From Gramella sp. MAR_2010_147 (GTDB taxonomy: Bacteria; Bacteroidota; Bacteroidia; Flavobacteriales; Flavobacteriaceae), in assembly GCF_900105135.1 (NCBI RefSeq), contig NZ_LT629741.1, positions 992,001-1,056,000 on the forward strand: a DNA stretch of 64,000 nt, in the 5' to 3' direction. The notes beneath the pieces are model-generated. The model worked only from the letters and a program-made list of their open reading frames with translations, did no database searches and had not been told where the DNA came from. A program made the position numbers and the translations under genes. The stretch's first letter is position 1. Each line of letters begins with the position of its first letter. Positions 1-64,000 of the stretch are shown here, piece by piece.

Positions 1-1
1 T

Positions 2-2833
2 TCATTGCCCCTGGCAGGAACGGCTGTTTACATGACCTCGTATTCCCGTCTTGAAAAAGATAGAAAATGGGAATCCGGAATGAAGGAAAGAAACTGGCTT
101 TACCAAACTCCTATGGATATCCTGATCAAAGCTTCCAATGGCGCTTCTGATTTTGGAAATAAATTCGGGCAGCCATTGATCTCAGGATCTGTCCTCACTT
201 TTGAACATTCAGAACATGACAGAGCTCTTGGGTATGACAAAGTGATTATGCTTGCCGGAGGAATTGGATATGGAAAAAAGGATCAGGCTTTAAAGGATGT
301 TCCGAATAAAGGAGATAAAATTGTAGTTCTTGGGGGAGAAAACTATAGAATTGGAATGGGCGGTGCAGCAGTTTCGTCGGCAGATACCGGTGAATTCAGT
401 AGTGGTATTGAACTAAATGCGATTCAACGTTCCAATCCAGAAATGCAAAAACGTGCTGCAAACGCAGTTCGTGGAATGGTAGAGATTGATGAGAATCCAA
501 TTGTATCTATCCATGATCATGGTGCCGGCGGACATTTAAACTGTTTAAGTGAACTTGTTGAGGAAAAAGGCGGAAAAATAGACCTGGATGCTCTACCAGT
601 TGGAGACCCAACACTTTCAGCGAAAGAAATCATTGGAAACGAATCCCAGGAAAGAATGGGACTGGTAATAGGTGAGGCTGAAATTGCTCAGTTAAGAAGA
701 GTAGCAGACAGAGAACGCTCCCCAATGTATGAAGTTGGGAATGTAACCGGGGATCATCGTTTTACTTTTGAAGGAAAAAAATCAGGTCAGAAACCTATGG
801 ACCTGGAACTCTCAGATATGTTTGGGAGTTCTCCAAAGACGATCATGACCGATAAAAAAATTAAAAGGGATTATGAAGATGTGAACTATAACACGTCTAA
901 AATTCATGATTACCTAAATCAGTTATTACAATTGGAAGCTGTAGCCTGTAAAGACTGGTTAACAAATAAAGTAGACCGTTGTGTCTCTGGCCGGGTTGCT
1001 AAACAACAAACCGCGGGACCTCTTCAGTTACCACTTAATAACTGCGGAGTAATGGCACTGGATTATAAAGGAAAAGAAGGGGTGGCGACCTCCATTGGGC
1101 ACTCCCCTATTTCTGCGCTGATAGATCCGGTTGCAGGATCAAAAAATTCTATTGCAGAAGCGCTTTCAAATATTGTCTGGGCGCCATTGGAAAAAGGCCT
1201 GAAATCTATCTCACTTTCGGCTAACTGGATGTGGCCTTGTAATAATGAAGGTGAAGACGCAAGGTTATATGAGGCTGTTGAAGGAATCTCAAAATTTGCC
1301 ATTTCGCTTGGAATTAATGTCCCCACTGGAAAGGATTCGCTTTCCATGAAACAGAAGTATAAGGACCAGCAGGTAATATCCCCAGGAACGGTTATAATTT
1401 CTGCAGCCGGGCATTCCAATGATATTTCAAAGGTAGTGGAACCTGTATTACAGAAAAACGGTGGAGATATTTACTATATCAATCTTTCTCAGGATAAATT
1501 CAAACTTGGTGGTTCCTCGTTTGCTCAAATACTAAATAAAGTTGGTCGTGAGGTTCCCACTATCAAGGATGATAAAAAATTTGCTGAAGCTTTTAATGCT
1601 ATTCAGGAATTAATAAAAGATGATCTTATTCTGGCGGGACATGATGTCGCTTCTGGTGGATTGATCACTACACTCTTGGAAATGTGCTTTGCAGATGTCA
1701 TGCTTAGTGCAGATTTAAATCTTTCTGCCCTAAAGGAAAATGACATCATTAAATTACTTTTCAATGAAAACTGCGGAATTGTATTTCAGGCTAAAGACAG
1801 TAAAGTAGAAGAAATTCTAAAAGAGAAAAAAATTGAATTTTTCAATATTGGAAAAGTTATAGAGAGCGAAGAGCTTAAAATTAAAAATACGGGGGCGAAC
1901 CTAAGCTTTAATATTCCGCAACTTAGAGATACCTGGTATAAAACCTCCTTTCTACTTGACGAAAAACAAAGTGGAATTGATAAGGCCACAGAACGTTTTC
2001 ATAACTATAAAGAACAACCCCTGGAATTCAAATTCCCGGAACACTTTACCGGAAAATTACCTGAACTAGAATCTAGCAAACCAAAGATCAAGGCGGCCAT
2101 CATACGTGAAAAAGGTTCAAATTCTGAGCGTGAGATGGCTCGGGCAATGTATTTAGCAGGCTTTGACGTGAAAGATGTACATATGACCGATCTAATATCG
2201 GGACGAGAAACTCTTGAAGATATTCAGTTTATTGCCGCTGTGGGCGGATTTTCGAATTCCGATGTACTCGGTAGCGCTAAAGGCTGGGCCGGAGCTTTTC
2301 TATATAATGAGAAAGCAAAAACAGCACTGGATAAGTTCTTTGCTAGAAAAGATACACTTTCACTGGGAGTATGTAATGGTTGCCAGTTGTTTATAGAATT
2401 AGGATTGATCAATCCTCAACATGAACAAAAACCAAAAATGCTTCACAATGAATCACATAAATTTGAATGTAATTTTACTTCTGTAGAAATTCAGAAAAAT
2501 AACTCTGTAATGTTATCTACCCTTGCTGGAAGCAAGCTTGGGATCTGGGCGGCTCATGGGGAAGGTAAATTTAGCTTCCCTTATGAGGAAGAGAAATATA
2601 ATATTGTTGGTAAATACGGGTATGAAGGATATCCGGCCAATCCTAATGGATCACATTATAATACAGCTGTCTTAACTGATGACACTGGAAGGCACCTGGT
2701 AATGATGCCGCATTTAGAACGTTCTACTTTTCAATGGAATTGGGCTAATTATCCAAAAGGAAGAAAAGATGAAGTTTCTCCCTGGCTGGAAGGATTCGTG
2801 AATGCTAGAAAATGGCTGGAAAAGAAGCAATAA
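2..2833 (+). CDS. purL: Phosphoribosylformylglycinamidine synthase, 5'-truncated by window
   Basis: FGAM synthase of de novo purine synthesis; it uses ATP and glutamine to convert FGAR to FGAM in the cytosol. The frame is open through base 2 and no start is visible, so the gene begins outside the window. About 940 residues are present; the single-chain family is usually 1,200-1,300, so roughly the first quarter is missing. Two AIRS-type ATP-binding halves are seen (HDHGAGG near residue 170 and GHDVASGGL near 545 of the visible part). The C-terminal class I glutamine amidotransferase domain has its nucleophile Cys at about 790 (GVCNGCQ) and the His-Gly-Glu dyad at about 851-853 (AAHGEGKF). A strong terminator follows directly, so this is the last gene of its unit. 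The identity is secure. Confidence 0.97.
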   Translation, partial: SLPLAGTAVYMTSYSRLEKDRKWESGMKERNWLYQTPMDILIKASNGASDFGNKFGQPLISGSVLTFEHSEHDRALGYDKVIMLAGGIGYGKKDQALKDVPNKGDKIVVLGGENYRIGMGGAAVSSADTGEFSSGIELNAIQRSNPEMQKRAANAVRGMVEIDENPIVSIHDHGAGGHLNCLSELVEEKGGKIDLDALPVGDPTLSAKEIIGNESQERMGLVIGEAEIAQLRRVADRERSPMYEVGNVTGDHRFTFEGKKSGQKPMDLELSDMFGSSPKTIMTDKKIKRDYEDVNYNTSKIHDYLNQLLQLEAVACKDWLTNKVDRCVSGRVAKQQTAGPLQLPLNNCGVMALDYKGKEGVATSIGHSPISALIDPVAGSKNSIAEALSNIVWAPLEKGLKSISLSANWMWPCNNEGEDARLYEAVEGISKFAISLGINVPTGKDSLSMKQKYKDQQVISPGTVIISAAGHSNDISKVVEPVLQKNGGDIYYINLSQDKFKLGGSSFAQILNKVGREVPTIKDDKKFAEAFNAIQELIKDDLILAGHDVASGGLITTLLEMCFADVMLSADLNLSALKENDIIKLLFNENCGIVFQAKDSKVEEILKEKKIEFFNIGKVIESEELKIKNTGANLSFNIPQLRDTWYKTSFLLDEKQSGIDKATERFHNYKEQPLEFKFPEHFTGKLPELESSKPKIKAAIIREKGSNSEREMARAMYLAGFDVKDVHMTDLISGRETLEDIQFIAAVGGFSNSDVLGSAKGWAGAFLYNEKAKTALDKFFARKDTLSLGVCNGCQLFIELGLINPQHEQKPKMLHNESHKFECNFTSVEIQKNNSVMLSTLAGSKLGIWAAHGEGKFSFPYEEEKYNIVGKYGYEGYPANPNGSHYNTAVLTDDTGRHLVMMPHLERSTFQWNWANYPKGRKDEVSPWLEGFVNARKWLEKKQ

Positions 2834-2858
2834 GCCGGTTATTTTATGATTTATATTG

Positions 2859-2888
2859 AAGGGATGTTAAAAACATCCCTTTTTTTTT
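2859..2888 (+). terminator. Rho-independent terminator after purL
   Basis: Perfect 10-bp stem (AAGGGATGTT / AACATCCCTT) with a 3-nt loop, followed by a run of nine T. It lies 26 bases after the purL stop. Confidence 0.9.
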
Positions 2889-2956
2889 GAATTATCAATT
2901 TGAAGTAGCCCTCTTTTTTGCTATTTTGCAAGGTATATCTAAAATTCTTCAACTAC

Positions 2957-4738
2957 ATGAATGAAATAAAACGTCTTTTCGACTTTCCATATTACCAGCT
3001 TGAAAATCATCCACTGGATGAAGCATTAGCTACAAAATATGATGGCAAATGGGAAACTCTTTCGACTCAGGAATATATTAATCAGGCAAATAAAATAAGT
3101 CGTGGTCTTTTAAGATTAGGGGTCAAACCAAATGATAAGATAGCCATTATATCTACCAGTAACAGAACCGAGTGGAATGTGATGGACGTTGGAATACTAC
3201 AAATTGGTGCGCAAAACGTTCCTATTTATCCGACTATTTCTGAAGATGATTATGAATATGTTCTAAATCATAGCGAAGCAACTTATTGTTTTGTTTCAGA
3301 TGAAGAAGTTTTGGAAAAAGTAAATAGAATTAAAGGTACTACACAACTTAAAGAGGTGTATAGTTTTGATAAAATTGCAGGTTGCCAGAACTGGAAAGAA
3401 ATTCTCAAGAGCGGTGAGGATAAAGAAAATCAGGATGAAGTAGAAAAGTTAAAAAAAGCGGTAAAAAGTGACGATCTTGCTACCTTAATATATACTTCAG
3501 GAACTACCGGAAGACCAAAAGGTGTGATGTTAACACATGGTAATATAGTGAGTAATGTTCTGGGAAGTGCTCCCAGGGTGCCTTTTGAAACAGGAACTTA
3601 TGTAGCCCTGAGCTTTTTACCGGTGTGTCATATATTTGAGAGAATGATCCTCTATCTATATCAGTATTATTCCGTGTCTATATATTTTGCTGAATCTATT
3701 GATAAGATTAGCGACAACCTTAAAGAGGTAAAACCTCATGTGATCACTGCTGTTCCAAGACTGCTTGAAAAAGTTTATGATAAGATCATTGCTAAAGGAA
3801 CTGCGCTTGGCGGGATCAAGCAAAAATTATTTTATTGGGCAGTAGAGCTTGGTTTGGAATATGAGCCTTATGAGGCAAATGGATGGTGGTATGAAACCAA
3901 ATTAAAACTAGCTAGAAAACTGATCTTCTCTAAATGGAAAGAAGGTTTAGGTGGCAATATTGATCTAATCGTTTCTGGAAGCGCAGCGCTTCAACCAAGA
4001 CTGGCAAGAGTATTCGCAGCTGCTGAAATTCCGGTTATGGAAGGTTATGGTCTTACAGAGACTTCGCCGGTTATCGCGGTAAATGATGAACGCAATCATG
4101 GATTTAGGATTGGATCCGTTGGTAAAGTACTGGACAACGTAGAAGTGAAGATTGCTGAAGATGGTGAAATTCTTACTAAGGGTCCTAATGTTATGCGCGG
4201 TTACTATAAGGACGAAGAAAAGACTAAAGAGGTCCTTAATGGAGAAGGCTTCTTCCACACAGGAGATATTGGAGAAATTGATAAAGATGGTTTCCTGAAG
4301 ATCACAGACAGGAAAAAAGAAATGTTCAAGACCTCCGGTGGGAAATATGTAGCTCCTCAATTAATCGAGAACACCATGAAACAATCCCGGTTTATAGAAC
4401 AAATTATGGTGGTTGGAGATGGAGAGAAAATGCCTGCAGCTTTAATCCAGCCAAACTTCGAGTTTATTGAAGATTGGGCAAATAGAAAAAATATTGATCT
4501 TGGAGATGGCACTCCGGCAGATATTTCCAGAAATAATTTAGTAAGAGATAGAATTCAGGAAGAGGTTGATTTTTATAATCAGAAATTCGGTAAATGGGAA
4601 AGAGTTAAAACTTTTGAACTAACACCGGAAGCATGGACCATAGATGATGGCCATCTTACTCCTACTATGAAACTGAAAAGGCGTATCGTACGAGATAAGT
4701 ATAGCGATCTTTATAATAAATTATACAGTCGCTTCTAA
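2957..4738 (+). CDS. Long-chain fatty acid--CoA ligase (AMP-dependent synthetase)
   Basis: Activates long-chain fatty acids to acyl-CoA through an acyl-adenylate. The 593-aa protein shows the adenylate-forming signature YTSGTTGRPKG near residue 179, the later motif GYGLTETSP, and the hinge region GDIGEIDKDGFLKITDRKKE. This is the size and motif set of the FadD/FAA long-chain ligase group (COG1022). The frame is open back to a TTG at 2918, but I chose the ATG at 2957. The region around 2899-2928 (TTTG, then TATTTTG about 20 bases on) resembles a Bacteroidota promoter, which would place the RNA start downstream of the TTG. It is a single-gene unit between two terminators, directly upstream of the beta-oxidation operon that would consume its product. 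Confidence 0.92.
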   Translation: MNEIKRLFDFPYYQLENHPLDEALATKYDGKWETLSTQEYINQANKISRGLLRLGVKPNDKIAIISTSNRTEWNVMDVGILQIGAQNVPIYPTISEDDYEYVLNHSEATYCFVSDEEVLEKVNRIKGTTQLKEVYSFDKIAGCQNWKEILKSGEDKENQDEVEKLKKAVKSDDLATLIYTSGTTGRPKGVMLTHGNIVSNVLGSAPRVPFETGTYVALSFLPVCHIFERMILYLYQYYSVSIYFAESIDKISDNLKEVKPHVITAVPRLLEKVYDKIIAKGTALGGIKQKLFYWAVELGLEYEPYEANGWWYETKLKLARKLIFSKWKEGLGGNIDLIVSGSAALQPRLARVFAAAEIPVMEGYGLTETSPVIAVNDERNHGFRIGSVGKVLDNVEVKIAEDGEILTKGPNVMRGYYKDEEKTKEVLNGEGFFHTGDIGEIDKDGFLKITDRKKEMFKTSGGKYVAPQLIENTMKQSRFIEQIMVVGDGEKMPAALIQPNFEFIEDWANRKNIDLGDGTPADISRNNLVRDRIQEEVDFYNQKFGKWERVKTFELTPEAWTIDDGHLTPTMKLKRRIVRDKYSDLYNKLYSRF

Positions 4739-4762
4739 AAACATATTATGAAAATGATAATT

Positions 4763-4792
4763 AAAACTCCTCCCGACCAGAGGAGTTTTTTT
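4763..4792 (+). terminator. Rho-independent terminator after acyl-CoA ligase
   Basis: 10-bp perfect stem (AAAACTCCTC / GAGGAGTTTT) with a 7-nt loop, continuing into seven T. It separates the ligase from the MarR-fad operon. Confidence 0.88.
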
Positions 4793-4847
4793 ATTTTAAG
4801 AACATTAGCCTCCATATTTTCAGTATATTAATATTTTTAAACAATTT

Positions 4848-4865
4848 TATTATGCATGCATAATA
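4848..4865. promoter_or_regulatory. Palindromic operator candidate for the MarR-fad operon
   Basis: Perfect 18-bp palindrome (half-site TATTATGCA, centre between 4856 and 4857). It lies just upstream of a perfect TAnnTTTG -7 box, where the -33 element should be. MarR dimers bind palindromes of about this length and often repress their own operon, so this is the natural candidate for autoregulation by the next gene. The palindrome is seen directly; the binding is inferred. Confidence 0.7.
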
Positions 4866-4873
4866 TTTTTTCC

Positions 4874-4881
4874 TAACTTTG
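4874..4881 (+). promoter_or_regulatory. -7 promoter element (TAACTTTG) of the MarR-fad operon
   Basis: Exact match to the Bacteroidota sigma-A -7 consensus TAnnTTTG. Transcription would start near 4886-4888, giving a leader of roughly a dozen bases before the ATG at 4900. This argues against the in-frame TTG at 4879 as the start. Confidence 0.65.
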
Positions 4882-4899
4882 GATTCATTTAAAATCCAG

Positions 4900-5352
4900 A
4901 TGAAAGAAAAAACAATAGATTATGTATTGCGCGCCACCTGGATGGCTGTTTCTAAAATGTATAATGAAGAAGCAGGAAAAGCTGGCAGCACAATGGCTAC
5001 AGGATTTGCACTCTTAAGCATAGATCCTGAAGACGGCACGCCGTCTACTTCGCTGGGTCCGAAAATGGGCATGGAGGCAACAAGTCTTTCCAGAATTCTA
5101 AAAACTATGGAAGAAAAAGGTTTGGTTGTCAGAAAGAAAAATCCTCATGACGGCCGTAGTGTCCTTATTCACTTAACCGATTTTGGTAAAGAAATGAGGG
5201 ACTATTCTAAGAGAGTGGTGCTTAGATTTGATGAAGCGGTAAAAGAAAATGTTTCAGATAAAGATCTTAAGACCTTTATTGAGGTAGCCAATACAATCAC
5301 AGAATTAATAAGTGAAAAGAAAATATATACTGAAGAAATTAGTATTAGATAA
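4900..5352 (+). CDS. MarR family transcriptional regulator
   Basis: A 150-aa winged-helix regulator. The recognition helix and wing are clear (ATSLSRILKTMEEKGLV, then RKKNPHDGRSVLIHLTDFG), flanked by the helices used for dimerisation. The frame is open to a TTG at 4879, but that codon overlaps the -7 box, so the ATG at 4900 is preferred. It is the first gene of the beta-oxidation operon (18 bases before the fadN-like gene) and sits beside a perfect palindrome. The inferred role is repression of fatty-acid degradation relieved by an acyl-CoA or related ligand. The ligand cannot be read from the sequence, and the family also includes antibiotic and redox sensors. Confidence 0.88.
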   Translation: MKEKTIDYVLRATWMAVSKMYNEEAGKAGSTMATGFALLSIDPEDGTPSTSLGPKMGMEATSLSRILKTMEEKGLVVRKKNPHDGRSVLIHLTDFGKEMRDYSKRVVLRFDEAVKENVSDKDLKTFIEVANTITELISEKKIYTEEISIR

Positions 5353-5370
5353 AACAATAAAGACCAAGAA

Positions 5371-7776
5371 ATGAAAAGAAGGATAAATAAAGTTGCAGTG
5401 ATCGGATCCGGAATTATGGGTAGCGGTATCGCTTGCCATTTTGCCAATATCGGCGTGGAAGTGCTACTTCTGGACATTGTTCCCCGTGAACTGAATGAAA
5501 AGGAAAAGAAAAAAGGATTGAGCCTGGATGATAAAGTGGTTCGTAACAGAATCGTCAACAATTCACTTCAGGAATCGGTAAAATCCAAGCCCTCCCCTAT
5601 TTATCATAAAGACTTTGTAAATAGGATTGAAACCGGGAACCTGGAAGATGATATTTCTAAAGTTTCTGAAGCAGACTGGATCATCGAGGTTGTGGTAGAA
5701 CGCCTTGATATTAAAAAGCAGGTTTTCGAAAATCTTGAAAAGCATAGAAAACCAGGTACATTAATTACTTCTAACACTTCCGGAATTCCTATCAATTTCA
5801 TGACCGATGGTAGAAGTGATGATTTCAAAAAGCACTTCTGCGGAACTCATTTCTTTAACCCTCCAAGATATTTAAGATTATTTGAGATCATTCCAGGAAA
5901 AGAAACTGATCCTGAAGTTCTTGAATTTTTAGAGATGTATGGTGAGAAATTCCTTGGTAAAAAGACGGTACTCGCTAAAGACACTCCGGCCTTTATAGGA
6001 AACAGAATCGGTATTTTCTCTATTATGAGCCTTTTCCATATGGTGAAGGATATGGGAATGACGATCGAAGAAGTTGATAAACTTACTGGGCCAGTAATAG
6101 GACGGCAGAAGTCTGCTACTTTTAGAACGGTAGATGTTGTTGGTTTAGATACCTTGGTTCATGTTGCCAACGGTTTACATGAAAATGTGCCTAAAGATGA
6201 ACAGCATGATCTTTTTGCATTGCCAGATTTCATCGATACCATGATGGAAAATGAGTGGTTAGGTAGCAAATCTGGACAGGGATTCTATAAAAAGATCAGA
6301 AAAGATGATGGTTCAAGTGAGATAAAATCCCTTGATCTGGATTCCATGGAATATCGCGATCAAAAGAAAGCTTCATTTGCGACTTTAGAACAAACAAAAT
6401 CTATAGATAATGTTGCCGACAGATTTGAAGTTCTGGTAAACGGAAAAGATAAAGCAGGAGAATTCTACAGAAAGACTTTTTCTGCACTGTTTGCTTATGT
6501 ATCGAATCGTATTCCTGAAATCACCGATTCCCTTTACAAGATTGACGATGCCATGAAAGCCGGTTTTGGCTGGGAGCATGGTCCATTCCAGATCTGGGAT
6601 GCGATTGGTGTAGAAAAAGGTATCAAGATGATGAAGGAAGAAGGTTATGAACCTAATTCCTGGGTTAATGAAATGCTGGAAAGCGGAAGCGATAGTTTCT
6701 ATACCGTTAAAGAAGGAAATACTTACTATTATAATATAGACGACAAAAAACAGACAAAGGTTCCGGGTCAGGATGCATTTATCATTCTGGACAATATTAG
6801 AGAATCTAAGGAGGTATTTAAAAATAGCGGTGTTGTAGTAGAAGATCTTGGCGATGGGATTTTAAATGTTGAATTCAGAAGTAAAATGAATTCTATTGGT
6901 GGAGATGTTCTGGACGGAATCAACAAAGCTATTGATATTGCTGAAAAAGACTACCAGGGACTTGTGGTTGCCAATGACGGTAAGAACTTCTCTGTTGGTG
7001 CCAATATTGGTATGATCTTTATGATGGCTGTAGAGCAGGAATATGAAGAGCTAAACATGGCGATCAAATATTTCCAGGATACGATGATGAGAATGCGCTA
7101 CTCTTCTATTCCAACCGTTGCGGCTCCACATGCAATGACTCTTGGCGGCGGATGCGAAATGTCGCTTCACGCAGATAAAGTAGTTGCTGCAGCAGAAACT
7201 TATATCGGATTAGTTGAATTTGGCGTTGGTGTGATCCCAGGTGGTGGTGGAACCAAGGAAATGACGGTTAGAGCTGCGGATACATATCAAAAGGACGATG
7301 TAGAGTTGAACCGACTGAGAGAAAACTTCCTTACCATTGGAATGGCAAAAGTTTCAACTTCCGCACACGAAGCTTATGATTTAGGACTACTTCAGAAAGG
7401 AAAAGATATCGTGGTGGTAAATCCAGACAGGCAATTAGCAATCGCTAAGAAACATGCATTGCTAATGGCAGAAAATGGATATACGAAACCAATTGAACGC
7501 AAAGACATTAAAGTTCTTGGTAAACAGGCATTGGGTGCCTTCCTGGTAGGAACCGACCAAATGGCTGCAGGAAAATATATCAGTGAACATGATAAAAAGA
7601 TCGCAAACAAACTGGCTTATGTAATGGCCGGTGGAGATCTTTCAGAAAATCAGCTGGTGAGTGAGCAGTATTTATTAGAACTGGAAAGAGAAGCTTTCTT
7701 ATCGCTTACAGGAGAAAGAAAAACCCTGGAGCGTCTTCAGCACATGTTGAAGAAGGGGAAACCGCTTAGAAATTAA
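5371..7776 (+). CDS. fadN: 3-hydroxyacyl-CoA dehydrogenase / enoyl-CoA hydratase
   Basis: Bifunctional beta-oxidation enzyme of 801 aa in FadN order: NAD-binding dehydrogenase first, crotonase domain last, the opposite of E. coli FadB. The Rossmann glycines are G12-S-G14-I-M-G17. The dehydrogenase catalytic pair is in the segment HFFNPPRYLRLFEIIPG. The crotonase part begins near residue 480. It keeps both glutamates expected for hydratase activity (GGGCEM, and GLVEFGVGVIPGGGG) and so looks competent. Length and gene order (fadN, fadA, fadE) match the Bacillus subtilis fadNAE operon. It follows the MarR gene by 18 bases and is separated from the thiolase by a small four-helix-bundle gene. Confidence 0.93.
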   Translation: MKRRINKVAVIGSGIMGSGIACHFANIGVEVLLLDIVPRELNEKEKKKGLSLDDKVVRNRIVNNSLQESVKSKPSPIYHKDFVNRIETGNLEDDISKVSEADWIIEVVVERLDIKKQVFENLEKHRKPGTLITSNTSGIPINFMTDGRSDDFKKHFCGTHFFNPPRYLRLFEIIPGKETDPEVLEFLEMYGEKFLGKKTVLAKDTPAFIGNRIGIFSIMSLFHMVKDMGMTIEEVDKLTGPVIGRQKSATFRTVDVVGLDTLVHVANGLHENVPKDEQHDLFALPDFIDTMMENEWLGSKSGQGFYKKIRKDDGSSEIKSLDLDSMEYRDQKKASFATLEQTKSIDNVADRFEVLVNGKDKAGEFYRKTFSALFAYVSNRIPEITDSLYKIDDAMKAGFGWEHGPFQIWDAIGVEKGIKMMKEEGYEPNSWVNEMLESGSDSFYTVKEGNTYYYNIDDKKQTKVPGQDAFIILDNIRESKEVFKNSGVVVEDLGDGILNVEFRSKMNSIGGDVLDGINKAIDIAEKDYQGLVVANDGKNFSVGANIGMIFMMAVEQEYEELNMAIKYFQDTMMRMRYSSIPTVAAPHAMTLGGGCEMSLHADKVVAAAETYIGLVEFGVGVIPGGGGTKEMTVRAADTYQKDDVELNRLRENFLTIGMAKVSTSAHEAYDLGLLQKGKDIVVVNPDRQLAIAKKHALLMAENGYTKPIERKDIKVLGKQALGAFLVGTDQMAAGKYISEHDKKIANKLAYVMAGGDLSENQLVSEQYLLELEREAFLSLTGERKTLERLQHMLKKGKPLRN

Positions 7777-7791
7777 CCGTATAGTGTAAAT

Positions 7792-8146
7792 TGTAGGTTG
7801 TAAAATGAACTATTTCAAAGAATTGAAAGTTTGGCAAAAATCTATCGATTTGGTAACCGAGACTTACTTGAAGAGTCAAAAATTCCCAAAGGAGGAAACT
7901 TATGGTTTGACCTCCCAGATTAGAAGAGCTGCCATTTCTGTTCCTTCAAACATCGCAGAAGGTTGTGGAAGGAAATCGGAAAAAGATTTCTTCAACTTCC
8001 TTGGGATCGCTTTAGGTTCCGCTTTCGAATTAGAAACACAATTTACAATTGCCAGGAAGTTAAACTTTCTTTCAGAGACTGAATTTTCTGGGCTCGAAAG
8101 TGAGATTCAGCATATTCAGAACATGCTAATCAAATTACAATCTACA
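7792..8146. repeat. Imperfect inverted repeat bracketing the four-helix-bundle gene
   Basis: TGTAGGTTGTAA at 7792-7803 and TTACAATCTACA at 8135-8146 are inverted copies matching at 11 of 12 positions. The left arm precedes the start codon and the right arm lies in the last codons of the small gene. Further TACAAT copies follow at about 8165-8199. Intervening sequences in bacterial 23S rRNA carry terminal inverted repeats around a related gene, so the arms may mark the ends of an inserted unit. Arms this short could also arise by chance in AT-rich DNA. Confidence 0.4.
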
Positions 8147-8158
8147 CTTAAAAATTAG
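7805..8158 (+). CDS. Four-helix-bundle protein (23S rRNA IVS-protein family)
   Basis: A 117-aa, all-helical protein with the hallmarks of the family first found in 23S rRNA intervening sequences: FKELKVWQKSIDLV at the N-terminus, LTSQIRRAAISVPSNIAEG in the middle, then NFLGIALGSAFELETQ. The molecular function of the family is not established. It sits 28 bases after the fadN-like gene and 40 before the thiolase, all on one strand. It is therefore co-transcribed with enzymes it has no known link to. A short inverted repeat brackets it, suggesting insertion of a small element into the operon. Family assignment is firm; role unknown. Confidence 0.88.
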   Translation: MNYFKELKVWQKSIDLVTETYLKSQKFPKEETYGLTSQIRRAAISVPSNIAEGCGRKSEKDFFNFLGIALGSAFELETQFTIARKLNFLSETEFSGLESEIQHIQNMLIKLQSTLKN

Positions 8159-8198
8159 AAAAGAATACAATAGACATTATACAATAATTCAAAATACA

Positions 8199-9392
8199 AT
8201 GAAAAGAACAGCATATATAGTAAAAGCATATAGAACCGCAGTAGGAAAAGCTCCTAAAGGGGTGTTTCGTTTCAAAAGACCGGATGAACTGGCAGCGGAA
8301 ACGATTCAGTACATGATGGATAAGTTACCAGATTTCGACAAAAAACGCATTGATGACGTAATGGTTGGAAATGCAATGCCGGAAGCTGAACAGGGCCTAA
8401 ACGTTGGTAGGTTAATTTCTCTTATGGGATTAAAGATTGAAGATGTTCCTGGGATGACAGTAAACAGGTATTGTGCTTCTGGATTGGAAACGATTTCTAT
8501 CGCTACTGCTAAGATCCAGATGGGTATGGCCGACTGTGTAATTGCAGGTGGTGCAGAAAGTATGAGTTACATTCCTATGGGCGGATACAAGCCAGTTCCA
8601 GACTATAAAGTTGCCAAAGAAGGTAATGAAGATTACTACTGGGGAATGGGGTTAACTGCAGAGGCGGTTGCCAATAAGTACAAAGTTTCTCGTGAAGATC
8701 AGGATGAGTTCGCCTATGATTCTCATCAGAAAGCGATCAAAGCTCAGGCGGAAGATCGTTTCCAGGATCAGATCGTTCCAATTACCATTGATGAAACATA
8801 CGTGGATGATAATGGTAAAAAACAAACCAAATCTTATACGGTAAATAAAGACGAAGGTCCAAGAAAAGATACTTCCATTGAAGTTTTAAACAAACTTAGA
8901 CCCGTATTTGCTGAAGGAGGAAGCGTAACTGCCGGTAACTCTTCTCAAATGAGTGACGGTGCCGCATTTGTGATGGTAATGAGCGAAGAAATGGTAAAAG
9001 AACTAAATCTTGAACCTATTGCCAGAATGGTAAGTTATGCCGCTGTTGGTGTAGAACCAAGAATTATGGGAATAGGACCTGTTCATGCAATTCCGAAGGC
9101 GTTAAAACAAGCCGGACTTAAGCAGGATGATATGGAGTTGATCGAACTAAACGAAGCATTTGCTTCTCAGTCATTGGCAGTTATCAGGGAATTAGGTTTA
9201 GATAAAGATAGGTTGAATCCTAATGGAGGAGCAATTTCTATGGGACACCCGCTTGGTTGTACCGGAGCTAAATTATCGGTTCAGATCTTTGATGAAATGC
9301 GTAAGCGTGAATTAAAGAACAAACATTGTATGGTAACCATGTGTGTGGGAACCGGACAGGGAGCTGCAGGAGTTTTTGAGTTCCTTAATTAG
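8199..9392 (+). CDS. fadA: Acetyl-CoA C-acyltransferase (3-ketoacyl-CoA thiolase)
   Basis: Cleaves 3-ketoacyl-CoA with CoA, the last step of each beta-oxidation round. The 397 aa are the normal thiolase length. The acylated Cys is Cys92 (NRYCASG). The C-terminal His is His350 (GGAISMGHPLG) and the second Cys is Cys382 (MCVGTGQGAAG). All three catalytic residues are present. It follows the fadN-like gene in the same operon, with the four-helix-bundle gene between, and precedes the acyl-CoA dehydrogenase by about 105 bases. Position and length favour a degradative FadA over a biosynthetic acetoacetyl-CoA thiolase. Confidence 0.94.
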   Translation: MKRTAYIVKAYRTAVGKAPKGVFRFKRPDELAAETIQYMMDKLPDFDKKRIDDVMVGNAMPEAEQGLNVGRLISLMGLKIEDVPGMTVNRYCASGLETISIATAKIQMGMADCVIAGGAESMSYIPMGGYKPVPDYKVAKEGNEDYYWGMGLTAEAVANKYKVSREDQDEFAYDSHQKAIKAQAEDRFQDQIVPITIDETYVDDNGKKQTKSYTVNKDEGPRKDTSIEVLNKLRPVFAEGGSVTAGNSSQMSDGAAFVMVMSEEMVKELNLEPIARMVSYAAVGVEPRIMGIGPVHAIPKALKQAGLKQDDMELIELNEAFASQSLAVIRELGLDKDRLNPNGGAISMGHPLGCTGAKLSVQIFDEMRKRELKNKHCMVTMCVGTGQGAAGVFEFLN

Positions 9393-9497
9393 ATTTAAGA
9401 TCTGATATCTTAGAAATGATACATAAAGAAATTAATTAAAATAATTGAGATAATTTGATCTAGGATCTCACGTCTCAATACTAACATCTAAATAAAA
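9393..9497. other. Intergenic spacer with short inverted repeats inside the fad operon
   Basis: This 105-base spacer between fadA and fadE is long for the operon. It holds two weak hairpins, TAAGAT..ATCTTA near 9400 and TTGAGA..TCTCAA near 9446-9480. No T-run follows either, so they do not look like terminators. No ORF is visible. Confidence 0.35.
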
Positions 9498-11306
9498 ATG
9501 AGTACAGATACAGCAAAAAAGGATCTTTTGAGAGGTGGTCAGTTTCTGGTTAAGGAGACTAAGAGCGAAGACGTGTTCACGCCGGAAGATTTTAATGAAG
9601 AACAGAAAATGATGCGTGATTCCGTAAAGGAATTCGTTGAACGTGAAATTTGGCCGAACAAAGAGGAGTTCGAAAAGAAAAATTACGCGTTAACTGAGGA
9701 AATTATGCGTAAAGCAGGTGAACTTGGTTTCTTAGGTGTTGCCGTTCCTGAAGAGTATGATGGTCTGGGAATGGGATTTGTTTCTACGATGCTGGTTTGT
9801 GACTATATCTCGGGAGCAACAGGGTCTATAGCCACTGCTTTTGGTGCACATACTGGAATTGGAACGATGCCAATTACGTTATATGGAACTGAGGAGCAGA
9901 AGAAGAAATATGTTCCTAAACTTGCTACCGGTGAGTGGTTTGGAGCCTACTGTCTAACTGAACCTGGAGCAGGATCTGACGCGAATTCAGGAAAGACGAA
10001 GGCTGTACTTTCAGACGATGGAAAACACTACAGCATTAGCGGACAGAAAATGTGGATTTCCAATGCAGGTTTTGCTGATGTATTTATTGTATTTGCCAGA
10101 ATCGAAGATGACAAGAACATTACCGGATTCATTGTTGAAAATGATAAAGAGAATGGAATCAGCTTTGGGGAAGAAGAGAAAAAATTAGGAATCCACTCCT
10201 CCTCTACCCGTCAGGTATTTTTCAATGAGACGAAAGTTCCGGTTGAAAATATGCTTTCTGAGCGTGGAAACGGCTTCAAGATCGCCATGAATGCGCTAAA
10301 TGTGGGTCGTATTAAATTAGCTGCGGCTTCTCTTGATGCTCAAAGAAGAGTTACAGACCTTTCAGTGAAATATGCTAATGACAGAGTTCAGTTTGATACC
10401 CCTATCGCTAAGTTTGGAGCAATCAAATCCAAACTCGCGGAAATGGCTACTTCAGCCTATGTTGGGGAAGCAGCTTCATACCGTGCTGCAAAAAATATCG
10501 AAGACAGAATTAATATTCGTCTGGAAGAAGGAGCATCACATTCAGAAGCAGAATTAAAAGGTGTTGAAGAATATGCTATAGAATGTTCAATTTTGAAGGT
10601 TGCATGTTCAGAAGATGTTCAGAATTGTGCAGACGAAGGTATCCAGGTATACGGAGGTATGGGCTTTTCTGCTGATACTCCAATGGAATCTGCCTGGAGA
10701 GATGCCAGGATTGCACGAATCTATGAAGGTACTAATGAGATCAACAGAATGTTATCTGTTGGAATGTTAGTGAAAAAAGCCATGAAAGGGCACGTAGATC
10801 TTTTAGGACCTGCAACTAAGGTAGCAGATGAATTAACCGGAATTCCTTCAATGGATAAGCCTGATTATTCTGAGCTATTTGCTGAAGAAAAGGAGATGGT
10901 GGCTAAACTGAAAAAAGTGTTCCTGATGGTCGCTGGAAGTGCAGTTCAGAAATTCGGACCTCAACTGGAAGAACATCAGCAACTACTTTTGGCAGCTTCA
11001 GATATTCTAATCGAAATATATATGGCTGAATCTGGGATTCTTAGAGCTGAGAAAATCGCTAAGAGAAATGGAGCTGACAGTCAGAAAGAGCAGATCGCTA
11101 TGGCTAAATTATACTTATATCATGCTGTGGAAACTGTAAATACGAAAGCTAAAGAAGGAATTGGGTCGTTTGCAGAAGGTGATGAACAGAGAATGATGCT
11201 TATGGGGCTTAAAAGGTTTACGAAATATACCAACATGCCTAATGTAGTCGCATTGAGAAATACGATTGCAGAAAAACTGACTTCAGAAAATAAATATTGT
11301 TTCTAA
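9498..11306 (+). CDS. fadE: Acyl-CoA dehydrogenase
   Basis: FAD enzyme that makes the 2,3 double bond in acyl-CoA, the first oxidative step of beta-oxidation. The 602-aa protein has the N-terminal helical domain, the FAD/substrate motif CLTEPGAGSDAN, the middle-domain motif GQKMWISNAG, and the catalytic base Glu410 in YEGTNEINR. About 170 further residues follow the usual C-terminal domain, as in the ~600-aa FadE-type enzymes of Bacillus fadNAE. It closes the operon and is followed by a terminator. Chain-length preference and the electron acceptor cannot be read from the sequence; an ETF would be expected elsewhere in the genome. Confidence 0.93.
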   Translation: MSTDTAKKDLLRGGQFLVKETKSEDVFTPEDFNEEQKMMRDSVKEFVEREIWPNKEEFEKKNYALTEEIMRKAGELGFLGVAVPEEYDGLGMGFVSTMLVCDYISGATGSIATAFGAHTGIGTMPITLYGTEEQKKKYVPKLATGEWFGAYCLTEPGAGSDANSGKTKAVLSDDGKHYSISGQKMWISNAGFADVFIVFARIEDDKNITGFIVENDKENGISFGEEEKKLGIHSSSTRQVFFNETKVPVENMLSERGNGFKIAMNALNVGRIKLAAASLDAQRRVTDLSVKYANDRVQFDTPIAKFGAIKSKLAEMATSAYVGEAASYRAAKNIEDRINIRLEEGASHSEAELKGVEEYAIECSILKVACSEDVQNCADEGIQVYGGMGFSADTPMESAWRDARIARIYEGTNEINRMLSVGMLVKKAMKGHVDLLGPATKVADELTGIPSMDKPDYSELFAEEKEMVAKLKKVFLMVAGSAVQKFGPQLEEHQQLLLAASDILIEIYMAESGILRAEKIAKRNGADSQKEQIAMAKLYLYHAVETVNTKAKEGIGSFAEGDEQRMMLMGLKRFTKYTNMPNVVALRNTIAEKLTSENKYCF

Positions 11307-11330
11307 CGAAACATTCTTTTAAACTGGAAA

Positions 11331-11355
11331 AGCCACCTTCTTAGGTGGTTTTTTT
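11331..11355 (+). terminator. Rho-independent terminator closing the fad operon
   Basis: Hairpin CCACCT / AGGTGG with a 4-nt loop, extended by a G-T and an A-T pair, followed by seven or more T. Confidence 0.85.
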
Positions 11356-11521
11356 ATGTCTTTATTGTTTTAAGATTAAAATTTCATGCTTGGTTTAGAT
11401 GAATCTTACCTATGAAATAAACATTTTAACTATAAATTTTCCAAATTAATTTTATTCATGTTAATTAATTATTAATAATATTTCTATATTCGGCAGAACT
11501 CAAACAAAAACTAAATAAAAC

Positions 11522-12571
11522 ATGAAAAAAGTTATCTTAGGAATGGCGGCTATGGCCTTCCTTTTTGCTTCTTGTGAGCAAGACCCCAAAGACTCTTTAA
11601 TTGAGGAACAACAAGCTCAGGTAGACATGAGTGATTTTTATCTGTACACAGATGGTACAGACAAACGATCGGAAAATGCTTCTGAAAAATGTTACAGTAT
11701 GAAAAACCTTAATCGTTTATTGAACGAGAATAAAGGTCTTCATAACAAAATGTATAAAATAGAAAAGAACACTCGTTCAATTCTAGCAAAATCCAACAAC
11801 GGCAAAGGCGGAAAACCTGGAAGCGGTGGTGGAGGAACTGAACCACCAGCGACTGATAACCTTGGAGTGGTAAATATTCCTGTAGTTGTACATGTGGTTT
11901 ATAACAATTCTCAGGAGAACATTTCAGATCAGCAGATCAATTCTCAAATCGCTGTTCTAAATGATGATTTTAGAGCCTCTAATAATGATGTAAACGGTAT
12001 TCCTTCGGAATTTGCTAACGATGTTGCAGATTCTGAAATATCTTTCACCCTTGCAAGTGTACAGCGCCACAGCAGTTCTACTCAACAATGGGGAACTAAT
12101 GACGCTGTAAAGGCTCAATATCCTCCAGTAAGTCCGTCCACAACTTTAAACATCTGGGTTGCTAATATTGGTGGTGGAATTCTTGGTTACGCTCAATTCC
12201 CGGGAGGACCTGCTTCTACCGATGGGGTAGTAATCTCTCCTCAATATTTTGGAACTACAGGGTATGTATCTGCTCCATTTGATAAGGGAAGAACCGCCAC
12301 TCATGAAGTTGGACATTACTTAAATCTTCGCCACATCTGGGGTGACGGTAGATGTAAGCAAGATGACTTCGTAGCTGATACTCCAGATTCTGATGGTCCA
12401 AACTACGGATGTCCTTCTTATCCTACAGTGAACTGCAGATCTACAGATATGACTATGAACTATATGGATTATACTAATGATGCATGTATGTATATGTTCT
12501 CTGAAGGTCAGAAAGCTCGTATGAGAACTATCTTTATGGATGGTGGACCACGAACAGGTTTTGTAAATTAA
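11522..12571 (+). CDS. Secreted zinc metalloprotease lipoprotein, M43 (pappalysin-like)
   Basis: A 349-aa lipoprotein. The leader is about 18 residues and ends in a lipobox (LFASC, Cys19), so the protein is exported and lipid-anchored. A low-complexity Gly/Lys linker near residues 95-108 leads to the protease domain. The zinc site is His261-Glu-Val-Gly-His265 with a third ligand at His271, followed by IWGDG. A downstream Met-turn reads MNYMDYTND, and Cys pairs lie around it. This arrangement is typical of MEROPS M43 enzymes (cytophagalysin/ulilysin group) of Bacteroidota. It is a single-gene unit ended by a terminator shared with the convergent protease gene. The substrate is unknown. Confidence 0.88.
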   Translation: MKKVILGMAAMAFLFASCEQDPKDSLIEEQQAQVDMSDFYLYTDGTDKRSENASEKCYSMKNLNRLLNENKGLHNKMYKIEKNTRSILAKSNNGKGGKPGSGGGGTEPPATDNLGVVNIPVVVHVVYNNSQENISDQQINSQIAVLNDDFRASNNDVNGIPSEFANDVADSEISFTLASVQRHSSSTQQWGTNDAVKAQYPPVSPSTTLNIWVANIGGGILGYAQFPGGPASTDGVVISPQYFGTTGYVSAPFDKGRTATHEVGHYLNLRHIWGDGRCKQDDFVADTPDSDGPNYGCPSYPTVNCRSTDMTMNYMDYTNDACMYMFSEGQKARMRTIFMDGGPRTGFVN

Positions 12572-12590
12572 ACCAGATTTAACTTTAACT

Positions 12591-12622
12591 AAAAGGCCAC
12601 CTAAATAGGTGGCCTTTTTTTT
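12591..12622. terminator. Bidirectional terminator between convergent protease genes
   Basis: Perfect 12-bp stem (AAAAGGCCACCT / AGGTGGCCTTTT) with loop AAAT, T-run on the plus side and A-run on the other. It can serve both the plus-strand gene ending at 12571 and the minus-strand gene ending at 12628. Confidence 0.88.
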
Positions 12623-12627
12623 TTGAA

Positions 12628-13623
12628 TTATCTCTCTGGCCAGGATGCCCAGTTACTACAATGCCCAGCTTCATCAGTTTTATTAATCTCAGTTTGAATT
12701 CCTGAATAAGCAGCATTCATAACCGCCCTTGGTGAAAAATGTAAACGGCCGTTTCCTCCCGAAAGAAACGCTTTACCAAAATGTGCCTGACTTAGACCGT
12801 GACCTGCCTCATGCAATGCGATCGTCTCCACATCATAAGTGGAACCATCATTCCAGGTAAAAGCATCATTATAATAAATTTCACGCCAGGCAACATCATA
12901 TTTACCATTATTATCAAGGTCTACAGCATTGCCAAATTCATCAGTAAATTGGATGGTGAACGTTACCCCCAACACAGAGTCAGACCCGCCTTCAGGCCCA
13001 AAAATTTCAGGAACGTCAAAGAACTCTGCCGGTAACCAACCAGAATGAACCACATCTCCAAAATATTCATAGCTTCCTCCAAGATCTGTAGCCATTAAAC
13101 CTAAATCATAAACTAATTTCACAATATAGCCAGTGGAAGTAGTGGTTTCTGGAACATACTGAAAAATGCCTAAATCTGAACAGGTAATGCCATCCCATGT
13201 TTCCATAGCTCTGTCAATTGCCACTGTGGTTACTTCAATGCCCAAATCTTTAGATGGTCGTGTCTGGTCTACGAAATAGGAAATATTGGGGCTCTCATCA
13301 AGAAATTCAAAAGGAAGAAAGTCTCCAGCCAGTTTCTTATTACCTCCATTATTGAAAAATACTGTATTTCCCATTTTTCCATCTTCCCCATTTGTAATGT
13401 ATTCTGCGGAGAAAACACGAACATGAATTTCTTCTTTATCCAATGTAGTTTTCAAAGAAGAATTTTCAGGAATCTTAATTGTCTTAACTGTGTTTTCCAG
13501 GTTTACAAACCTTGGATTTAATTTCATTTCTGTTTTTGAAATCTCCTCACTCGTATCGCTATCAGTTGAACATGAAATTAAGCTTAAAACAAATAGAAGC
13601 ATCAGAAGTTTTAAATTTCTCAT
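12628..13623 (-). CDS. Predicted matrixin-like zinc metalloprotease lipoprotein
   Basis: A 331-aa lipoprotein with lipobox LISC (Cys18) after a hydrophobic leader. Near the C-terminus it carries His271-Glu-Ala-Gly-His275 with a third His at 281 (the HExxHxxxxxH pattern of zincins), followed by PRAVMNAAYS as a likely Met-turn. This resembles matrixin-type (M10-like) domains, but the rest is not a textbook family member. It converges on the M43 lipoprotease and shares its terminator. Residues 130-230 are acidic and rich in turn residues and may form the N-terminal part of the catalytic fold. Protease activity is likely from the motif; the substrate is unknown. Confidence 0.78.
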   Translation of the reverse strand: MRNLKLLMLLFVLSLISCSTDSDTSEEISKTEMKLNPRFVNLENTVKTIKIPENSSLKTTLDKEEIHVRVFSAEYITNGEDGKMGNTVFFNNGGNKKLAGDFLPFEFLDESPNISYFVDQTRPSKDLGIEVTTVAIDRAMETWDGITCSDLGIFQYVPETTTSTGYIVKLVYDLGLMATDLGGSYEYFGDVVHSGWLPAEFFDVPEIFGPEGGSDSVLGVTFTIQFTDEFGNAVDLDNNGKYDVAWREIYYNDAFTWNDGSTYDVETIALHEAGHGLSQAHFGKAFLSGGNGRLHFSPRAVMNAAYSGIQTEINKTDEAGHCSNWASWPER

Positions 13624-14424
13624 AATTTTATATTTAGAATTATTAGTTTTTTAAATATAAACTAAAAAACATAACGGTCTGACTTAAAGAAGTTTACATG
13701 CTATAAATATCTAAAAATAATAGAGTTTCAAAAAAAGTGTTGTATATATTCTACAGCGTAACAGAAATAGACTAAATATTAGGTTTACACTAAACTTTGT
13801 GTATACTCTAGTTTGAAGCCAATCATTCTAAATCCAAACGATTAAATTTTAATCTGGAAATTCCTGTACATCTATGTATGCTATATTTTTAAAAAGATGG
13901 ATCTGTCCAGAAAGCCATTGTTATTCTTTTAGCTGGAATTCAAATTGCAATTACAAAACCAATACTTTTGGATAAAGTTCTGATTGTTGAGGGAAATACT
14001 GCCAGACAGAAGAAACAAAATTCAGCTGTGAGTGGGAAAGTCTGGAGTAAAAGAAGGTGGGCTGTCCACAGCGCCTATTTTATTGAAAAAAGTCTTTGAA
14101 CTGGATAGAAATTCATCCGATATTCTGAAAGCACTTTTATGAAAAGGCCTATTACAGGTTTCCTATCGAATAGATTCGTAAGGAACATTGCAGATGCTTA
14201 AACACTACTGCTAATTGGAACGGCCATTTAGTTATATTTTATGTTAATCACTACTACAGAATAATCATAAGAAATTAGGATGCTCACAGATGTTAAAAAC
14301 TCCACCTAAAACCAGAGATTTAAAAGTATTTGCGTGATATGAACATTTGAAATTTATTCCGGAATCAATATCCTGAATATCTTCATTAACCTACACTAAT
14401 ATTTATGATACCGTAATAGAATAC
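13624..14424. other. 800-bp gene-poor region, possible gene remnant
   Basis: No intact gene is visible on either strand. An AT-rich inverted repeat (TTAGTTT at 13643-13649, AAACTAA at 13659-13665) lies upstream of the minus-strand protease gene and probably belongs to its promoter. On the plus strand short protein-like stretches appear in different frames: about 13900-14090 in one frame, then 14032-14139 in another, whose 36 codons read SGVKEGGLSTAPILLKKVFE and beyond before a TGA. This could be a decayed gene with frameshifts, or chance. Confidence 0.35.
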
Positions 14425-16221
14425 TTAATCCTGAAATATCATTCCTTCGGTAGCAATTCCTTTGCTAAAATTCGCAGCTGTTTCTATAAGGGCTAAATGA
14501 GAATAAGCCTGGGGGAAATTACCCAAAAGACGTTTGGTTTTAAAGTCTATATCCTCGCTAAAAAGCCCTAAATGGTTACTGTAAGACAGCAATTGATCAA
14601 ACATCTCCCTGGCTTTCTTCTTTTCCCCAATCTTGTATAGACTATCTATAAGCCAAAAAGTACAAATAGTAAATGAAGAAGTTGGTTTTCCAAAATCATC
14701 ATTGTTTTTGTATCTGTACATAAGGCCATCTTCGCAAAGCTCTTTTTCAGTAGCCTGTACAGTACTTACAAATCTAGGGTCATCTGCCTCTATAAATCCA
14801 TAAGATTGCATAAGCAAGGTGGAAGCATCCAGATCTGATGATCCATAATACTGCGTATAGGCTTGCTTATCTTCATTCCAGCCATTGGTATAAATATCCT
14901 GGTATATATCTTCTCTCAGTGCCTTCCATTTAGTATCGTTAATACCCATTCTAAGCACCTCTCCTATTTTAATTGCCCTGTCTACTGCAACCCAACATAA
15001 AAGTTTTGAAAATACAAAATGACGATCTTCAGTTCTAAGTTCCCAGATTCCTTTATCAGGTTTTTGCCAGTTCTCTTCTACGATCATTACAATTCCCCTT
15101 ACAACCGTCCAAAGTGCTTCAGAATTTTCAAGAGAAGTTTCGAACATTAGAAATTGTTGATAGATCACCTCCATCAAAATTCCGTAGATATCATTTTGCT
15201 TTTGAATATATGCCGCATTTCCGGTTCTAACCGGTTTGGAACCTTTATATCCATCTAAATGATTTAGAATATGCTCTGTTAATTCCTTTTCACCATTAAT
15301 ACCGTACATGATCTGGATCTTCTCATCTTTATGAGGTATGATATCCAGGATAAATTGAAGAAAACCTTTTGCTGATTTAATATGGCCTAAACCGGCCATT
15401 ACTTTTATTACCATAGAAGCATCACGTATCCAGCAAAATCTGTAATCCCAGTTTCGCTCCTCTCCTATTGTCTCTGGCAATGAGGTTGTCGCAGCCGCAA
15501 GTACGGCTCCAGACTTTTTATAACTTAGTGCCTTCAAAACCAGTGCACTTCGCATGATCTCATTTCCGTAATGTGTATACCGAGTGGTTTTATCACTCCA
15601 GTTCATCCAGTAAACCTTGGTTCTCTGAAATTTCAAATAAGACCTGTCTAATGACTGCTCTACTAGTTTTTCATGATAGCCTACAAGACAATAGGCATTC
15701 CCCGTAAGGGTTATTTTATTTCGTTCCTGAATATCATTAAGATTAAAACTTGAGTATAAAAAAGCTGAATCGTATTTACCTTCCTTCGTAAAGCTCTTTA
15801 TATATTCTCCTTTATTCTCATTATAAGTCTTCTCTTTGGCGAAGTCCAGTTTTGGATCATATTTAATTCTGAATTTGGGAGCTCCACTAATAAGTCTGAA
15901 AAACCTTATAATATCTGGTGGAGCATAAAACGAGCCGTCTTCCCGTGGATATCTGGGCATAAAATCTATCAGCTGAAAAGAGTCCTCACCATTATCAAAA
16001 ACAGTACTTAAAATATTGGTTTCCCATAAATATTCCTGTTTAATGCTGTAATTATCTTCGATCTCAATCTCAAAACTTCCTCCTATCTTTTCGTCCAGTA
16101 TCTTCGCAAACATTGCCGAAGAATCAAAATTTGGCATACAACACCAATCCAGAGAGCCATTTTTTGAAATTAACGCTGCACTTTTACAGTTGCTTATTAT
16201 GCCGTAGTCAAGGTTATCCAT
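14425..16221 (-). CDS. Glycoside hydrolase family 15 protein (glucoamylase/trehalase-like)
   Basis: A 598-aa protein with the N-terminal beta domain typical of prokaryotic GH15 enzymes (NLDYGIISNCKSAALISKNG, then SLDWCCMPNFDSS) and an (alpha/alpha)6 barrel. The barrel motif GEERNWDYRFCWIRDASM lies near residues 252-268. Later barrel segments include WNEDKQAYTQYYGSSDLDAS and FTICTFWLIDSL. No signal peptide is seen, so it acts in the cytosol. The family hydrolyses alpha-glucosides; some bacterial members are trehalases. It is transcribed divergently from a trehalose synthase-phosphatase gene 95 bases away, which makes trehalose or a trehalose-linked alpha-glucan a reasonable substrate. That is inference from context. 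Confidence 0.9.
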   Translation of the reverse strand: MDNLDYGIISNCKSAALISKNGSLDWCCMPNFDSSAMFAKILDEKIGGSFEIEIEDNYSIKQEYLWETNILSTVFDNGEDSFQLIDFMPRYPREDGSFYAPPDIIRFFRLISGAPKFRIKYDPKLDFAKEKTYNENKGEYIKSFTKEGKYDSAFLYSSFNLNDIQERNKITLTGNAYCLVGYHEKLVEQSLDRSYLKFQRTKVYWMNWSDKTTRYTHYGNEIMRSALVLKALSYKKSGAVLAAATTSLPETIGEERNWDYRFCWIRDASMVIKVMAGLGHIKSAKGFLQFILDIIPHKDEKIQIMYGINGEKELTEHILNHLDGYKGSKPVRTGNAAYIQKQNDIYGILMEVIYQQFLMFETSLENSEALWTVVRGIVMIVEENWQKPDKGIWELRTEDRHFVFSKLLCWVAVDRAIKIGEVLRMGINDTKWKALREDIYQDIYTNGWNEDKQAYTQYYGSSDLDASTLLMQSYGFIEADDPRFVSTVQATEKELCEDGLMYRYKNNDDFGKPTSSFTICTFWLIDSLYKIGEKKKAREMFDQLLSYSNHLGLFSEDIDFKTKRLLGNFPQAYSHLALIETAANFSKGIATEGMIFQD

Positions 16222-16316
16222 ATATCTTAAAAATCTTATAAATCAATGGCTGTGTAAAATGAATTTCGGAAATTTAATAAAAATCAAATTCGTCACAACA
16301 GCATTTACAATAAATT

Positions 16317-18530
16317 ATGAGTAAAACGATCATTATTTCCAACCGTCTGCCTTTACAAATTTCTATTGAAAATGACGAACTAGAAGTGTCTCCAAGTGTT
16401 GGAGGACTCGCTACTGGTTTAAAATCATTTCATAAAGACGGTGATAGTATTTGGATTGGCTGGCCTGGACTTACGGAAGAAGAGATTCCTTCAAATCTCA
16501 AGGAAGAGGTCCAGAAAAAAGCCAAAGAAGAAAATTGTGTGGCGCTTCACCTAACCTCGGAAGAAATTGACGGATTTTATTATGGCTTTAGCAATAGAAC
16601 CATCTGGCCCCTATTCCATTACTTTATGGAATACACCGAATCTGATGATAATTACTGGCGTTATTACCAACAAGTAAATCAAAAATATGCAGATGAAATT
16701 CTAAAGCATTATGAAGATGGAGATGTGATATGGGTTCATGATTATCAATTGCTTTTAGTACCCAATATGATTCGCGAAAAAGCTCCTGATGCTATCATTG
16801 GCTTTTTTAATCACATTCCTTTTCCTTCCTATGAAGTATTTAGAACCTTGCCCTGGAGAGATGAAGTTTTGGAAGGTGTACTTGGTGCAGATCTTATAGG
16901 TTTTCACACCTATGATTATGAACGTCATTTTTTAAGTTCGGTGAGTCGTATTTTGAGACATCAGGTAGATTTCAATGAAATAACCTTACCAGATAGAATT
17001 GTAAAGGTTGATTCTTTCCCTATGGGGATAGATTATAAGAAATTTGAACAAGCGGCTCTTGATCATTTTGAAAGCACCTCTGCAGATCAATCTGAATTAC
17101 AAAAAAGATTAGATCATCATTTGCAAGCAACCCCAGATGCAAAAATGATATTAAGCATAGACCGATTGGATTATACCAAAGGAATTGCTCACCGCATACG
17201 TGCCTATGAATATTTCCTGGATAGAAATCCCGAGTATATTGAAAAAGTAAGACTGGTAATGCTAGCCGTCCCATCCCGCTCCAACGTCCCGCAATATAGA
17301 AGGTTGAAAAGAGAGGTAGACGAACTGGTAGGAAGAATTAACGGTAAATTTTCCACGGTTAGCTGGACGCCTATCTGGTATTTTTACCGGTCCATGCCTT
17401 TTGAAAACCTGATAGATCTATATACTACCTGCGATATAGCTTTACTCACTCCAATTAGAGATGGAATGAATTTAGTGGCTAAAGAATATATAGCTACCCG
17501 AACAGATAAAACAGGAGTGCTTATTTTAAGTGAGATGGCGGGAGCAGCGCATGAGATGAATGAAGCTCTTATCATTAATCCAAACAATTTTGAACAGGTG
17601 GCAACAGCGCTTAAAACTGCCTTCGATATGCCTGAAGAAAAGCAGATCGAAAGAAATAAAATGCTTCAGAAAAGATTACGAAGATATAGCGTAGAGAAAT
17701 GGGCAGAAGATTTCATGAAGTCGCTAAGAAAAACTAAAGAAAACAGAGACTCTTTTCAATCTATAAAGATAACTCAGGATATTTCTACGGAAATCATGAA
17801 TCAATTTAAAAATGCTAAAAAAAGAGTATTGTTTATTGATTATGACGGAACCTTGGTGAATTTTGTAGACAAGCCTGAAAATGCCAAACCGGATGCCGAA
17901 TTAAAAGAACTCATTAGAACCTTGAATTCTCAGGAAAATACCGATGTTATTTTAATAAGCGGTAGAGACAAAAACACGCTGGGAACCTGGTGGAAAGATG
18001 TGCCGGTAGAATTGATTTCTGAACATGGTGTCTGGATGCGGCAGATTGATGGTGACTGGGAACTTTCAGAAAATGTAAAAAGCGAATGGATGGATGCCGT
18101 AAGACCTGTGATCGAAAACTTTGTAGACCGTACTCCGGGTACATTTATTGAAGAAAAAAACTACTCACTGGCCTGGCATTACCGAAAAGCCGATCCCGAA
18201 CTTGGCGAGATCAGAGCAAATGAACTAAGCAATGTTTTAAAAGAGCTTATTTCCAATCGTGGTTTAAGTGTACTGGAAGGAAATAAGGTTTTGGAAATAA
18301 AAAGCAGTGGTGTAAATAAAGGAAAAGCATCTTCCAAAAAATTAGTGGGCAAAGATTATGATTTCATCTTTGCAATTGGAGACGACTGGACAGATGAATA
18401 TATGTTCCAGGATCTTCCGGAAACTTCTTATACCGTGAAAGTTGGAATTAAAAAAACCAGCGCCAGATACTATGTAGAAGGAACTCCGAAGGTGCGTCAT
18501 TTATTGGAAAAATTCAAGGAAAATATGTAA
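16317..18530 (+). CDS. Bifunctional trehalose-6-phosphate synthase / phosphatase
   Basis: Makes trehalose from UDP-glucose and glucose-6-phosphate in two steps on one 737-aa chain. Residues 1-480 form the GT20 synthase: SNRLPLQI at the start, GGLATGL near 30, VHDYQLLLVPNMIR near 140, FFNHIPFPSYEVFRTLPWR, and SIDRLDYTKGI near 280. Residues ~500-737 form the HAD phosphatase, with Asp508 and Asp510 in LFIDYDGTLV, LISGRD near 543, and the late motif AIGDDWTDEYMF. All key residues are retained. This is an OtsA-OtsB fusion, common in Bacteroidota. It faces a GH15 hydrolase, pairing trehalose synthesis with possible breakdown. The role is probably osmotic or desiccation tolerance. Confidence 0.95.
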   Translation: MSKTIIISNRLPLQISIENDELEVSPSVGGLATGLKSFHKDGDSIWIGWPGLTEEEIPSNLKEEVQKKAKEENCVALHLTSEEIDGFYYGFSNRTIWPLFHYFMEYTESDDNYWRYYQQVNQKYADEILKHYEDGDVIWVHDYQLLLVPNMIREKAPDAIIGFFNHIPFPSYEVFRTLPWRDEVLEGVLGADLIGFHTYDYERHFLSSVSRILRHQVDFNEITLPDRIVKVDSFPMGIDYKKFEQAALDHFESTSADQSELQKRLDHHLQATPDAKMILSIDRLDYTKGIAHRIRAYEYFLDRNPEYIEKVRLVMLAVPSRSNVPQYRRLKREVDELVGRINGKFSTVSWTPIWYFYRSMPFENLIDLYTTCDIALLTPIRDGMNLVAKEYIATRTDKTGVLILSEMAGAAHEMNEALIINPNNFEQVATALKTAFDMPEEKQIERNKMLQKRLRRYSVEKWAEDFMKSLRKTKENRDSFQSIKITQDISTEIMNQFKNAKKRVLFIDYDGTLVNFVDKPENAKPDAELKELIRTLNSQENTDVILISGRDKNTLGTWWKDVPVELISEHGVWMRQIDGDWELSENVKSEWMDAVRPVIENFVDRTPGTFIEEKNYSLAWHYRKADPELGEIRANELSNVLKELISNRGLSVLEGNKVLEIKSSGVNKGKASSKKLVGKDYDFIFAIGDDWTDEYMFQDLPETSYTVKVGIKKTSARYYVEGTPKVRHLLEKFKENM

Positions 18531-18668
18531 GAAGATTTACTTGTTAAATAATTTAGGAATTCTTATAAAAGTTTAAATATACATTAACTCCCTGTAGATG
18601 GGTTCGCTTTAATTTCTGCTTAATTTTACACCATGAATTTAAATCAAACCAATTTAAAACCAAATTCT

Positions 18669-18953
18669 ATGAAATCAGGAAAATTGTTATTAGGATTAGT
18701 TTCCGGAGCTGTAGCAGGAGCTGTAGTGGGACTTTTATATGCACCTAAAAAAGGAAAAGATACTCGTAAGGCTATCACAGAAAGAGGAGATGATTACATT
18801 AAGGGCGCCAATAAAAGTATTCATGACTTTACAGATTCAGTAAGTCATAAAATGGAAGCGCTTAAAGCCAGAACCAAAGCTAACTTAGCTGGATCAAAAT
18901 CTGAAGAAAAAATTAATAAAGCTAAAGCAGAAATGCATGATGTAGCTAGTTAA
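18669..18953 (+). CDS. YtxH domain-containing protein
   Basis: A small protein (94 aa from this ATG). Its N-terminus, KLLLGLVSGAVAGAVVGLLY, is a glycine-rich membrane segment followed by the YtxH hallmark APKKGKDTRK and a lysine-rich amphipathic helical tail. The frame also has an ATG at 18633, which would add 12 polar residues. The later ATG fits the usual start of family members better, and a possible -7 box (TAATTTTA, 18621-18628) sits too close to 18633. YtxH proteins are linked to general stress in Bacillus, but their molecular role is unknown. It is a single-gene unit with its own terminator. Confidence 0.82.
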   Translation: MKSGKLLLGLVSGAVAGAVVGLLYAPKKGKDTRKAITERGDDYIKGANKSIHDFTDSVSHKMEALKARTKANLAGSKSEEKINKAKAEMHDVAS

Positions 18954-18980
18954 TTTATAAAGAAATAGATGATAAATAAG

Positions 18981-19012
18981 GCCTCGGAATTTTTCCGGGG
19001 CTTTGTTTTTTT
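18981..19012 (+). terminator. Rho-independent terminator after ytxH-like gene
   Basis: 9-bp stem (GCCTCGGAA / TTCCGGGGC, one G-T pair) with a 3-nt loop, then a T-rich run. Confidence 0.85.
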
Positions 19013-19060
19013 AATATCCCTGAAACTTCTGTATTTTAGGGAGCTAATTAAAAAAATACT

Positions 19061-20416
19061 ATGAAATTAATATCCCCCTTTAAAGTACTTTTATTTTTCA
19101 GTTTTATTTTTATATCTCAAATTTCCAATGCTCAGGATACAGATCAGCGACTCTATGAAATAATTGATAATATTTCTGCAGATAGTATTGAGTATGATAT
19201 TAAGAAACTGGCAGGTTTCGGTACACGAAATACATTTAGTGATACTGTTTCAGATTCAAGAGGAATTGGCGCTGCGAGAAGATGGATAAAATCTGAATTC
19301 GATAATATATCGTCAAATTGCGACAATTGCCTGGAAGTTTTTTATCAGAAAGACTTTGTGACCCCGGAAGATGGGCAGCGTATTCCCAAAGAGGCCTGGA
19401 TAGTAAATGTGGTTGCCATCCAGAAAGGAAGTAAGTACCCTAATCGCTATGTGATTATGAGTGGCGATATAGATTCCCGTGCCAGTAATACCATGGATTT
19501 TACTACAGATGCACCTGGAGCGAATGATAACGCAAGTGGTATGGCTGGAACTATGGAAGCCGCAAGAGTTCTATCTAAATACGATTTCGAAAACAGTATT
19601 ATTTATGTAGGTCTGTCTGGTGAAGAACAAGGTTTGTTCGGCGGAAAAGGTCTTGCTGAATATGCTAAGGAGAATAACTGGGACATCATCGGGATTTTGA
19701 ATAATGACATGATCGGTAATATTGAAGGTGTGGATGGAGTTATAGATAATAGAAGTTTCAGGATCTTTTCTGAACCCGTGCCTCCTACTGAAACCGAACA
19801 GGAAAGAAGAATGCGAAGATTTTATGGAGGGGAAGTTGATGGAATTTCAAGACAACTGGCAAGATACATTCATAACAACGTGGAGACGTATATGCCAGAA
19901 ATGAACCCAATGATGATCTATCGTCTGGATAGATTTGGACGTGGTGGGCACCATAGACCATTCAACGACCTTGGTTTTGCAGGAGTTAGAATTATGGAAG
20001 CGCATGAAAATTATAACCGTCAGCACCAGGATATTCGTACTGAAGATGGCATTGAATATGGTGATGTGGTAGAAGGGGTTAATTTTAATTATGCTAAGAA
20101 ACTTACGGCGGTAAATGCCATTAACCTTGCCAGCCTGGCCTGGGCGCCACCAGCTCCGGAAAAAGTTGAAATTGGTGGAATCGTAGAACCTAATACAAAA
20201 CTTAGATGGGGTGCTGTAGATGGAGATATATTGGGTTATAAAATATACTGGAGAGATACCACGGCTCCCCAATGGCAATATTCAAGATTTGTAGGCGATG
20301 TTACTGAATTTACACTGGATGGCATCGTAATAGATAACTACCTTTTTGGAGTTGCTGCTGTTGGTAAAAATGGACACGAAAGCATAGTCGTTTTCCCTAC
20401 AGGAACTTTTAGGTAA
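19061..20416 (+). CDS. Secreted M28 family metallopeptidase with C-terminal FN3-like domain
   Basis: A 451-aa exported protein: signal peptide about residues 1-24 (ending ISNAQD), then an M28 aminopeptidase domain, then about 85 residues (from PPAPEKVEIGG) resembling a fibronectin III module. Zinc-site segments are visible: GANDNASG (Asp ligand), GEEQGLFGG (catalytic and ligand Glu), NNDMIGN (Asp), and GHHRPF with AHENYNRQHQ near the end. The first zinc ligand, normally His in GHxDS, is Asp here (MSGDIDSRAS). This may be a clade feature or may alter metal binding. No partner gene; a terminator lies on each side. It probably trims peptides in the periplasm or outside the cell. Confidence 0.88.
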   Translation: MKLISPFKVLLFFSFIFISQISNAQDTDQRLYEIIDNISADSIEYDIKKLAGFGTRNTFSDTVSDSRGIGAARRWIKSEFDNISSNCDNCLEVFYQKDFVTPEDGQRIPKEAWIVNVVAIQKGSKYPNRYVIMSGDIDSRASNTMDFTTDAPGANDNASGMAGTMEAARVLSKYDFENSIIYVGLSGEEQGLFGGKGLAEYAKENNWDIIGILNNDMIGNIEGVDGVIDNRSFRIFSEPVPPTETEQERRMRRFYGGEVDGISRQLARYIHNNVETYMPEMNPMMIYRLDRFGRGGHHRPFNDLGFAGVRIMEAHENYNRQHQDIRTEDGIEYGDVVEGVNFNYAKKLTAVNAINLASLAWAPPAPEKVEIGGIVEPNTKLRWGAVDGDILGYKIYWRDTTAPQWQYSRFVGDVTEFTLDGIVIDNYLFGVAAVGKNGHESIVVFPTGTFR

Positions 20417-20439
20417 AAAACATCATAATTATAAACAGG

Positions 20440-20471
20440 AAAGCCGAATATTAATTTATTCGGCTTTTTTT
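20440..20471 (+). terminator. Rho-independent terminator after M28 peptidase
   Basis: Perfect 11-bp stem (AAAGCCGAATA / TATTCGGCTTT) with a 6-nt loop, then a T-run. Confidence 0.9.
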
Positions 20472-20590
20472 ATTTCACCAATTCTTCAATTAAAATAAAA
20501 TACTAATTAACAATACTTTACACAAAGATTAATTAAAATTAGGAGCGCTTATAATTAATTTAGATATGATCAAACCAAAAAATATTAAAA

Positions 20591-20794
20591 ATGGCAGATA
20601 TCAGAATTGAAAAAAAGAGACGTATATGGCCCTGGATTTTGCTCATCATCATTCTGGGTATCCTTGCTTTCCTGTATATATACGGAAGCCTTGGTACAGA
20701 GGAAACAGATGACATGGAGGAGGTAGAAATGGAAGAAGTTACCTTGGTAAAACCTCCAATAGAACTAAATGATAGTGAAGTAAAAATCAGTTAA
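20591..20794 (+). CDS. Small single-pass membrane protein, unknown function
   Basis: A 67-aa protein. A basic N-terminus (EKKRRIW) is followed by one strong transmembrane helix (about residues 13-32, PWILLIIILGILAFLYIYG) and a very acidic tail (EETDDMEEVEMEEV). By charge, the N-terminus is likely cytosolic and the acidic tail outside. I recognise no family. It lies 14 bases upstream of the PRC-barrel gene, likely in one transcript, and in a group of stress-type genes. Its coding status is supported by the sharp membrane topology and the tight spacing. Confidence 0.72.
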   Translation: MADIRIEKKRRIWPWILLIIILGILAFLYIYGSLGTEETDDMEEVEMEEVTLVKPPIELNDSEVKIS

Positions 20795-20808
20795 TTAAAT
20801 CGAAGGTT

Positions 20809-21642
20809 ATGAGTACAAAGGAGAAACATTTATATTATTTAAATGAACTAAAGGATTATAAAGTGAATAGTAAAGATCCCGATATTCGAGGCTGGGAAGT
20901 AAGAGATCTTGATAACCGAACAATTGGAAAGGTAGATAATTTCCTGGTTAATAAAGAAGCCGGGAAGGTGGTGTATGTAGATGTAGAGGTAGATCAAAGT
21001 ATTATTGATGTAAACCATGATCCTTACTCTTCCCATACTCATTCAGAAATTAAAGAATTTATTAATAAAGAGGGAGAAAATCATATTATCATTCCTATTG
21101 GATTAATCAACCTGGATCTGAAAAATAAATATGCTTATTCTGAAAGTATCAATTATAAAACCTTTGCTGAAACCAAGCGATATCGTACTGGCACTTATAT
21201 TAGCAGGGATTATGAGCATCAAGTATTAGATTCTTATGATAGAAGAAGAGATCATTTAAATAAAGAAAGTGAGCTAAGAAAAACCAGAACTGCATATACC
21301 GATGCAGAATTGGAAGAAAGGGAGATTAGGAAAAATAAAGAAGTAAAAATGCATCATGATAGGCCTGAAAGTGAAACTGAAGAAAGAATTCGTAGAGAAA
21401 AAGAAAATCTTCGATATAAGTCTGAAGGTCATAACAGGCCTATAGATGACCACAACAGGGCGCTGCATCATCACGATCCTCCAAAAGATCTTCAACCTGA
21501 AAGAACAATAGATGAAGACAGTAACTGGTTAAGAGACGATCGTGAAATAGACGATGAAGATCCCTATGTAGCGAGACGACAAAGAAATAAAAATAATAAA
21601 GATTTCTATGATCGGGAAGAATTTGATAAACGAGAATATTAA
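20809..21642 (+). CDS. PRC-barrel domain protein with long charged tail
   Basis: A 277-aa protein. The first 120 residues contain a PRC-barrel: DIRGWEVRDLDNRTIGKVDN, then NKEAGKVVYVDVEVD, and HIIIPIGLINLDLKNKYAY. From about residue 150 on the chain is extremely rich in Asp, Glu, Arg, Lys and His (for example DDHNRALHHHDPPKDLQ) and is probably disordered or helical. PRC-barrels occur in photosynthetic reaction centres, RimM and many stress-type proteins; here no enzyme partner is present. It follows the small membrane protein by 14 bases and is closed by a terminator. Its function is unknown; a link to stress adaptation is inferred from the trehalose and YtxH neighbours. Confidence 0.82.
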   Translation: MSTKEKHLYYLNELKDYKVNSKDPDIRGWEVRDLDNRTIGKVDNFLVNKEAGKVVYVDVEVDQSIIDVNHDPYSSHTHSEIKEFINKEGENHIIIPIGLINLDLKNKYAYSESINYKTFAETKRYRTGTYISRDYEHQVLDSYDRRRDHLNKESELRKTRTAYTDAELEEREIRKNKEVKMHHDRPESETEERIRREKENLRYKSEGHNRPIDDHNRALHHHDPPKDLQPERTIDEDSNWLRDDREIDDEDPYVARRQRNKNNKDFYDREEFDKREY

Positions 21643-21670
21643 AGATAAAGTTTAATTTGTTGAAGTAAAA

Positions 21671-21699
21671 AAGGGAAGCCATTTTGGTTTCCCTTTTTC
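21671..21699 (+). terminator. Rho-independent terminator after PRC-barrel gene
   Basis: Stem GGGAAGCC / GGTTTCCC (one G-T pair), 5-nt loop, A-run before and T-run after. Confidence 0.85.
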
Positions 21700-21777
21700 T
21701 ATTCTAATGAATGAAAATAAGAATAAAGCGAAAATTGTATCTTGGGACATATTTTTAATTTTCATCTTTAATATTCT

Positions 21778-24700
21778 ATGAAAAAAATTACTTTATGTCT
21801 ATCCTTTCTGCTAATTTCCGTTAGCATTTTTGGGCAGGATATCGATCTTTCTCTATTAAAAAATAAAACTCCAAGAAATATAGGTCCTGGTGGAATGAGC
21901 GGCAGGGTAACCTCTATTGATGTGGTAACCAAAGATCCCAATATTATGTATGTGGGTACAGCTTCTGGAGGGCTTTGGAAATCGACTAGTGGTGGTGTTA
22001 AGTGGGCACCAGTTTTTGATGATCAGGTTACGGCTTCTATAGGCGCTGTAGCAATTCAACAATCCAATCCTTCTGTAATATGGGTTGGAACTGGTGAAGG
22101 TAATCCAAGAAACAGCCTGAATGGTGGTTACGGTATTTTTAAATCGCTTGATGGTGGGCGATCCTGGAACAGAATGGGACTGGAAAAAACCCGGCACATT
22201 CATAGAGTAGTAATTCATCCAGACAATCCAGATATTGTATATGCAGCGGCTATAGGTTCGCCCTGGGGCGCTCATGAAGAAAGAGGTGTTTATAAAACCG
22301 TGGATGGAGGAAAGAGCTGGGAAAAAATTCTTTATTCCAATAAATTAACCGGAGCAGCAGACCTGGTGATGGATACTAATAATCCCAATAAGTTGATTGC
22401 AGCCATGTGGGAACATAAAAGAGATCCCTGGTTCTTTGAATCTGGCGGAGAAGGCTCTGGAATGTTTATAACTCATGATGGTGGGGAAACATGGACTGAA
22501 AAAACAGCCGAAGATGGTTTGCCGGAAGGTAATCTGGGTAGAATGGGGCTTGCAATTGCACCCAGCAATTCTAATATTATCTATGCACTTGTAGAGTCCA
22601 AGAAAAATGCACTTTACAAGTCTGAGGATGGTGGCTTTAACTGGAAAATGATCAACGATAAGGATGAGATTGGAAACAGACCATTTTATTACAGTGATAT
22701 CTTTGTAGACCCTCAAAATTCCAATCGTATATATTCTGTTTTTACTTATGTAAATGTATCTGACGACGGCGGAAAAAGCTTTGAAAGCTTAATGCCTGCA
22801 TATGGTGTGGACAATGGAGTGCATCCAGATCATCACGCCTGGTGGATTCATCCAGAGGACGGTGGTTTTATGATGGATGGTAATGATGGAGGTTTGAATA
22901 TCACACGTGACTATGGAAAAACATGGAGGTTCGTTGCCAATCTTCCTGTTGCGCAATTCTATCATATAGCCGTGGATAATGAATTCCCATACAATGTCTA
23001 TGGCGGAATGCAGGATAACGGTAGCTGGCGTGGCCCGGCCTACGTATGGAAAGCCCAGGGAATTCGTAATTCCTACTGGCAGGAGATCTCTTTTGGAGAT
23101 GGATTTGATGTGGTTCCAGATAAAGATGATAGCCGCTATGGCTGGAGCATGAGCCAACAAGGATATGTGAGTCGATATGATCATATAACTGGAAATAATT
23201 ATACCGTAAAACCTACCCATCCAGATCCTGACGTAGAACTTAGATTTAACTGGAATTCAGCAATAAATATTGATCCTTTTGATAACAGTACTATTTATTT
23301 CGGAAGTCAGTTTGTGCATAAGAGTATAGATAAAGGTCTTACCTGGAAAATCATTTCACCGGACCTCACCACAGACGATCCTGAGAAGCAAAAACAAGAG
23401 GAAAGTGGTGGACTTACTATTGATGCTACGGGTGCTGAAAACTTTACGACTATTCTTGTGATAGAACCTTCACCAATAGAAAAAAATATGATGTGGGTAG
23501 GTACTGATGACGGGAAAGTACATTACACGAAAGATGGCGGTAATAGCTGGAACGACGTTTCAGAAAACATGCCTGGACTTCCCAAAGGTACATGGATTGT
23601 CCAGATAAAAGCATCAAATAAAAATAAAGGCGAAGCTCTTCTTGTGACTAACGATTACCGAAGATTCAATTATACTCCTTACGCTTATCGCACAACAAAT
23701 TATGGGAAAAGCTGGACCCGCATCGTAGATGAAGAAGACACCGAAAGTTATGCGCTAAGTATTATAGAAGATCCAGAAGAAAAGAACCTGCTTTTCCTGG
23801 GAACAGATGATGGCCTATATATATCATTTAATGCAGGTGAAAACTGGCAGAAATACACTAACGGATTTCCAACTGTTCCTGTGAAAGACCTGGTAATTCA
23901 TCCAAGGGAACAGGATCTTATTATTGGCACCTTTGGTAGAGCTGCCTGGGTGTTGGATGACATTAGACCTTTTAGAGAGATCGCTGGAAATAGTCAAATC
24001 CTAAAAAAGAAAGTGGCATTATTTGAACCACCAATCGCATACCATTCTGCTTCTCAGCAACCAACGGGAAGTCGTTTTGGTGCAGATGCTACGTATCACG
24101 GTGAGAATAGAAGTTCTGGTGCAAGATTATCTTATTTCGTTGAAGTTGCTCCCAAAAAAGATACCTTAATAAACAAGAAGGAGAACTCAGTTAAAACTAA
24201 TAAAAGAGACAATAGAGTATCCCGAAAAAAACGCGAAGGAGAATCTGGCAATATTGAAGCTGATATTGACAAAGACTCTACATCTATAGAAGCTTCAAAG
24301 ATCACATGGGATTCCATTAAATTAAATATCTATGATGGAGATCGTTTAATTCGTACTCTCAAAAGAAATTCACCAGATACTACTGGAATTCATACAATGA
24401 TCTGGAGACTGGACGAAAAAGGAGTTAAACATCTATCAAGGGAAATCACAGAGCAGAAGAACGAGCCTTCGGGAATAGATGTAAAACCTGGTAAATACAG
24501 GCTTGTATTGCATTATGGGGATCAAAAGTCTGAACAGATGATCGAGGTAAAATCAGATCCAAGACTGGAAGTGTCCACTCAAAGAATCGAAGAGGTTTAC
24601 ATAAGTTTAAAAGAACTGGAAAACATGACTCAAACTGCAGCAGAAGCGGTTGAGCAACTGGTTGAAAGTAAGAATATTGCAGAGCAATTTCAGAAGAATT

Positions 24701-25071
24701 TGAAGAAGCAAAAGAATGGTGAAATAGAATTTAAAAAAGAGATCGAAGAAAGTAAAGAGATCAATAAATCTATTGAAGAACTAGTTGCGCTATTCGTAGG
24801 TAAGAAAGATGAAAGACAGGGTATCGTAAGAAACAGGGAAAATACGGTAGAAACTCGGATTGGTATTGCAAGAGGTTATGTAAGTAGCAGGCAAAATGCT
24901 TTAACTATTACTGAGAGAACACTGGTAAAACATGCCAGAAATGAGCTTAAAGAGGCATTAACAGCTACCAATGAATTCTTTAATAATAAATGGCCTGAGT
25001 ATCGTTCTAAAATGGAAGCTTTGGAATTGCCTGTATTTAAAGAAATAAAAACTTTTGATCTTGGGAACTAA
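21778..25071 (+). CDS. Secreted BNR/sortilin-like beta-propeller protein
   Basis: A 1,097-aa exported protein with a signal peptide of about 19 residues (ISVSIFGQD). Residues 30 to about 740 hold many BNR/Asp-box-type repeats (forms such as STSGGVKWAP, SLDGGRSWNRM, TVDGGKSWEK, THDGGETWTE, SEDGGFNWKM, TKDGGNSWND), as in VPS10/sortilin and WD40/YVTN-BNR-like proteins. After the propellers comes a Lys/Arg/Glu-rich linker (near 790-830), a beta-rich segment (KPGKYRLVLHYGDQ) and a helical C-terminus. Such proteins are often labelled glycosyl hydrolase, but no sialidase catalytic set is evident, so a binding or scaffold role is as likely. Monocistronic, with a terminator on each side. Confidence 0.85.
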   Translation: MKKITLCLSFLLISVSIFGQDIDLSLLKNKTPRNIGPGGMSGRVTSIDVVTKDPNIMYVGTASGGLWKSTSGGVKWAPVFDDQVTASIGAVAIQQSNPSVIWVGTGEGNPRNSLNGGYGIFKSLDGGRSWNRMGLEKTRHIHRVVIHPDNPDIVYAAAIGSPWGAHEERGVYKTVDGGKSWEKILYSNKLTGAADLVMDTNNPNKLIAAMWEHKRDPWFFESGGEGSGMFITHDGGETWTEKTAEDGLPEGNLGRMGLAIAPSNSNIIYALVESKKNALYKSEDGGFNWKMINDKDEIGNRPFYYSDIFVDPQNSNRIYSVFTYVNVSDDGGKSFESLMPAYGVDNGVHPDHHAWWIHPEDGGFMMDGNDGGLNITRDYGKTWRFVANLPVAQFYHIAVDNEFPYNVYGGMQDNGSWRGPAYVWKAQGIRNSYWQEISFGDGFDVVPDKDDSRYGWSMSQQGYVSRYDHITGNNYTVKPTHPDPDVELRFNWNSAINIDPFDNSTIYFGSQFVHKSIDKGLTWKIISPDLTTDDPEKQKQEESGGLTIDATGAENFTTILVIEPSPIEKNMMWVGTDDGKVHYTKDGGNSWNDVSENMPGLPKGTWIVQIKASNKNKGEALLVTNDYRRFNYTPYAYRTTNYGKSWTRIVDEEDTESYALSIIEDPEEKNLLFLGTDDGLYISFNAGENWQKYTNGFPTVPVKDLVIHPREQDLIIGTFGRAAWVLDDIRPFREIAGNSQILKKKVALFEPPIAYHSASQQPTGSRFGADATYHGENRSSGARLSYFVEVAPKKDTLINKKENSVKTNKRDNRVSRKKREGESGNIEADIDKDSTSIEASKITWDSIKLNIYDGDRLIRTLKRNSPDTTGIHTMIWRLDEKGVKHLSREITEQKNEPSGIDVKPGKYRLVLHYGDQKSEQMIEVKSDPRLEVSTQRIEEVYISLKELENMTQTAAEAVEQLVESKNIAEQFQKNLKKQKNGEIEFKKEIEESKEINKSIEELVALFVGKKDERQGIVRNRENTVETRIGIARGYVSSRQNALTITERTLVKHARNELKEALTATNEFFNNKWPEYRSKMEALELPVFKEIKTFDLGN

Positions 25072-25093
25072 AGAAATAATATAGCACCTGTAC

Positions 25094-25124
25094 GCCCCCT
25101 GTTTCATTTCAGGGGGCTTTTATT
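25094..25124 (+). terminator. Rho-independent terminator after BNR protein gene
   Basis: Perfect 8-bp GC-rich stem (GCCCCCTG / CAGGGGGC) with an 8-nt loop, followed by TTTTATTATATT. It lies against the end of the convergent minus-strand gene. Confidence 0.85.
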
Positions 25125-26088
25125 ATATTAGATCTTCTCTTTCAGAATGGTGAATAGCCTTTTCACTATCCCTAAAATAACAGGTGCTCACATTCATCGT
25201 TTCCAAATTTGCCATCACCTTCTGTACCTTTTTATTTTGTTTGCTAGTAGTTTGCCTTATATAAACAGCTCTTATATTCTTAGGGAAAGTCTTGGTTATA
25301 CGTTCATACAAATATGGGTCATGCTGTGAATCGTCACCTAATAGAACATACTGCAAATGTGGGTAGAAAGAAATAATATCTTTGATCTTGGTAAATTTAT
25401 GGTCATGATTTCCCCTCCCCGATTTTATAAAATCACGTAAACCGGTCTTTATTTTCTTGAGTTTAATAACTGCTTTTGGAAGCTCATGTAATTCGGCAAA
25501 TTCAGCGATAAAATCATATAAATTCCATTCACTGCTTGACACATAAAAGAAGGAATTTGAAGCATGTTCTGTATCCTGCCCCGCCCGGCTTAATCGTTTA
25601 TAATGCTTTACTACATCCTCAAAGATCTTTCTCTTGTTGAGGTTTTTGGAAAGCATTACATAGAGTTTCTTAAAAAAACTATTACTGTGAGAGATTAGAA
25701 AAGTATCATCAATATCTGAAATGATCCCCAACTTCCCCGGGAATGGTTTTAACAGCTCTCCCAATTCTACCATTCCAAATTCATACATCTTGCAACTCAC
25801 TTCAAACTGATGCCAGCCTGGTTCCAGGTCTGCCTTAAACGGAACGGTAAACCTGAAGTAGCCATCTTCCTGGGTTTTCGTAGTCACTTCAAGATCCCTA
25901 AATTTTAATCGAACTTCAAAATTCTTTAAAGGCTTAATTCTAAATTTATGCAAAATGGCATAGGCATGCTTAATTCCCCTTTTTTCAATACTATATTTAT
26001 CGGGTGCCCAGGATTCGAATAAATGGCCAAAAACAATAAGCTCTTCGTCATTAACATATCCCCGGTATAACTTAAGGTCTAACTTCAA
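25123..26088 (-). CDS. App1-like phosphatase domain protein (DUF2183)
   Basis: A 321-aa cytosolic-looking protein. Residues 1-110 are beta-rich and contain the family segment KFRDLEVTTKTQEDGYFRF. From about 118 the HAD-type motif GIISDIDDTFLISHSN begins; the DxDDT pattern is the signature of the App1/LNS2 (DUF2183) group. A later segment YVLLGDDSQHDPYLYERI carries the second acidic motif. Yeast App1 is a phosphatidate phosphatase. The gene diverges from a diacylglycerol-kinase-family gene 71 bases away, so the pair could act on phosphatidate and diacylglycerol in opposite directions. The family is clear from motifs; the lipid substrate is inference. Confidence 0.85.
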   Translation of the reverse strand: MKLDLKLYRGYVNDEELIVFGHLFESWAPDKYSIEKRGIKHAYAILHKFRIKPLKNFEVRLKFRDLEVTTKTQEDGYFRFTVPFKADLEPGWHQFEVSCKMYEFGMVELGELLKPFPGKLGIISDIDDTFLISHSNSFFKKLYVMLSKNLNKRKIFEDVVKHYKRLSRAGQDTEHASNSFFYVSSSEWNLYDFIAEFAELHELPKAVIKLKKIKTGLRDFIKSGRGNHDHKFTKIKDIISFYPHLQYVLLGDDSQHDPYLYERITKTFPKNIRAVYIRQTTSKQNKKVQKVMANLETMNVSTCYFRDSEKAIHHSEREDLI

Positions 26089-26159
26089 AATATTGGCGTT
26101 TTTTTAAAATTCCTTCATTCCAAATTACTTAATTTTAACCGTATCGTAAAGGTTAGCAT

Positions 26160-27032
26160 ATGAATTTTAAGGAAGTTTTATTGGTAGTTAATCCTATTTC
26201 AGGCCAGACAGATAAGAAAAAGATTATTGATGATGTTAAGCAAAAAATAGAAAAGGAAAATTTAAATCTTCACCTGTTCTCTACTACCGGAGAAGATGAT
26301 CAGAAAAAAATTAAATCTGAGATAGAGAAAAACCATATTGATCGAGTTATCGTTGCCGGTGGTGATGGCACAATAAACCTAGTTGCTGAAGTGATGAAGG
26401 GCAGCGGGATCACCATGGGAATTATCGCGGCCGGCTCTGCAAATGGAATGGCCGAAAATCTTAATCTCCCTGAAATATTTGAAGAGCAATTAGAGATAGC
26501 TCTGGGTCCTAATTATTTAAATATAGATATTCTTTGTCTTAATGATATTATTTGCTTGCATATTAGTGACCTGGGTATAAATGCTGAACTTATTAAGAAT
26601 TATGAAGGTTCCAACATACGTGGAAAATTCGGATATCTAATTCAATCCATTCCAACCTTAATGCAAAGTGAATATCCATTCCTTTTCAATATTCAAACTG
26701 AACAAACAACAAAAGAAGCTGAGGCGGTTTTACTCGGTTTTGCCAATGCCAATAAATACGGAACTGGTGCAAATGTAAATCCGCAAGGAAAACCAAATGA
26801 TGGTATTTTTGAGATCCTCATTTTTAAAAAATTAAATCTTATTGAAATTCTGAAAACCTTAAAGAATGAAACTGAGCTGGATCCTGATTTTGTTGAAATT
26901 ATCCCGGCACGAGAAGCCATAATTACCTGTAAAAAGCCGGTATCCTTTCAAATTGATGGTGAATATATAGGAGAAGAAACTAAGATCGAAATTAAAATGC
27001 TTCCAGAGAAACTAAGAATTGCTATTCCATAG
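26160..27032 (+). CDS. Diacylglycerol/lipid kinase family protein (YegS/BmrU-like)
   Basis: A 290-aa member of the DAGK catalytic family. The N-terminus reads VVNPISGQTDKKK, followed by the nucleotide-binding loop VAGGDGTINLVAE near residues 64-76. A typical segment follows (GIIAAGSANGMAENLNLP), and the C-terminal domain contains FQIDGEYIGEETKIEI. It phosphorylates a lipid alcohol (diacylglycerol, sphingosine or similar) with ATP at the membrane's inner face. Divergent from the App1-like phosphatase; convergent, with only about 20 bases between stops and no obvious terminator, with the GyrI-like gene. Which lipid it uses is not readable. Confidence 0.9.
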   Translation: MNFKEVLLVVNPISGQTDKKKIIDDVKQKIEKENLNLHLFSTTGEDDQKKIKSEIEKNHIDRVIVAGGDGTINLVAEVMKGSGITMGIIAAGSANGMAENLNLPEIFEEQLEIALGPNYLNIDILCLNDIICLHISDLGINAELIKNYEGSNIRGKFGYLIQSIPTLMQSEYPFLFNIQTEQTTKEAEAVLLGFANANKYGTGANVNPQGKPNDGIFEILIFKKLNLIEILKTLKNETELDPDFVEIIPAREAIITCKKPVSFQIDGEYIGEETKIEIKMLPEKLRIAIP

Positions 27033-27052
27033 AAATATTTTTCACACTTTAT

Positions 27053-27973
27053 CTATTTAGTAATGGGAAGATAAATCTCTGCTTTCCAATTTTCAGAATC
27101 AATTTCCCGTTTTGGGTTGTTATGAAAAACTTCTAAAGGCAATGCATTAGTATTCAACTCCTGTTCTTCTACTTGATGTAAAAGATCATACCATGCAACA
27201 TGAGAAAGTCTGTAGTTCCCATTAAAAATTGCTTTGATAGCTGAAAATGATTTCATTTCCCTAAAATCTACTTCAGGCGTAGGTTTAATGTCCTGGGCAA
27301 GATTCACAGGAAAACAGAAATCAAAGTCTATTGAATTTTTTTCTCTGTCCCATCTAGTGATCTTAACAAATGGCGGGCCGGTAAGTTGTATATCTCTTTC
27401 CAGAACATAATTTTCCAGATAACCAATCGTGCTCAGCATTTCTCGAGCCTTGGATTTTACCGGAATATTCGTGGAAGAATGACAAATACAATTCATCTCT
27501 GGTGAAGTGGTTATACCAGATTTCACAGATACCTTATAAGTTTGTTGTACCTCATTCAATCTATTTTTGAAGCCTAGTATCCGTTGTTTTAGAGTATCTA
27601 TATACATACTGGACTGGAACGGATTAATTATAGCTAACCTGTTTTTTAATTCATTTATAGAAGAACCCACATTTAAACTAATATTGGTAACCGAATCATT
27701 CTTTTTCTCAAACTCCCAATACATTTCAAAATCGCCAGAATCTCCAACATTTATCCTTTGAGTGATATTTTTAAATGGAGTTCTATTAATTACAGCTATA
27801 TTTTTTTTACTAGATCCAGGACTAAAATTTTCCCAATCAGATATTTTATAATAAGCTACACCTGGTCCGTATTTAGATTCAAATTGAAATTCGTAATCAT
27901 ATTTTTTAATAAATAAATACCAGACTAAACCTGATACGAGAAGTATCAGAAAAAACAACAGAATCTTTTTCAT
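27053..27973 (-). CDS. Membrane-anchored protein with GyrI-like effector-binding domain
   Basis: A 306-aa protein with one N-terminal membrane segment (residues 3-20, KILLFFLILLVSGLVWYL). A beta-rich first domain follows (from about 30; contains PGVAYYKISDWENF), resembling SRPBCC/polyketide-cyclase folds. The C-terminal half resembles bacterial AraC-effector-binding / GyrI-like domains: SAIKAIFNGNYRLSHVAWYD, then a late segment ending EIYLPITK. No DNA-binding domain is present, so this is not a classical regulator. It is the last gene of the SusCD-VCBS operon (3 bases after the haloperoxidase-like gene) and probably binds a small ligand in the envelope. Domain calls are by pattern and of moderate certainty. 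Confidence 0.65.
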   Translation of the reverse strand: MKKILLFFLILLVSGLVWYLFIKKYDYEFQFESKYGPGVAYYKISDWENFSPGSSKKNIAVINRTPFKNITQRINVGDSGDFEMYWEFEKKNDSVTNISLNVGSSINELKNRLAIINPFQSSMYIDTLKQRILGFKNRLNEVQQTYKVSVKSGITTSPEMNCICHSSTNIPVKSKAREMLSTIGYLENYVLERDIQLTGPPFVKITRWDREKNSIDFDFCFPVNLAQDIKPTPEVDFREMKSFSAIKAIFNGNYRLSHVAWYDLLHQVEEQELNTNALPLEVFHNNPKREIDSENWKAEIYLPITK

Positions 27974-27976
27974 AGG

Positions 27977-29323
27977 TTAATTAGAGGCAATTTCAGCAGA
28001 TGAACTAGTCATTTTCAAATTATCAATCACGTAAGCTCCCAGTTGATGACCTTGTTCTAAACCAACTTCAATTGCAGCACGATAATGTATACCCCCGTAA
28101 AGCCTACTATTAGCGGCTTCTTCTGAGGCTGCCTTAAAAGAAGGAAAGCTTCTTATTGGCAGTCCATAATCAACTTCAGTATCGTCATCAAAACTAAAGT
28201 TTTCGCCAAAAATATCAGTCAGCGCAATCGCCGCAGCTCCAGAAATTACAGAATGCCCGCTGGTATATTCAGGAAATGGGGGAGTTTGTAGAACAGAACT
28301 CCAGCTTTCATCTATATATTTATTGATAAGGGTTTCTGGTCTTACAAGATTACTTCTATATTTTTCATCCCAACAGCTAATAAAAGCATCGGCAATAGCC
28401 ATGGAAGTTTTAGCATAAGCATATACAGATTTGTCAAAATCAGCTTCAGATTTTTGACAGGCAATTTTTGTAATTCCAATCCAGTGGCCACCGGGAGTTA
28501 TTTTCTTTGTCGCGAACATCAAATGACCTCTAAGAATAGATACATATGGATTACAATCCCAGAATTTGGCAATCGCCATCTTCTCACTATTTTCTTCATC
28601 CTGAGCGATCTCTTCCCTTATATTATAAACCTCCATTAATTCATTATGAAACCTGCTACCCTTTTCCATTGAAAACTCCGGTGGTGGCGCAGGTTTAAAC
28701 TGGTTAGAAGAATCTATAACAAATGGTCTTATTTTCATCCAGTGAGGTTCTATCCCATCCATATAAGAAGGTGGTGTTGGCTGCCATCTGCTTTCATCAT
28801 CTGTTCTCACCGTGAATTTTGGCATGGTGCGGGTTTCTGCATAATTATCCTGACTCATCCAATTCTTTATATGCTGGGCCACCTTCATCCCATAAGCTTC
28901 TGAAGCTAGAAACACCTCTTCATCTTTTTCCTTCCATGAATTAAAAAGACTGTCCCTTTTCTTAGTCATCTTTTCTTCTGTAAAGACCAGACTTTTTCCA
29001 ATTTCGTAAAAAGCCGTAAGTGCTGCCATTTGCGGATTTATATTTTTCGAATCTGGTTTGGGAACAGCACTAAATTCTGTCAACTGTCCAGCCAAAGAAT
29101 TGTAATTCTGATTGAACTGGGACATTACCTCATAGGCTGCAATATTTGAATAGGCATATACCCTGCTTGCTACTGGAGGTGAAAAAATATCGTGCACCAT
29201 CGTTTTGCTCAAATTTTCATTTGCTGCATGAAAATCATCACCTGTAATGATTATTTCCTGAGATCTGTCTTTGCAGGAAATTAATATCATCATAAAAATA
29301 GTGATCAAAAAAATCTTCCTCAT
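27977..29323 (-). CDS. Vanadium haloperoxidase-like / PAP2 superfamily lipoprotein
   Basis: A 448-aa lipoprotein with lipobox LISC (Cys17). The three phosphate/vanadate-binding motifs of the PAP2 and vanadium haloperoxidase superfamily are present: KYRSNLVRPETL near 326, YTSGHSV near 352-358, and SRLYGGIHYR near 406-415. The active-site His residues are therefore retained. The protein is all-helical elsewhere. The family contains both acid phosphatases and haloperoxidases and the motifs do not separate them; true halogenation is unproven. It starts 1 base after the preceding VCBS gene and is followed by the GyrI-like gene after 3 bases, so it is translationally tied to the VCBS operon. Confidence 0.88.
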   Translation of the reverse strand: MRKIFLITIFMMILISCKDRSQEIIITGDDFHAANENLSKTMVHDIFSPPVASRVYAYSNIAAYEVMSQFNQNYNSLAGQLTEFSAVPKPDSKNINPQMAALTAFYEIGKSLVFTEEKMTKKRDSLFNSWKEKDEEVFLASEAYGMKVAQHIKNWMSQDNYAETRTMPKFTVRTDDESRWQPTPPSYMDGIEPHWMKIRPFVIDSSNQFKPAPPPEFSMEKGSRFHNELMEVYNIREEIAQDEENSEKMAIAKFWDCNPYVSILRGHLMFATKKITPGGHWIGITKIACQKSEADFDKSVYAYAKTSMAIADAFISCWDEKYRSNLVRPETLINKYIDESWSSVLQTPPFPEYTSGHSVISGAAAIALTDIFGENFSFDDDTEVDYGLPIRSFPSFKAASEEAANSRLYGGIHYRAAIEVGLEQGHQLGAYVIDNLKMTSSSAEIASN

Positions 29324-29324
29324 C

Positions 29325-32300
29325 TCAAAAATTTATTTTATAAAGTTCAGCTTTCCCATCATTAACAGTCACCAGTAAATAAGGTTCACCGGATATATTA
29401 ATAACTGAAAAATCCTTTACTGATTTTTGTGTTAAATTTAAGCCAATTTCATTTGAATTCAGAATTTTATGGGGGTTAATTATTATAGCACCTCCCATTC
29501 CATCAAAAGTTCCATGATAAGGAGTAACTCCAAAATAATTCCCTCCAATTAGCACTTCTTCAACACCATCCTTGTTAAAATCATATTTAAACATGGCCCT
29601 GATAGGAGCAGTTTGAAGTTGATTCTTAAACCTTCGGAATTTATACTTACCCATATTATTTTCAAGATATCCAGAAGATAAAGTGTGTACCTTTAAAATT
29701 TCAGCATCGTTAAGCTCTTCTGGTTTAAAAATTTCAGTTACGGTCTTTCCGGCAAAATCTTTATACGTTGCAAATCTTTTTCTAATTAACTGACTTAACT
29801 GCGCTGAAAGCTCATCCATTCCATAGAGAAAGTAATATTTTCCTTCTTTTTCTGTCGCCAGCAAAGTTTCAGTAAGTCCATTATCATCAAAATCCTTATA
29901 ATACATTAGGAGTGGATAATCTTCTGAAGCTTTAAATTTGGAATTTAGGCCCCAATTACCCAAAAGAAGATCCATATCTCCATCATGATCTATATCTGCA
30001 GCAAGAACTTTTTGCCATAATCCGTTGAGTTTCTCATTTATTTTTTGATTGGAAACATCTCTGAATTTTCCGTTCTCATTTTCTAAAAATTTTGGTGCCA
30101 TCCACTCCCCTACTGCAATAAGATCGAGATCATTGTCATTATCAAAATCTATCCAAATGGCATCATTCACCATTCCCAGATTCTCAAATATTTCTGATTG
30201 TTCTGAAACTGAAAAATTCCCATGATTGTTTTTCAATAGAAATGACTTTGGAGTTGCTCCATAGTTGTAATTTACAGAATTGGCTCCTATAAAAATATCT
30301 TCATCTCCATCCTGATCAAAATCTGCAGAACGTATTACAGAAGAGTTACTGAACATCTTAGGGAAAATAGAATCCTTTTTAAATTTTTTGTCGTTAGTTC
30401 CAAGGTATAATCTGTCTACAAGATTATCATCCCGCCCTATAGATTCTCCGCCGCCGGAAGCAAAAAGAAGATCTGCCAAACCATCATTATTAATATCTTT
30501 CACCAAAATATCTGAATCTTCCATCAAAGAATCCTTTTCTACTTCATTTAGACCTTTAAACTCAAAACCATTTTTATTCTGAATATAGGATTGGACGGGA
30601 TAGAATCTTGATCCTCCAAAAATCACATCATCTAAACCGTCATTATTAAGATCGGCTACTTTTACTGCCGGTCCCAGATCAGACATTTTATGCGGAATCA
30701 GTTTTTGAACATCGAAATCATTAAAGAGATTCTCCTGATGGGTAAAGCTCAGACCAAAATCATTTTCAGATCTAGAAAACCAGCCATCTTTTTTAGGATA
30801 GAATAATTCTTTAATATCAATTTTCTTATCTGAAGCTTTTGGTGTAAGAATATGAGCCGTGTTAGGTTTTATAGACTTTAAGGTTTGAAGGCTCTGATCT
30901 GGCCAGATGATGCTAAGAGAATCAATCTCAGCATTTTTAGGCAACCCAAAATGAATAATAGGCTCAGAAGACGACTGCCAGGATTTCGTAGTATACAACT
31001 GTCTAAATTGCTTTCCTGCACTGGTATATAGAATTGCTTTAGTGCCCAGTCCAAAATTGTTTCCTCGTTTATATTTAAAGCTAAGTTTCAGAAAATTTCC
31101 TGAAGTATGATTATTGATATAAAGACTTGCCGGACTATTCACATTATTGGTCACAATATCCAAATCTCCATCATTATCCAGATCACCAAATGCAAGACCT
31201 GTGGAAATAATTGAATCATTTTCAATCCAGACATCAGACATATCATTGAACATTCCGCCATTTTCACCTTTAAAAACATAATTGGGTACTGCTCCAGATG
31301 GCATATTATCCAACGCCTCATTATCTACCAGCGTGCTTTGGTCCAGCTTTTTTCGAATCTGTTCATTAGAAGTGAATTTTATATAATCAAGATCATTAGG
31401 CCGTTTAGGAATTCCATTGCTTATAAACAGATCCTGTAAACCATCCTGATCCAAATCAGCGAAAACTGCACCCCAACTCCAGTCTGTTGCAGCTACACCA
31501 CTCATAAGAGCTGTTTCAGAGAAAAAATTAGCTCCTTTATTGATCTGAAGCATGTTCCGGGTATATTGTGGATGATAGCCAAATTTTTCAGTTTTAAGGT
31601 TATGAAGGTTTTCATTATCGTCACCGGCAGAAGATTTTAAGACATTTTCATTTTCTGGCAACATATCCAAGGTTAGAAGATCAATAAAACCATCGTTATT
31701 AATATCTGCAGCATCATTTCCCATTGAGAATCGCGAAACATGACCAAAACTGGACTTTAGGGCTTCGTTAAAAGTCCCGTCTCCATTATTTAAATAATAA
31801 TAATCATCTTCATGAAAATCATTTCCCACATAAATATCTGTGAATCCATCATTATTAAAATCGGCGGTGCTTATACCCAGGCCATAACTGTTAGCTCCGC
31901 CATAAATTCCGGCCTCTTCACTAATATCCTTAAACTTCCCATTATCGTTCAGAAATAATTTATCACCACTTTCATATACCCTCTTATTTCTAATTTCTGA
32001 AGGACCAAAAGATTCGCTGGTATGAATTGCATGATTTAACAGGTACATGTCCAGGTCTCCGTCATTATCCATATCAAAAAAAGCTGCCTGTGAAGAGTAA
32101 TTTTCTAAATCCAGTCCAAATTCTTCAGCTTTTTCTGTAAATGTGAGATCTCCATTATTAATATAGAGTTCGTTATATCCCACAAAACCGTTCACTCCAA
32201 CTACCGCCGAGACATAAATATCTAAAAGTCCGTCGCCGTTTACATCTGCCATGGTAGTCCCGGTATTCCAGGTACTGTTTCCTTCTACCCCTGCTTTGCC

Positions 32301-32627
32301 AGTAATATCTTCGAATTTCAGCTCTCCCTTGTTTAAATAGAGTTTATTCTTTACCTGGTTTCCTGTAAAGTAAATATCTGGCAGACCATCATTATTAATA
32401 TCGCCTATGCTTACCCCTCCACCGTTATAGTAGTACAAGTAATCTAAAATATTCTGATCTCTGTTACTGGTAAGTTTATTGTTAAATTCTATTCCGGAAA
32501 GCTTTGCTGTGGGGTTTGAAAAGAATTTATCTTCCTCCTTTGTGCATCCACAAAGAAAAATAACCAGCATTTGAAATAGAACTAATTTATTGATTGCTAA
32601 CTTCAAATATTCTGGGTTTTTCATCAT
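29325..32627 (-). CDS. VCBS-repeat / ASPIC-UnbV lipoprotein (third copy)
   Basis: A 1,100-aa lipoprotein with lipobox LCGC after a leader that starts within the 3' end of the previous gene (41-base overlap), suggesting coupled translation. The N-terminal ~480 residues carry FG-GAP/VCBS repeats with calcium-type loops (DINNDGLPDIYFT, DVNGDGLLDIYVS, DMDNDGDLDMYLL). A central ASPIC/UnbV domain follows near 505-590 (NNFGLGTKAILYTS). A second set of VCBS repeats fills residues ~640-1,050 (DLNNDGLDDVIFGGS, DFDNDNDLDLIAVGE). This predicts two beta-propellers joined by UnbV. No catalytic motif seen; surface or periplasmic binding is the likely role. Third of three tandem paralogues in the SusCD locus. 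Confidence 0.9.
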   Translation of the reverse strand: MMKNPEYLKLAINKLVLFQMLVIFLCGCTKEEDKFFSNPTAKLSGIEFNNKLTSNRDQNILDYLYYYNGGGVSIGDINNDGLPDIYFTGNQVKNKLYLNKGELKFEDITGKAGVEGNSTWNTGTTMADVNGDGLLDIYVSAVVGVNGFVGYNELYINNGDLTFTEKAEEFGLDLENYSSQAAFFDMDNDGDLDMYLLNHAIHTSESFGPSEIRNKRVYESGDKLFLNDNGKFKDISEEAGIYGGANSYGLGISTADFNNDGFTDIYVGNDFHEDDYYYLNNGDGTFNEALKSSFGHVSRFSMGNDAADINNDGFIDLLTLDMLPENENVLKSSAGDDNENLHNLKTEKFGYHPQYTRNMLQINKGANFFSETALMSGVAATDWSWGAVFADLDQDGLQDLFISNGIPKRPNDLDYIKFTSNEQIRKKLDQSTLVDNEALDNMPSGAVPNYVFKGENGGMFNDMSDVWIENDSIISTGLAFGDLDNDGDLDIVTNNVNSPASLYINNHTSGNFLKLSFKYKRGNNFGLGTKAILYTSAGKQFRQLYTTKSWQSSSEPIIHFGLPKNAEIDSLSIIWPDQSLQTLKSIKPNTAHILTPKASDKKIDIKELFYPKKDGWFSRSENDFGLSFTHQENLFNDFDVQKLIPHKMSDLGPAVKVADLNNDGLDDVIFGGSRFYPVQSYIQNKNGFEFKGLNEVEKDSLMEDSDILVKDINNDGLADLLFASGGGESIGRDDNLVDRLYLGTNDKKFKKDSIFPKMFSNSSVIRSADFDQDGDEDIFIGANSVNYNYGATPKSFLLKNNHGNFSVSEQSEIFENLGMVNDAIWIDFDNDNDLDLIAVGEWMAPKFLENENGKFRDVSNQKINEKLNGLWQKVLAADIDHDGDMDLLLGNWGLNSKFKASEDYPLLMYYKDFDDNGLTETLLATEKEGKYYFLYGMDELSAQLSQLIRKRFATYKDFAGKTVTEIFKPEELNDAEILKVHTLSSGYLENNMGKYKFRRFKNQLQTAPIRAMFKYDFNKDGVEEVLIGGNYFGVTPYHGTFDGMGGAIIINPHKILNSNEIGLNLTQKSVKDFSVINISGEPYLLVTVNDGKAELYKINF

Positions 32628-35600
32628 TTACTGCAGCTATAATATAGGTTTTTCCGTTTTTATCTTTGAATCGTTTTAGAAATTTTACTTCATTTCTAAT
32701 ATTGAATCCACTCACATCGTAATCTTGCCATTCAAAGTTAAGTTTACCATCTCCTAAAAGTACATTTCCAAAACTTGCATCCAGTCTTGAAAATTGTGGT
32801 TTAAATTCAAAATTGTTACCCCCCATCACAAGATCAAGATTTCCGTCATTGTTCACATCCATACAAGAAATTCCGCATACACAGGAAAATTGAACACGGC
32901 CTGGCAATTCTTTGATAGTGAATTTTCCATTCCCTTCATTCACTGCTATAATAGTTTCTGAGATCACAACCTGCTTTACAAGGGCATTATCGAGTTTTTC
33001 TTTAGACAGTAATTCAGTAATAGCTTTCTTTGCATATTCTGAGGCTTTTAGGTTTTCTTTCTTCAATGATACCAATTGCGAGATCATCTCCTTTTTCATA
33101 TGAATTGGATAATCTTTACCATCTTTTTGTTGGGTAACCACCTGCTCTATCGTCCCATTATTATCAAAATCATTTACCCACATTTTCATGGGGTTTTCAA
33201 AAGAAGTTTTATAAGGAATGTTGGATCCTTTATTCCCCAGAATTAGATCCTGATCACCATCATTATCTAAATCTGCAGATTCCAGCGTATTCCACCATCC
33301 GGTATATTCATTAAGATTTGTTTTAAAGTTTGAAAGCCTCCTCCCTGTATTCTTAAAAATCTTAGGTGCGCCCCAATCTGAGACCGTTATAAGGTCCATA
33401 ATATCATCCCCGTCAATATCCTGCCATATGGCATCTGTGATCATCCCTGCATACTTCACGTCATAAGCGATACGTTCTGTTGAATTCACAAACTCTCCAT
33501 TGCCTTTATTTTCAAGAAAAAGATGCTGAGGATCGAGTCCGTAATTTACAGCAACACTTCTGGAGCCAATAAAAACATCCATATCTCCATCTGAATCAAA
33601 ATCATTTGGAGCAATCACAGCAATATTCTGATTTATGGAAGGGACTGTTTTGCTTGATGGCGTAAACTGCCCTTTACCATCATTTAAATAAAGTCTTGGT
33701 TTATGATTTTCATCTTCTCCAATCTCATTCCCGCCAGATCCTACCATTAGATCCTGATCTCCATCGCCATCAGCATCAAAAAATGCTGCGGAAGTGTCTT
33801 CAAATACTAAATCGTTTTTTAGCGCGGGTTGATTGGTTATGGAAAGATTTCCATTCCCTTTATTTAAATAAATAAGCCCGGATTGATCTTTGGCTCCCCC
33901 TATAAAAACATCTTCATTTCCATCTCCATTTACATCTGCCACTGCCAGAGCTGGCCCTTCCTGAGATAATTTTTTATAGATCATCCCTTCATAATCAAAA
34001 TCGGTATAATTATTTTCCTGATGAGTTTCAAGTTTTGTATTAGGAACCTCCACCAACAATTCTTTCTGTTGAATAGGTTTTTTAGGATTAAAAGTCTCAG
34101 CAGCATTTTCCTGACTCAAAACTAATGTTTGGTTTACTTTTATATCTGATAGAATTTCTGTTTTATTGTTAGGCCAGATGATACGTAAAGAATCAATCGT
34201 GGTTACCTCGCCCAAACCAATATTCATGGTATAGTCCATGGATGATTGGAAACCTCTGGAGGGATTTTGTTCCTGCATTACTATAGATTCTCCATAATAG
34301 AGCTTTATTTTACTGCCTATTCCAAAGCTATTTTCTTTGTTACCTTTCAGCTGAACCCTTAAGTAATTTCTGTTATCAAGTTTATCTGAATTATTACGAT
34401 AAATGAAAGATTCCATATTCACATTATTCACTACCAAATCCAGGTCTCCATCATTATCCAGATCTCCGTAAGCACAACCATTAGACAAACTTGGAGTTCC
34501 AAGGCCCCATTCCCGAGCAGCGTTTTTAAATTTTAAGTTTCCGGTGTTCCTAAAGGCGTAATTAGCCAATTTGGTGATGGGCATTTTATCAATGATTGAA
34601 TCTATTGCTTCTTTCTTTCCGGTAAGCGCCATGTTCTGAATAATTTCATTAGCAAAGAAATCTACAAAGTCAAGATCGGTAAGATCATGGTTAATTCCAT
34701 TGGTTACGTAAATATCCCGATTTCCATCATTATCCATATCAAAGATCAAACCTGCCCAACTCCAGTCGGTACTTTCTACCCCACTAAAATGTGCAATTTC
34801 AGAAAAAGAATTGTTCCCATTATTCAGCTGAAGTGTATTGTGGATATACTGCTGAAAAAAGTCCTTGCTCTGTTTTAGTTTGAAAACATTATAGCCTTCA
34901 AATTCCATCACAGATTTGGTTCTTTCTTCAGAATCTGGTAACATATCGGTTACAAAAATATCTGCATGACCATCATTATTGATATCGGCCATGTCAATAC
35001 CCATAGCGGAAAGGCACAAATGTGAAGTCCACTTCTCTATTTCTTCAGTAAAAGTTCCATCCTGATTATTAATGTATAGATAATCCCTTTCATAAAAATC
35101 ATTTGAAACATAAATATCTGGATAAAGATCATCATTGAAATCGCTCACCATTACGCCAAGCCCAAAACCTATAAGACTCCCGTAAATGTTAGCTTCTTCA
35201 CTTACATCAACAAATTTTCCGTTATCATTGCGAAGCAACATATCTCCAACTCCACGAAAAATTTTCGGAACACCTTCCCAATCCTGCGCACGAACTTCAC
35301 GCTGTTCAGCATAACCCAGACTGCTTACAGGAATATTACTGTTATTTAAAATATAAGCGTCTAAATCGCCGTCCTTATCATAATCAAAAAAGGAAGCGTG
35401 CGTGCTAAAACCAGTTTCAGCAAGATTATATTCAGCGGCCTTTTCTGTAAAAGTAAGGTCACCATTATTGATATAAAGATCGTTATCGTGATTATTACCT
35501 TCCATATTCCCGGCATTGCTCACATAAATATCCAAAAGACCGTCATTATTAATATCTACCATATTTACCCCAGTAGACCAGGGTTTATTACCTTCAATTC

Positions 35601-35955
35601 CCGCAGACTTAGAAATATCTTCAAATTTGAAGTTTCCTTTATTCAGGTATAATTTGTTAGGTTTCATGTTCGCGGTCAAATAAATATCTGGCAAGCCATC
35701 ATTATTAATATCGCCAATGGCAACCCCTCCACCATTATAAAAGTTTCGATATTTAAAAATATTGAAGTCGGGACTATTCTTTACTTCGTTTATAAAACTG
35801 ATTCCTGTTTCTTTAGATTCGAGTAAAGAATACAGCGTGTTCTTATCAATTTCTTGCTGATTTTCCTCTTTATCCTTATCATCAGATTTACAGGAGCACA
35901 GCATTAAAAATAGAAGTACACTGAAAATTTTAAAATATGATCTGGCATTAATCAT
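32587..35955 (-). CDS. VCBS-repeat / ASPIC-UnbV lipoprotein (second copy)
   Basis: A 1,122-aa lipoprotein with lipobox LCSC (Cys22) and the same layout as its neighbours: VCBS repeats (DINNDGLPDIYLT, DINNDGLLDIYVS, DYDKDGDLDAYIL), an ASPIC/UnbV domain near residues 525-620 (SFGIGSKIKLYYGES), and a second VCBS block (DVNGDGNEDVFIGGA, DADGDGDQDLMVGSG, DFDSDGDMDVFIGSR). It starts 4 bases after the first copy's stop and overlaps the third copy by 41 bases. Its divergence from the other two is clear by eye, so the duplication is old. The three copies may recognise different parts or forms of one substrate (inference). Confidence 0.9.
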   Translation of the reverse strand: MINARSYFKIFSVLLFLMLCSCKSDDKDKEENQQEIDKNTLYSLLESKETGISFINEVKNSPDFNIFKYRNFYNGGGVAIGDINNDGLPDIYLTANMKPNKLYLNKGNFKFEDISKSAGIEGNKPWSTGVNMVDINNDGLLDIYVSNAGNMEGNNHDNDLYINNGDLTFTEKAAEYNLAETGFSTHASFFDYDKDGDLDAYILNNSNIPVSSLGYAEQREVRAQDWEGVPKIFRGVGDMLLRNDNGKFVDVSEEANIYGSLIGFGLGVMVSDFNDDLYPDIYVSNDFYERDYLYINNQDGTFTEEIEKWTSHLCLSAMGIDMADINNDGHADIFVTDMLPDSEERTKSVMEFEGYNVFKLKQSKDFFQQYIHNTLQLNNGNNSFSEIAHFSGVESTDWSWAGLIFDMDNDGNRDIYVTNGINHDLTDLDFVDFFANEIIQNMALTGKKEAIDSIIDKMPITKLANYAFRNTGNLKFKNAAREWGLGTPSLSNGCAYGDLDNDGDLDLVVNNVNMESFIYRNNSDKLDNRNYLRVQLKGNKENSFGIGSKIKLYYGESIVMQEQNPSRGFQSSMDYTMNIGLGEVTTIDSLRIIWPNNKTEILSDIKVNQTLVLSQENAAETFNPKKPIQQKELLVEVPNTKLETHQENNYTDFDYEGMIYKKLSQEGPALAVADVNGDGNEDVFIGGAKDQSGLIYLNKGNGNLSITNQPALKNDLVFEDTSAAFFDADGDGDQDLMVGSGGNEIGEDENHKPRLYLNDGKGQFTPSSKTVPSINQNIAVIAPNDFDSDGDMDVFIGSRSVAVNYGLDPQHLFLENKGNGEFVNSTERIAYDVKYAGMITDAIWQDIDGDDIMDLITVSDWGAPKIFKNTGRRLSNFKTNLNEYTGWWNTLESADLDNDGDQDLILGNKGSNIPYKTSFENPMKMWVNDFDNNGTIEQVVTQQKDGKDYPIHMKKEMISQLVSLKKENLKASEYAKKAITELLSKEKLDNALVKQVVISETIIAVNEGNGKFTIKELPGRVQFSCVCGISCMDVNNDGNLDLVMGGNNFEFKPQFSRLDASFGNVLLGDGKLNFEWQDYDVSGFNIRNEVKFLKRFKDKNGKTYIIAAVNDEKPRIFEVSNQ

Positions 35956-35959
35956 GCAG

Positions 35960-38900
35960 CTAATTCTTTTTTAATATCAATGGATTACCATTGTTAGTAG
36001 TTATTATAAAATATGTGGTGTTATCAATACATAAAGATTCTATATCCCTTGCAGCCCCTGAAATATTTGGTGATTCATTAGAAACTTCAAAACCACCGGT
36101 GCCATTGTTTATTAATATACTCCCATGAGATGCATCTAATCTACCTAATTGTGTACTTATTTCATAGTTATTTCCACCTAAAAGAAGATCATCAAAACCA
36201 TCATTATCAAAGTCGAATTTTTCGATAGCAAAAATAGGTGAAACCTGAGTTTTGAGAGGTAACCTATGTTTCCTGAACTTACCATTTCCTCTATTTTCAA
36301 AATAACAGCTGGCAAGTTCAGTAAGTTTTTTATTTATAGATCCATTTAGTTTTTCTTTGGAGAATATCTCCTCAAACGTTGCATTGGCAAAATCGCTATA
36401 GGTGCGAAATTTCTTTTTTAAGAATGGCATTTGTTGATCCAGTTCATCTTTTGAAGATAATACTGTTTCCTCGTCTTCGTAGAAAAAGGTAATTATCGGC
36501 TCAGGGGTACCATTATCATCAAAATCATTAATATACAGGTTTATAGGGCGCTCCTGTGAGGCAGTTAATCTGCTGTTCAAACCCCAATTACCAGCAATAA
36601 TATCCAGGTCTCCGTCATTGTCAAAATCAGCGATTTCTAAACTATTCCACCAGCCTGAAAAATCATCAATATTAGATACCTGTTTTTTAAAACCTTTTCC
36701 TTGTTGATTTAAAAAGATTGTTGGTGCGATCCAATGTCCCACAATGATAAGATCTTCATAGCCATCTCTATTCATATCCATCCACTTCACATCCTGGATC
36801 ATCCCCATATTCTCCGGTAATATTTGCGTTGAAACCTTGCGAAAGTTTCCGTTACCATCATTCTCAAGAAGATAATGATCTGGATCCTCCCCTAGCTTTC
36901 CGGGAACAATATTAGCTGAAATAAAAATGTCTTCAAATCCATCGTTATTATAGTCTACTTTAGTAATGCTGGAAGCGTTGAGACTAATATCCTTAAATTT
37001 TGAATTATCTATTTTATATCCTTCCTCTGTATTAAAATACAGCTTTGGCTGAAGAGCTTTGCCAGCCTCAAATTCATTCCCACCACTAACCACGATAATA
37101 TCCAGATCTCCATCATTTTCTATATCAATAAGCAATTGAGCAGTATTCTCTGAAATGGCATCAGCTTCAAAAACCTTTTCATTCACTTGTTCAAATGAAT
37201 TTTCTAAATTTTGAATCCATATTTGAAGAGGCTGCCCCTTACCGCCTCCAATTACAACATCTTCTAAATTATCATCATTGAGATCTCCCACCGAAATCTT
37301 CGGACTTAGATTAGAATAAGCGAACGGTGATAGAATCTGCTTATTAAAATCTAAAGTATTTTGTTCTTTATGTTTTTCAAATCCAAATTGTAAGGATGCA
37401 TCCTGTAGATAAGGATCAGTTATTTTAGCAGTATTATCTACATTATTAGAGTTAGAATACTCAAATTTTATAGTTGAATTCGCGTTTAAGTTTCGTTTGA
37501 TGTTCACAGTACCATCATACCATTCTACCTGAGCAGAGTCTATTACTATATTTTTTCCTAATCCAAATTGCAAACCCTCCGCGAGCGAGGATAAATACCC
37601 CCGAGATAAATAATGCTCCTGAACCTGTGTAATAGTTCCAGTATATACCGTCACTTTTGCTCCAATGCCAAAATAATTTGATTCCGGACCTCTTAACTTG
37701 ACTTTCAAATAGTTACCAGGATTTTTTAGATTCTCTGATAGGTTTTCTAAAATATAGACTTTCTCATCTGTATTATTTACTACTAGATCTAGATCGCCAT
37801 CGTTATCAAGATCTGCATATACACTTCCGTGGCTAAAACTTTTATTGTTGGGTATCCACTTTGAAGACATATCTTCAAAAGTTAGATCTCCATTATTTTT
37901 AAAAATAAAATTTTTGATTTTCTTCTCGGGAAGCTCCCTGGTAAGAATTTCAAGATCCACATCTTTTCCCTGACTCAACTGTCTTTGGATCTTATCGTTA
38001 CTAATATATTTAATATAATCCATATCATTTGTCACTCCCTTAATACCATTAGTGACAAAAAGATCTTTCTGGCTATCATTATCAAAATCGGCAAACAAAG
38101 CACTCCAGGACCACTCTGTTGCAGCGATGCCACTAAGAAATGCCATTTCAGAAAAATTAAGTCCTCCCAGATTTAAATGAAAAGTGTTCTGCATATACTG
38201 TGGTGAAAAACCATTTCTTAAATAATTGGAATACGTCTGGAAGGGATACTCTAGACCTGAAGTCTTGTAGGTTTTGAGATCTCGAGGCAACATATCCAGA
38301 GAAACAATATCCAAGAACCCATCGTTATTAACATCAGCAATATCATTCCCCATAGAATAATGTGAAGTATGACCTAAACCGTTGGTTTCTGTAGAAATAA
38401 TATCCTTAAAACTTCCGTCTTTTTGATTGATATATAAATAATCATTCTCAAAAAAATCATTTCCTACATATATATCGGGATAGCCATCGCTATTCAGGTC
38501 TCCTACGCCTACACCAAGTCCGTAACCGGTAACGCCCTGAAAAATTCCAACTTTTTCTGAAATGTCTTTAAATTTTCCATTTATATTTTCATAAAATCTA
38601 TCGCCTGCCCTGGTATCAAAGCCTTCACGTTTATTTCCCTGACCGTAATTTTTATTTGGATGAGTTGAGTGATTTAACAAATACATATCCAAATCACCAT
38701 CCAGATCATAATCTAAAAAAACTGATTGGGTTGAAAATCCGCTAAAATCCAGGCCATAATCTTTAGCTTTTTCAGAAAAAACGGGAACACCATTTTTGTC
38801 ATTGCCCTGGTTTACAAACAATAAATTATGTCCTTCAAAATTTAATAGACCAGAAACTTTACAAACATAGAGGTCCATTAAACCATCATTATTGATGTCT

Positions 38901-39256
38901 ACATTACTTACTCCTGTAGTCCAGCCCGAAGAGTTTTCTATATGTGCCAGGCTGCTCACTTCCTCAAATTTAAAATCCCCCCTATTTAAATACAACTCAT
39001 CTTTAGCTTCATTTGAAGTGAAATATAAATCTACATATCCGTCCTGATTGTAATCTTCTGCTGAAACTCCGGCCCCGTTATAATAATACAGGTAATTTAA
39101 AATATTAACATTAGAATTTTCATTTAAGACATTGCTAAAGTGAATGCCTGAATGTTCCGCCGGGATGAATTGAAAAAGTTTTTTTTCTTTTTCACATGAT
39201 GAAGAAAAGAAAAGCATACATAAAATAAGGTAAATAGTAAGATTATTTCGCAACAT
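35960..39256 (-). CDS. VCBS-repeat / ASPIC-UnbV lipoprotein (first copy)
   Basis: A 1,098-aa lipoprotein with a lipobox ending SSSC (Cys21). VCBS repeats begin at about residue 60 (EDYNQDGYVDLYFT, DINNDGLMDLYVC, DYDLDGDLDMYLL), the ASPIC/UnbV domain lies near 515-600 (YFGIGAKVTVYTG), and a second repeat block follows (DLNDDNLEDVVIGGG, DFDNDGDLDIIAGNW). It is the first gene after the susD terminator, so its expression depends on read-through or on a promoter in the ~100-base gap. Family members are found in Bacteroidota SusCD loci and in animal CRTAC1; the molecular function is not established. Confidence 0.9.
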   Translation of the reverse strand: MLRNNLTIYLILCMLFFSSSCEKEKKLFQFIPAEHSGIHFSNVLNENSNVNILNYLYYYNGAGVSAEDYNQDGYVDLYFTSNEAKDELYLNRGDFKFEEVSSLAHIENSSGWTTGVSNVDINNDGLMDLYVCKVSGLLNFEGHNLLFVNQGNDKNGVPVFSEKAKDYGLDFSGFSTQSVFLDYDLDGDLDMYLLNHSTHPNKNYGQGNKREGFDTRAGDRFYENINGKFKDISEKVGIFQGVTGYGLGVGVGDLNSDGYPDIYVGNDFFENDYLYINQKDGSFKDIISTETNGLGHTSHYSMGNDIADVNNDGFLDIVSLDMLPRDLKTYKTSGLEYPFQTYSNYLRNGFSPQYMQNTFHLNLGGLNFSEMAFLSGIAATEWSWSALFADFDNDSQKDLFVTNGIKGVTNDMDYIKYISNDKIQRQLSQGKDVDLEILTRELPEKKIKNFIFKNNGDLTFEDMSSKWIPNNKSFSHGSVYADLDNDGDLDLVVNNTDEKVYILENLSENLKNPGNYLKVKLRGPESNYFGIGAKVTVYTGTITQVQEHYLSRGYLSSLAEGLQFGLGKNIVIDSAQVEWYDGTVNIKRNLNANSTIKFEYSNSNNVDNTAKITDPYLQDASLQFGFEKHKEQNTLDFNKQILSPFAYSNLSPKISVGDLNDDNLEDVVIGGGKGQPLQIWIQNLENSFEQVNEKVFEADAISENTAQLLIDIENDGDLDIIVVSGGNEFEAGKALQPKLYFNTEEGYKIDNSKFKDISLNASSITKVDYNNDGFEDIFISANIVPGKLGEDPDHYLLENDGNGNFRKVSTQILPENMGMIQDVKWMDMNRDGYEDLIIVGHWIAPTIFLNQQGKGFKKQVSNIDDFSGWWNSLEIADFDNDGDLDIIAGNWGLNSRLTASQERPINLYINDFDDNGTPEPIITFFYEDEETVLSSKDELDQQMPFLKKKFRTYSDFANATFEEIFSKEKLNGSINKKLTELASCYFENRGNGKFRKHRLPLKTQVSPIFAIEKFDFDNDGFDDLLLGGNNYEISTQLGRLDASHGSILINNGTGGFEVSNESPNISGAARDIESLCIDNTTYFIITTNNGNPLILKKN

Positions 39257-39306
39257 ATTGCTTAAAAGATGACATCTTCAATTGTCCTAATGTAATGTTA
39301 AAAATA

Positions 39307-39337
39307 AAAAAAGAGGGCTAAAACAGCCCTCTTTTTT
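39307..39337 (-). terminator. Terminator/attenuator between susD and the VCBS genes
   Basis: 13-bp stem (core AGAGGGCT / AGCCCTCT), loop of 5, with T-runs in either direction. On the minus strand it follows the SusD stop by about 16 bases and precedes the first VCBS gene. It probably lowers expression of the distal genes relative to susCD. Confidence 0.85.
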
Positions 39338-39353
39338 AGAAATATTCTTTCAA

Positions 39354-40889
39354 TTAATATCCCTCATTCTGAACAAGATTTGGATTTGAGATTAACGCTG
39401 ATTCTGGAATAGGATATACTATTCTGTAAGCATCAGTATTACTTTTAAACTCCCATGTATCTGAAAAAGCTCCAAAACGAACCAGGTCATTCCTTCTCCA
39501 GAATTCACCATATAATTCGCGTCCTCTTTCTGCTAACATTTCTGCATCAGAAACACTGGAAAGACTGGAAGCTTTACGCAAGTCTCTAAGTGTATTAACC
39601 ATTTCGGTCACATCTTCACCCATACGCATCATCGCTTCAGCCTTCATTAAATAAGCATCTGAAAAACGGAAAATAATTTCATGATTAGCAAATGAACCAT
39701 TTGATGGGTGATACTTAATAACACGTATACCGGTTCTTTCATTATTACCCACAAGACCAGGTAATTGTTTAGTAAAATCTAAGGGTGTACCTTGTCTGGT
39801 TTGAAGTGCAGTTCCATCAGCATCATATTGCTGACCAACTAAAAATCCATATCCAATACCAAAATTCTCCTCAGTGGCCGTGGAAGCATCGGGAACAAAT
39901 CCTCGACGTTCTTCCTGCCCATCTCCAACAAAATTCGTGTTAGCATCTCCTTCAAACAGATCGTAGAATTCTGCTAGCGTAGTGAACCCATTCCATCCTC
40001 CACCGGTATTATCTGGTGCATTTTGGTTATAATGTAAAGTGTTCCAAATTCTATTACCCACACTTGAAGTAGTAAAGAAGATAGTTTCATTATCTAACTC
40101 TGGAGCGAAAATATCGAAATATCCTTCTTCCAATGCAAATCCTTTAGCTTCAAGAGCATTTACATTATCTATTACACGCTGCATATCTGCAGCATCAACA
40201 GATTCAGATCCATAATAAATATTTTTATTCAGGTACAGTTTTGCTAATAGAAAATTAGCCGCAGCTTTAGAGGCAAAATTTAGATCAGAGTCCATTGAAG
40301 AAGGATCTGCAAGATCTGGTAAAGCCGTGGTTAGATCATTTACAATAAAATCGAATGCCTCCTGCCTACTTAGAACCTGAGGATCAATATCAATACCTTC
40401 ATCAATTTCCCTGAATGGAACCTGGCCATAAAGATCCATTACCCAAAACATACTAAATGCCCTAAGAAATCTCGCTTCAGCTTCCTGTGCTGGAGACGGA
40501 TTACTTCGGGAATCTATAATTTCTGAAGCGTTAAATACATTTTGATTTTGCTCGTTCCAGGTATCACGTACGAATGGATGGATAGCGGTCCAGGTATGCT
40601 CATGAACCAATCGCCATAATCCATTATCACCCCAGTCTGTACCGCGGGTAGGCACTAATAATTCATCTGTACTAACTTCTTGAAGGGCGTATAAGTTACC
40701 CTGGTTCTCAATTTGGCCCCGAATGCTGTTATATACACCATCCAAAGCACCTTGCACATCACCAACTCCGGTAAACTCTCCGGTTTGGTTAGCAATAATT
40801 GAATCTGTTTCTTCTATTTCCAGATCTGTACAAGCAGACAGGCCAAGAAAGCTGCAAAAAATCAATAATTTGATACTCTTATTTTTCAT
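39354..40889 (-). CDS. SusD/RagB family outer-membrane lipoprotein
   Basis: A 511-aa surface lipoprotein with lipobox LSAC (Cys20). It has the SusD/RagB layout: an N-terminal SusD-like region (GDVQGALDGVYNSIRGQIEN), helical TPR-like segments (AEARFLRAFSMFWVMDLYGQ, then VPFREIDEG), and the C-terminal region with SDAYLMKAEAMMRMG and YGEFWRRNDLVRFG near the end. It forms the lid over the SusC transporter and binds the substrate. It is encoded 11 bases downstream of the susC-like gene, as usual. No recognisable starch-specific residues; the ligand is unknown. Confidence 0.94.
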   Translation of the reverse strand: MKNKSIKLLIFCSFLGLSACTDLEIEETDSIIANQTGEFTGVGDVQGALDGVYNSIRGQIENQGNLYALQEVSTDELLVPTRGTDWGDNGLWRLVHEHTWTAIHPFVRDTWNEQNQNVFNASEIIDSRSNPSPAQEAEARFLRAFSMFWVMDLYGQVPFREIDEGIDIDPQVLSRQEAFDFIVNDLTTALPDLADPSSMDSDLNFASKAAANFLLAKLYLNKNIYYGSESVDAADMQRVIDNVNALEAKGFALEEGYFDIFAPELDNETIFFTTSSVGNRIWNTLHYNQNAPDNTGGGWNGFTTLAEFYDLFEGDANTNFVGDGQEERRGFVPDASTATEENFGIGYGFLVGQQYDADGTALQTRQGTPLDFTKQLPGLVGNNERTGIRVIKYHPSNGSFANHEIIFRFSDAYLMKAEAMMRMGEDVTEMVNTLRDLRKASSLSSVSDAEMLAERGRELYGEFWRRNDLVRFGAFSDTWEFKSNTDAYRIVYPIPESALISNPNLVQNEGY

Positions 40890-40900
40890 TGCTGTTTTTT

Positions 40901-43900
40901 TTAAAATTTTGCGTTTACTCCGAAGGTAAATGTTCTGGCTCTAGGATATGATGTATTATCTATCCCTGCAGTTGGAAGTCCATTTAGTGGTGTTTGAGTA
41001 CTAACCTCTGGATCTAAACCACTGTAATCTGTGATTAGGAAAAGGTTCTGACCATTTACATACAAACGAAGATCGTCTAACAATGCATCATCTCCCAGTT
41101 CAAAAGTATAACCCAGGCTGGCATTTTGCAATCTTACAAAATCTCCCTTTTCAAGAAATCTTGTAGATACATCTGGCGCATTCAAACGAGATTCCCCGTT
41201 CGTTAAAACATCCTGTGTTACGTTTCTACCTGTATTAAGGTTACCTGCAGTAAATAATGCATTGGCAGTGTTGTTATACACATAGAAACCAAATTGTCCT
41301 GCAAAGAATAACGACGCATCCCAGTTCTTATAAGTAGCACGTGTGTTTATTCCTAAATTTGTTGTGGGCAAAGCACTTTTATCTACAAACTCCTGCTGAT
41401 CTCCATTTGGATAAATAGAAATACCGTTTTCATCAAATCCACCAAACTCTCTCAAATAATAAGAAAATAATGGGCGATTCTCTACAAGTAATTGAGAAAA
41501 AGCACCTGTTAAACCCTGTCCAGATATTTGAGCACTTTGAATTTGTCCATCAAAATTTTGAAGTTCATTTTCATTATAAGAAATATTGAAGCCAAAATTC
41601 CAGAAAAAATCATCAGTATCAAAAACATCATAATCTAAAGCAAATTCAATTCCTTTATTTATAAGGTTTCCGTCAATATTTTGAAAACTAAATGGCGCTG
41701 GGCTAGGTTGTGCATTTTGCACCAACAGCAATAGATCTTTGGTATCTTTATAATAAAGGTCTAAACTACCTGATAATCTATCCTGGGCAAAACCAAAATC
41801 AACACCTAAGTTTGTCTGGGTTGTTGATTCCCATTTTAGATCTGGATTACTAAACCCGGCATTGCTGAATCCACCTCCATTAACATTGCCTCCGTTATCT
41901 ATACCATAACCATTGGCATTTCTTCTAATGGTAAAGTTACCATATCCAAGACCATCCTGGTTACCTGTCACACCATAACCTAATCTTAGCTTAAGAGTTG
42001 ATATTGGATCAGAAATAAAATCTTCCTGATCTATTTTCCATGCAAAAGCACCGGAAGGGAAATACCCATATTTTTCTGAAGGACCAAATTTTGATGAACC
42101 GTCAGCCCTCATCGTTACAGTAAAAAGATATTTATCTGCTATGGTATAATTAATTCTTGTAAAAAAGGATTGTAATTCATCATAGTTTTCAAAAATACCT
42201 CCTGTAACTGAATTTAAATTTAAACTAGGCGCATTAAATGCAACATTACTTTGCTCTTCTGGAAATAATCTGGTTAACTGACCTCCGTTAGGACCCACTC
42301 CAAATGTTTGATAAGTCCCATCGATACTATTTCGGATGTTATTAAAATCACCTCTAAACAGGCCTATCATTTCCTGAGTATTGGATGTTTGAAATCCAAA
42401 ACCAGAACCGTAAACCCCTTCTCGATCGAATTTTTGATAAGAATATCCTGCAAGTGCAGAAAGATTTGAATCACCAAATTCTTTATCATAATTAACCACA
42501 AATTCCAAAAGTGTATTGGTAAGTGTTCTATCATCTAACAGCGAACGACCATTGCCCGGAACACCGTTGGTTAACCCCAAAATATCTGAAGAATAAGCTA
42601 CAGTTTTTTCAGAGTCTGATCTATCATATCCTAAAGTTACTTTGGCGTTTAAATTTTGTAGGATATCATAATCTGCAGAGAAATTCAATAGAACTCTATC
42701 TGTTTCAGTAATATCATCAGTGTATTGTAATAATTGGAGAGGATTCAAATTTCCTCCTCCCGGATCAAAAGTAACATCTGCCGGGAATGTAGGATTCGTA
42801 TAATAAGTGGCTGCTAATAGATCTCCCGCGGCACCTGGAGCATTTGCAATTGGCACAGCCTTATCATCAACCTTTGAATAGGTAGCCTGTAAAGCCAGAT
42901 TTAATCTATCATCCAGGAATCTTTGATTTATGTTAAGTCTTCCTGTGAGTCTTTCAAGCTCAGATCTTTCAACAATACCATTAATATCATTATATCCCAG
43001 TGATACTCTAACATTACCACTTTGATAACTATTCATATAAGAAAGGGTATGATTTTGAGAGAAAGCTGTTCTAAAAACTTCATCCTGAAAATCTGTATCG
43101 GCTCCAAAATCTACATCATCAGGATTACCTCCTAAATCTGCAATTCCCTGTAAAAATTGATCTCTATTCAAAAGATCATAAGTATTTGCAGGACTGGCAA
43201 CACTTAAAGAACCATCATATGTGAATGCGCCTCCCTGAGCTCCCCTACCAGATTTCGTTTGAATAATTACAACTCCATTGGCTCCACGTGAACCATAAAT
43301 AGCAGTTGCTGAAGCATCTTTTAAGACACTTATACTTTCAATATCGCTTGGATTTAAAAAATTTAAGGGATTTCTTGCTGAACTCGAACCAACCCCAAGA
43401 TCTCCACTCCCTACTGAAGTATCATCCCCAGAAAGTGGAACACCATCTACCACAAATAGCGGATTGTTATTTGAACGAACTGAGGTTGTACCTCTAATTC
43501 TCAGGGCAACTCCTGCTCCAGGTTCACCACTGGCCTGAGTTATTTGCACACCTGCAGTTTTACCTTGTATTAATTCTTCTGGCGACGCAATGTTACCTTT
43601 GTTAAATTCTTCTGCAGTCACCGAGGATACAGCTCCGGTAGCATCCCGTATGGTAGTGGTACCGTAACCTATCAATACAACTTCGTCAAGTTCAGATGCA
43701 TCGGTTTCCAAATTAACATCAATTGTAGATCTACCACTAACTTTCATTTCCTGAGAAACATAGCCCACAAAACTAAAAACCAGTGTTGCATCTATTGGCA
43801 CGTCATTTAAGGTATAATTTCCATCAAAATCTGTGGTGGTTCCTGTACTGGTCCCTTTAATGGCTACTGTGGCGCCGGGTAACGGACCATCAGCATCCGT

Positions 43901-43993
43901 AACGGTCCCGGAGACTGTTTGCTGTGCATTAGTCATTCCGCAAAAAAGGAAAACTGCAACAAGCAAAAAGCCCCTGAAGATAATTTTTTTCAT
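40901..43993 (-). CDS. SusC/RagA family TonB-linked outer-membrane transporter
   Basis: A 1,030-aa TonB-dependent transporter. A signal peptide of about 23 residues (ending GMTNAQ) is followed by a carboxypeptidase-like regulatory beta-sandwich (VSGTVTDADGPLPGATVAIK). Then comes the plug with its characteristic start (DEVVLIGYGTTTIRDATGAV), LRIRGTTSVRSNNNPLFVVD and LKDASATAIYGSRGANGVV, and a 22-strand barrel ending in ARTFTFGVNAKF. It imports a nutrient with the SusD-like lipoprotein. A 28-bp palindrome lies about 95 bases upstream of the start codon. No glycoside hydrolase or lyase gene is nearby, so this is not a conventional polysaccharide locus. Confidence 0.95.
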   Translation of the reverse strand: MKKIIFRGFLLVAVFLFCGMTNAQQTVSGTVTDADGPLPGATVAIKGTSTGTTTDFDGNYTLNDVPIDATLVFSFVGYVSQEMKVSGRSTIDVNLETDASELDEVVLIGYGTTTIRDATGAVSSVTAEEFNKGNIASPEELIQGKTAGVQITQASGEPGAGVALRIRGTTSVRSNNNPLFVVDGVPLSGDDTSVGSGDLGVGSSSARNPLNFLNPSDIESISVLKDASATAIYGSRGANGVVIIQTKSGRGAQGGAFTYDGSLSVASPANTYDLLNRDQFLQGIADLGGNPDDVDFGADTDFQDEVFRTAFSQNHTLSYMNSYQSGNVRVSLGYNDINGIVERSELERLTGRLNINQRFLDDRLNLALQATYSKVDDKAVPIANAPGAAGDLLAATYYTNPTFPADVTFDPGGGNLNPLQLLQYTDDITETDRVLLNFSADYDILQNLNAKVTLGYDRSDSEKTVAYSSDILGLTNGVPGNGRSLLDDRTLTNTLLEFVVNYDKEFGDSNLSALAGYSYQKFDREGVYGSGFGFQTSNTQEMIGLFRGDFNNIRNSIDGTYQTFGVGPNGGQLTRLFPEEQSNVAFNAPSLNLNSVTGGIFENYDELQSFFTRINYTIADKYLFTVTMRADGSSKFGPSEKYGYFPSGAFAWKIDQEDFISDPISTLKLRLGYGVTGNQDGLGYGNFTIRRNANGYGIDNGGNVNGGGFSNAGFSNPDLKWESTTQTNLGVDFGFAQDRLSGSLDLYYKDTKDLLLLVQNAQPSPAPFSFQNIDGNLINKGIEFALDYDVFDTDDFFWNFGFNISYNENELQNFDGQIQSAQISGQGLTGAFSQLLVENRPLFSYYLREFGGFDENGISIYPNGDQQEFVDKSALPTTNLGINTRATYKNWDASLFFAGQFGFYVYNNTANALFTAGNLNTGRNVTQDVLTNGESRLNAPDVSTRFLEKGDFVRLQNASLGYTFELGDDALLDDLRLYVNGQNLFLITDYSGLDPEVSTQTPLNGLPTAGIDNTSYPRARTFTFGVNAKF

Positions 43994-44301
43994 AAAAAGA
44001 TAGTTTTAGTTGGAAATGTTTCTAAAAATCATATTGAAACCTGGTAAATTTATGTAAAAATATGTTAACAAAGCAATTAAACAGGTGCTTTTCCACGAAA
44101 ACGTTTTCGTGGAAAACAATTGAATATTCTGAATATCAGAGAAAAATTCTTATAATTTTTCATTTAAATAGTTCTACATCAATAATAAACTAAATTTATT
44201 TAATTGATTAATTGAATCATTGAATAACAGCAAATTGAACAGTCTTTTTGACGTTGTTAATAGCTTCAAAAATTTTATAAAAATTTTTAGATGTTAGAAT
44301 T
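43994..44301. other. 308-bp regulatory region upstream of the susC-like gene
   Basis: No ORF. On the minus strand it holds a candidate -7 element TAAATTTA (44045-44052, one mismatch to TAnnTTTG), a TTTG at 44069-44072 as possible -33 with a 16-base spacer, and, 16 bases further upstream, a 28-bp palindrome. The remaining ~180 bases up to the small-subunit gene are AT-rich with no clear terminator. Confidence 0.5.
44089..44116. promoter_or_regulatory. Perfect 28-bp palindrome, LacI-type operator candidate
   Basis: Half-site TTTTCCACGAAAAC with its exact inverted copy and a central CG at 44102-44103. The core ACGAAAACGTTTTCGT has the symmetric, CG-centred form typical of LacI/GalR-family operators, which are common for sugar loci. 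It lies upstream of the putative susC promoter. No T-run follows, so it is not a terminator. The palindrome is certain; the regulator, absent from this window, is inferred. Confidence 0.75.
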
Positions 44302-44946
44302 TTATAACGACATCGCTTTTCCACCTCCGAGTTCTGAGACAGGACCACATGGAATATATTCTCCCGGGATTGGATCATACCATAGTACATTCTCTCCCAC
44401 TTCTTCGCTATTCTTCCAGGCCCATATCCCCATATCTCTAACAGTTGTTAAGTAAGCATAGGAACCGGCATCGGGATCTAACTGAATTTCAGGTTCCTGT
44501 TTCTGGGCATCCTGGGTCTCCGTATTTCTTTTAGCATATTCTTCTTTTTCTGCAGGAGTAGCCTTCAGGTATTTTTTGATCAGGTTCTCAAAATCCTCTG
44601 GTTTTCCTTCTTCCTGATCTTTATCATATTCAGCTTTAAAAGCTCTGGAGAATGCACCGGCAGATCGTTCAAATCGCATACGCCTATTTTCATCAGCTAC
44701 CTGATCCATATAAGAGTCTATAAACTGGGCGATATTAAGATCTGATGCTCCAGGTGTATCGGTAGAGGGTAAAATAATATCGAGTATTTTCTTGAGTGCG
44801 AATCCATGAGAAGCAGATAAAAATGTTGGTTGCCAATCATATTCGGGCTCATTCTTACAACTTTGTAATAATCCGAGCGTTGAAGGTCCTACTATAAAAA
44901 TTCCTGCTCCTAATCCTATATTTTTTAAGGCTTGTCTCCTTTTCAT
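44302..44946 (-). CDS. Gluconate 2-dehydrogenase subunit 3-type small subunit (Tat lipoprotein)
   Basis: A 214-aa small subunit. The N-terminus has a twin-arginine pattern (MKRRQALKNIGLG) and then a lipobox ending LLQSC (Cys30), predicting Tat export and lipid anchoring. The mature part has the family's helical layout (HGFALKKILDIILPSTDTPG, and a late segment YDPIPGEYIPCGP). In FAD-dependent glucose/gluconate dehydrogenases this subunit carries the Tat signal for the catalytic subunit, which travels with it folded and cofactor-loaded. Here the GMC partner, 12 bases upstream in the same operon, has no signal peptide, in line with that hitchhiker model. Confidence 0.9.
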   Translation of the reverse strand: MKRRQALKNIGLGAGIFIVGPSTLGLLQSCKNEPEYDWQPTFLSASHGFALKKILDIILPSTDTPGASDLNIAQFIDSYMDQVADENRRMRFERSAGAFSRAFKAEYDKDQEEGKPEDFENLIKKYLKATPAEKEEYAKRNTETQDAQKQEPEIQLDPDAGSYAYLTTVRDMGIWAWKNSEEVGENVLWYDPIPGEYIPCGPVSELGGGKAMSL

Positions 44947-44958
44947 GATCCTCTATAT

Positions 44959-46662
44959 TTAAGCGTTAGATTTTTTAAAATTCCTTGAAGCGTGATCAGC
45001 GGCTCTTGCGGTCATGGCCATGTAGGTTAACGACGGATTCTGGCATCCTGCAGAGGTCATAAACGCTCCATCGGTAACATATACATTTGGAACACCATGA
45101 ACTTGATTATTTGCATTAAGTACAGAAGTTTTTGGATCACGTCCCATTCTTGCCATACCCATTTCATGGATTCCCAATCCGGGCGCCCCAATATCATCAT
45201 AACCACTCACGTCTTTAAAACCTGCTTTTTCGAGCATTTCTACTGCCTGAGAAACCATATCCTCACGCATTTTCAATTCATTTTCTTTAAATTCAGCATC
45301 AAAAGTAACGGTAGGAAGATCCCATTCATCCAGTTTATCATAATCTAAAGTCATTTTGTTCTCATGATAAGGTAAAGTTTCCCCAAAGCCCATAAGACCC
45401 ATATTCCATCCACCTGGTTCTGTAATTGCTTTTTTAAGATCCTCTCCATATGCTGCTTCGGCAATACTATCAGACCAGTTACCTCTACTAGCTCCTCCCT
45501 GGTATCCATAGCCTCTAATAAATCCGAGATCCTTATCATTTCCGTTCAAATTTCTGAATCTTGGCAGGTAAATACCATTAGGTTTTCTTCCTTTATAATA
45601 TGAATCTTCAAAGCCGTCATATTTTCCGGAGGCGCCTGCTTTAAAATGATGATCCATCACATTATGGCCTAGCTCTCCAGAATCATTGCCCATTCCATTA
45701 GGAAATCTGTCAGATTTTGATTGCATCAGGATACTGGTGGAAGCCACGGCAGAAGCACATAGGAAAATCACATTTGCCTTAAATTCAATAATTTCCTTAG
45801 TATTCGTATCGATCACCTTAACTCCTGAAGCTTTTTTAGTTTCTGGATCGTAAATCACCTGACTAACTACAGAGTTTGGTCTTAAGGTCATATTTCCGGT
45901 TCTTTCAGCCGCTGGTAATGTAGAAGAATTACTGCTGAAATATCCTCCATAAGGACAACCTCTTATACAACGGTTTCTATATTGACATTTTGATCGGCCT
46001 TCAAACTTTTTATCTCCCGTGATATGCGCAACCCTTCCTGAGGTCATCACACGACCATCAAAATTTTCAGCGATACTCTCTCTAAAATAATCCTCTACAC
46101 AATTGAGGTCCATTGGCGGTAAAAATTGACCATCGGGTAACTGACTCAATCCGAGCTTTTCACCACAAACACCAATATAAGATTCCACATGATCGTACCA
46201 CTTGGCGATATCTCTATACCTAATAGGCCAGTCTACTCCTACCCCATCTTTTTTGTTTGCCTCAAAATCCAGATCGCTTAATCTGTAACTATGTCTTCCC
46301 CACATAATAGATCTACCACCAACATGATAACCACGCATCCAGTCAAATCTTTTGGTTTCATTATAAGGATGTTTAATATCATCAACAAACCAATGCTTAC
46401 TGGGTTCAGAAACAGTATATCCAGTTCTAGCCTGCTTTTCCTGTCGCTTTAGCTCCTCTCTGGGAACCTGTCCTTTAAACTTATAATCCCAGGGATCATC
46501 ATTCATGGTAGGATAATCCTTAACATGTTCTACCATTCTTCCTCTTTCTAAAACCAGCGTTTTAAAACCTTTTTCACAAAGTTCTTTGGCAGCCCAACCA
46601 CCACTTATACCTGTTCCTACAACTATAGCATCATAATTGTCATTTTCATAATAGTTACTCAC
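44959..46662 (-). CDS. GMC family FAD oxidoreductase, probable sugar/glycoside 3-dehydrogenase
   Basis: A 567-aa GMC oxidoreductase. The FAD-binding N-terminus reads DAIVVGTGISGGWAAKEL; the C-terminal GMC domain has IHEMGMARMG and AGCQNPSLTYMAMTARAADH, with the catalytic His/Asn pair expected there. Cys226, Cys232 and Cys236 in a CxxxxxCxxxCP pattern match the region that binds a [3Fe-4S] cluster in bacterial FAD glucose dehydrogenases. No signal peptide; export likely relies on the Tat small subunit encoded next. The neighbours (DUF1080, TIM-barrel epimerases, Gfo/Idh) point to oxidation of glycosides at C3. Substrate specificity is inferred, not seen. Confidence 0.9.
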   Translation of the reverse strand: MSNYYENDNYDAIVVGTGISGGWAAKELCEKGFKTLVLERGRMVEHVKDYPTMNDDPWDYKFKGQVPREELKRQEKQARTGYTVSEPSKHWFVDDIKHPYNETKRFDWMRGYHVGGRSIMWGRHSYRLSDLDFEANKKDGVGVDWPIRYRDIAKWYDHVESYIGVCGEKLGLSQLPDGQFLPPMDLNCVEDYFRESIAENFDGRVMTSGRVAHITGDKKFEGRSKCQYRNRCIRGCPYGGYFSSNSSTLPAAERTGNMTLRPNSVVSQVIYDPETKKASGVKVIDTNTKEIIEFKANVIFLCASAVASTSILMQSKSDRFPNGMGNDSGELGHNVMDHHFKAGASGKYDGFEDSYYKGRKPNGIYLPRFRNLNGNDKDLGFIRGYGYQGGASRGNWSDSIAEAAYGEDLKKAITEPGGWNMGLMGFGETLPYHENKMTLDYDKLDEWDLPTVTFDAEFKENELKMREDMVSQAVEMLEKAGFKDVSGYDDIGAPGLGIHEMGMARMGRDPKTSVLNANNQVHGVPNVYVTDGAFMTSAGCQNPSLTYMAMTARAADHASRNFKKSNA

Positions 46663-46703
46663 AATACATTGTTTTATTGGTGAAATTTTAGCTCGAAGTA
46701 TTC

Positions 46704-46711
46704 CAAATATA
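46704..46711 (-). promoter_or_regulatory. -7 element (TATATTTG) for the GMC/small-subunit operon
   Basis: Exact TAnnTTTG match on the minus strand, 41 bases upstream of the GMC start codon. No clear -33 TTG is seen at the expected distance, so confidence is moderate. Confidence 0.5.
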
Positions 46712-46725
46712 TAAATTTAAGAGGA

Positions 46726-46733
46726 TAATTTTG
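46726..46733 (+). promoter_or_regulatory. -7 element (TAATTTTG) for the plus-strand sugar operon
   Basis: Exact TAnnTTTG match, 73 bases upstream of the first gene of the operon. It lies 15 bases from the minus-strand -7 element, so the two operons would share a divergent control region. Confidence 0.5.
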
Positions 46734-46806
46734 CATCTTTAAAAAAAAGGCTACTTTTATTTTTCGTTTTTGAAAAATTCAAAGAATTTCATATAACTAT
46801 TATCCA

Positions 46807-47805
46807 ATGAACTTAAAATCCCTTAAGATATTATCAATCATATTTTTAGCTTTATTTTATACTTCAGTAACTTCATGTAAACAAGACAAGAAAAATAATT
46901 CTGAAGATATTCTGAACGAAAACTCCACAACTTCATCAGATTCTTTATTTTTCAAACTATCCCTGGCTCAATGGTCTTTACATAAACCTATTTATGATGG
47001 AGAATTAGATCCCATGGATTTCGCTGAAAAAGCCAGTGAAATGGGTTTTGGAGGTATTGAATATGTTACCGGTTTTTATGCGGAGGAAATCAAAAACGCA
47101 CAAGATCCCGATGCTAAAATGAAGCAGATCCTGGACACTTTAAAAACCAGAAGCGAGAGGCACAATGTTGAAAATCTACTACTAATGGTAGATGGTGAAG
47201 GTGATCTTGCCGTGAATGATTCGGTTATTAGAAACCAGGCGGTCGAAAATCATAAAAAATGGGTGAATGCTGCCCAGTTTCTTGGTTGCCACTCGATACG
47301 TGTAAATCTCTTCGGGAGTGATGATCCTGAGGAATGGAAAAACAATTCAATAGACGCACTTACAAAACTTTCAACATATGCTGAAGAAAAAGGAGTGAAT
47401 GTCCTGGTAGAAAATCATGGTTATTTATCTTCTGATATAGATCTTCTGGTAGAAGTAATGCAGGGAGTAAATATGGAAAACTGCGGAACCCTTCCAGATT
47501 TTGGTAATTTTTGTCTTAAACGTGAAGGCGGAGAAAGATGGAGTGCAAAATGTGTGGAGGAGTTTCCAAAATATGAAGGCATAAAAAAGATGATGCCTTA
47601 TGCTAAGGCGGTTAGCGCGAAATCTTACACCTTTGATGAAAATGGCAATGAGAATGTTATCGATTATAAAAAAATGCTTCAAATTGTTAAAAATGCCGGC
47701 TATAACGGATATATAGGAGTAGAATTTGAAGGCGAAGATATCTCCTATAGTAAGGGCATAACAGCTACAAAAGATTTACTAATAAAAGCAGGCAGCGAAC
47801 TCTAA
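46807..47805 (+). CDS. Sugar phosphate isomerase/epimerase-family TIM-barrel lipoprotein
   Basis: A 332-aa lipoprotein: leader with lipobox TSC (Cys24), an Asn/Ser linker, then an AP-endonuclease-2-type TIM barrel (LSLAQWSLHKPIYDG, MGFGGIEYVTGFY, VLVENHGYLSSDI, YNGYIGVEFEGE). Metal-binding Glu and His residues of the family are in ENHG and near GVEFEG. The lipobox places it in the periplasm or at the outer membrane, so it cannot act on cytosolic sugar phosphates. In the Bacteroides 3-keto-glycoside pathway a family member hydrates the 2-hydroxy-3-keto-glucal intermediate; that is a plausible role. First gene of the five-gene operon. Confidence 0.88.
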   Translation: MNLKSLKILSIIFLALFYTSVTSCKQDKKNNSEDILNENSTTSSDSLFFKLSLAQWSLHKPIYDGELDPMDFAEKASEMGFGGIEYVTGFYAEEIKNAQDPDAKMKQILDTLKTRSERHNVENLLLMVDGEGDLAVNDSVIRNQAVENHKKWVNAAQFLGCHSIRVNLFGSDDPEEWKNNSIDALTKLSTYAEEKGVNVLVENHGYLSSDIDLLVEVMQGVNMENCGTLPDFGNFCLKREGGERWSAKCVEEFPKYEGIKKMMPYAKAVSAKSYTFDENGNENVIDYKKMLQIVKNAGYNGYIGVEFEGEDISYSKGITATKDLLIKAGSEL

Positions 47806-47821
47806 AACCAACCTTTGAATT

Positions 47822-49057
47822 ATGACTAAACTTATACGATTTCAACTTTCCTTAATGATGTTCCTGGAATTCTTCATTTGGGGAGGTTGGTTTGTAACTC
47901 TGGGAACTTTTCTTGGTTATAATCTTAATGCCACCGATGTTCAAATTTCAACTGCTTTTTCCACTCAATCCTGGGGAGCTATTATTGCTCCCTTTATTAT
48001 CGGACTAATCGCCGATAGGTTCTTTAATGCTGAAAGAATTTTAGGCTTCCTACATTTAGTAGGTGCTGTCCTCCTGTATATGATGTATATTACTACAGAT
48101 TTTACAGATTTCTATCCTCTGGTTTTGGGGTATATGATCGCCTACATGCCTACCCTTGCCTTGGTAAATTCTGTAAGTTTTAACCAGATGAATGATCCTG
48201 CAAAGGAATTTTCATTTATCAGGGTTTTTGGTACGATAGGCTGGATCATTGCAGGACTCGTAATAAGCTGGCTAAGCTGGGATGGTATTGAAGGGCGTGA
48301 TAATGGCATGTTGCGATATACCTTTTTAATGGTGAGCATTGCCTCAGCATTTCTAGGGTTATTTAGTTTTACTCTTCCTAAAACCCCTCCTACCGCCGAC
48401 AGATCTAAAAAAGTGAGCATTGTAGAAACTCTTGGCCTCGATGCGCTGGGATTATTAAAAGACAGGAATTTCCTGATGTTCTTTTTAGCTTCAGTACTTA
48501 TATGTATTCCCCTGGCGTTCTATTATCAGAATACGAATCCGTTTCTTTCTGAAATTGGTGTAAACAATCCAACAGGGCTTATGACCATAGGTCAGGCTTC
48601 AGAAGTATTATTCATGCTTTTATTACCTTTTTTCTTTAAAAGATTTGGTTTCAAATTAACCATCATTGCAGGAATGTTGGCCTGGACTGCCAGATATTTG
48701 TTGTTTGCTTATGGCGACTCGGGGGAACTTATTTTTATGCTGCTTACCGGAATTGCCCTTCATGGTATCTGCTATGATTTTTTCTTTGTTTCAGGGCAGA
48801 TCTATACCGATTTTAAAGCAGGTTCAAAATATAAAAGCTCAGCTCAGGGTTTGATCACACTGGCAACTTATGGCGTGGGAATGCTCATAGGTTTCTACGT
48901 AGCAGGGCTCATCACGAATGCCTATCTTACAGGAGAGAAAATGCACGATTGGGAAACCATCTGGATCTACCCGGCCGGATTTGCATTTTTAGTAATGCTC
49001 CTTTTTGCCCTGTTCTTTAAAAATGAGAAGATCGATAAAAAAGATATAGAAATATAA
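47822..49057 (+). CDS. MFS permease, nucleoside:H+ symporter (NUP) type
   Basis: A 411-aa inner-membrane protein with about 12 hydrophobic helices. The N-terminal segment (FQLSLMMFLEFFIWGGWFVT, then LGTFLGYNL) and the loop GLIADRFFNAERILG are characteristic of the NUP/Nuc_H_symport family (NupG, XapB). In this operon a nucleoside substrate is unlikely; Bacteroidota family members beside Gfo/Idh and TIM-barrel genes most likely import sugars or their oxidised forms. It lies 16 bases after the TIM-barrel lipoprotein and 10 before the Gfo/Idh gene. It is the only inner-membrane transporter in the cluster and so links its periplasmic and cytosolic steps. Confidence 0.9.
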   Translation: MTKLIRFQLSLMMFLEFFIWGGWFVTLGTFLGYNLNATDVQISTAFSTQSWGAIIAPFIIGLIADRFFNAERILGFLHLVGAVLLYMMYITTDFTDFYPLVLGYMIAYMPTLALVNSVSFNQMNDPAKEFSFIRVFGTIGWIIAGLVISWLSWDGIEGRDNGMLRYTFLMVSIASAFLGLFSFTLPKTPPTADRSKKVSIVETLGLDALGLLKDRNFLMFFLASVLICIPLAFYYQNTNPFLSEIGVNNPTGLMTIGQASEVLFMLLLPFFFKRFGFKLTIIAGMLAWTARYLLFAYGDSGELIFMLLTGIALHGICYDFFFVSGQIYTDFKAGSKYKSSAQGLITLATYGVGMLIGFYVAGLITNAYLTGEKMHDWETIWIYPAGFAFLVMLLFALFFKNEKIDKKDIEI

Positions 49058-49067
49058 ATTACAGTTT

Positions 49068-50204
49068 ATGAGTAAAATAAGACTCGGAATTTTAGGCGGT
49101 GGAGAAGATTCTTTAATAGGAATTCTTCACCGGGTTGCGGCTAACATGTTCGACCAGTTTGAAATTGTAGGAGGCGTATTTGATGTTCAGCATGAGAAAA
49201 GTCTGGAATTTGGTAGAAAACTTCAACTTGATCCTTCCAGGATATATAAGGACATGGATGATATGGTGGAGAAAGAAGCTAAACTTCCTGAAGATCAAAA
49301 AATTCAGGCAGTTTCAGTACTCACGCCCAATTTTCTGCATTTTCCAATGGCGAAACAATTACTGGAAAATGGGTTTAACGTCATCTGTGAGAAACCTTTG
49401 ACTACCACCTATGCAGAGGCCAAAATTCTCAGTGAAATACAGCAAAAGGCTAACACCATATTTGCCGTCACATACACCTACACGGGTTATCCTATGATAA
49501 GGCAAATGAAAACCATGATTGCCAATGGGGAAATTGGAAAAATTCAAAAGATAGATGTTCAGTATTATCAGGGCTGGATCAATCCGCTAATCCATGATAA
49601 AGAAAAAAGATCGGCAACCTGGCGATTAGATCCAGATAAATCTGGAATAAGTTGTTGTATTGGCGACATTGGAACTCACGCCTATAATATGGCTGAATAT
49701 GTTTCAGGAATGAAAGTGGATAAAGTGCTTGCAGACCTTAATTATCTTTATGAAGACAATCCTATGGATATCGACGGAACCGTTCTTTTGAGATTTCAGG
49801 GGAATATCAAAGGTGTTTTAAGAGCCAGCCAGATCGCGACAGGAGAGGAAAATAATTTTACGGTAAAAATTTACGGAGATAACGGAGGATTAAAATGGGA
49901 ACAGGAAAATCCCAATTATCTATATTTATTAAAAGAAGGAATGGCCTTGCAGGTTTTAAAACCGGGTCATGAATATAACAGCGCATTTTCCCTGGAAGGC
50001 ACTAAGCTACCTCCGGGACATCCAGAAGGGATCTTTGATTCTATGGGGAATATTTATTATGGTGTGGCCATGGCAATTAAAGATAAGACCAGTCATGAAG
50101 GCGCCTACCCTAAGCTGGATGATGGTTTGCGCGGTATGAATTTTATTGAAAAGACCGTAGATTCTCATAAAAAGGGAAATGTTTGGATTAATTTAGAAGA
50201 ATAA
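49068..50204 (+). CDS. Gfo/Idh/MocA family oxidoreductase
   Basis: A 378-aa cytosolic NAD(P)-dependent sugar oxidoreductase. The N-terminal Rossmann fold starts LGILGGGEDSLIGILHR, an unusually acidic glycine loop. The active-site motif is CEKPLTTT (the EKP signature). The C-terminal alpha/beta domain contains CCIGDIGTHAYNMAEYVSG, with the family's conserved Asp and His. Relatives such as E. coli YcjS interconvert glucosides and 3-keto-glucosides. Here it would reduce an imported 3-keto-sugar or oxidise a glycoside. No signal peptide. Operon spacing is 10 bases upstream and 11 downstream. Confidence 0.92.
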   Translation: MSKIRLGILGGGEDSLIGILHRVAANMFDQFEIVGGVFDVQHEKSLEFGRKLQLDPSRIYKDMDDMVEKEAKLPEDQKIQAVSVLTPNFLHFPMAKQLLENGFNVICEKPLTTTYAEAKILSEIQQKANTIFAVTYTYTGYPMIRQMKTMIANGEIGKIQKIDVQYYQGWINPLIHDKEKRSATWRLDPDKSGISCCIGDIGTHAYNMAEYVSGMKVDKVLADLNYLYEDNPMDIDGTVLLRFQGNIKGVLRASQIATGEENNFTVKIYGDNGGLKWEQENPNYLYLLKEGMALQVLKPGHEYNSAFSLEGTKLPPGHPEGIFDSMGNIYYGVAMAIKDKTSHEGAYPKLDDGLRGMNFIEKTVDSHKKGNVWINLEE

Positions 50205-50215
50205 AAGAATTTATA

Positions 50216-51268
50216 ATGAAGACTATTAAAGGACCGGCTGTATTTCTAGCTCAGTTCATGGACGATAAAGAACCTTTTAATTCCTTAGAAGGATTATGTA
50301 AATGGGCTTCAGAATTAGGCTATAAAGGAATACAAATCCCAACCTGGGAAACGAGATTGATTGATCTTAAGAAAGCTGCTGAAAGTAAAACCTACTGTGA
50401 TGAACTCAAAGGAAAGGTGGAATCTTATGGATTGCAGATCACAGAGCTTAGTTCCCATCTTCAGGGACAATTAGTAGCGGTGCATCCTGCTTACGATATT
50501 ATGTTCGATAATTTCGCGCCGGATGCCTATAAAAATGATCCAAAGAAAAGAACAAACTGGGCCATAGATCAGTTAAAATTTGCAGCCAGAGCCAGTAGAA
50601 ACCTTGGATTGGATGTACATGGAACTTTTAGCGGTTCTTTTCTATGGCATACCGCGCATCCCTGGCCACAAAGACCTGAAGGTCTTGTAGAATTGGGTTT
50701 TAGCGAATTAGCTAAACGATGGATGCCTATTCTGAACGAATTTGACGAGCAGGGAGTTGATGTATGTTACGAGATACATCCCGGCGAAGATCTTCACGAC
50801 GGAGTTACTTTTGAACGTTTTCTGGAAGCGACCAACAATCATAAGAGGGTAAATATTCTTTACGATCCTAGCCATTTTGTGCTTCAGCAACTGGATTATA
50901 TAGAATATATAGACCATTATCACGATTATATAAAAATGTTCCATGTAAAGGATGCTGAATTTAACCCTACCGGAAAGAAAGGAATGTTTGGTGGATTTGG
51001 AGACTGGAAAGACAGAGCAGGGAGATATCGCCATCCCGGGGACGGCCAGGTAGATTTTAAAACCGTATTTTCTAAACTAACTGAATATGGATGCGACGTC
51101 TGGGCCGTGTTAGAATGGGAATGTTGTATTAAATCCCCAGATCAGGGGGCAAAAGAAGGTGCTCCATTTATTTCAAATAATATCATTGAAGCAACCCAAA
51201 AAAGGTTTGACGATTTTTCGGGATCTGAAATAGATGGAAATAGATTAAAACGAATATTAGGAATTTAA
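50216..51268 (+). CDS. Cytosolic sugar phosphate isomerase/epimerase-family TIM-barrel protein
   Basis: A 350-aa protein without signal peptide, in the AP-endonuclease-2-like TIM-barrel family (IolE/YcjR-type). Segments include SELGYKGIQIPTWETR, QITELSSHLQGQ, VCYEIHPGEDLHDG (metal Glu/His), ILYDPSHFVLQQLDY, MFHVKDAEFNPTGKKGMFGG and WAVLEWECC. The divalent-metal site (Glu-Asp-His-Glu) is visible across these. It pairs with the lipoprotein TIM barrel that starts the operon: same superfamily, other compartment. A role as epimerase or hydratase on 3-keto-sugars is inferred from E. coli YcjR and the Bacteroides pathway. Confidence 0.9.
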   Translation: MKTIKGPAVFLAQFMDDKEPFNSLEGLCKWASELGYKGIQIPTWETRLIDLKKAAESKTYCDELKGKVESYGLQITELSSHLQGQLVAVHPAYDIMFDNFAPDAYKNDPKKRTNWAIDQLKFAARASRNLGLDVHGTFSGSFLWHTAHPWPQRPEGLVELGFSELAKRWMPILNEFDEQGVDVCYEIHPGEDLHDGVTFERFLEATNNHKRVNILYDPSHFVLQQLDYIEYIDHYHDYIKMFHVKDAEFNPTGKKGMFGGFGDWKDRAGRYRHPGDGQVDFKTVFSKLTEYGCDVWAVLEWECCIKSPDQGAKEGAPFISNNIIEATQKRFDDFSGSEIDGNRLKRILGI

Positions 51269-51279
51269 AATAACCAACA

Positions 51280-52035
51280 ATGAAAAGATTAGTATTAATA
51301 GGATGTTCTATTCTAGCTTTTATAGCATGTAAGAATGAAAATAAGGAATCTGAAGAAACAAGTGTAGCCGAGAATACAGAGGTACAAAGTTCAGAAATGG
51401 ATGAGAACCAGGAATGGCAGGAACTTTTCAATGGTAAAGATCTTAGCGGATGGAAAGCTTTTAATGAAGATTCAATTTCAGACCAGTGGCAAGTTGAAAA
51501 TGGTGCTATAAGCTTTACCCCTTCCGAAGGAGAAAGAACAAAAACTGAAAATTTAATAAGCGAACAGGAATTTGAAAATTTTGAACTTTCACTGGAATGG
51601 AAAATTTCTGAAGGTGGAAATAGCGGGATTATGTGGGCTGTCCAGGAAGGTGAAGAATATAATGAACCTTATCTAACCGGACCTGAAATTCAGGTACTGG
51701 ATAATGAAAAACATCCCGATGCTAAAAACGGTCTTAATAGAACCGCAGGAGCTCTATATGACATGGTTCCACCTAGTGAAGATGTGACTAAACCTGCTGG
51801 AGAATGGAACCAAGAAGTGATTCATATAGATCACAACCAGAACATTGGCTGGGTGAAATTAAATGGAGTAAAAGTGACCGAGTTCCCAGTTAATGGAAAA
51901 GAATGGAAAAAGATGGTCGAAAAATCGAAGTTTAAAGACTGGGAAGGATTTGGCGCCAGTAAAAAAGGCCATATCGCCTTGCAAGATCATAGTGACCCTG
52001 TATGGTATAGAAATATTAAAATCAAACAATTATAG
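51280..52035 (+). CDS. DUF1080 (3-keto-disaccharide hydrolase-type) lipoprotein
   Basis: A 251-aa lipoprotein with lipobox IAC (Cys17), a charged linker rich in Glu, then a concanavalin-like DUF1080 domain. Hallmarks are WQELFNGKDLSGWKAFNEDS, EFENFELSLEWKISEGGNSG, GPEIQVLDNEKHPDAKNG and GHIALQDHSDPVWYRNIKIK. Family members cleave 3-keto-glycosides by elimination or hydrolysis. Being a lipoprotein, it acts in the periplasm or on the surface, after the exported GMC dehydrogenase. Last gene of the operon (11 bases after the TIM-barrel gene), followed by a terminator. Confidence 0.92.
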   Translation: MKRLVLIGCSILAFIACKNENKESEETSVAENTEVQSSEMDENQEWQELFNGKDLSGWKAFNEDSISDQWQVENGAISFTPSEGERTKTENLISEQEFENFELSLEWKISEGGNSGIMWAVQEGEEYNEPYLTGPEIQVLDNEKHPDAKNGLNRTAGALYDMVPPSEDVTKPAGEWNQEVIHIDHNQNIGWVKLNGVKVTEFPVNGKEWKKMVEKSKFKDWEGFGASKKGHIALQDHSDPVWYRNIKIKQL

Positions 52036-52054
52036 TACTGGAATATATAATTTT

Positions 52055-52083
52055 AAAGCTGCTTTTTATAGCAGCTTTTTTTA
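52055..52083 (+). terminator. Rho-independent terminator closing the sugar operon
   Basis: Perfect 9-bp stem (AAAGCTGCT / AGCAGCTTT), 6-nt loop, then a T-run. Confidence 0.88.
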
Positions 52084-52121
52084 TTGCCCTATCTTAGACC
52101 TGTTTCAAAAAAATAAATAGT

Positions 52122-53351
52122 ATGCAAAAGATAGATGTAAGCTTTAAAAATACTGATTCCAAGGAACTTAAAGGAGTTCTGGTATTACCTACCAATAAAA
52201 AACCTGCAAACTTTATACTTTTTGCACATTGTTTTACTTGTAATAAAAATTTTCATGCACCATCAAATATCAGCAAAAACCTGGCATCTCAAGGTTACGG
52301 TGTTTTAAGGTTTGACTTTACAGGATTAGGGGACAGTGAAGGAGATTTTGAAGACACCAATTTCACAAGTAATGTAGAAGATCTTATTGCTGCCGCAGAG
52401 TTTCTTAAGGCAGAGTATAAGGCGCCATCTATGATCGTGGGACATTCGCTGGGAGGTGCTGCTGCCCTCTTTGCTTCAAAAAAGATCGAATCTATTAAAT
52501 GTATGGTCACCATCAATGCACCATCAAATTTATCACATGTTCAGAAGCATTTTGAGTCCAGTTTAGATGAAATTGAAAAAGAAGGCTTTGCCAATATTAA
52601 GATTGGAGGAAGAGGGTTCAAAATTAAAAAACAGTTTATTGAAGACCTGAAAACGAATCAGGACGCTTCTGCCCTAAAGGAAATACGAAAGTCATTATTA
52701 GTAATGCATTCTCCTCAGGATGAAATCGTTTCTATAAATCATGCGGAAGAACTGTATAAAGCAGCCTGGCATCCTAAAAGTTTTGTGTCTCTTGATGGTG
52801 CAGATCATATGCTAAGTAATAAGGAAGATTCAGAATATGTGGCAGCAGTTATTTCAGCATGGGCCAGTAAATATCTTAAAGAGCCCACAGCTCCAGAATT
52901 AGAGACAGATCATGAAGTTATGGCCAATCTTGGAGCTTCCGGGTTTACCACCCAAATTATAGCCGGCAACCATCATTTAGTTGCTGATGAACCTATAAAA
53001 GTTGGAGGTAGCGACCTGGGACCAAATCCTTACGAATTAGTTTCGAGCGGACTTGCAGCCTGCACTTCTATGACCATCCAAATGTATGCTCGTAGAAAAA
53101 AATGGCTGATAGATAATGTAGAAACACATGTAAGCTATTCTAAAAAACATGCTGATGATTGTAAAGATTGTGAAAATGATATGGCAAAAATTGACAGTTT
53201 TGAGAGAGAAATATCTATTAAAGGAGATCTGGATGAAAAACAGTTAAAACGTCTTATGGAAATTGCAGATAAATGCCCTGTTCATAAAACTTTATCTTCA
53301 AAAGCACAGATCAATACCCAATTAACGAAGTCAACACAAAACACACCTTAA
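52122..53351 (+). CDS. Alpha/beta hydrolase - OsmC fusion protein
   Basis: A 409-aa two-domain protein. Residues 1-250 form an alpha/beta hydrolase with the nucleophile elbow GHSLGGAAA near 107 and the catalytic His in DGADHMLSN near 225. Residues ~270-400 are an OsmC/Ohr-like domain with the reactive cysteines in SGLAACTSMTIQMYARRK and ADKCPVHKTL. OsmC domains reduce organic hydroperoxides with paired Cys residues; the hydrolase may cleave an ester or thioester linked to the peroxide. The fusion is known in Bacteroidota, but its substrate is unclear. Monocistronic, next to a superoxide dismutase gene, which suggests oxidative-stress defence. Confidence 0.9.
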   Translation: MQKIDVSFKNTDSKELKGVLVLPTNKKPANFILFAHCFTCNKNFHAPSNISKNLASQGYGVLRFDFTGLGDSEGDFEDTNFTSNVEDLIAAAEFLKAEYKAPSMIVGHSLGGAAALFASKKIESIKCMVTINAPSNLSHVQKHFESSLDEIEKEGFANIKIGGRGFKIKKQFIEDLKTNQDASALKEIRKSLLVMHSPQDEIVSINHAEELYKAAWHPKSFVSLDGADHMLSNKEDSEYVAAVISAWASKYLKEPTAPELETDHEVMANLGASGFTTQIIAGNHHLVADEPIKVGGSDLGPNPYELVSSGLAACTSMTIQMYARRKKWLIDNVETHVSYSKKHADDCKDCENDMAKIDSFEREISIKGDLDEKQLKRLMEIADKCPVHKTLSSKAQINTQLTKSTQNTP

Positions 53352-53444
53352 GAGGCTCTGTTAAGCTATCCTTAAATCTTTGGTGATACCTGTGAATAGG
53401 CTTAATTTAGTTTTAATAATTGAAATATTAAACCAATCGAAATT

Positions 53445-54038
53445 ATGAAACGTATCAGTTTATCTCTTGTTCTTTGCGCAGGATTAATCTTTACCAGCTG
53501 TAAGAATGAGAAAAAGGAAAAAGACATGGACGACCAGTCAGGGACTGAAATGAAGTCTGACATGGATACCAAAGAAGAGGAAGAAGTAAAGAAAGTGAAA
53601 GTTACTCTTCAATCAGTTAGTGATTCAAATCTAACCGGAAATGTTGTATTTACTCAAGAAAACGGTGAGGTTTCTATGACCGCTATTATTTCAGGACTTA
53701 CTGAAGGTACACATGCTATCCATATTCACGAAAAAGGAGATTGCTCTGCACCTGATGGTAAATCTGCCGGAGGTCACTGGAACCCAACAGATGCACAACA
53801 TGGTAAATGGGGTGATTCTGAAGGCTACCATAAAGGTGATATAGGTAACTTTGAAGTTGATGCCAACGGTAATGGAACTGTTAATCTAACTACTGATGAG
53901 TGGTGTATAGGATGCGGGGATTCTAAAAAGGATCTTGTAGGTAAAGCTGTGATTGTTCATGACGGTGTAGATGATTATACCTCTCAGCCATCTGGAGCTG
54001 CCGGCACACGTGTTGGTTGTGGTCTGATCCAAATGTAA
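53445..54038 (+). CDS. Cu/Zn superoxide dismutase lipoprotein
   Basis: A 197-aa lipoprotein (lipobox TSC, Cys19) with a Lys/Glu/Asp-rich linker of about 40 residues before the SOD domain. Copper and zinc ligands are present: HAIHIHEKGDC (two His), GGHWNP (bridging His), HKGDIGNF (His, Asp) and VIVHDGVDDY (His). The arginine that guides superoxide is in AAGTRVGCG, and the disulfide Cys pair (GDC, VGC) is there. It protects the periplasm or cell surface. A possible promoter (TTTG near 53390, 20-base spacer, TAATTTAG near 53413) precedes it. It is followed by a strong terminator, then a sigma-factor gene. Confidence 0.94.
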   Translation: MKRISLSLVLCAGLIFTSCKNEKKEKDMDDQSGTEMKSDMDTKEEEEVKKVKVTLQSVSDSNLTGNVVFTQENGEVSMTAIISGLTEGTHAIHIHEKGDCSAPDGKSAGGHWNPTDAQHGKWGDSEGYHKGDIGNFEVDANGNGTVNLTTDEWCIGCGDSKKDLVGKAVIVHDGVDDYTSQPSGAAGTRVGCGLIQM

Positions 54039-54057
54039 TTGACATACGATATAAATA

Positions 54058-54088
54058 AAAAAAGCGGCTTTAAAGCCGCTTTTTTTAT
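54058..54088 (+). terminator. Rho-independent terminator after superoxide dismutase
   Basis: Inverted repeat AAAAAAAGCGGCTTT / AAAGCCGCTTTTTTT, stem about 13 bp with a small loop, ending in seven T. Confidence 0.9.
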
Positions 54089-54128
54089 TTGTTATTTAAA
54101 CCTATATTTATTTCCTCAAACAACATTT

Positions 54129-54659
54129 ATGCAGCAAGATGGATTAATCCTCGAATTACAGAATGGTAACCAGAGGGCTTTTGAACGAATCTATGAATTG
54201 TATTCTGAAAGTACATATGGAATAATTTATAGTATCGTACACGATGAAAAAATAGCGGAAGAAATACTTCAGGACGTATTTTTAAAAATTTGGAATAATT
54301 CTTCTTCTTATAATTCTGATAAAGGGAGATTTTTCACATGGGTACTTAATATTGCAAGAAATGCATCTATAGATCAATTAAGGTCTAAAGGGCATAAAAA
54401 CTCTCAAAAAAACCTAACAGCAGATAATTTCGTAGATATTTTGGAGAGCAGTTCAAATTTCTCATCGAAAGCAGACGCCATTGGAGTCAAAAAGTATATA
54501 GATATTTTGAAACCAGTTTGTAAGAAATTAATAGATCTGTTATTCTTTAAAGGTTTTACACAAAAGGAAACAGCCGAGGAACTTGATATGCCATTAGGAA
54601 CTGTGAAAACAAAGAATAGGGCGTGTATCAATAAACTTCGGGAAATGTTAGTAGAATAA
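54129..54659 (+). CDS. ECF-type sigma-70 family RNA polymerase sigma factor
   Basis: A 176-aa group IV sigma factor. Region 2 covers residues ~10-75 (FERIYELYSES, KIAEEILQDVFLKIWNN, GRFFTWVLNIARNASIDQLR). Region 4 lies at the C-terminus (LIDLLFFKGFTQKETAEELD, then MPLGTVKTKNRACINKLREM). The frame stays open upstream into the previous stop, but that part spans the superoxide dismutase terminator, so the ATG at 54129 is the right start. It precedes an RskA-type anti-sigma gene by 3 bases, the usual arrangement in which the anti-sigma factor holds the sigma factor at the membrane until a signal is sensed. Confidence 0.93.
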   Translation: MQQDGLILELQNGNQRAFERIYELYSESTYGIIYSIVHDEKIAEEILQDVFLKIWNNSSSYNSDKGRFFTWVLNIARNASIDQLRSKGHKNSQKNLTADNFVDILESSSNFSSKADAIGVKKYIDILKPVCKKLIDLLFFKGFTQKETAEELDMPLGTVKTKNRACINKLREMLVE

Positions 54660-54662
54660 GAA

Positions 54663-55466
54663 ATGAATATACAAGAATACATATCATCTGGAATACTTGA
54701 ACTCTATGTATACGGAGCACTTACCGAGGCAGAAAGCCGTGAAGTAAGTATGACGTTAAAGGAGCATTCTGAAATTCGAAAGGAAGTTGAAGAAATCGAA
54801 ATTGCATTACAAAAATTATCTTCGGCAGTTGCACCTACTTATAACGCAGAAGCAATTCTTGCAAGTATAAAACGAAAATTATCAGATAAATCCGGTTCAG
54901 GAGTAATTAACATCGAACGAAAGAAAACACCATGGGTCTCTTATATGGGGTGGGCAGCCAGCCTTGTACTCTTAATTGGATTATTCTTCTTATTTGATGA
55001 TAATAATGACCTAAGAGAGCAGCTAAATTCTGAAAAAGCTCATTCTGCAGAAATGGAACAGCAGATCGCTGATGCCAGAGATGATGCTAAAAAGACAGAA
55101 GAATTACTGGCAGTGCTAAGGGATAAAGAAGTATCTAAAATTCCTTTGCAAGGTCAAAATGTAGATCCGGGAGCTTATGCCGCAGTGTACTGGAACAAAA
55201 AAGAAAATACGGCGTATATAGATGCGAAAGATCTTCCTGAACCACCACGAGGAAAAGTTTACCAGGTTTGGTCTTTAAAGCTTGAGCCGTTAACTCCTAC
55301 GAGTATTGGCCTTTTAGCTGAATTTTCAATGGATGAAAATAAGATATTTGCTTTAGAAAATGCAAATGAATCTGAAGCATTTGGTATCACACTGGAACCT
55401 GAAGGCGGGAGTGAATCTCCAACAATGGAGCAGTTATACGTACTGGGAGCAGTGGCCGCACCCTGA
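54663..55466 (+). CDS. Anti-sigma factor, RskA C-terminal domain type
   Basis: A 267-aa single-pass membrane protein. Residues 1-75 form a small helical cytosolic domain (YISSGILELYVYGALTEAES) that would bind the sigma factor. One transmembrane helix lies near 97-116 (WVSYMGWAASLVLLIGLFFL). A coiled-coil stretch follows at ~118-160, then the periplasmic RskA domain (KVYQVWSLKLEPLTPTSIGL, FGITLEPEGGSESPT). No zinc-binding HxxxCxxC motif, so it is not a ZAS-type anti-sigma. It is co-transcribed with the sigma gene; the coiled coil may make it a dimer. Confidence 0.9.
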   Translation: MNIQEYISSGILELYVYGALTEAESREVSMTLKEHSEIRKEVEEIEIALQKLSSAVAPTYNAEAILASIKRKLSDKSGSGVINIERKKTPWVSYMGWAASLVLLIGLFFLFDDNNDLREQLNSEKAHSAEMEQQIADARDDAKKTEELLAVLRDKEVSKIPLQGQNVDPGAYAAVYWNKKENTAYIDAKDLPEPPRGKVYQVWSLKLEPLTPTSIGLLAEFSMDENKIFALENANESEAFGITLEPEGGSESPTMEQLYVLGAVAAP

Positions 55467-55494
55467 TCTCGTTTCAAGAACAGTCTAAAATAAG

Positions 55495-55528
55495 TAAGCC
55501 CCATGCAGCAGCATGGGGCTTATTTTTG
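55495..55528 (+). terminator. Rho-independent terminator after the sigma/anti-sigma pair
   Basis: Perfect 12-bp stem (TAAGCCCCATGC / GCATGGGGCTTA), 4-nt loop AGCA, then five T. Confidence 0.92.
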
Positions 55529-55707
55529 TAAATGCCTGAAAAGTTCCGGGGAATCTCTCCAGGCATCTAACCAACCAAAAAAATCAAAAACTCAAAATCG
55601 ACATAATCTGACCAATAAATTATTCAAACAACTTTAGAGTTATATATCAAGATATACGGAAGGAGATGAATGTTGGTTTTAAAAAAGCTTATTTTAACAT
55701 TTGATCT

Positions 55708-56466
55708 TCAACTGTTTAACCAGTTCTTAAATTCCTTAACCCTTTCCCTGCTTACGATAAGCTGAAATTCGTTAAAATTTTCAAGTTTTATTTCCAGCCT
55801 GGAATTTGTATAAGAAACAATATCTTTTATAGCAGTGATATGGAGAATACACTTACGATTAATCCTGAAAAATTTTTCAGGATCCAGTTCATTTTCCAAT
55901 TGTTCTAAAGCAATATCAAGAGGATAATTTCTACCCGAAAAACAGTGAATATAGCTCGCTTTGTTTTCTGAGTAAAAACAAGCAATTTCAGAAATATCTA
56001 CCAGTTTTAGGTGTTGACCTATCTGGGCTGTAAATCTTGACTTATAGGTTTTATTGGTTATTCCTGGACTTAAAAGAGATCTTAATTGATTTACGTCAAT
56101 ATTAGAAGATGATTTTTTTGATTGGTTAAATTTTTGCAACGCAGCTTCAAGTTCCTCTTCGTCTATGGGTTTTAAAAGATAATCTATACTATTCAGTTTA
56201 AAAGCCCTTAAAGCATATTCGTCATATGCGGTAGTGAAAATAATAGCACTCTCTGTTTCTATGTGATCAAAGATCTCAAAAGAAAGTCCGTCGCTTAACT
56301 GAATATCTAAAAAAATAAGATCTGGATGCTTATTGGAGCTAAACCAGGTGACGGCTTCAGCAACAGAATGCAGCATGATTTCAGTTTCTATTTCTAATTT
56401 CGACAGCATACGCTGCAACCTTCTAGCAGCAGGCTTTTCGTCTTCTATAATAATTGCTTTGGTCAC
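55708..56466 (-). CDS. LytTR family response regulator
   Basis: A 252-aa two-component regulator. The receiver domain (1-120) has the acidic pair Glu8/Asp9, the phosphorylation site Asp54 (LIFLDIQLSDG), the Thr in FTTAYDEYALRAF and the Lys in YLLKPID. The LytTR DNA-binding domain (about 150-250) contains IACFYSENKASYIHCFSGRN, NPEKFF-type strands and FQLIVSRERVKEFKNWL. It is the last gene of the minus-strand operon and partners the LytS-type kinase encoded two genes upstream. Binding sites in this window were not identified. Confidence 0.93.
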   Translation of the reverse strand: MTKAIIIEDEKPAARRLQRMLSKLEIETEIMLHSVAEAVTWFSSNKHPDLIFLDIQLSDGLSFEIFDHIETESAIIFTTAYDEYALRAFKLNSIDYLLKPIDEEELEAALQKFNQSKKSSSNIDVNQLRSLLSPGITNKTYKSRFTAQIGQHLKLVDISEIACFYSENKASYIHCFSGRNYPLDIALEQLENELDPEKFFRINRKCILHITAIKDIVSYTNSRLEIKLENFNEFQLIVSRERVKEFKNWLNS

Positions 56467-56490
56467 ACTAAATTATATAGGTTAGTAGTT

Positions 56491-56814
56491 CTATTTCCAG
56501 ATCTGTTTCTTATCCTTATCCATCAATTCCTGTATTTTCTTTTCTTCCCATTTCTTTCCGAAGAGAAAACCCGGTCCAAAAACACTTGCCCAATGCGCGA
56601 ATAAACCTATTCCCCAAAAGAAAATAGTAGTGTAATTTGAAAGCTGGGTTAGACCATTAACAAAACCTTCATCCTGAGTATTTACTACAAAAATAGCCGT
56701 ATTAATAAATAAGTATACTAGAAGATGAATGTAAAATCCTTTAATATCTTTCACCCTCTTATGGGCCGCTTTATAACTAATGTTTTCTTTATAATTCGTT
56801 TTCATTATTTCCAT
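56491..56814 (-). CDS. 2TM domain-containing protein
   Basis: A 107-aa protein made of one 2TM domain: an amphipathic start (SYKAAHKRVKDIKGFYIHLL), two membrane helices (VYLFINTAIFVVN, and TIFFWGIGLFAHWASVFG) and the C-terminal signature FGKKWEEKKIQELMDKD. It overlaps the kinase gene by 10 bases. The same domain is fused to the C-terminus of that kinase, so the operon carries it twice. 2TM domains are typically linked to LytS/LytTR systems in Bacteroidota and may modulate the kinase; the mechanism is unknown. Confidence 0.9.
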   Translation of the reverse strand: MEIMKTNYKENISYKAAHKRVKDIKGFYIHLLVYLFINTAIFVVNTQDEGFVNGLTQLSNYTTIFFWGIGLFAHWASVFGPGFLFGKKWEEKKIQELMDKDKKQIWK

Positions 56815-58151
56815 GATTTTGTTTGCTGTTTATCCTTTTCCATAATTTCCTGTATTTTACGCTCTTCCCAGTCTGAACCATATCCAAAGACCGAAAATCC
56901 ATGAATTGTTAGACCTATCCCCCATCCAAAAAGCGGAAACCAGAACCACTGAAATTGCCAGTAGGTATAGTAATTTATGAATATTAAGAAAGGGATCACC
57001 ACACAGTACGAGATAAGGTTTCCATAAAACTCCTTCATCTCCTTTACTCTTTGCTTTGCTTTGAAGTAAGCATTTTCCTGACTATTATCTACTGTTTCCA
57101 TAATTGAAATTTGTTTGGTTAGCACAGGGAGTTTCACCCTGAAAATTTCTTCTTTTTGTTCTATTAAAACTTTTCTTTCGGTTACTACATGATATCTGTT
57201 CACAATGTTTTGTAGTCCTACCCCTTTTCTGGTTCCTAAAACTTCTTTTTTCTGAAAGTTATTCTCAACAATAAGATACCCGTCATTTTCATAAATTTTA
57301 ATATAAAGAGGTTTGCTTTCACTAACAATATTATGCTTTATAGTGTTTTCCAGTAATAGCTGGAGTGATAATGGCACCACCTTAGCCTCTTCATTTGAAA
57401 GTTCTTCAGGTATCTCGAAATAAATACTATCCTCGAAACGCATTTTAAGAAGCTTCATATATGTGTTCGCAAATGTTAGTTCTTCCTTAAGACTTACTAA
57501 TTCCTTATCTTTTTGCTCCAGAACATACCGGTATATTTTGGATAATCCAGTGGTAAAACGTTGTGCCTGCTCTGGGTTTTCATCTATAAGCGACGCTAAT
57601 ACATTAAGGCTATTAAATAAAAAATGAGGATCCAATTGATTTTTTAAAGCATCAAATTTGGCCGAAGCGGTTCCCGCAATAATCTTTTGCTCTTTTACTC
57701 TTTTTTCCTGGCGATGTCTATAAAAATTTACAATGTAAAAAATAGCACCGGTCACCAGTGTAATTACCAATGAAACCCAGTAAAAGGAGACTTTTTCACC
57801 CTTTACATATTCGGAAAAACTCAAACCCTTCTCTACATATTCCCAGTAATATCTAACTAAGAATATTGTAAGTAAACTCAATATTACAGATAGTATAATC
57901 GTAATAAGAAGTTTTGGAAACTTATAAAATTCCTTTGCATATTTTTTCGTAAAAAAAATAAACATAGCTGCATTCACGAGATAAATAAAAACACTGTAAG
58001 AAAGATTTATTTTGTATCTATTCCACAAATACTTATCGAAACTTATTTCCTCACCCTGAAATATATATATCATTATAAAAACTGCGAAAATCGCATTCCC
58101 TACGATGAATGCCTTCCCTAGTTCCTTTAAAATTACTTTGAGTAAATTCAT
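56805..58151 (-). CDS. LytS-type sensor histidine kinase with fused C-terminal 2TM domain
   Basis: A 448-aa membrane kinase. Four N-terminal membrane helices (within residues ~12-145) lead to the His_kinase domain, with the phosphorylated His176 in DPHFLFNSLNVLASLIDENP. An HATPase_c domain follows, with VPLSLQLLLENTIKHNIVSE and GTRKGVGLQNIVNRY. From about residue 352 the chain continues in frame into a complete 2TM domain (YFKAKQRVKEMKEFYGNLIS, WFPLFGWGIGLTIHGFSVFG, ending DWEERKIQEIMEKDK). The start overlaps the upstream gene's stop by one base. The response regulator is encoded two genes downstream. The fusion is unusual, because 2TM proteins are usually separate. Confidence 0.9.
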   Translation of the reverse strand: MNLLKVILKELGKAFIVGNAIFAVFIMIYIFQGEEISFDKYLWNRYKINLSYSVFIYLVNAAMFIFFTKKYAKEFYKFPKLLITIILSVILSLLTIFLVRYYWEYVEKGLSFSEYVKGEKVSFYWVSLVITLVTGAIFYIVNFYRHRQEKRVKEQKIIAGTASAKFDALKNQLDPHFLFNSLNVLASLIDENPEQAQRFTTGLSKIYRYVLEQKDKELVSLKEELTFANTYMKLLKMRFEDSIYFEIPEELSNEEAKVVPLSLQLLLENTIKHNIVSESKPLYIKIYENDGYLIVENNFQKKEVLGTRKGVGLQNIVNRYHVVTERKVLIEQKEEIFRVKLPVLTKQISIMETVDNSQENAYFKAKQRVKEMKEFYGNLISYCVVIPFLIFINYYTYWQFQWFWFPLFGWGIGLTIHGFSVFGYGSDWEERKIQEIMEKDKQQTKSWK

Positions 58152-58786
58152 TAGTTTTTACAATTATTCTGTAAAATCATTTTTGCACGACCTTCGCCCC
58201 AGTTAGGATAAAATGCCGATCTGGCTTTAAATTTAGAGAAAAGTTCTAAACTGCGTTTGACTTCTGGACAGTACTTACCCGGGTCTTCTCCAAAAAATCT
58301 TGCAGCCCCCATATCCCATTCAGCTTTGGAGAGCACTACCCGGGGATTCTCAGGAGCAATTTTTAAAGCTTTTTCATATAATGAAGTTACCGTTCCCGAA
58401 AGTTTCATCCCATAAACAGAAGGATCCAAGGTAATATAAGCGGTATACAACATTGCCTGCATTACTAGATTCTCCACGTTTTCGGGTTGAGAATTAGCTT
58501 TAGATTTATCAAGTAATTCCTGAGCTTTCTCTAACTGTTGCTCTTTTAATACCACATCCTCCATGTCGAAGCTCTCCACAATTTTAATTTGTGCTGCGTA
58601 ATAAAATGGTAACCAATTGTTCTCTTCTGCGCTGGCAATTCTCTCAAATAGATTTGCGGCCTGTTGTGATTCTCCACTACTCCATAAATCAAAAGCTTTA
58701 TTCATTCCTGTCTCATATTGAGATTGAGCCTGTATCTGAAAGAAGCTTATAAAGGCAATGATAAGTATTGAAAGCAAAGTTTTCAT
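58151..58786 (-). CDS. Exported TPR-like protein of unknown function
   Basis: A 211-aa protein with a signal peptide of about 20 residues (ending IQAQSQ) and an all-helical body with TPR-like periodicity (ALDLWSSGESQQAANLFERI-type and LYEKALKIAPENPRVVLSKA helices). It is encoded between a DUF2141 gene (10 bases upstream) and the kinase (1-base overlap), so it belongs to the envelope-signalling operon. A periplasmic partner or sensor for the kinase is possible. I recognise no named family. Confidence 0.8.
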   Translation of the reverse strand: MKTLLSILIIAFISFFQIQAQSQYETGMNKAFDLWSSGESQQAANLFERIASAEENNWLPFYYAAQIKIVESFDMEDVVLKEQQLEKAQELLDKSKANSQPENVENLVMQAMLYTAYITLDPSVYGMKLSGTVTSLYEKALKIAPENPRVVLSKAEWDMGAARFFGEDPGKYCPEVKRSLELFSKFKARSAFYPNWGEGRAKMILQNNCKN

Positions 58787-58796
58787 ATTCTAAATT

Positions 58797-59213
58797 TTAA
58801 AAAATATTTATTTTCTGTTTTTCTGTGGATCCATTTTTTAATTCAAATTTCGCATCTTTCCAATTGGGAGGACCAAATTTTGCAGGAGCATTATTAGAAG
58901 TAGCATAATCTTCCGCAGGATAAAAACCCAGGAACATATCAAGCTCTCCATTCTCATCTTCATCATGAAAAGCAGAAATTGCGTATTCACCATCTGGAAG
59001 ATCTTGAAAAACTATAGTAGCCTCTCCCTCAATGATTTCAGTCTTTAAAGTTTTAAAGGTTTTCTCTAACCAGTTTTCTTTAGAAGAATAAAGTCCAAAA
59101 ACAGCTTTGCCTTCATTAGATTCAAATCCTGTCATGGTAATTTCTACTGAATTCTGAGCTGTTGAAATCAGAGAGAAGACCAACATTAAAATTGTTATGA
59201 TTAGTGTTTTCAT
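58797..59213 (-). CDS. DUF2141 domain-containing exported protein
   Basis: A 138-aa protein from this ATG: signal peptide about residues 1-20 (MKTLIITILMLVFSLISTAQ), then a beta-sandwich DUF2141 domain with the marks FGLYSSKENWLEK, LPDGEYAISAFHDEDENGEL and the late FGPPNWKDAKFEL. The frame is open nine codons further up, but the signal peptide sets the start here. Function unknown; the family is frequent next to TonB-dependent receptors and two-component genes in Flavobacteria, as here. About 110 bases separate it from the receptor gene, with no clear terminator. Confidence 0.88.
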   Translation of the reverse strand: MKTLIITILMLVFSLISTAQNSVEITMTGFESNEGKAVFGLYSSKENWLEKTFKTLKTEIIEGEATIVFQDLPDGEYAISAFHDEDENGELDMFLGFYPAEDYATSNNAPAKFGPPNWKDAKFELKNGSTEKQKINIF

Positions 59214-59322
59214 GTCGCTGTGTTTTTTGTTATAGCTCAAATTTGATCATTCTAATGCTCAGGTAAAATTCTCTTTTACTGAACTGTAGATTTTTATTAC
59301 TGAATTGAAATTTTCAGGAATT

Positions 59323-61478
59323 CTATAAGTTATCTAATTGATTTTTATTTTTATCGGCACTAATCGTCCAGAAAAAACCAACAAAAACAAACCTGTCTGC
59401 TGCCTGCTGTATAGGCCTGGAAATGAATCTTCCGCTGGGGTTTGGAGAATTAGCGTATTGATATCCAAAAACATTCTTACTGCCCGTGATATTAGAAATG
59501 GAGAAATAAAGGATCTTTTGTTGAGAAATTAAATAAGCCCAGTTAAAGCTTAAATTATTATAGTTTTTGGTCCTTTCATTCGAAAAGCCAGAGGTATTAG
59601 GGTTTTCAAATGGCCTGCCACTGGAGAAATTATAGGAAAATCCAATCTGACTTTGCCAGTCTTCAATCCAGTATTTGGTAACCAGGCTGGCAGCATGAGT
59701 CGCAACAAAATCTGGAGTAGCCGAAATTGGGTAGTTTCTATAATCCCTTTCAGAATCAATAAAACTGTATGAAAGCCAGTATTCAAGATGATTTATACTT
59801 CTATCATCACGAAAAAACAGATCTAAACCCCTGGCGTACCCATCCCCGTCGTTAGAGTAATTACTATTAAATTCAGGCGCATTGGTATCAAATTTAACCA
59901 GATCACTATACCCTTTATAATAAGCTTCGCCACGAAATAAATATCCTTTGGTTGAATACTGATAATTCAGAATAAAATGCTGTGCCTGCTCCGGTTCTAA
60001 ATGATTATTATACTTTAAATAGCCATCTGCTGCCTGCTGATGATAATCTCCGTAGGCTGTTGAAATTTGTTGATGATCTGTAAGCTTATACGCAGCTGCA
60101 AGCCTTGGAGAGACTTTAATTTCATTGTTCATCTCCAGATAAGAACTACGCACCCCCGCCTTTACGGCAAACTTTTTTGAAAATATAAGATCAGATTCAA
60201 TAAATCCGGCGAGAATGTTATTTGTGTAACCGGCTGGAAATGTTTGGGAATCTTCCATGTAATCCTCCTCAAAATCTGTATGAAAATATTCCAGCCCTGC
60301 ATTAAATTTTAAACGATTATTATATTTCTTAGTGCTCTTCAATTTTAAATGAGCTGCATTTTCACGATTCTTTAAATTAGCTTCATCAATAAATATTTCA
60401 TTAGTAGATTTTGAAAAACTTATACCCGGGGCAATTTTCCAACCATTACTCAGACTTCCTTCGTAAGACGTATTAGCATATAAATTAAGATTGGTCAAAT
60501 CAGTTAAATTTCTGCTGGTTAATGTTTCGTCTGGTTGATATAATTCGAAGTTAGTTCGGTCTAAAGCAGCGTATAGTTTAAATAATCCTATGTTTGTTCT
60601 TTTTCTAAATACCGCTTCACCGCTCAAACTTTTATAAGGTTTTTTAAATTCAAAATCAGGATTATTGGGAATAAGCTCCTGGTATGGTGCCAGATTTATA
60701 TAGGTGGCATTTACACTTACAGAGCTGCTATCCCATTTTTTGGTATGTCCTAAACCTGCCCCCACCGTCATAATTGAAATATCAGTCTGATCCTGATCTG
60801 GTTCATCTATAGTCTGTAAGGTTAAGACACCAGACAAAGCCTGGCCATATTCCGCTGAATACCCTCCGGTAGAAAAGGAAATTCCATCAAAAAGAAATGG
60901 CGAATACCTTCCGCGGGAAGGTAGATTTTGAGCCGTAGCGGTATATGGCTGAAAAACCCTCAGACCATCAATAAATATCTGCGTTTCCCCGGCCCTCCCC
61001 CTCTCACAAACAGCCGCCCATCTTCTCCCACTGTTTGAGTGCCGGGCAGAGTTTGTAAAGCCGCTATAAAATCTCCTGCAACACCTGCAGTAGTGACCAC
61101 ATCTAAAGGCTTTAAAACAGAAACTCTGGATTGCTCCCCGGCCGAAAAACTTCCTGCATTGAGCACTACAGCATCGAGAGAATTTACATCTTCCCGTAAC
61201 TGAATCTCTAATTGGTTCATTTCAGAAATATCCGCTTCCAGTTCCAGAGGTTCAAAGCCTATATAACTTATTACCAAAATTTGGTTGCCAGTAAGTATGC
61301 TTGTAAAGCTAAATTTTCCATCGTGGTCTGTATTTGAACCATCATAAGAGTTCTTTAAATACACATTTGCGCCAACAATGAGATTTCCAGCTTTATCTGT
61401 AACACTTCCAGATATATTATACTGAGCAGATGCAATAGAAACTATTAAAAAGAAAAGAACGTTCAAGATTGGCTTCAT
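59323..61478 (-). pseudogene. TonB-dependent receptor interrupted by a single-base frameshift
   Basis: Two open frames on the minus strand together make one receptor of about 718 aa. The first (61478 to 60960) has a signal peptide, a carboxypeptidase-like domain (ISGSVTDKAGNLIVGANVYL) and the start of the plug, up to GRLFVRGGG, then runs into a stop. The -1 frame continues without a gap (AGETQIFIDGLRVFQPYTAT, then FDGISFSTGGYSAEYGQALS) through the barrel to 59323. The break is in a G-rich run at 60987-61005 (plus-strand CCCCGGCCCTCCCCCTCTC). One extra G would restore a normal VRGGxxxETQxFIDG plug. It may be a true mutation, a phase-variable tract, a -1 recoding site or a sequencing error. Confidence 0.85.
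60987..61005 (-). other. G-rich frameshift site in the TonB-dependent receptor
   Basis: On the coding strand this reads GAGAGGGGGAGGGCCGGGG. Moving back one base after GGA-GGG gives GCC-GGG-GAA-ACG and restores the family reading frame. It is not a canonical X-XXY-YYZ slippery heptamer. Confidence 0.6.
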
Positions 61479-61651
61479 GACTTATGGTTTATAAGTCAAA
61501 TTTGATATTTAGGCTCGCCAAACTAAAAATAAAGTAACCGAATTGCAGTTTCTAAGGTCTGAAATGATGAATCCATTAGATTATAGGAAAACTTTTAGAT
61601 TTAAATATCAAAATTTAAATAACTTGGAATCAAATCCAAAAAAACTAAGAA

Positions 61652-62086
61652 ATGACCATTTTTGAAGCATTAAGACAGGAGCACGAAATACAAAGACATC
61701 TCATAGACAAGCTAATTAAGACTGAAGGAAAAACAGAAGATAGAAAAAAGCTATTTGAAAATTTAAAGCATGAACTAAAGATCCATGAAGATGCTGAAGA
61801 ACGTCATTTTTATGTTCCTTTAATGAAAAAGGATTTAACGCAGGAAAAAGCCCGTCATAGTGTTGCTGAACATCACGAAATGGATGAGCTAGTAGAACAG
61901 ATGGAAGATACAGAAATGGATGCTTCAAACTGGCTTAAACTTGCAAAAGACCTGGAACACCAATTAATTCATCACTTAGAAGAAGAAGAACACGAAATAT
62001 TCCAGTTGGCAGGAAAAGTGCTTACCGATAAACAAAAAACCGATCTTGCAGATAGCTATAATAAAGAAATTAGAAAGAACAGGTAA
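61652..62086 (+). CDS. Hemerythrin HHE domain protein
   Basis: A 144-aa four-helix protein with metal ligands placed as in hemerythrin HHE domains: LRQEHEIQRHLID (His), HELKIHEDAEERHFYVPLM (His, Glu, His), SVAEHHEMDELVEQ (His), HQLIHHLEEEEHEIFQLAGK (His, Glu). It would hold a diiron site for binding O2, NO or peroxide, or for iron storage. Cytosolic. Convergent with the NADH dehydrogenase gene and sharing a long hairpin terminator. A TAACTTGG about 25 bases upstream may be its -7 element (one mismatch). Confidence 0.92.
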   Translation: MTIFEALRQEHEIQRHLIDKLIKTEGKTEDRKKLFENLKHELKIHEDAEERHFYVPLMKKDLTQEKARHSVAEHHEMDELVEQMEDTEMDASNWLKLAKDLEHQLIHHLEEEEHEIFQLAGKVLTDKQKTDLADSYNKEIRKNR

Positions 62087-62136
62087 CTAAAAGAGGCACC
62101 ATAAAATTATTTTTAGAAGGTATTGCGAATGCAGTA

Positions 62137-62182
62137 AAGCAATCTGTAAACTCAAATAAGAATACTTACAGATTGCTTCTTT
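62137..62182. terminator. Long hairpin terminator between convergent genes
   Basis: Perfect 13-bp stem (AAGCAATCTGTAA at 62137-62149, TTACAGATTGCTT at 62166-62178), 16-nt loop, T-rich after. Between hemerythrin (+) and NADH dehydrogenase (-). Confidence 0.8.
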
Positions 62183-62227
62183 TCTAGCATTGACTAAAAA
62201 ACCTAAAGTTTAAAACAGTCTCTTCTT

Positions 62228-63535
62228 TTAAACTTTATCCTTATCCATTTTCATGGTTTTCTTCTGACCTTTGAAAGGTCTAATGATCAACCTGGCTGCC
62301 TTGTCAAAATTCACATAGTTGTATATCCAGTTGAAGAAGGTTACCGTTCTGTTTCTAAAGCCTACCAGAAACCAAAGGTGTACAAACATCCATACAAACC
62401 AGGCGAAAAATCCTGAGAATTTCCACTTATGGAGATCTACCACGGCCCTGTTTCTTCCAACCGTAGCCATGGTTCCTTTGTCAAAATATTCAAATGGTTC
62501 TAGCTTTTCCCCTCTTATTAGATGTTTGATGTTTTTAGCCAGATGTTTCCCTTGTTGAATTGCAGGTTGAGCAACCATTGGGTGACCTTTTGGAAATTTT
62601 TCCGTTTTCATTAATGCAATATCCCCAACAGCGAAAATATTCTCGTAACCATTCACCTGATTAAACACATTTACCTCGTACCTATTGGCTTTTTCAACCA
62701 GTGCAGAGGCATTAAGACCTTCTACCGGTGCTCCTGTTACTCCCGCAGACCATATAAAAGTTTCCGTTTTTATCGCAAGATCTGTATTGGTCTTTACCAA
62801 ATGCCCATCGTAATTCTCAACCATTGTATTCAGGTGGATTTTTACGCCTAATTCTTCAAGCATTTCCTGGGCTTTTTTAGAGGCATGCTCACTCATAGGA
62901 GGTAAAACCCTGTCTAGACCTTCAAGTAAATGGATATTCATCTCATTGGGATCCAGATCTGGATAATCTTTCGGGACTATGTGATTTCTCAGTTCAGCAA
63001 TAGCACCGCTAAGCTCTACCCCAGTAGGTCCTGCTCCGGCAAGAACAAAGTTAAGCAGGGCTTTTCTTTTCTCTGGATCCTCGGTAATAGTGGCCTGTTC
63101 GAGATTTTCAAGAATAAGACTTCTAATATTTAGTGCTTGTGGAACCGTTTTCATCCACATTCCATGCTCTTCAATACTATCGTTTCCGAAGAAATTAGTT
63201 TTTGAGCCAGTGGCTATAATTAAATAATCATAGATTAGATCGCCAATATTTGTGTGCACTGTATTCTTTTCGGCTGAAATAGATTCTACTTCTGCAAGCC
63301 TGAAATAACATTTTTTACTGGATCTGGTAATTTTTCTTAATGGGTAGGCGATAGAATCTGGTTCTAGTCCTGAAGTGGAAACCTGGTAAAGTAAAGGCTG
63401 AAAAGTATGGTAGTTATGCCTGTCCAGCATCACCATTTGCATGTCTTCTTTCAAGATCTTTCTGGCTAACGCCATTCCGGCAAAACCACCTCCTATAATT
63501 ACTACTCTGGGTAAGTCGGTTCTTGGGATGTTCAT
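62228..63535 (-). CDS. Type II NADH dehydrogenase (NDH-2), membrane-bound
   Basis: A 435-aa FAD enzyme that passes electrons from NADH to quinone without pumping protons. The first Rossmann motif is VVIIGGGFAGMALARKIL (about 11-28), followed by the family segment HNYHTFQPLLYQVSTSGLEP. The NADH-binding second motif is VLAGAGPTGVELSGAIAEL near 165. GVTGAPVEGL and the FAD-site VFAVGDIALM follow, and AQPAIQQGKHLAKNI comes later. The C-terminus has a hydrophobic stretch (WFVWMFVHLWFLVGF) and basic residues for membrane attachment. A perfect -7 element lies 20 bases upstream. Confidence 0.93.
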   Translation of the reverse strand: MNIPRTDLPRVVIIGGGFAGMALARKILKEDMQMVMLDRHNYHTFQPLLYQVSTSGLEPDSIAYPLRKITRSSKKCYFRLAEVESISAEKNTVHTNIGDLIYDYLIIATGSKTNFFGNDSIEEHGMWMKTVPQALNIRSLILENLEQATITEDPEKRKALLNFVLAGAGPTGVELSGAIAELRNHIVPKDYPDLDPNEMNIHLLEGLDRVLPPMSEHASKKAQEMLEELGVKIHLNTMVENYDGHLVKTNTDLAIKTETFIWSAGVTGAPVEGLNASALVEKANRYEVNVFNQVNGYENIFAVGDIALMKTEKFPKGHPMVAQPAIQQGKHLAKNIKHLIRGEKLEPFEYFDKGTMATVGRNRAVVDLHKWKFSGFFAWFVWMFVHLWFLVGFRNRTVTFFNWIYNYVNFDKAARLIIRPFKGQKKTMKMDKDKV

Positions 63536-63554
63536 AAATTTGGCTGGTTTTACC

Positions 63555-63562
63555 CAAATTTA
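63555..63562 (-). promoter_or_regulatory. -7 element (TAAATTTG) of the NDH-2 gene
   Basis: Exact TAnnTTTG on the minus strand, 19 bases upstream of the ATG. The -33 element is not clear. Confidence 0.55.
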
Positions 63563-63661
63563 CTATTTATAGAAGTATTGAGGGATGGATTAACTTTAAA
63601 TTAAAGTTTTTTGTAACATAGCGAATAGTTTGACTACCTATTACGTGCTAACCAAGTTTTC

Positions 63662-64000
63662 GTGAACAAAGAATTAGAACATCAGTTTGTTACCAATCTG
63701 GAGCAACACCAGAATATTGCGCACAAGATCTGCCGTATCTATACAAATGATAAAGATTCACATAATGATCTTTTTCAGGAGATCACGATTCAATTATGGA
63801 AAGCTTATCCAAAGTTTAGAGGAGATTCCAAGTTTAGTACCTGGATGTACAGAGTTGCTCTTAACACGGCGATCACGCTTTACCGAAAGAAAAAACGAAA
63901 AATACGAACGCAAGATTATGATACGGTACATTTTAAGATCAAATCTGAAGAATATAACGATGAAGTTGAACAACATCTAAAACTGATGTATGATGCCATA
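63662..64000 (+). CDS. ECF sigma factor, 3'-truncated by window end
   Basis: The frame from the GTG at 63662 runs to the window end (113 codons): VNKELEHQFVTNLEQHQNIA, then KICRIYTNDKDSHNDLFQEI, TIQLWKAYPKFRGDSKFSTW, MYRVALNTAITLYRKKKRK. This is sigma-70 region 2 of an ECF sigma factor (DLFQEI..LW and FSTWMYRVALN are diagnostic). The GTG is the only usual start, because an in-frame TAG lies at 63626-63628. Region 4 and the likely anti-sigma gene lie beyond the window. Divergent from NDH-2. Confidence 0.85.
   Translation, partial: MNKELEHQFVTNLEQHQNIAHKICRIYTNDKDSHNDLFQEITIQLWKAYPKFRGDSKFSTWMYRVALNTAITLYRKKKRKIRTQDYDTVHFKIKSEEYNDEVEQHLKLMYDAI

Follow-up and report, generated by a model that had tools for sequence, protein, structure and literature searches.

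A conserved flavobacterial SusCD operon with three propeller lipoproteins and an iodoperoxidase-type enzyme, probably for uptake of trehalose- or sucrose-like sugars

Results

Organization of the operon

The seven genes described here make up an operon, conserved among flavobacteria, for nutrient uptake at the cell surface; the nutrients are probably sugars resembling trehalose or sucrose. They were analyzed in a window of 64,000 nucleotides of Gramella sp. MAR_2010_147 (contig NZ_LT629741.1), where seven ORFs, all on the minus strand, form one unit at the places given by a first-pass annotation.

40901..43993, minus strand: SusC/RagA TonB-dependent transporter (TIGR04056 694.6 bits, cut-off 368; TIGR04057 signature)
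39354..40889, minus strand: SusD-family lipoprotein (PF07980 61.5 bits, cut-off 23.1)
~39306..39337, minus strand: terminator-like hairpin and T run between susD and V1 (place read by hand)
35960..39256, minus strand: V1, FG-GAP/UnbV lipoprotein, 1098 aa (PF13517 and PF07593 over cut-off)
32587..35955, minus strand: V2, FG-GAP/UnbV lipoprotein, 1122 aa (FG-GAP_3 and UnbV matches)
29325..32627, minus strand: V3, FG-GAP/UnbV lipoprotein, 1100 aa (FG-GAP_3 and UnbV matches)
27977..29323, minus strand: VIPO, vanadium-haloperoxidase-type lipoprotein (PAP2 34.7 bits, cut-off 27.2; orthologue of iodoperoxidase 4cit/4usz)
27053..27973, minus strand: membrane-anchored protein with a C-terminal GyrI-like domain (PF06445 26.9 bits, barely over the cut-off of 26)

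From susC to the GyrI-like gene, the intergenic gaps measure 11, 97, 4, -41, 1, and 3 bases, and the 97-base gap between susD and V1 folds at -24.7 kcal/mol (z -4.2). ORFs, gaps, and hairpin agree with the tight unit, holding a terminator in a gap of about 100 bases, that the annotation had proposed. The tandem susC and susD genes that a SusCD utilization locus requires are present by Pfam and NCBIfam profiles; the nearest solved chains to the SusD protein are 3jys (99 bits) and the starch SusD 3ck7 (96 bits), both distant. No glycoside hydrolase match was obtained with these profiles among the seven operon proteins, in keeping with the earlier claim that the unit holds no CAZyme. The GyrI-like membrane protein, also claimed earlier and upheld by the narrow PF06445 score, matches EcmrR weakly, and its model features a helix at residues 2-22 (pLDDT 86.6).

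Propeller lipoproteins

Each of the V1-V3 proteins matches FG-GAP_3 (229-262 bits) and UnbV (60-72 bits), and the three contain 12, 13, and 13 calcium-type D.[DN].[DN][GAS] loops, as expected from the initial description of three UnbV lipoproteins of about 1,100 aa with such loops. They are mutually 38-39% identical and are the sole UnbV matches in the 3.16-Mb genome (E up to 0.001). V2 is the best conserved protein of the set, with a median identity to relatives of 68%; its AF2 model (pLDDT 85.9) gave CRTAC1 (9etn) as the top Foldseek match, with a TM-score of 0.72 by target length. FG-GAP repeats, a UnbV_ASPIC domain, and a matching fold, compared for V2 only, mark these proteins as CRTAC1-like. 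The V1 and V3 clades each comprise 53 loci, with support of 0.79 and 1.0, respectively. Alignment A1 omits 8 of the 43 V2 frames, which were broken, cut, or split between frames.

Conservation of the gene set

Neighborhoods of relatives were mapped by taking the longest ORFs and their best BLASTP match to window proteins or chosen neighbors; these maps are not an annotation, and locus L133, whose match was missed by the BLAST labeling, was left out of the counts. Among 86 family-sample loci chosen by VIPO (at least 45% identity), a UnbV gene lies at most four genes upstream of VIPO in 75, which rules out that UnbV genes accompany this SusCD by chance; the conserved surface system to which they had been assigned was corroborated. 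SusC and SusD both fall within the stretch examined in at least 58 of these VIPO-chosen loci. When 43 named loci were instead chosen by V2, VIPO was seen by eye in 29, some of the other stretches being cut short, and no VIPO occurs within the stretch examined in L192 and L200 (V2 identity 53 and 58%). The iodoperoxidase is a frequent but not obligate operon member. Three genomes that lack VIPO have UnbV genes with different neighbors (four stretches, L214-L217), so UnbV is a wider family; SusC, SusD, and UnbV occur together in one of these.

Sugar genes and a shared operator

In many relatives, a gene for a GH37 trehalase, GH97, GH13, or sugar MFS protein trails the operon on the same strand, and orthologous operons often adjoin GH37, GH97, GH13, and GH100-like genes, with GH32 in one locus. 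Among 199 genera, 50 of the 56 with GH37 trehalase also have VIPO (odds ratio 27, Fisher test ignoring kinship). GH37 lies within 20 kb of VIPO in 19 of the 50 genera having both, always on the same strand (19/19) and downstream in 18. GH97 was found 1-4 kb from VIPO in at least 11 genomes, picked by eye among the matches listed, again on the same strand (11/11). In the phylum sample, GH37 and a VIPO match lie at most 20 kb apart in 13 genomes, 7 of them outside Flavobacteriaceae; positions here were taken in GH37-bearing genomes only, omitting the weak peroxidase row G572 (37 genomes, against 38 in the presence count). No sugar gene occurs within the stretch examined in 38 of the 86 VIPO loci. 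The window genome has no trehalase in or beside the operon; its GH37 trehalase and two GH97 genes lie far away and show no operator even when one mismatch is allowed.

The operator in question lies ahead of the operon:

44091..44114, no strand: perfect 24-base palindrome TTCCACGAAAACGTTTTCGTGGAA, predicted LacI-type operator, centered ~109 bases before susC

It precedes susC in 25 of 33 type A loci, as against 0.03% of shuffles (a count omitting 24 SusC loci with fewer than 200 bases upstream), and in 10 loci it precedes a GH97/GH13/MFS operon behind the cluster. A CG-centered palindrome before the first gene, conserved in orthologues, is what a LacI-controlled operon should display. No operator was found before susC in L187 (the closest named relative), in L186, or in 25 of 27 type B loci. 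Profile search of 39 window proteins detected no LacI; lacI is present in several relatives' loci. With sugar operons behind the same operator in ten related loci, the proposal of a substrate handled without glycosidases fails, and the contrary case that its authors had named, CAZymes lying just outside and co-regulated, is found among the relatives.

A starch locus was considered, since the closest SusD matches, though weak, are starch SusD and 3jys, and GH97 and GH13 genes adjoin; it was kept only under "small alpha-glucosides", because GH37 recurs, as does a GH13 enzyme nearest to phosphotrehalase models.

Some neighbors, namely XylA/XylB, GntK/GntP, beta-galactosidase, and arabinofuranosidase (all but XylA/XylB in single cases), point to other sugars. 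XylA and XylB occur in 15 of the 86 loci, inserted at several places, and GntK-6PGD with GntP stands beside the operon in L066, as would suit a promiscuous SusCD for pentoses or mixed monosaccharides (xylose, gluconate, glucose). However, the same-strand GH37/GH97 genes and shared operators favor disaccharides, and porins let monosaccharides through, so that this reading appears very unlikely.

Adjacent 3-keto-glycoside genes

Beyond the operator lie the following features:

44302..44946, minus strand: gluconate 2-dehydrogenase subunit 3 (LacC-like; PF13618) with a twin-arginine-like N-terminus, adjacent unit
44959..46662, minus strand: GMC oxidoreductase (LacA-like, candidate glycoside 3-dehydrogenase; PF05199, PF00732), adjacent unit
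46807..52035, plus strand: divergent 3-keto-glycoside genes (profile and sequence matches)

The divergent genes encode a TIM-barrel lipoprotein, a nucleoside-H+-symporter-family transporter, a Gfo/Idh/MocA protein, a TIM-barrel isomerase (TIM2), and a 3-keto-disaccharide hydrolase (DUF1080). Judging from sequence, the genes beside the operon would form an oxidative (3-keto) glycoside pathway. Excerpts of PMC9007349 describe the DUF1080 protein BT2157 as a 3-ketotrehalose hydrolase. The TIM2 gene is present in 76 of 84 VIPO genera versus 25 of 115 without VIPO (odds ratio 34, kinship ignored; 2.0 for the GH97 control). Of the 76 genomes with both genes, only 5 have them no more than 25 kb apart. 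Counted by eye over the named loci, GMC, subunit 3, and SusC are adjacent in 11 of 43 and DUF1080 and SusC in 6 of 43; GMC stands beside the cluster in 2 of the 86 family-sample loci, whose stretches rarely extend past susC. Locus L068 has the same flanks around a cluster in the opposite orientation; the GMC pair is therefore a separate unit and is ruled out as an obligate operon part.

Phenolic or other aryl glucosides could also enter through the operon and be cleaved by the 3-keto pathway, with the peroxidase halogenating or coupling the aglycone outside. Phenols are haloperoxidase substrates. According to excerpts of PMC9007349, lacABC in Caulobacter and a homologue in Pedobacter play a part in growth on salicin. 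Against this, the recurrent neighbors are trehalase, GH97, GH13, and sugar MFS genes, and neither a beta-glucosidase nor a ring-cleavage enzyme is among the relatives' annotated neighbor genes; we regard aryl glucosides as quite unlikely.

The iodoperoxidase-type enzyme

Vanadium haloperoxidases share the active-site motif set K-x6-RP, SGH, and SR-x5-H. VIPO keeps all the catalytic residues (K321, R328, S355, G356, H357, R407, and H413) and matches the Zobellia iodoperoxidase 4cit with 656 bits (E 2.6e-196), which bears out the PAP2/haloperoxidase-type lipoprotein with three active-site motifs noted in the first-pass annotation. It is an orthologue of this structurally solved enzyme, and halide oxidation is predicted from orthology. 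Haloperoxidases and acid phosphatases have a common active site, and a PAP2-fold phosphatase might dephosphorylate a sugar or lipid before uptake, but other solved chains reach at most 23 bits, making this highly improbable. The peroxidase occurs in 91 of 199 Flavobacteriaceae genomes, just under half of the sampled genera, with a match above 400 bits in 84; the 7 genomes whose best match is below 400 bits and the extra copies in some genomes were left out of the counts.

Trehalose uptake offers no obvious task for the peroxidase. Together with the calcium-binding propellers, it might make or capture oxidized iodine at the surface for defense, detoxification, or iodine uptake, sugar serving only to induce the system or to fuel H2O2 formation. 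The orthology with a solved iodoperoxidase and its conserved catalytic residues speak for such a halogen machine, as does the GMC oxidoreductase adjoining SusC in the 11 named loci. However, we know of no LacABC-type GMC dehydrogenase that makes H2O2, and halogen alone hardly explains SusCD, the LacI operator, trehalase, GH97, and the sugar transporters; we judge this reading unlikely. Also in its favor, Arenibacter C-21, with at least 5 homologues of the Zobellia enzyme, requires glucose, O2, and Ca2+ to take up iodine, and glucose can be left out when H2O2 or an iodide-oxidizing system is given (PMC5064120). That dependence would be explained by a sugar-induced, Ca-dependent surface complex, with three CRTAC1-like double propellers on SusCD and the iodoperoxidase coupling sugar feeding to H2O2-dependent halide oxidation. 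Through such a complex, itself rather improbable, flavobacteria that feed on trehalose or sucrose would take part in the marine iodine cycle.

Discussion

We favor, with slightly better than even confidence, a SusCD operon under LacI control that imports small non-reducing glucosides, trehalose being the first candidate and sucrose the second, and that also provides a complex of propeller proteins at the surface and an iodoperoxidase in an accessory role. The sugar would free a putative LacI-family repressor from the operator at 44091-44114, allowing susC to be transcribed; SusD and the three propeller lipoproteins, judged by their families, would catch the sugar at the cell surface, and SusC would import it. 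In the window genome, its oxidation and its cleavage as a 3-keto-glycoside would fall to the periplasmic dehydrogenase (GMC and subunit 3) and the DUF1080 enzyme; relatives with linked genes would instead cleave the sugar with a trehalase, GH97, or GH13 enzyme. The iodoperoxidase-type lipoprotein would most simply consume H2O2 with halide at the surface during sugar feeding, which is speculative. If this uptake model is true, an enzyme studied for algal defense or iodine belongs to a sugar-uptake regulon, a giant lipoprotein family gains a role, and trehalose or sucrose becomes a concrete candidate substrate.

The literature listings searched gave no description of this operon, and FG-GAP, UnbV, VCBS, and haloperoxidase are all absent from the main text of PMC6298971. 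Like the SusCD loci of Bacteroidota, the operon has SusC and SusD over the cut-offs and lipoproteins, and sugar genes adjoin many of its relatives; however, it lacks a CAZyme, three two-propeller UnbV proteins replace SusE/F-type binders, and a peroxidase and a GyrI-like protein are added. With the LacABC/DUF1080 pathway (BT2157, Caulobacter), the window shares GMC, subunit 3, DUF1080, TIM-barrel, and Gfo/Idh genes, which here lie beside, and are co-distributed with, a SusCD-UnbV-peroxidase operon. V1-V3 resemble CRTAC1/ASPIC-UnbV proteins in having a UnbV domain after an FG-GAP propeller, but they are bacterial lipoproteins in tandem triplicate, with FG-GAP repeats also beyond UnbV. VIPO is a full-length orthologue of the Zobellia galactanivorans vanadium iodoperoxidase (4cit, 4usz), sharing its catalytic residues and lipoprotein-like signal, whereas here the enzyme belongs to a conserved SusCD operon.

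Composition and conservation of the cluster

The seven minus-strand genes at 27053-43993 lie where the first-pass annotation placed them, and their protein families were verified by an ORF check and profile searches. They encode SusC, SusD, three FG-GAP/UnbV propeller lipoproteins (V1, V2, and V3), the PAP2/vanadium-haloperoxidase-type lipoprotein VIPO, and GyrI, a membrane protein with a GyrI-like domain. The cluster is a SusCD uptake locus of variant make-up in which the peroxidase is the puzzling member; among the matches listed, literature searches surfaced no description of this operon. Conservation was highest in V2 (median identity of 68% to the window protein), followed by VIPO (62%), SusC, SusD, and V3 (54% each), V1 (50%), and GyrI (31%). 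Acidic stretches follow the lipid cysteine in the sequences of V2, V3, and SusD, a feature that, by the export rule of such lipoproteins, fits surface export. In the model of GyrI (pLDDT 86.6), residues 2-22 form an N-terminal helix, and alpha/beta parts make up what follows.

Among 199 Flavobacteriaceae genomes, one genus each, VIPO was matched in 91 (E ≤1e-20), with more than 400 bits in 84, and UnbV genes were present in 84/84 VIPO genomes versus 70/115 of the remaining ones. In a phylum sample, 80 of 395 genomes had VIPO matches, again often adjoining a UnbV gene. Neighbourhoods were examined in 100 stretches of at most 20 kb around VIPO matches, of which the 86 with VIPO of at least 45% identity were counted. 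The gene-neighbourhood search called for by the first-pass annotation showed a UnbV/FG-GAP gene on the same strand within four genes upstream of VIPO in 75 of these loci, directly upstream in 69, and no upstream UnbV gene in 9. SusC and SusD were each found in at least 58 of the 86 loci, a lower bound given the stretch length, and GyrI in 49. Across all mapped loci, VIPO (≥55%) occurred together with GyrI in 70, and 38 of these had the unbroken order SusC-SusD-V1-V2-V3-VIPO-GyrI. In a second layout, type B, SusC is more distant, GyrI is absent, and there is an additional lipoprotein, for which the one member scanned gave no Pfam match:

L031:16995-17597 and 18 further loci, gene for the ~196-aa type B lipoprotein, among the propeller genes

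When loci were chosen by V2 instead, VIPO was present in 29 of 43 named loci, several of the others ending early. It was not found in L192 and L200 within the stretch seen, which indicates that the peroxidase is not obligate.

Propeller proteins

V1, V2, and V3 share 38-39% pairwise identity. In a tree of 198 FG-GAP/UnbV proteins, each fell into its own clade with relatives from many loci (V1, 53 loci, support 0.79; V3, 53 loci, 1.0; V2, 76 loci, 0.99, with a second copy also included for 16 loci, most of them type B), which indicates that the propeller triplication is old. The closest named matches of V2 (77-88% identity) came from Christiangramia/Gramella, Gillisia, and Salegentibacter, which makes Christiangramia the most likely source of the window. 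Its AlphaFold2 model (pLDDT 85.9, pTM 0.86) matched CRTAC1 best (9etn; E 2.4e-25, TM 0.72 by target length), and the remaining matches listed were mostly multi-propeller proteins with low TM.

An operator motif common to many loci

The 308 intergenic bases ahead of susC contain the following element:

44091-44114, perfect 24-base palindrome TTCCACGAAAACGTTTTCGTGGAA

This is the sole window match to CGAAANCGNTTTCG with at most one mismatch, a motif that has the form of a LacI-type operator; lacI genes are divergent to susC in several relatives. Of the 33 type A loci with enough upstream sequence (SusC ≥39.5% identical, window counted), 25 have the motif before susC, against 0.03% for shuffles of the same stretches. 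Its centre lies 100-119 bases from the susC start in 18 loci and 140-169 in 7; it is missing before susC in 8 of the 33, including two Christiangramia (L187 and L186). In type B, it precedes susC in only 2 of 27 loci. In 10 loci, the motif (exact in 8) precedes a GH97, GH13, or MFS operon directly behind the cluster. The 3.59 Mb of loci held 60 matches, of which 28 were close to SusC and 16 close to the start of another gene; 15 were intragenic, and 1 lay elsewhere. In the trehalase and GH97 stretches of the window genome itself, there was no match with at most one mismatch.

Sugar genes beside the cluster

The neighbouring genes point to the function of the cluster. The first-pass annotation had proposed a surface machine for a substrate handled by binding and by phosphatase or halogenation chemistry rather than by glycosidases; this interpretation is upheld in part, in that the surface system is conserved and its UnbV genes recur beside VIPO, but sugar genes neighbour the cluster in 48 of 86 loci, with 38 lacking any (counted upstream in the stretch or up to three genes downstream, on either strand, including XylA/XylB and 3-keto genes but leaving out a sodium symporter on its own). 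On the same strand within ~4 kb behind the cluster, we found GH97 in 11/86 loci, GH13 in 5/86, and a sugar MFS transporter in 16/86; some relatives have GH100-like or GH37 trehalase genes there. In L191 (Olleya), the order MFS-GH32-PfkB-SusC-SusD-V2-V3-VIPO-GyrI-GH97-MFS-trehalase is a sucrose and trehalose set.

Trehalase (PF01204) occurred in 56 of the 199 genomes, 50 of which also carry VIPO, an odds ratio of 26.7 (Fisher p 7e-18). In 19 of these 50, trehalase and VIPO were no more than 20 kb apart and always on the same strand, with the trehalase downstream within 8.4 kb in 18, and 18 of the 19 were the long form (≥600 aa); the single long-form start inspected, in L084, was lipoprotein-like. 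Of the 80 genomes with VIPO and the 77 with trehalase in the phylum sample, 38 had both (odds ratio 6.4), and in 13 the two lay within 20 kb. Seven of these were outside Flavobacteriaceae; three are one genus, two have opposite strands, and in G576 the nearby peroxidase is only a weak match.

Other neighbours were also recorded. Xylulokinase-type kinase and xylose isomerase genes lie inside the operon at L034:12190-16908 and in 14 further loci, mostly with a sodium symporter gene, inserted at either the SusD/V1 or the V3/VIPO junction. An SdiA-regulated/phytase-like lipoprotein gene follows the cluster in 26/86 loci (e.g., L032:2235-3089), often adjoining an opposite-strand gene with a ShlB match. 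In the window, the gene for a GH15 protein whose N-terminal domain is trehalase-like adjoins an OtsA-OtsB (trehalose synthesis) fusion gene at 14425-18530, ~9-13 kb from the cluster. Genes for an ECF sigma factor and an RskA-type anti-sigma factor form a pair (54039-55466) that adjoins a Cu/Zn superoxide dismutase gene.

The genes next to the cluster in the window encode a GMC oxidoreductase and its subunit 3; they are followed by a divergent operon whose last gene is that of a 3-keto-disaccharide hydrolase. GMC-subunit 3-SusC and DUF1080-SusC arrangements occurred in 11 and 6 of the 43 named loci. BT2157, a Bacteroides DUF1080 protein, is reported to be a 3-ketotrehalose hydrolase (PMC9007349). 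TIM2, the TIM-barrel isomerase gene of the 3-keto-glycoside set, was present in 76/84 VIPO genomes versus 25/115 others (odds ratio 34), and the GMC gene gave an odds ratio of 39 against 2.0 for the single control, GH97 (199 genomes); the TIM2 and GMC ratios ignore phylogeny and lifestyle. TIM2 lay within 25 kb of VIPO in just 5 of 76 genomes, so the association mostly reflects shared distribution, not linkage.

Most likely, the cluster works as follows. A sugar would release the repressor from the operator before susC; SusD and the propellers would capture it at the surface, and SusC would import it. Cleavage would then proceed through the 3-keto route in the window organism and through the linked trehalase or GH97/GH13 enzymes in relatives.

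The peroxidase

Over its full length, VIPO (27977-29323) is orthologous to 4cit/4usz, the iodoperoxidase of Zobellia galactanivorans (656 bits, E 2.6e-196). Across 140 relatives (identity ≥45%), K321, R328, S355, and H357 were conserved in all; R407 and H413 were each present in 139, with a gap in the remaining one, and G356 was present in 138. In L155, L159, and L165, all outside the family, VIPO is followed a few genes later by a second, distant haloperoxidase-like gene; the L159 and L165 genomes have a trehalase 3-6 kb from VIPO.

A Zobellia vIPO3 is reported to be induced on Ascophyllum versus alginate (PMC9296495). Arenibacter C-21 carries five or more homologues of the Zobellia enzyme gene, and its iodine uptake requires glucose, oxygen, and calcium, with an H2O2-generating or iodide-oxidising system able to stand in for glucose (PMC5064120). 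The physiology of this strain fits a link between sugar and peroxidase.
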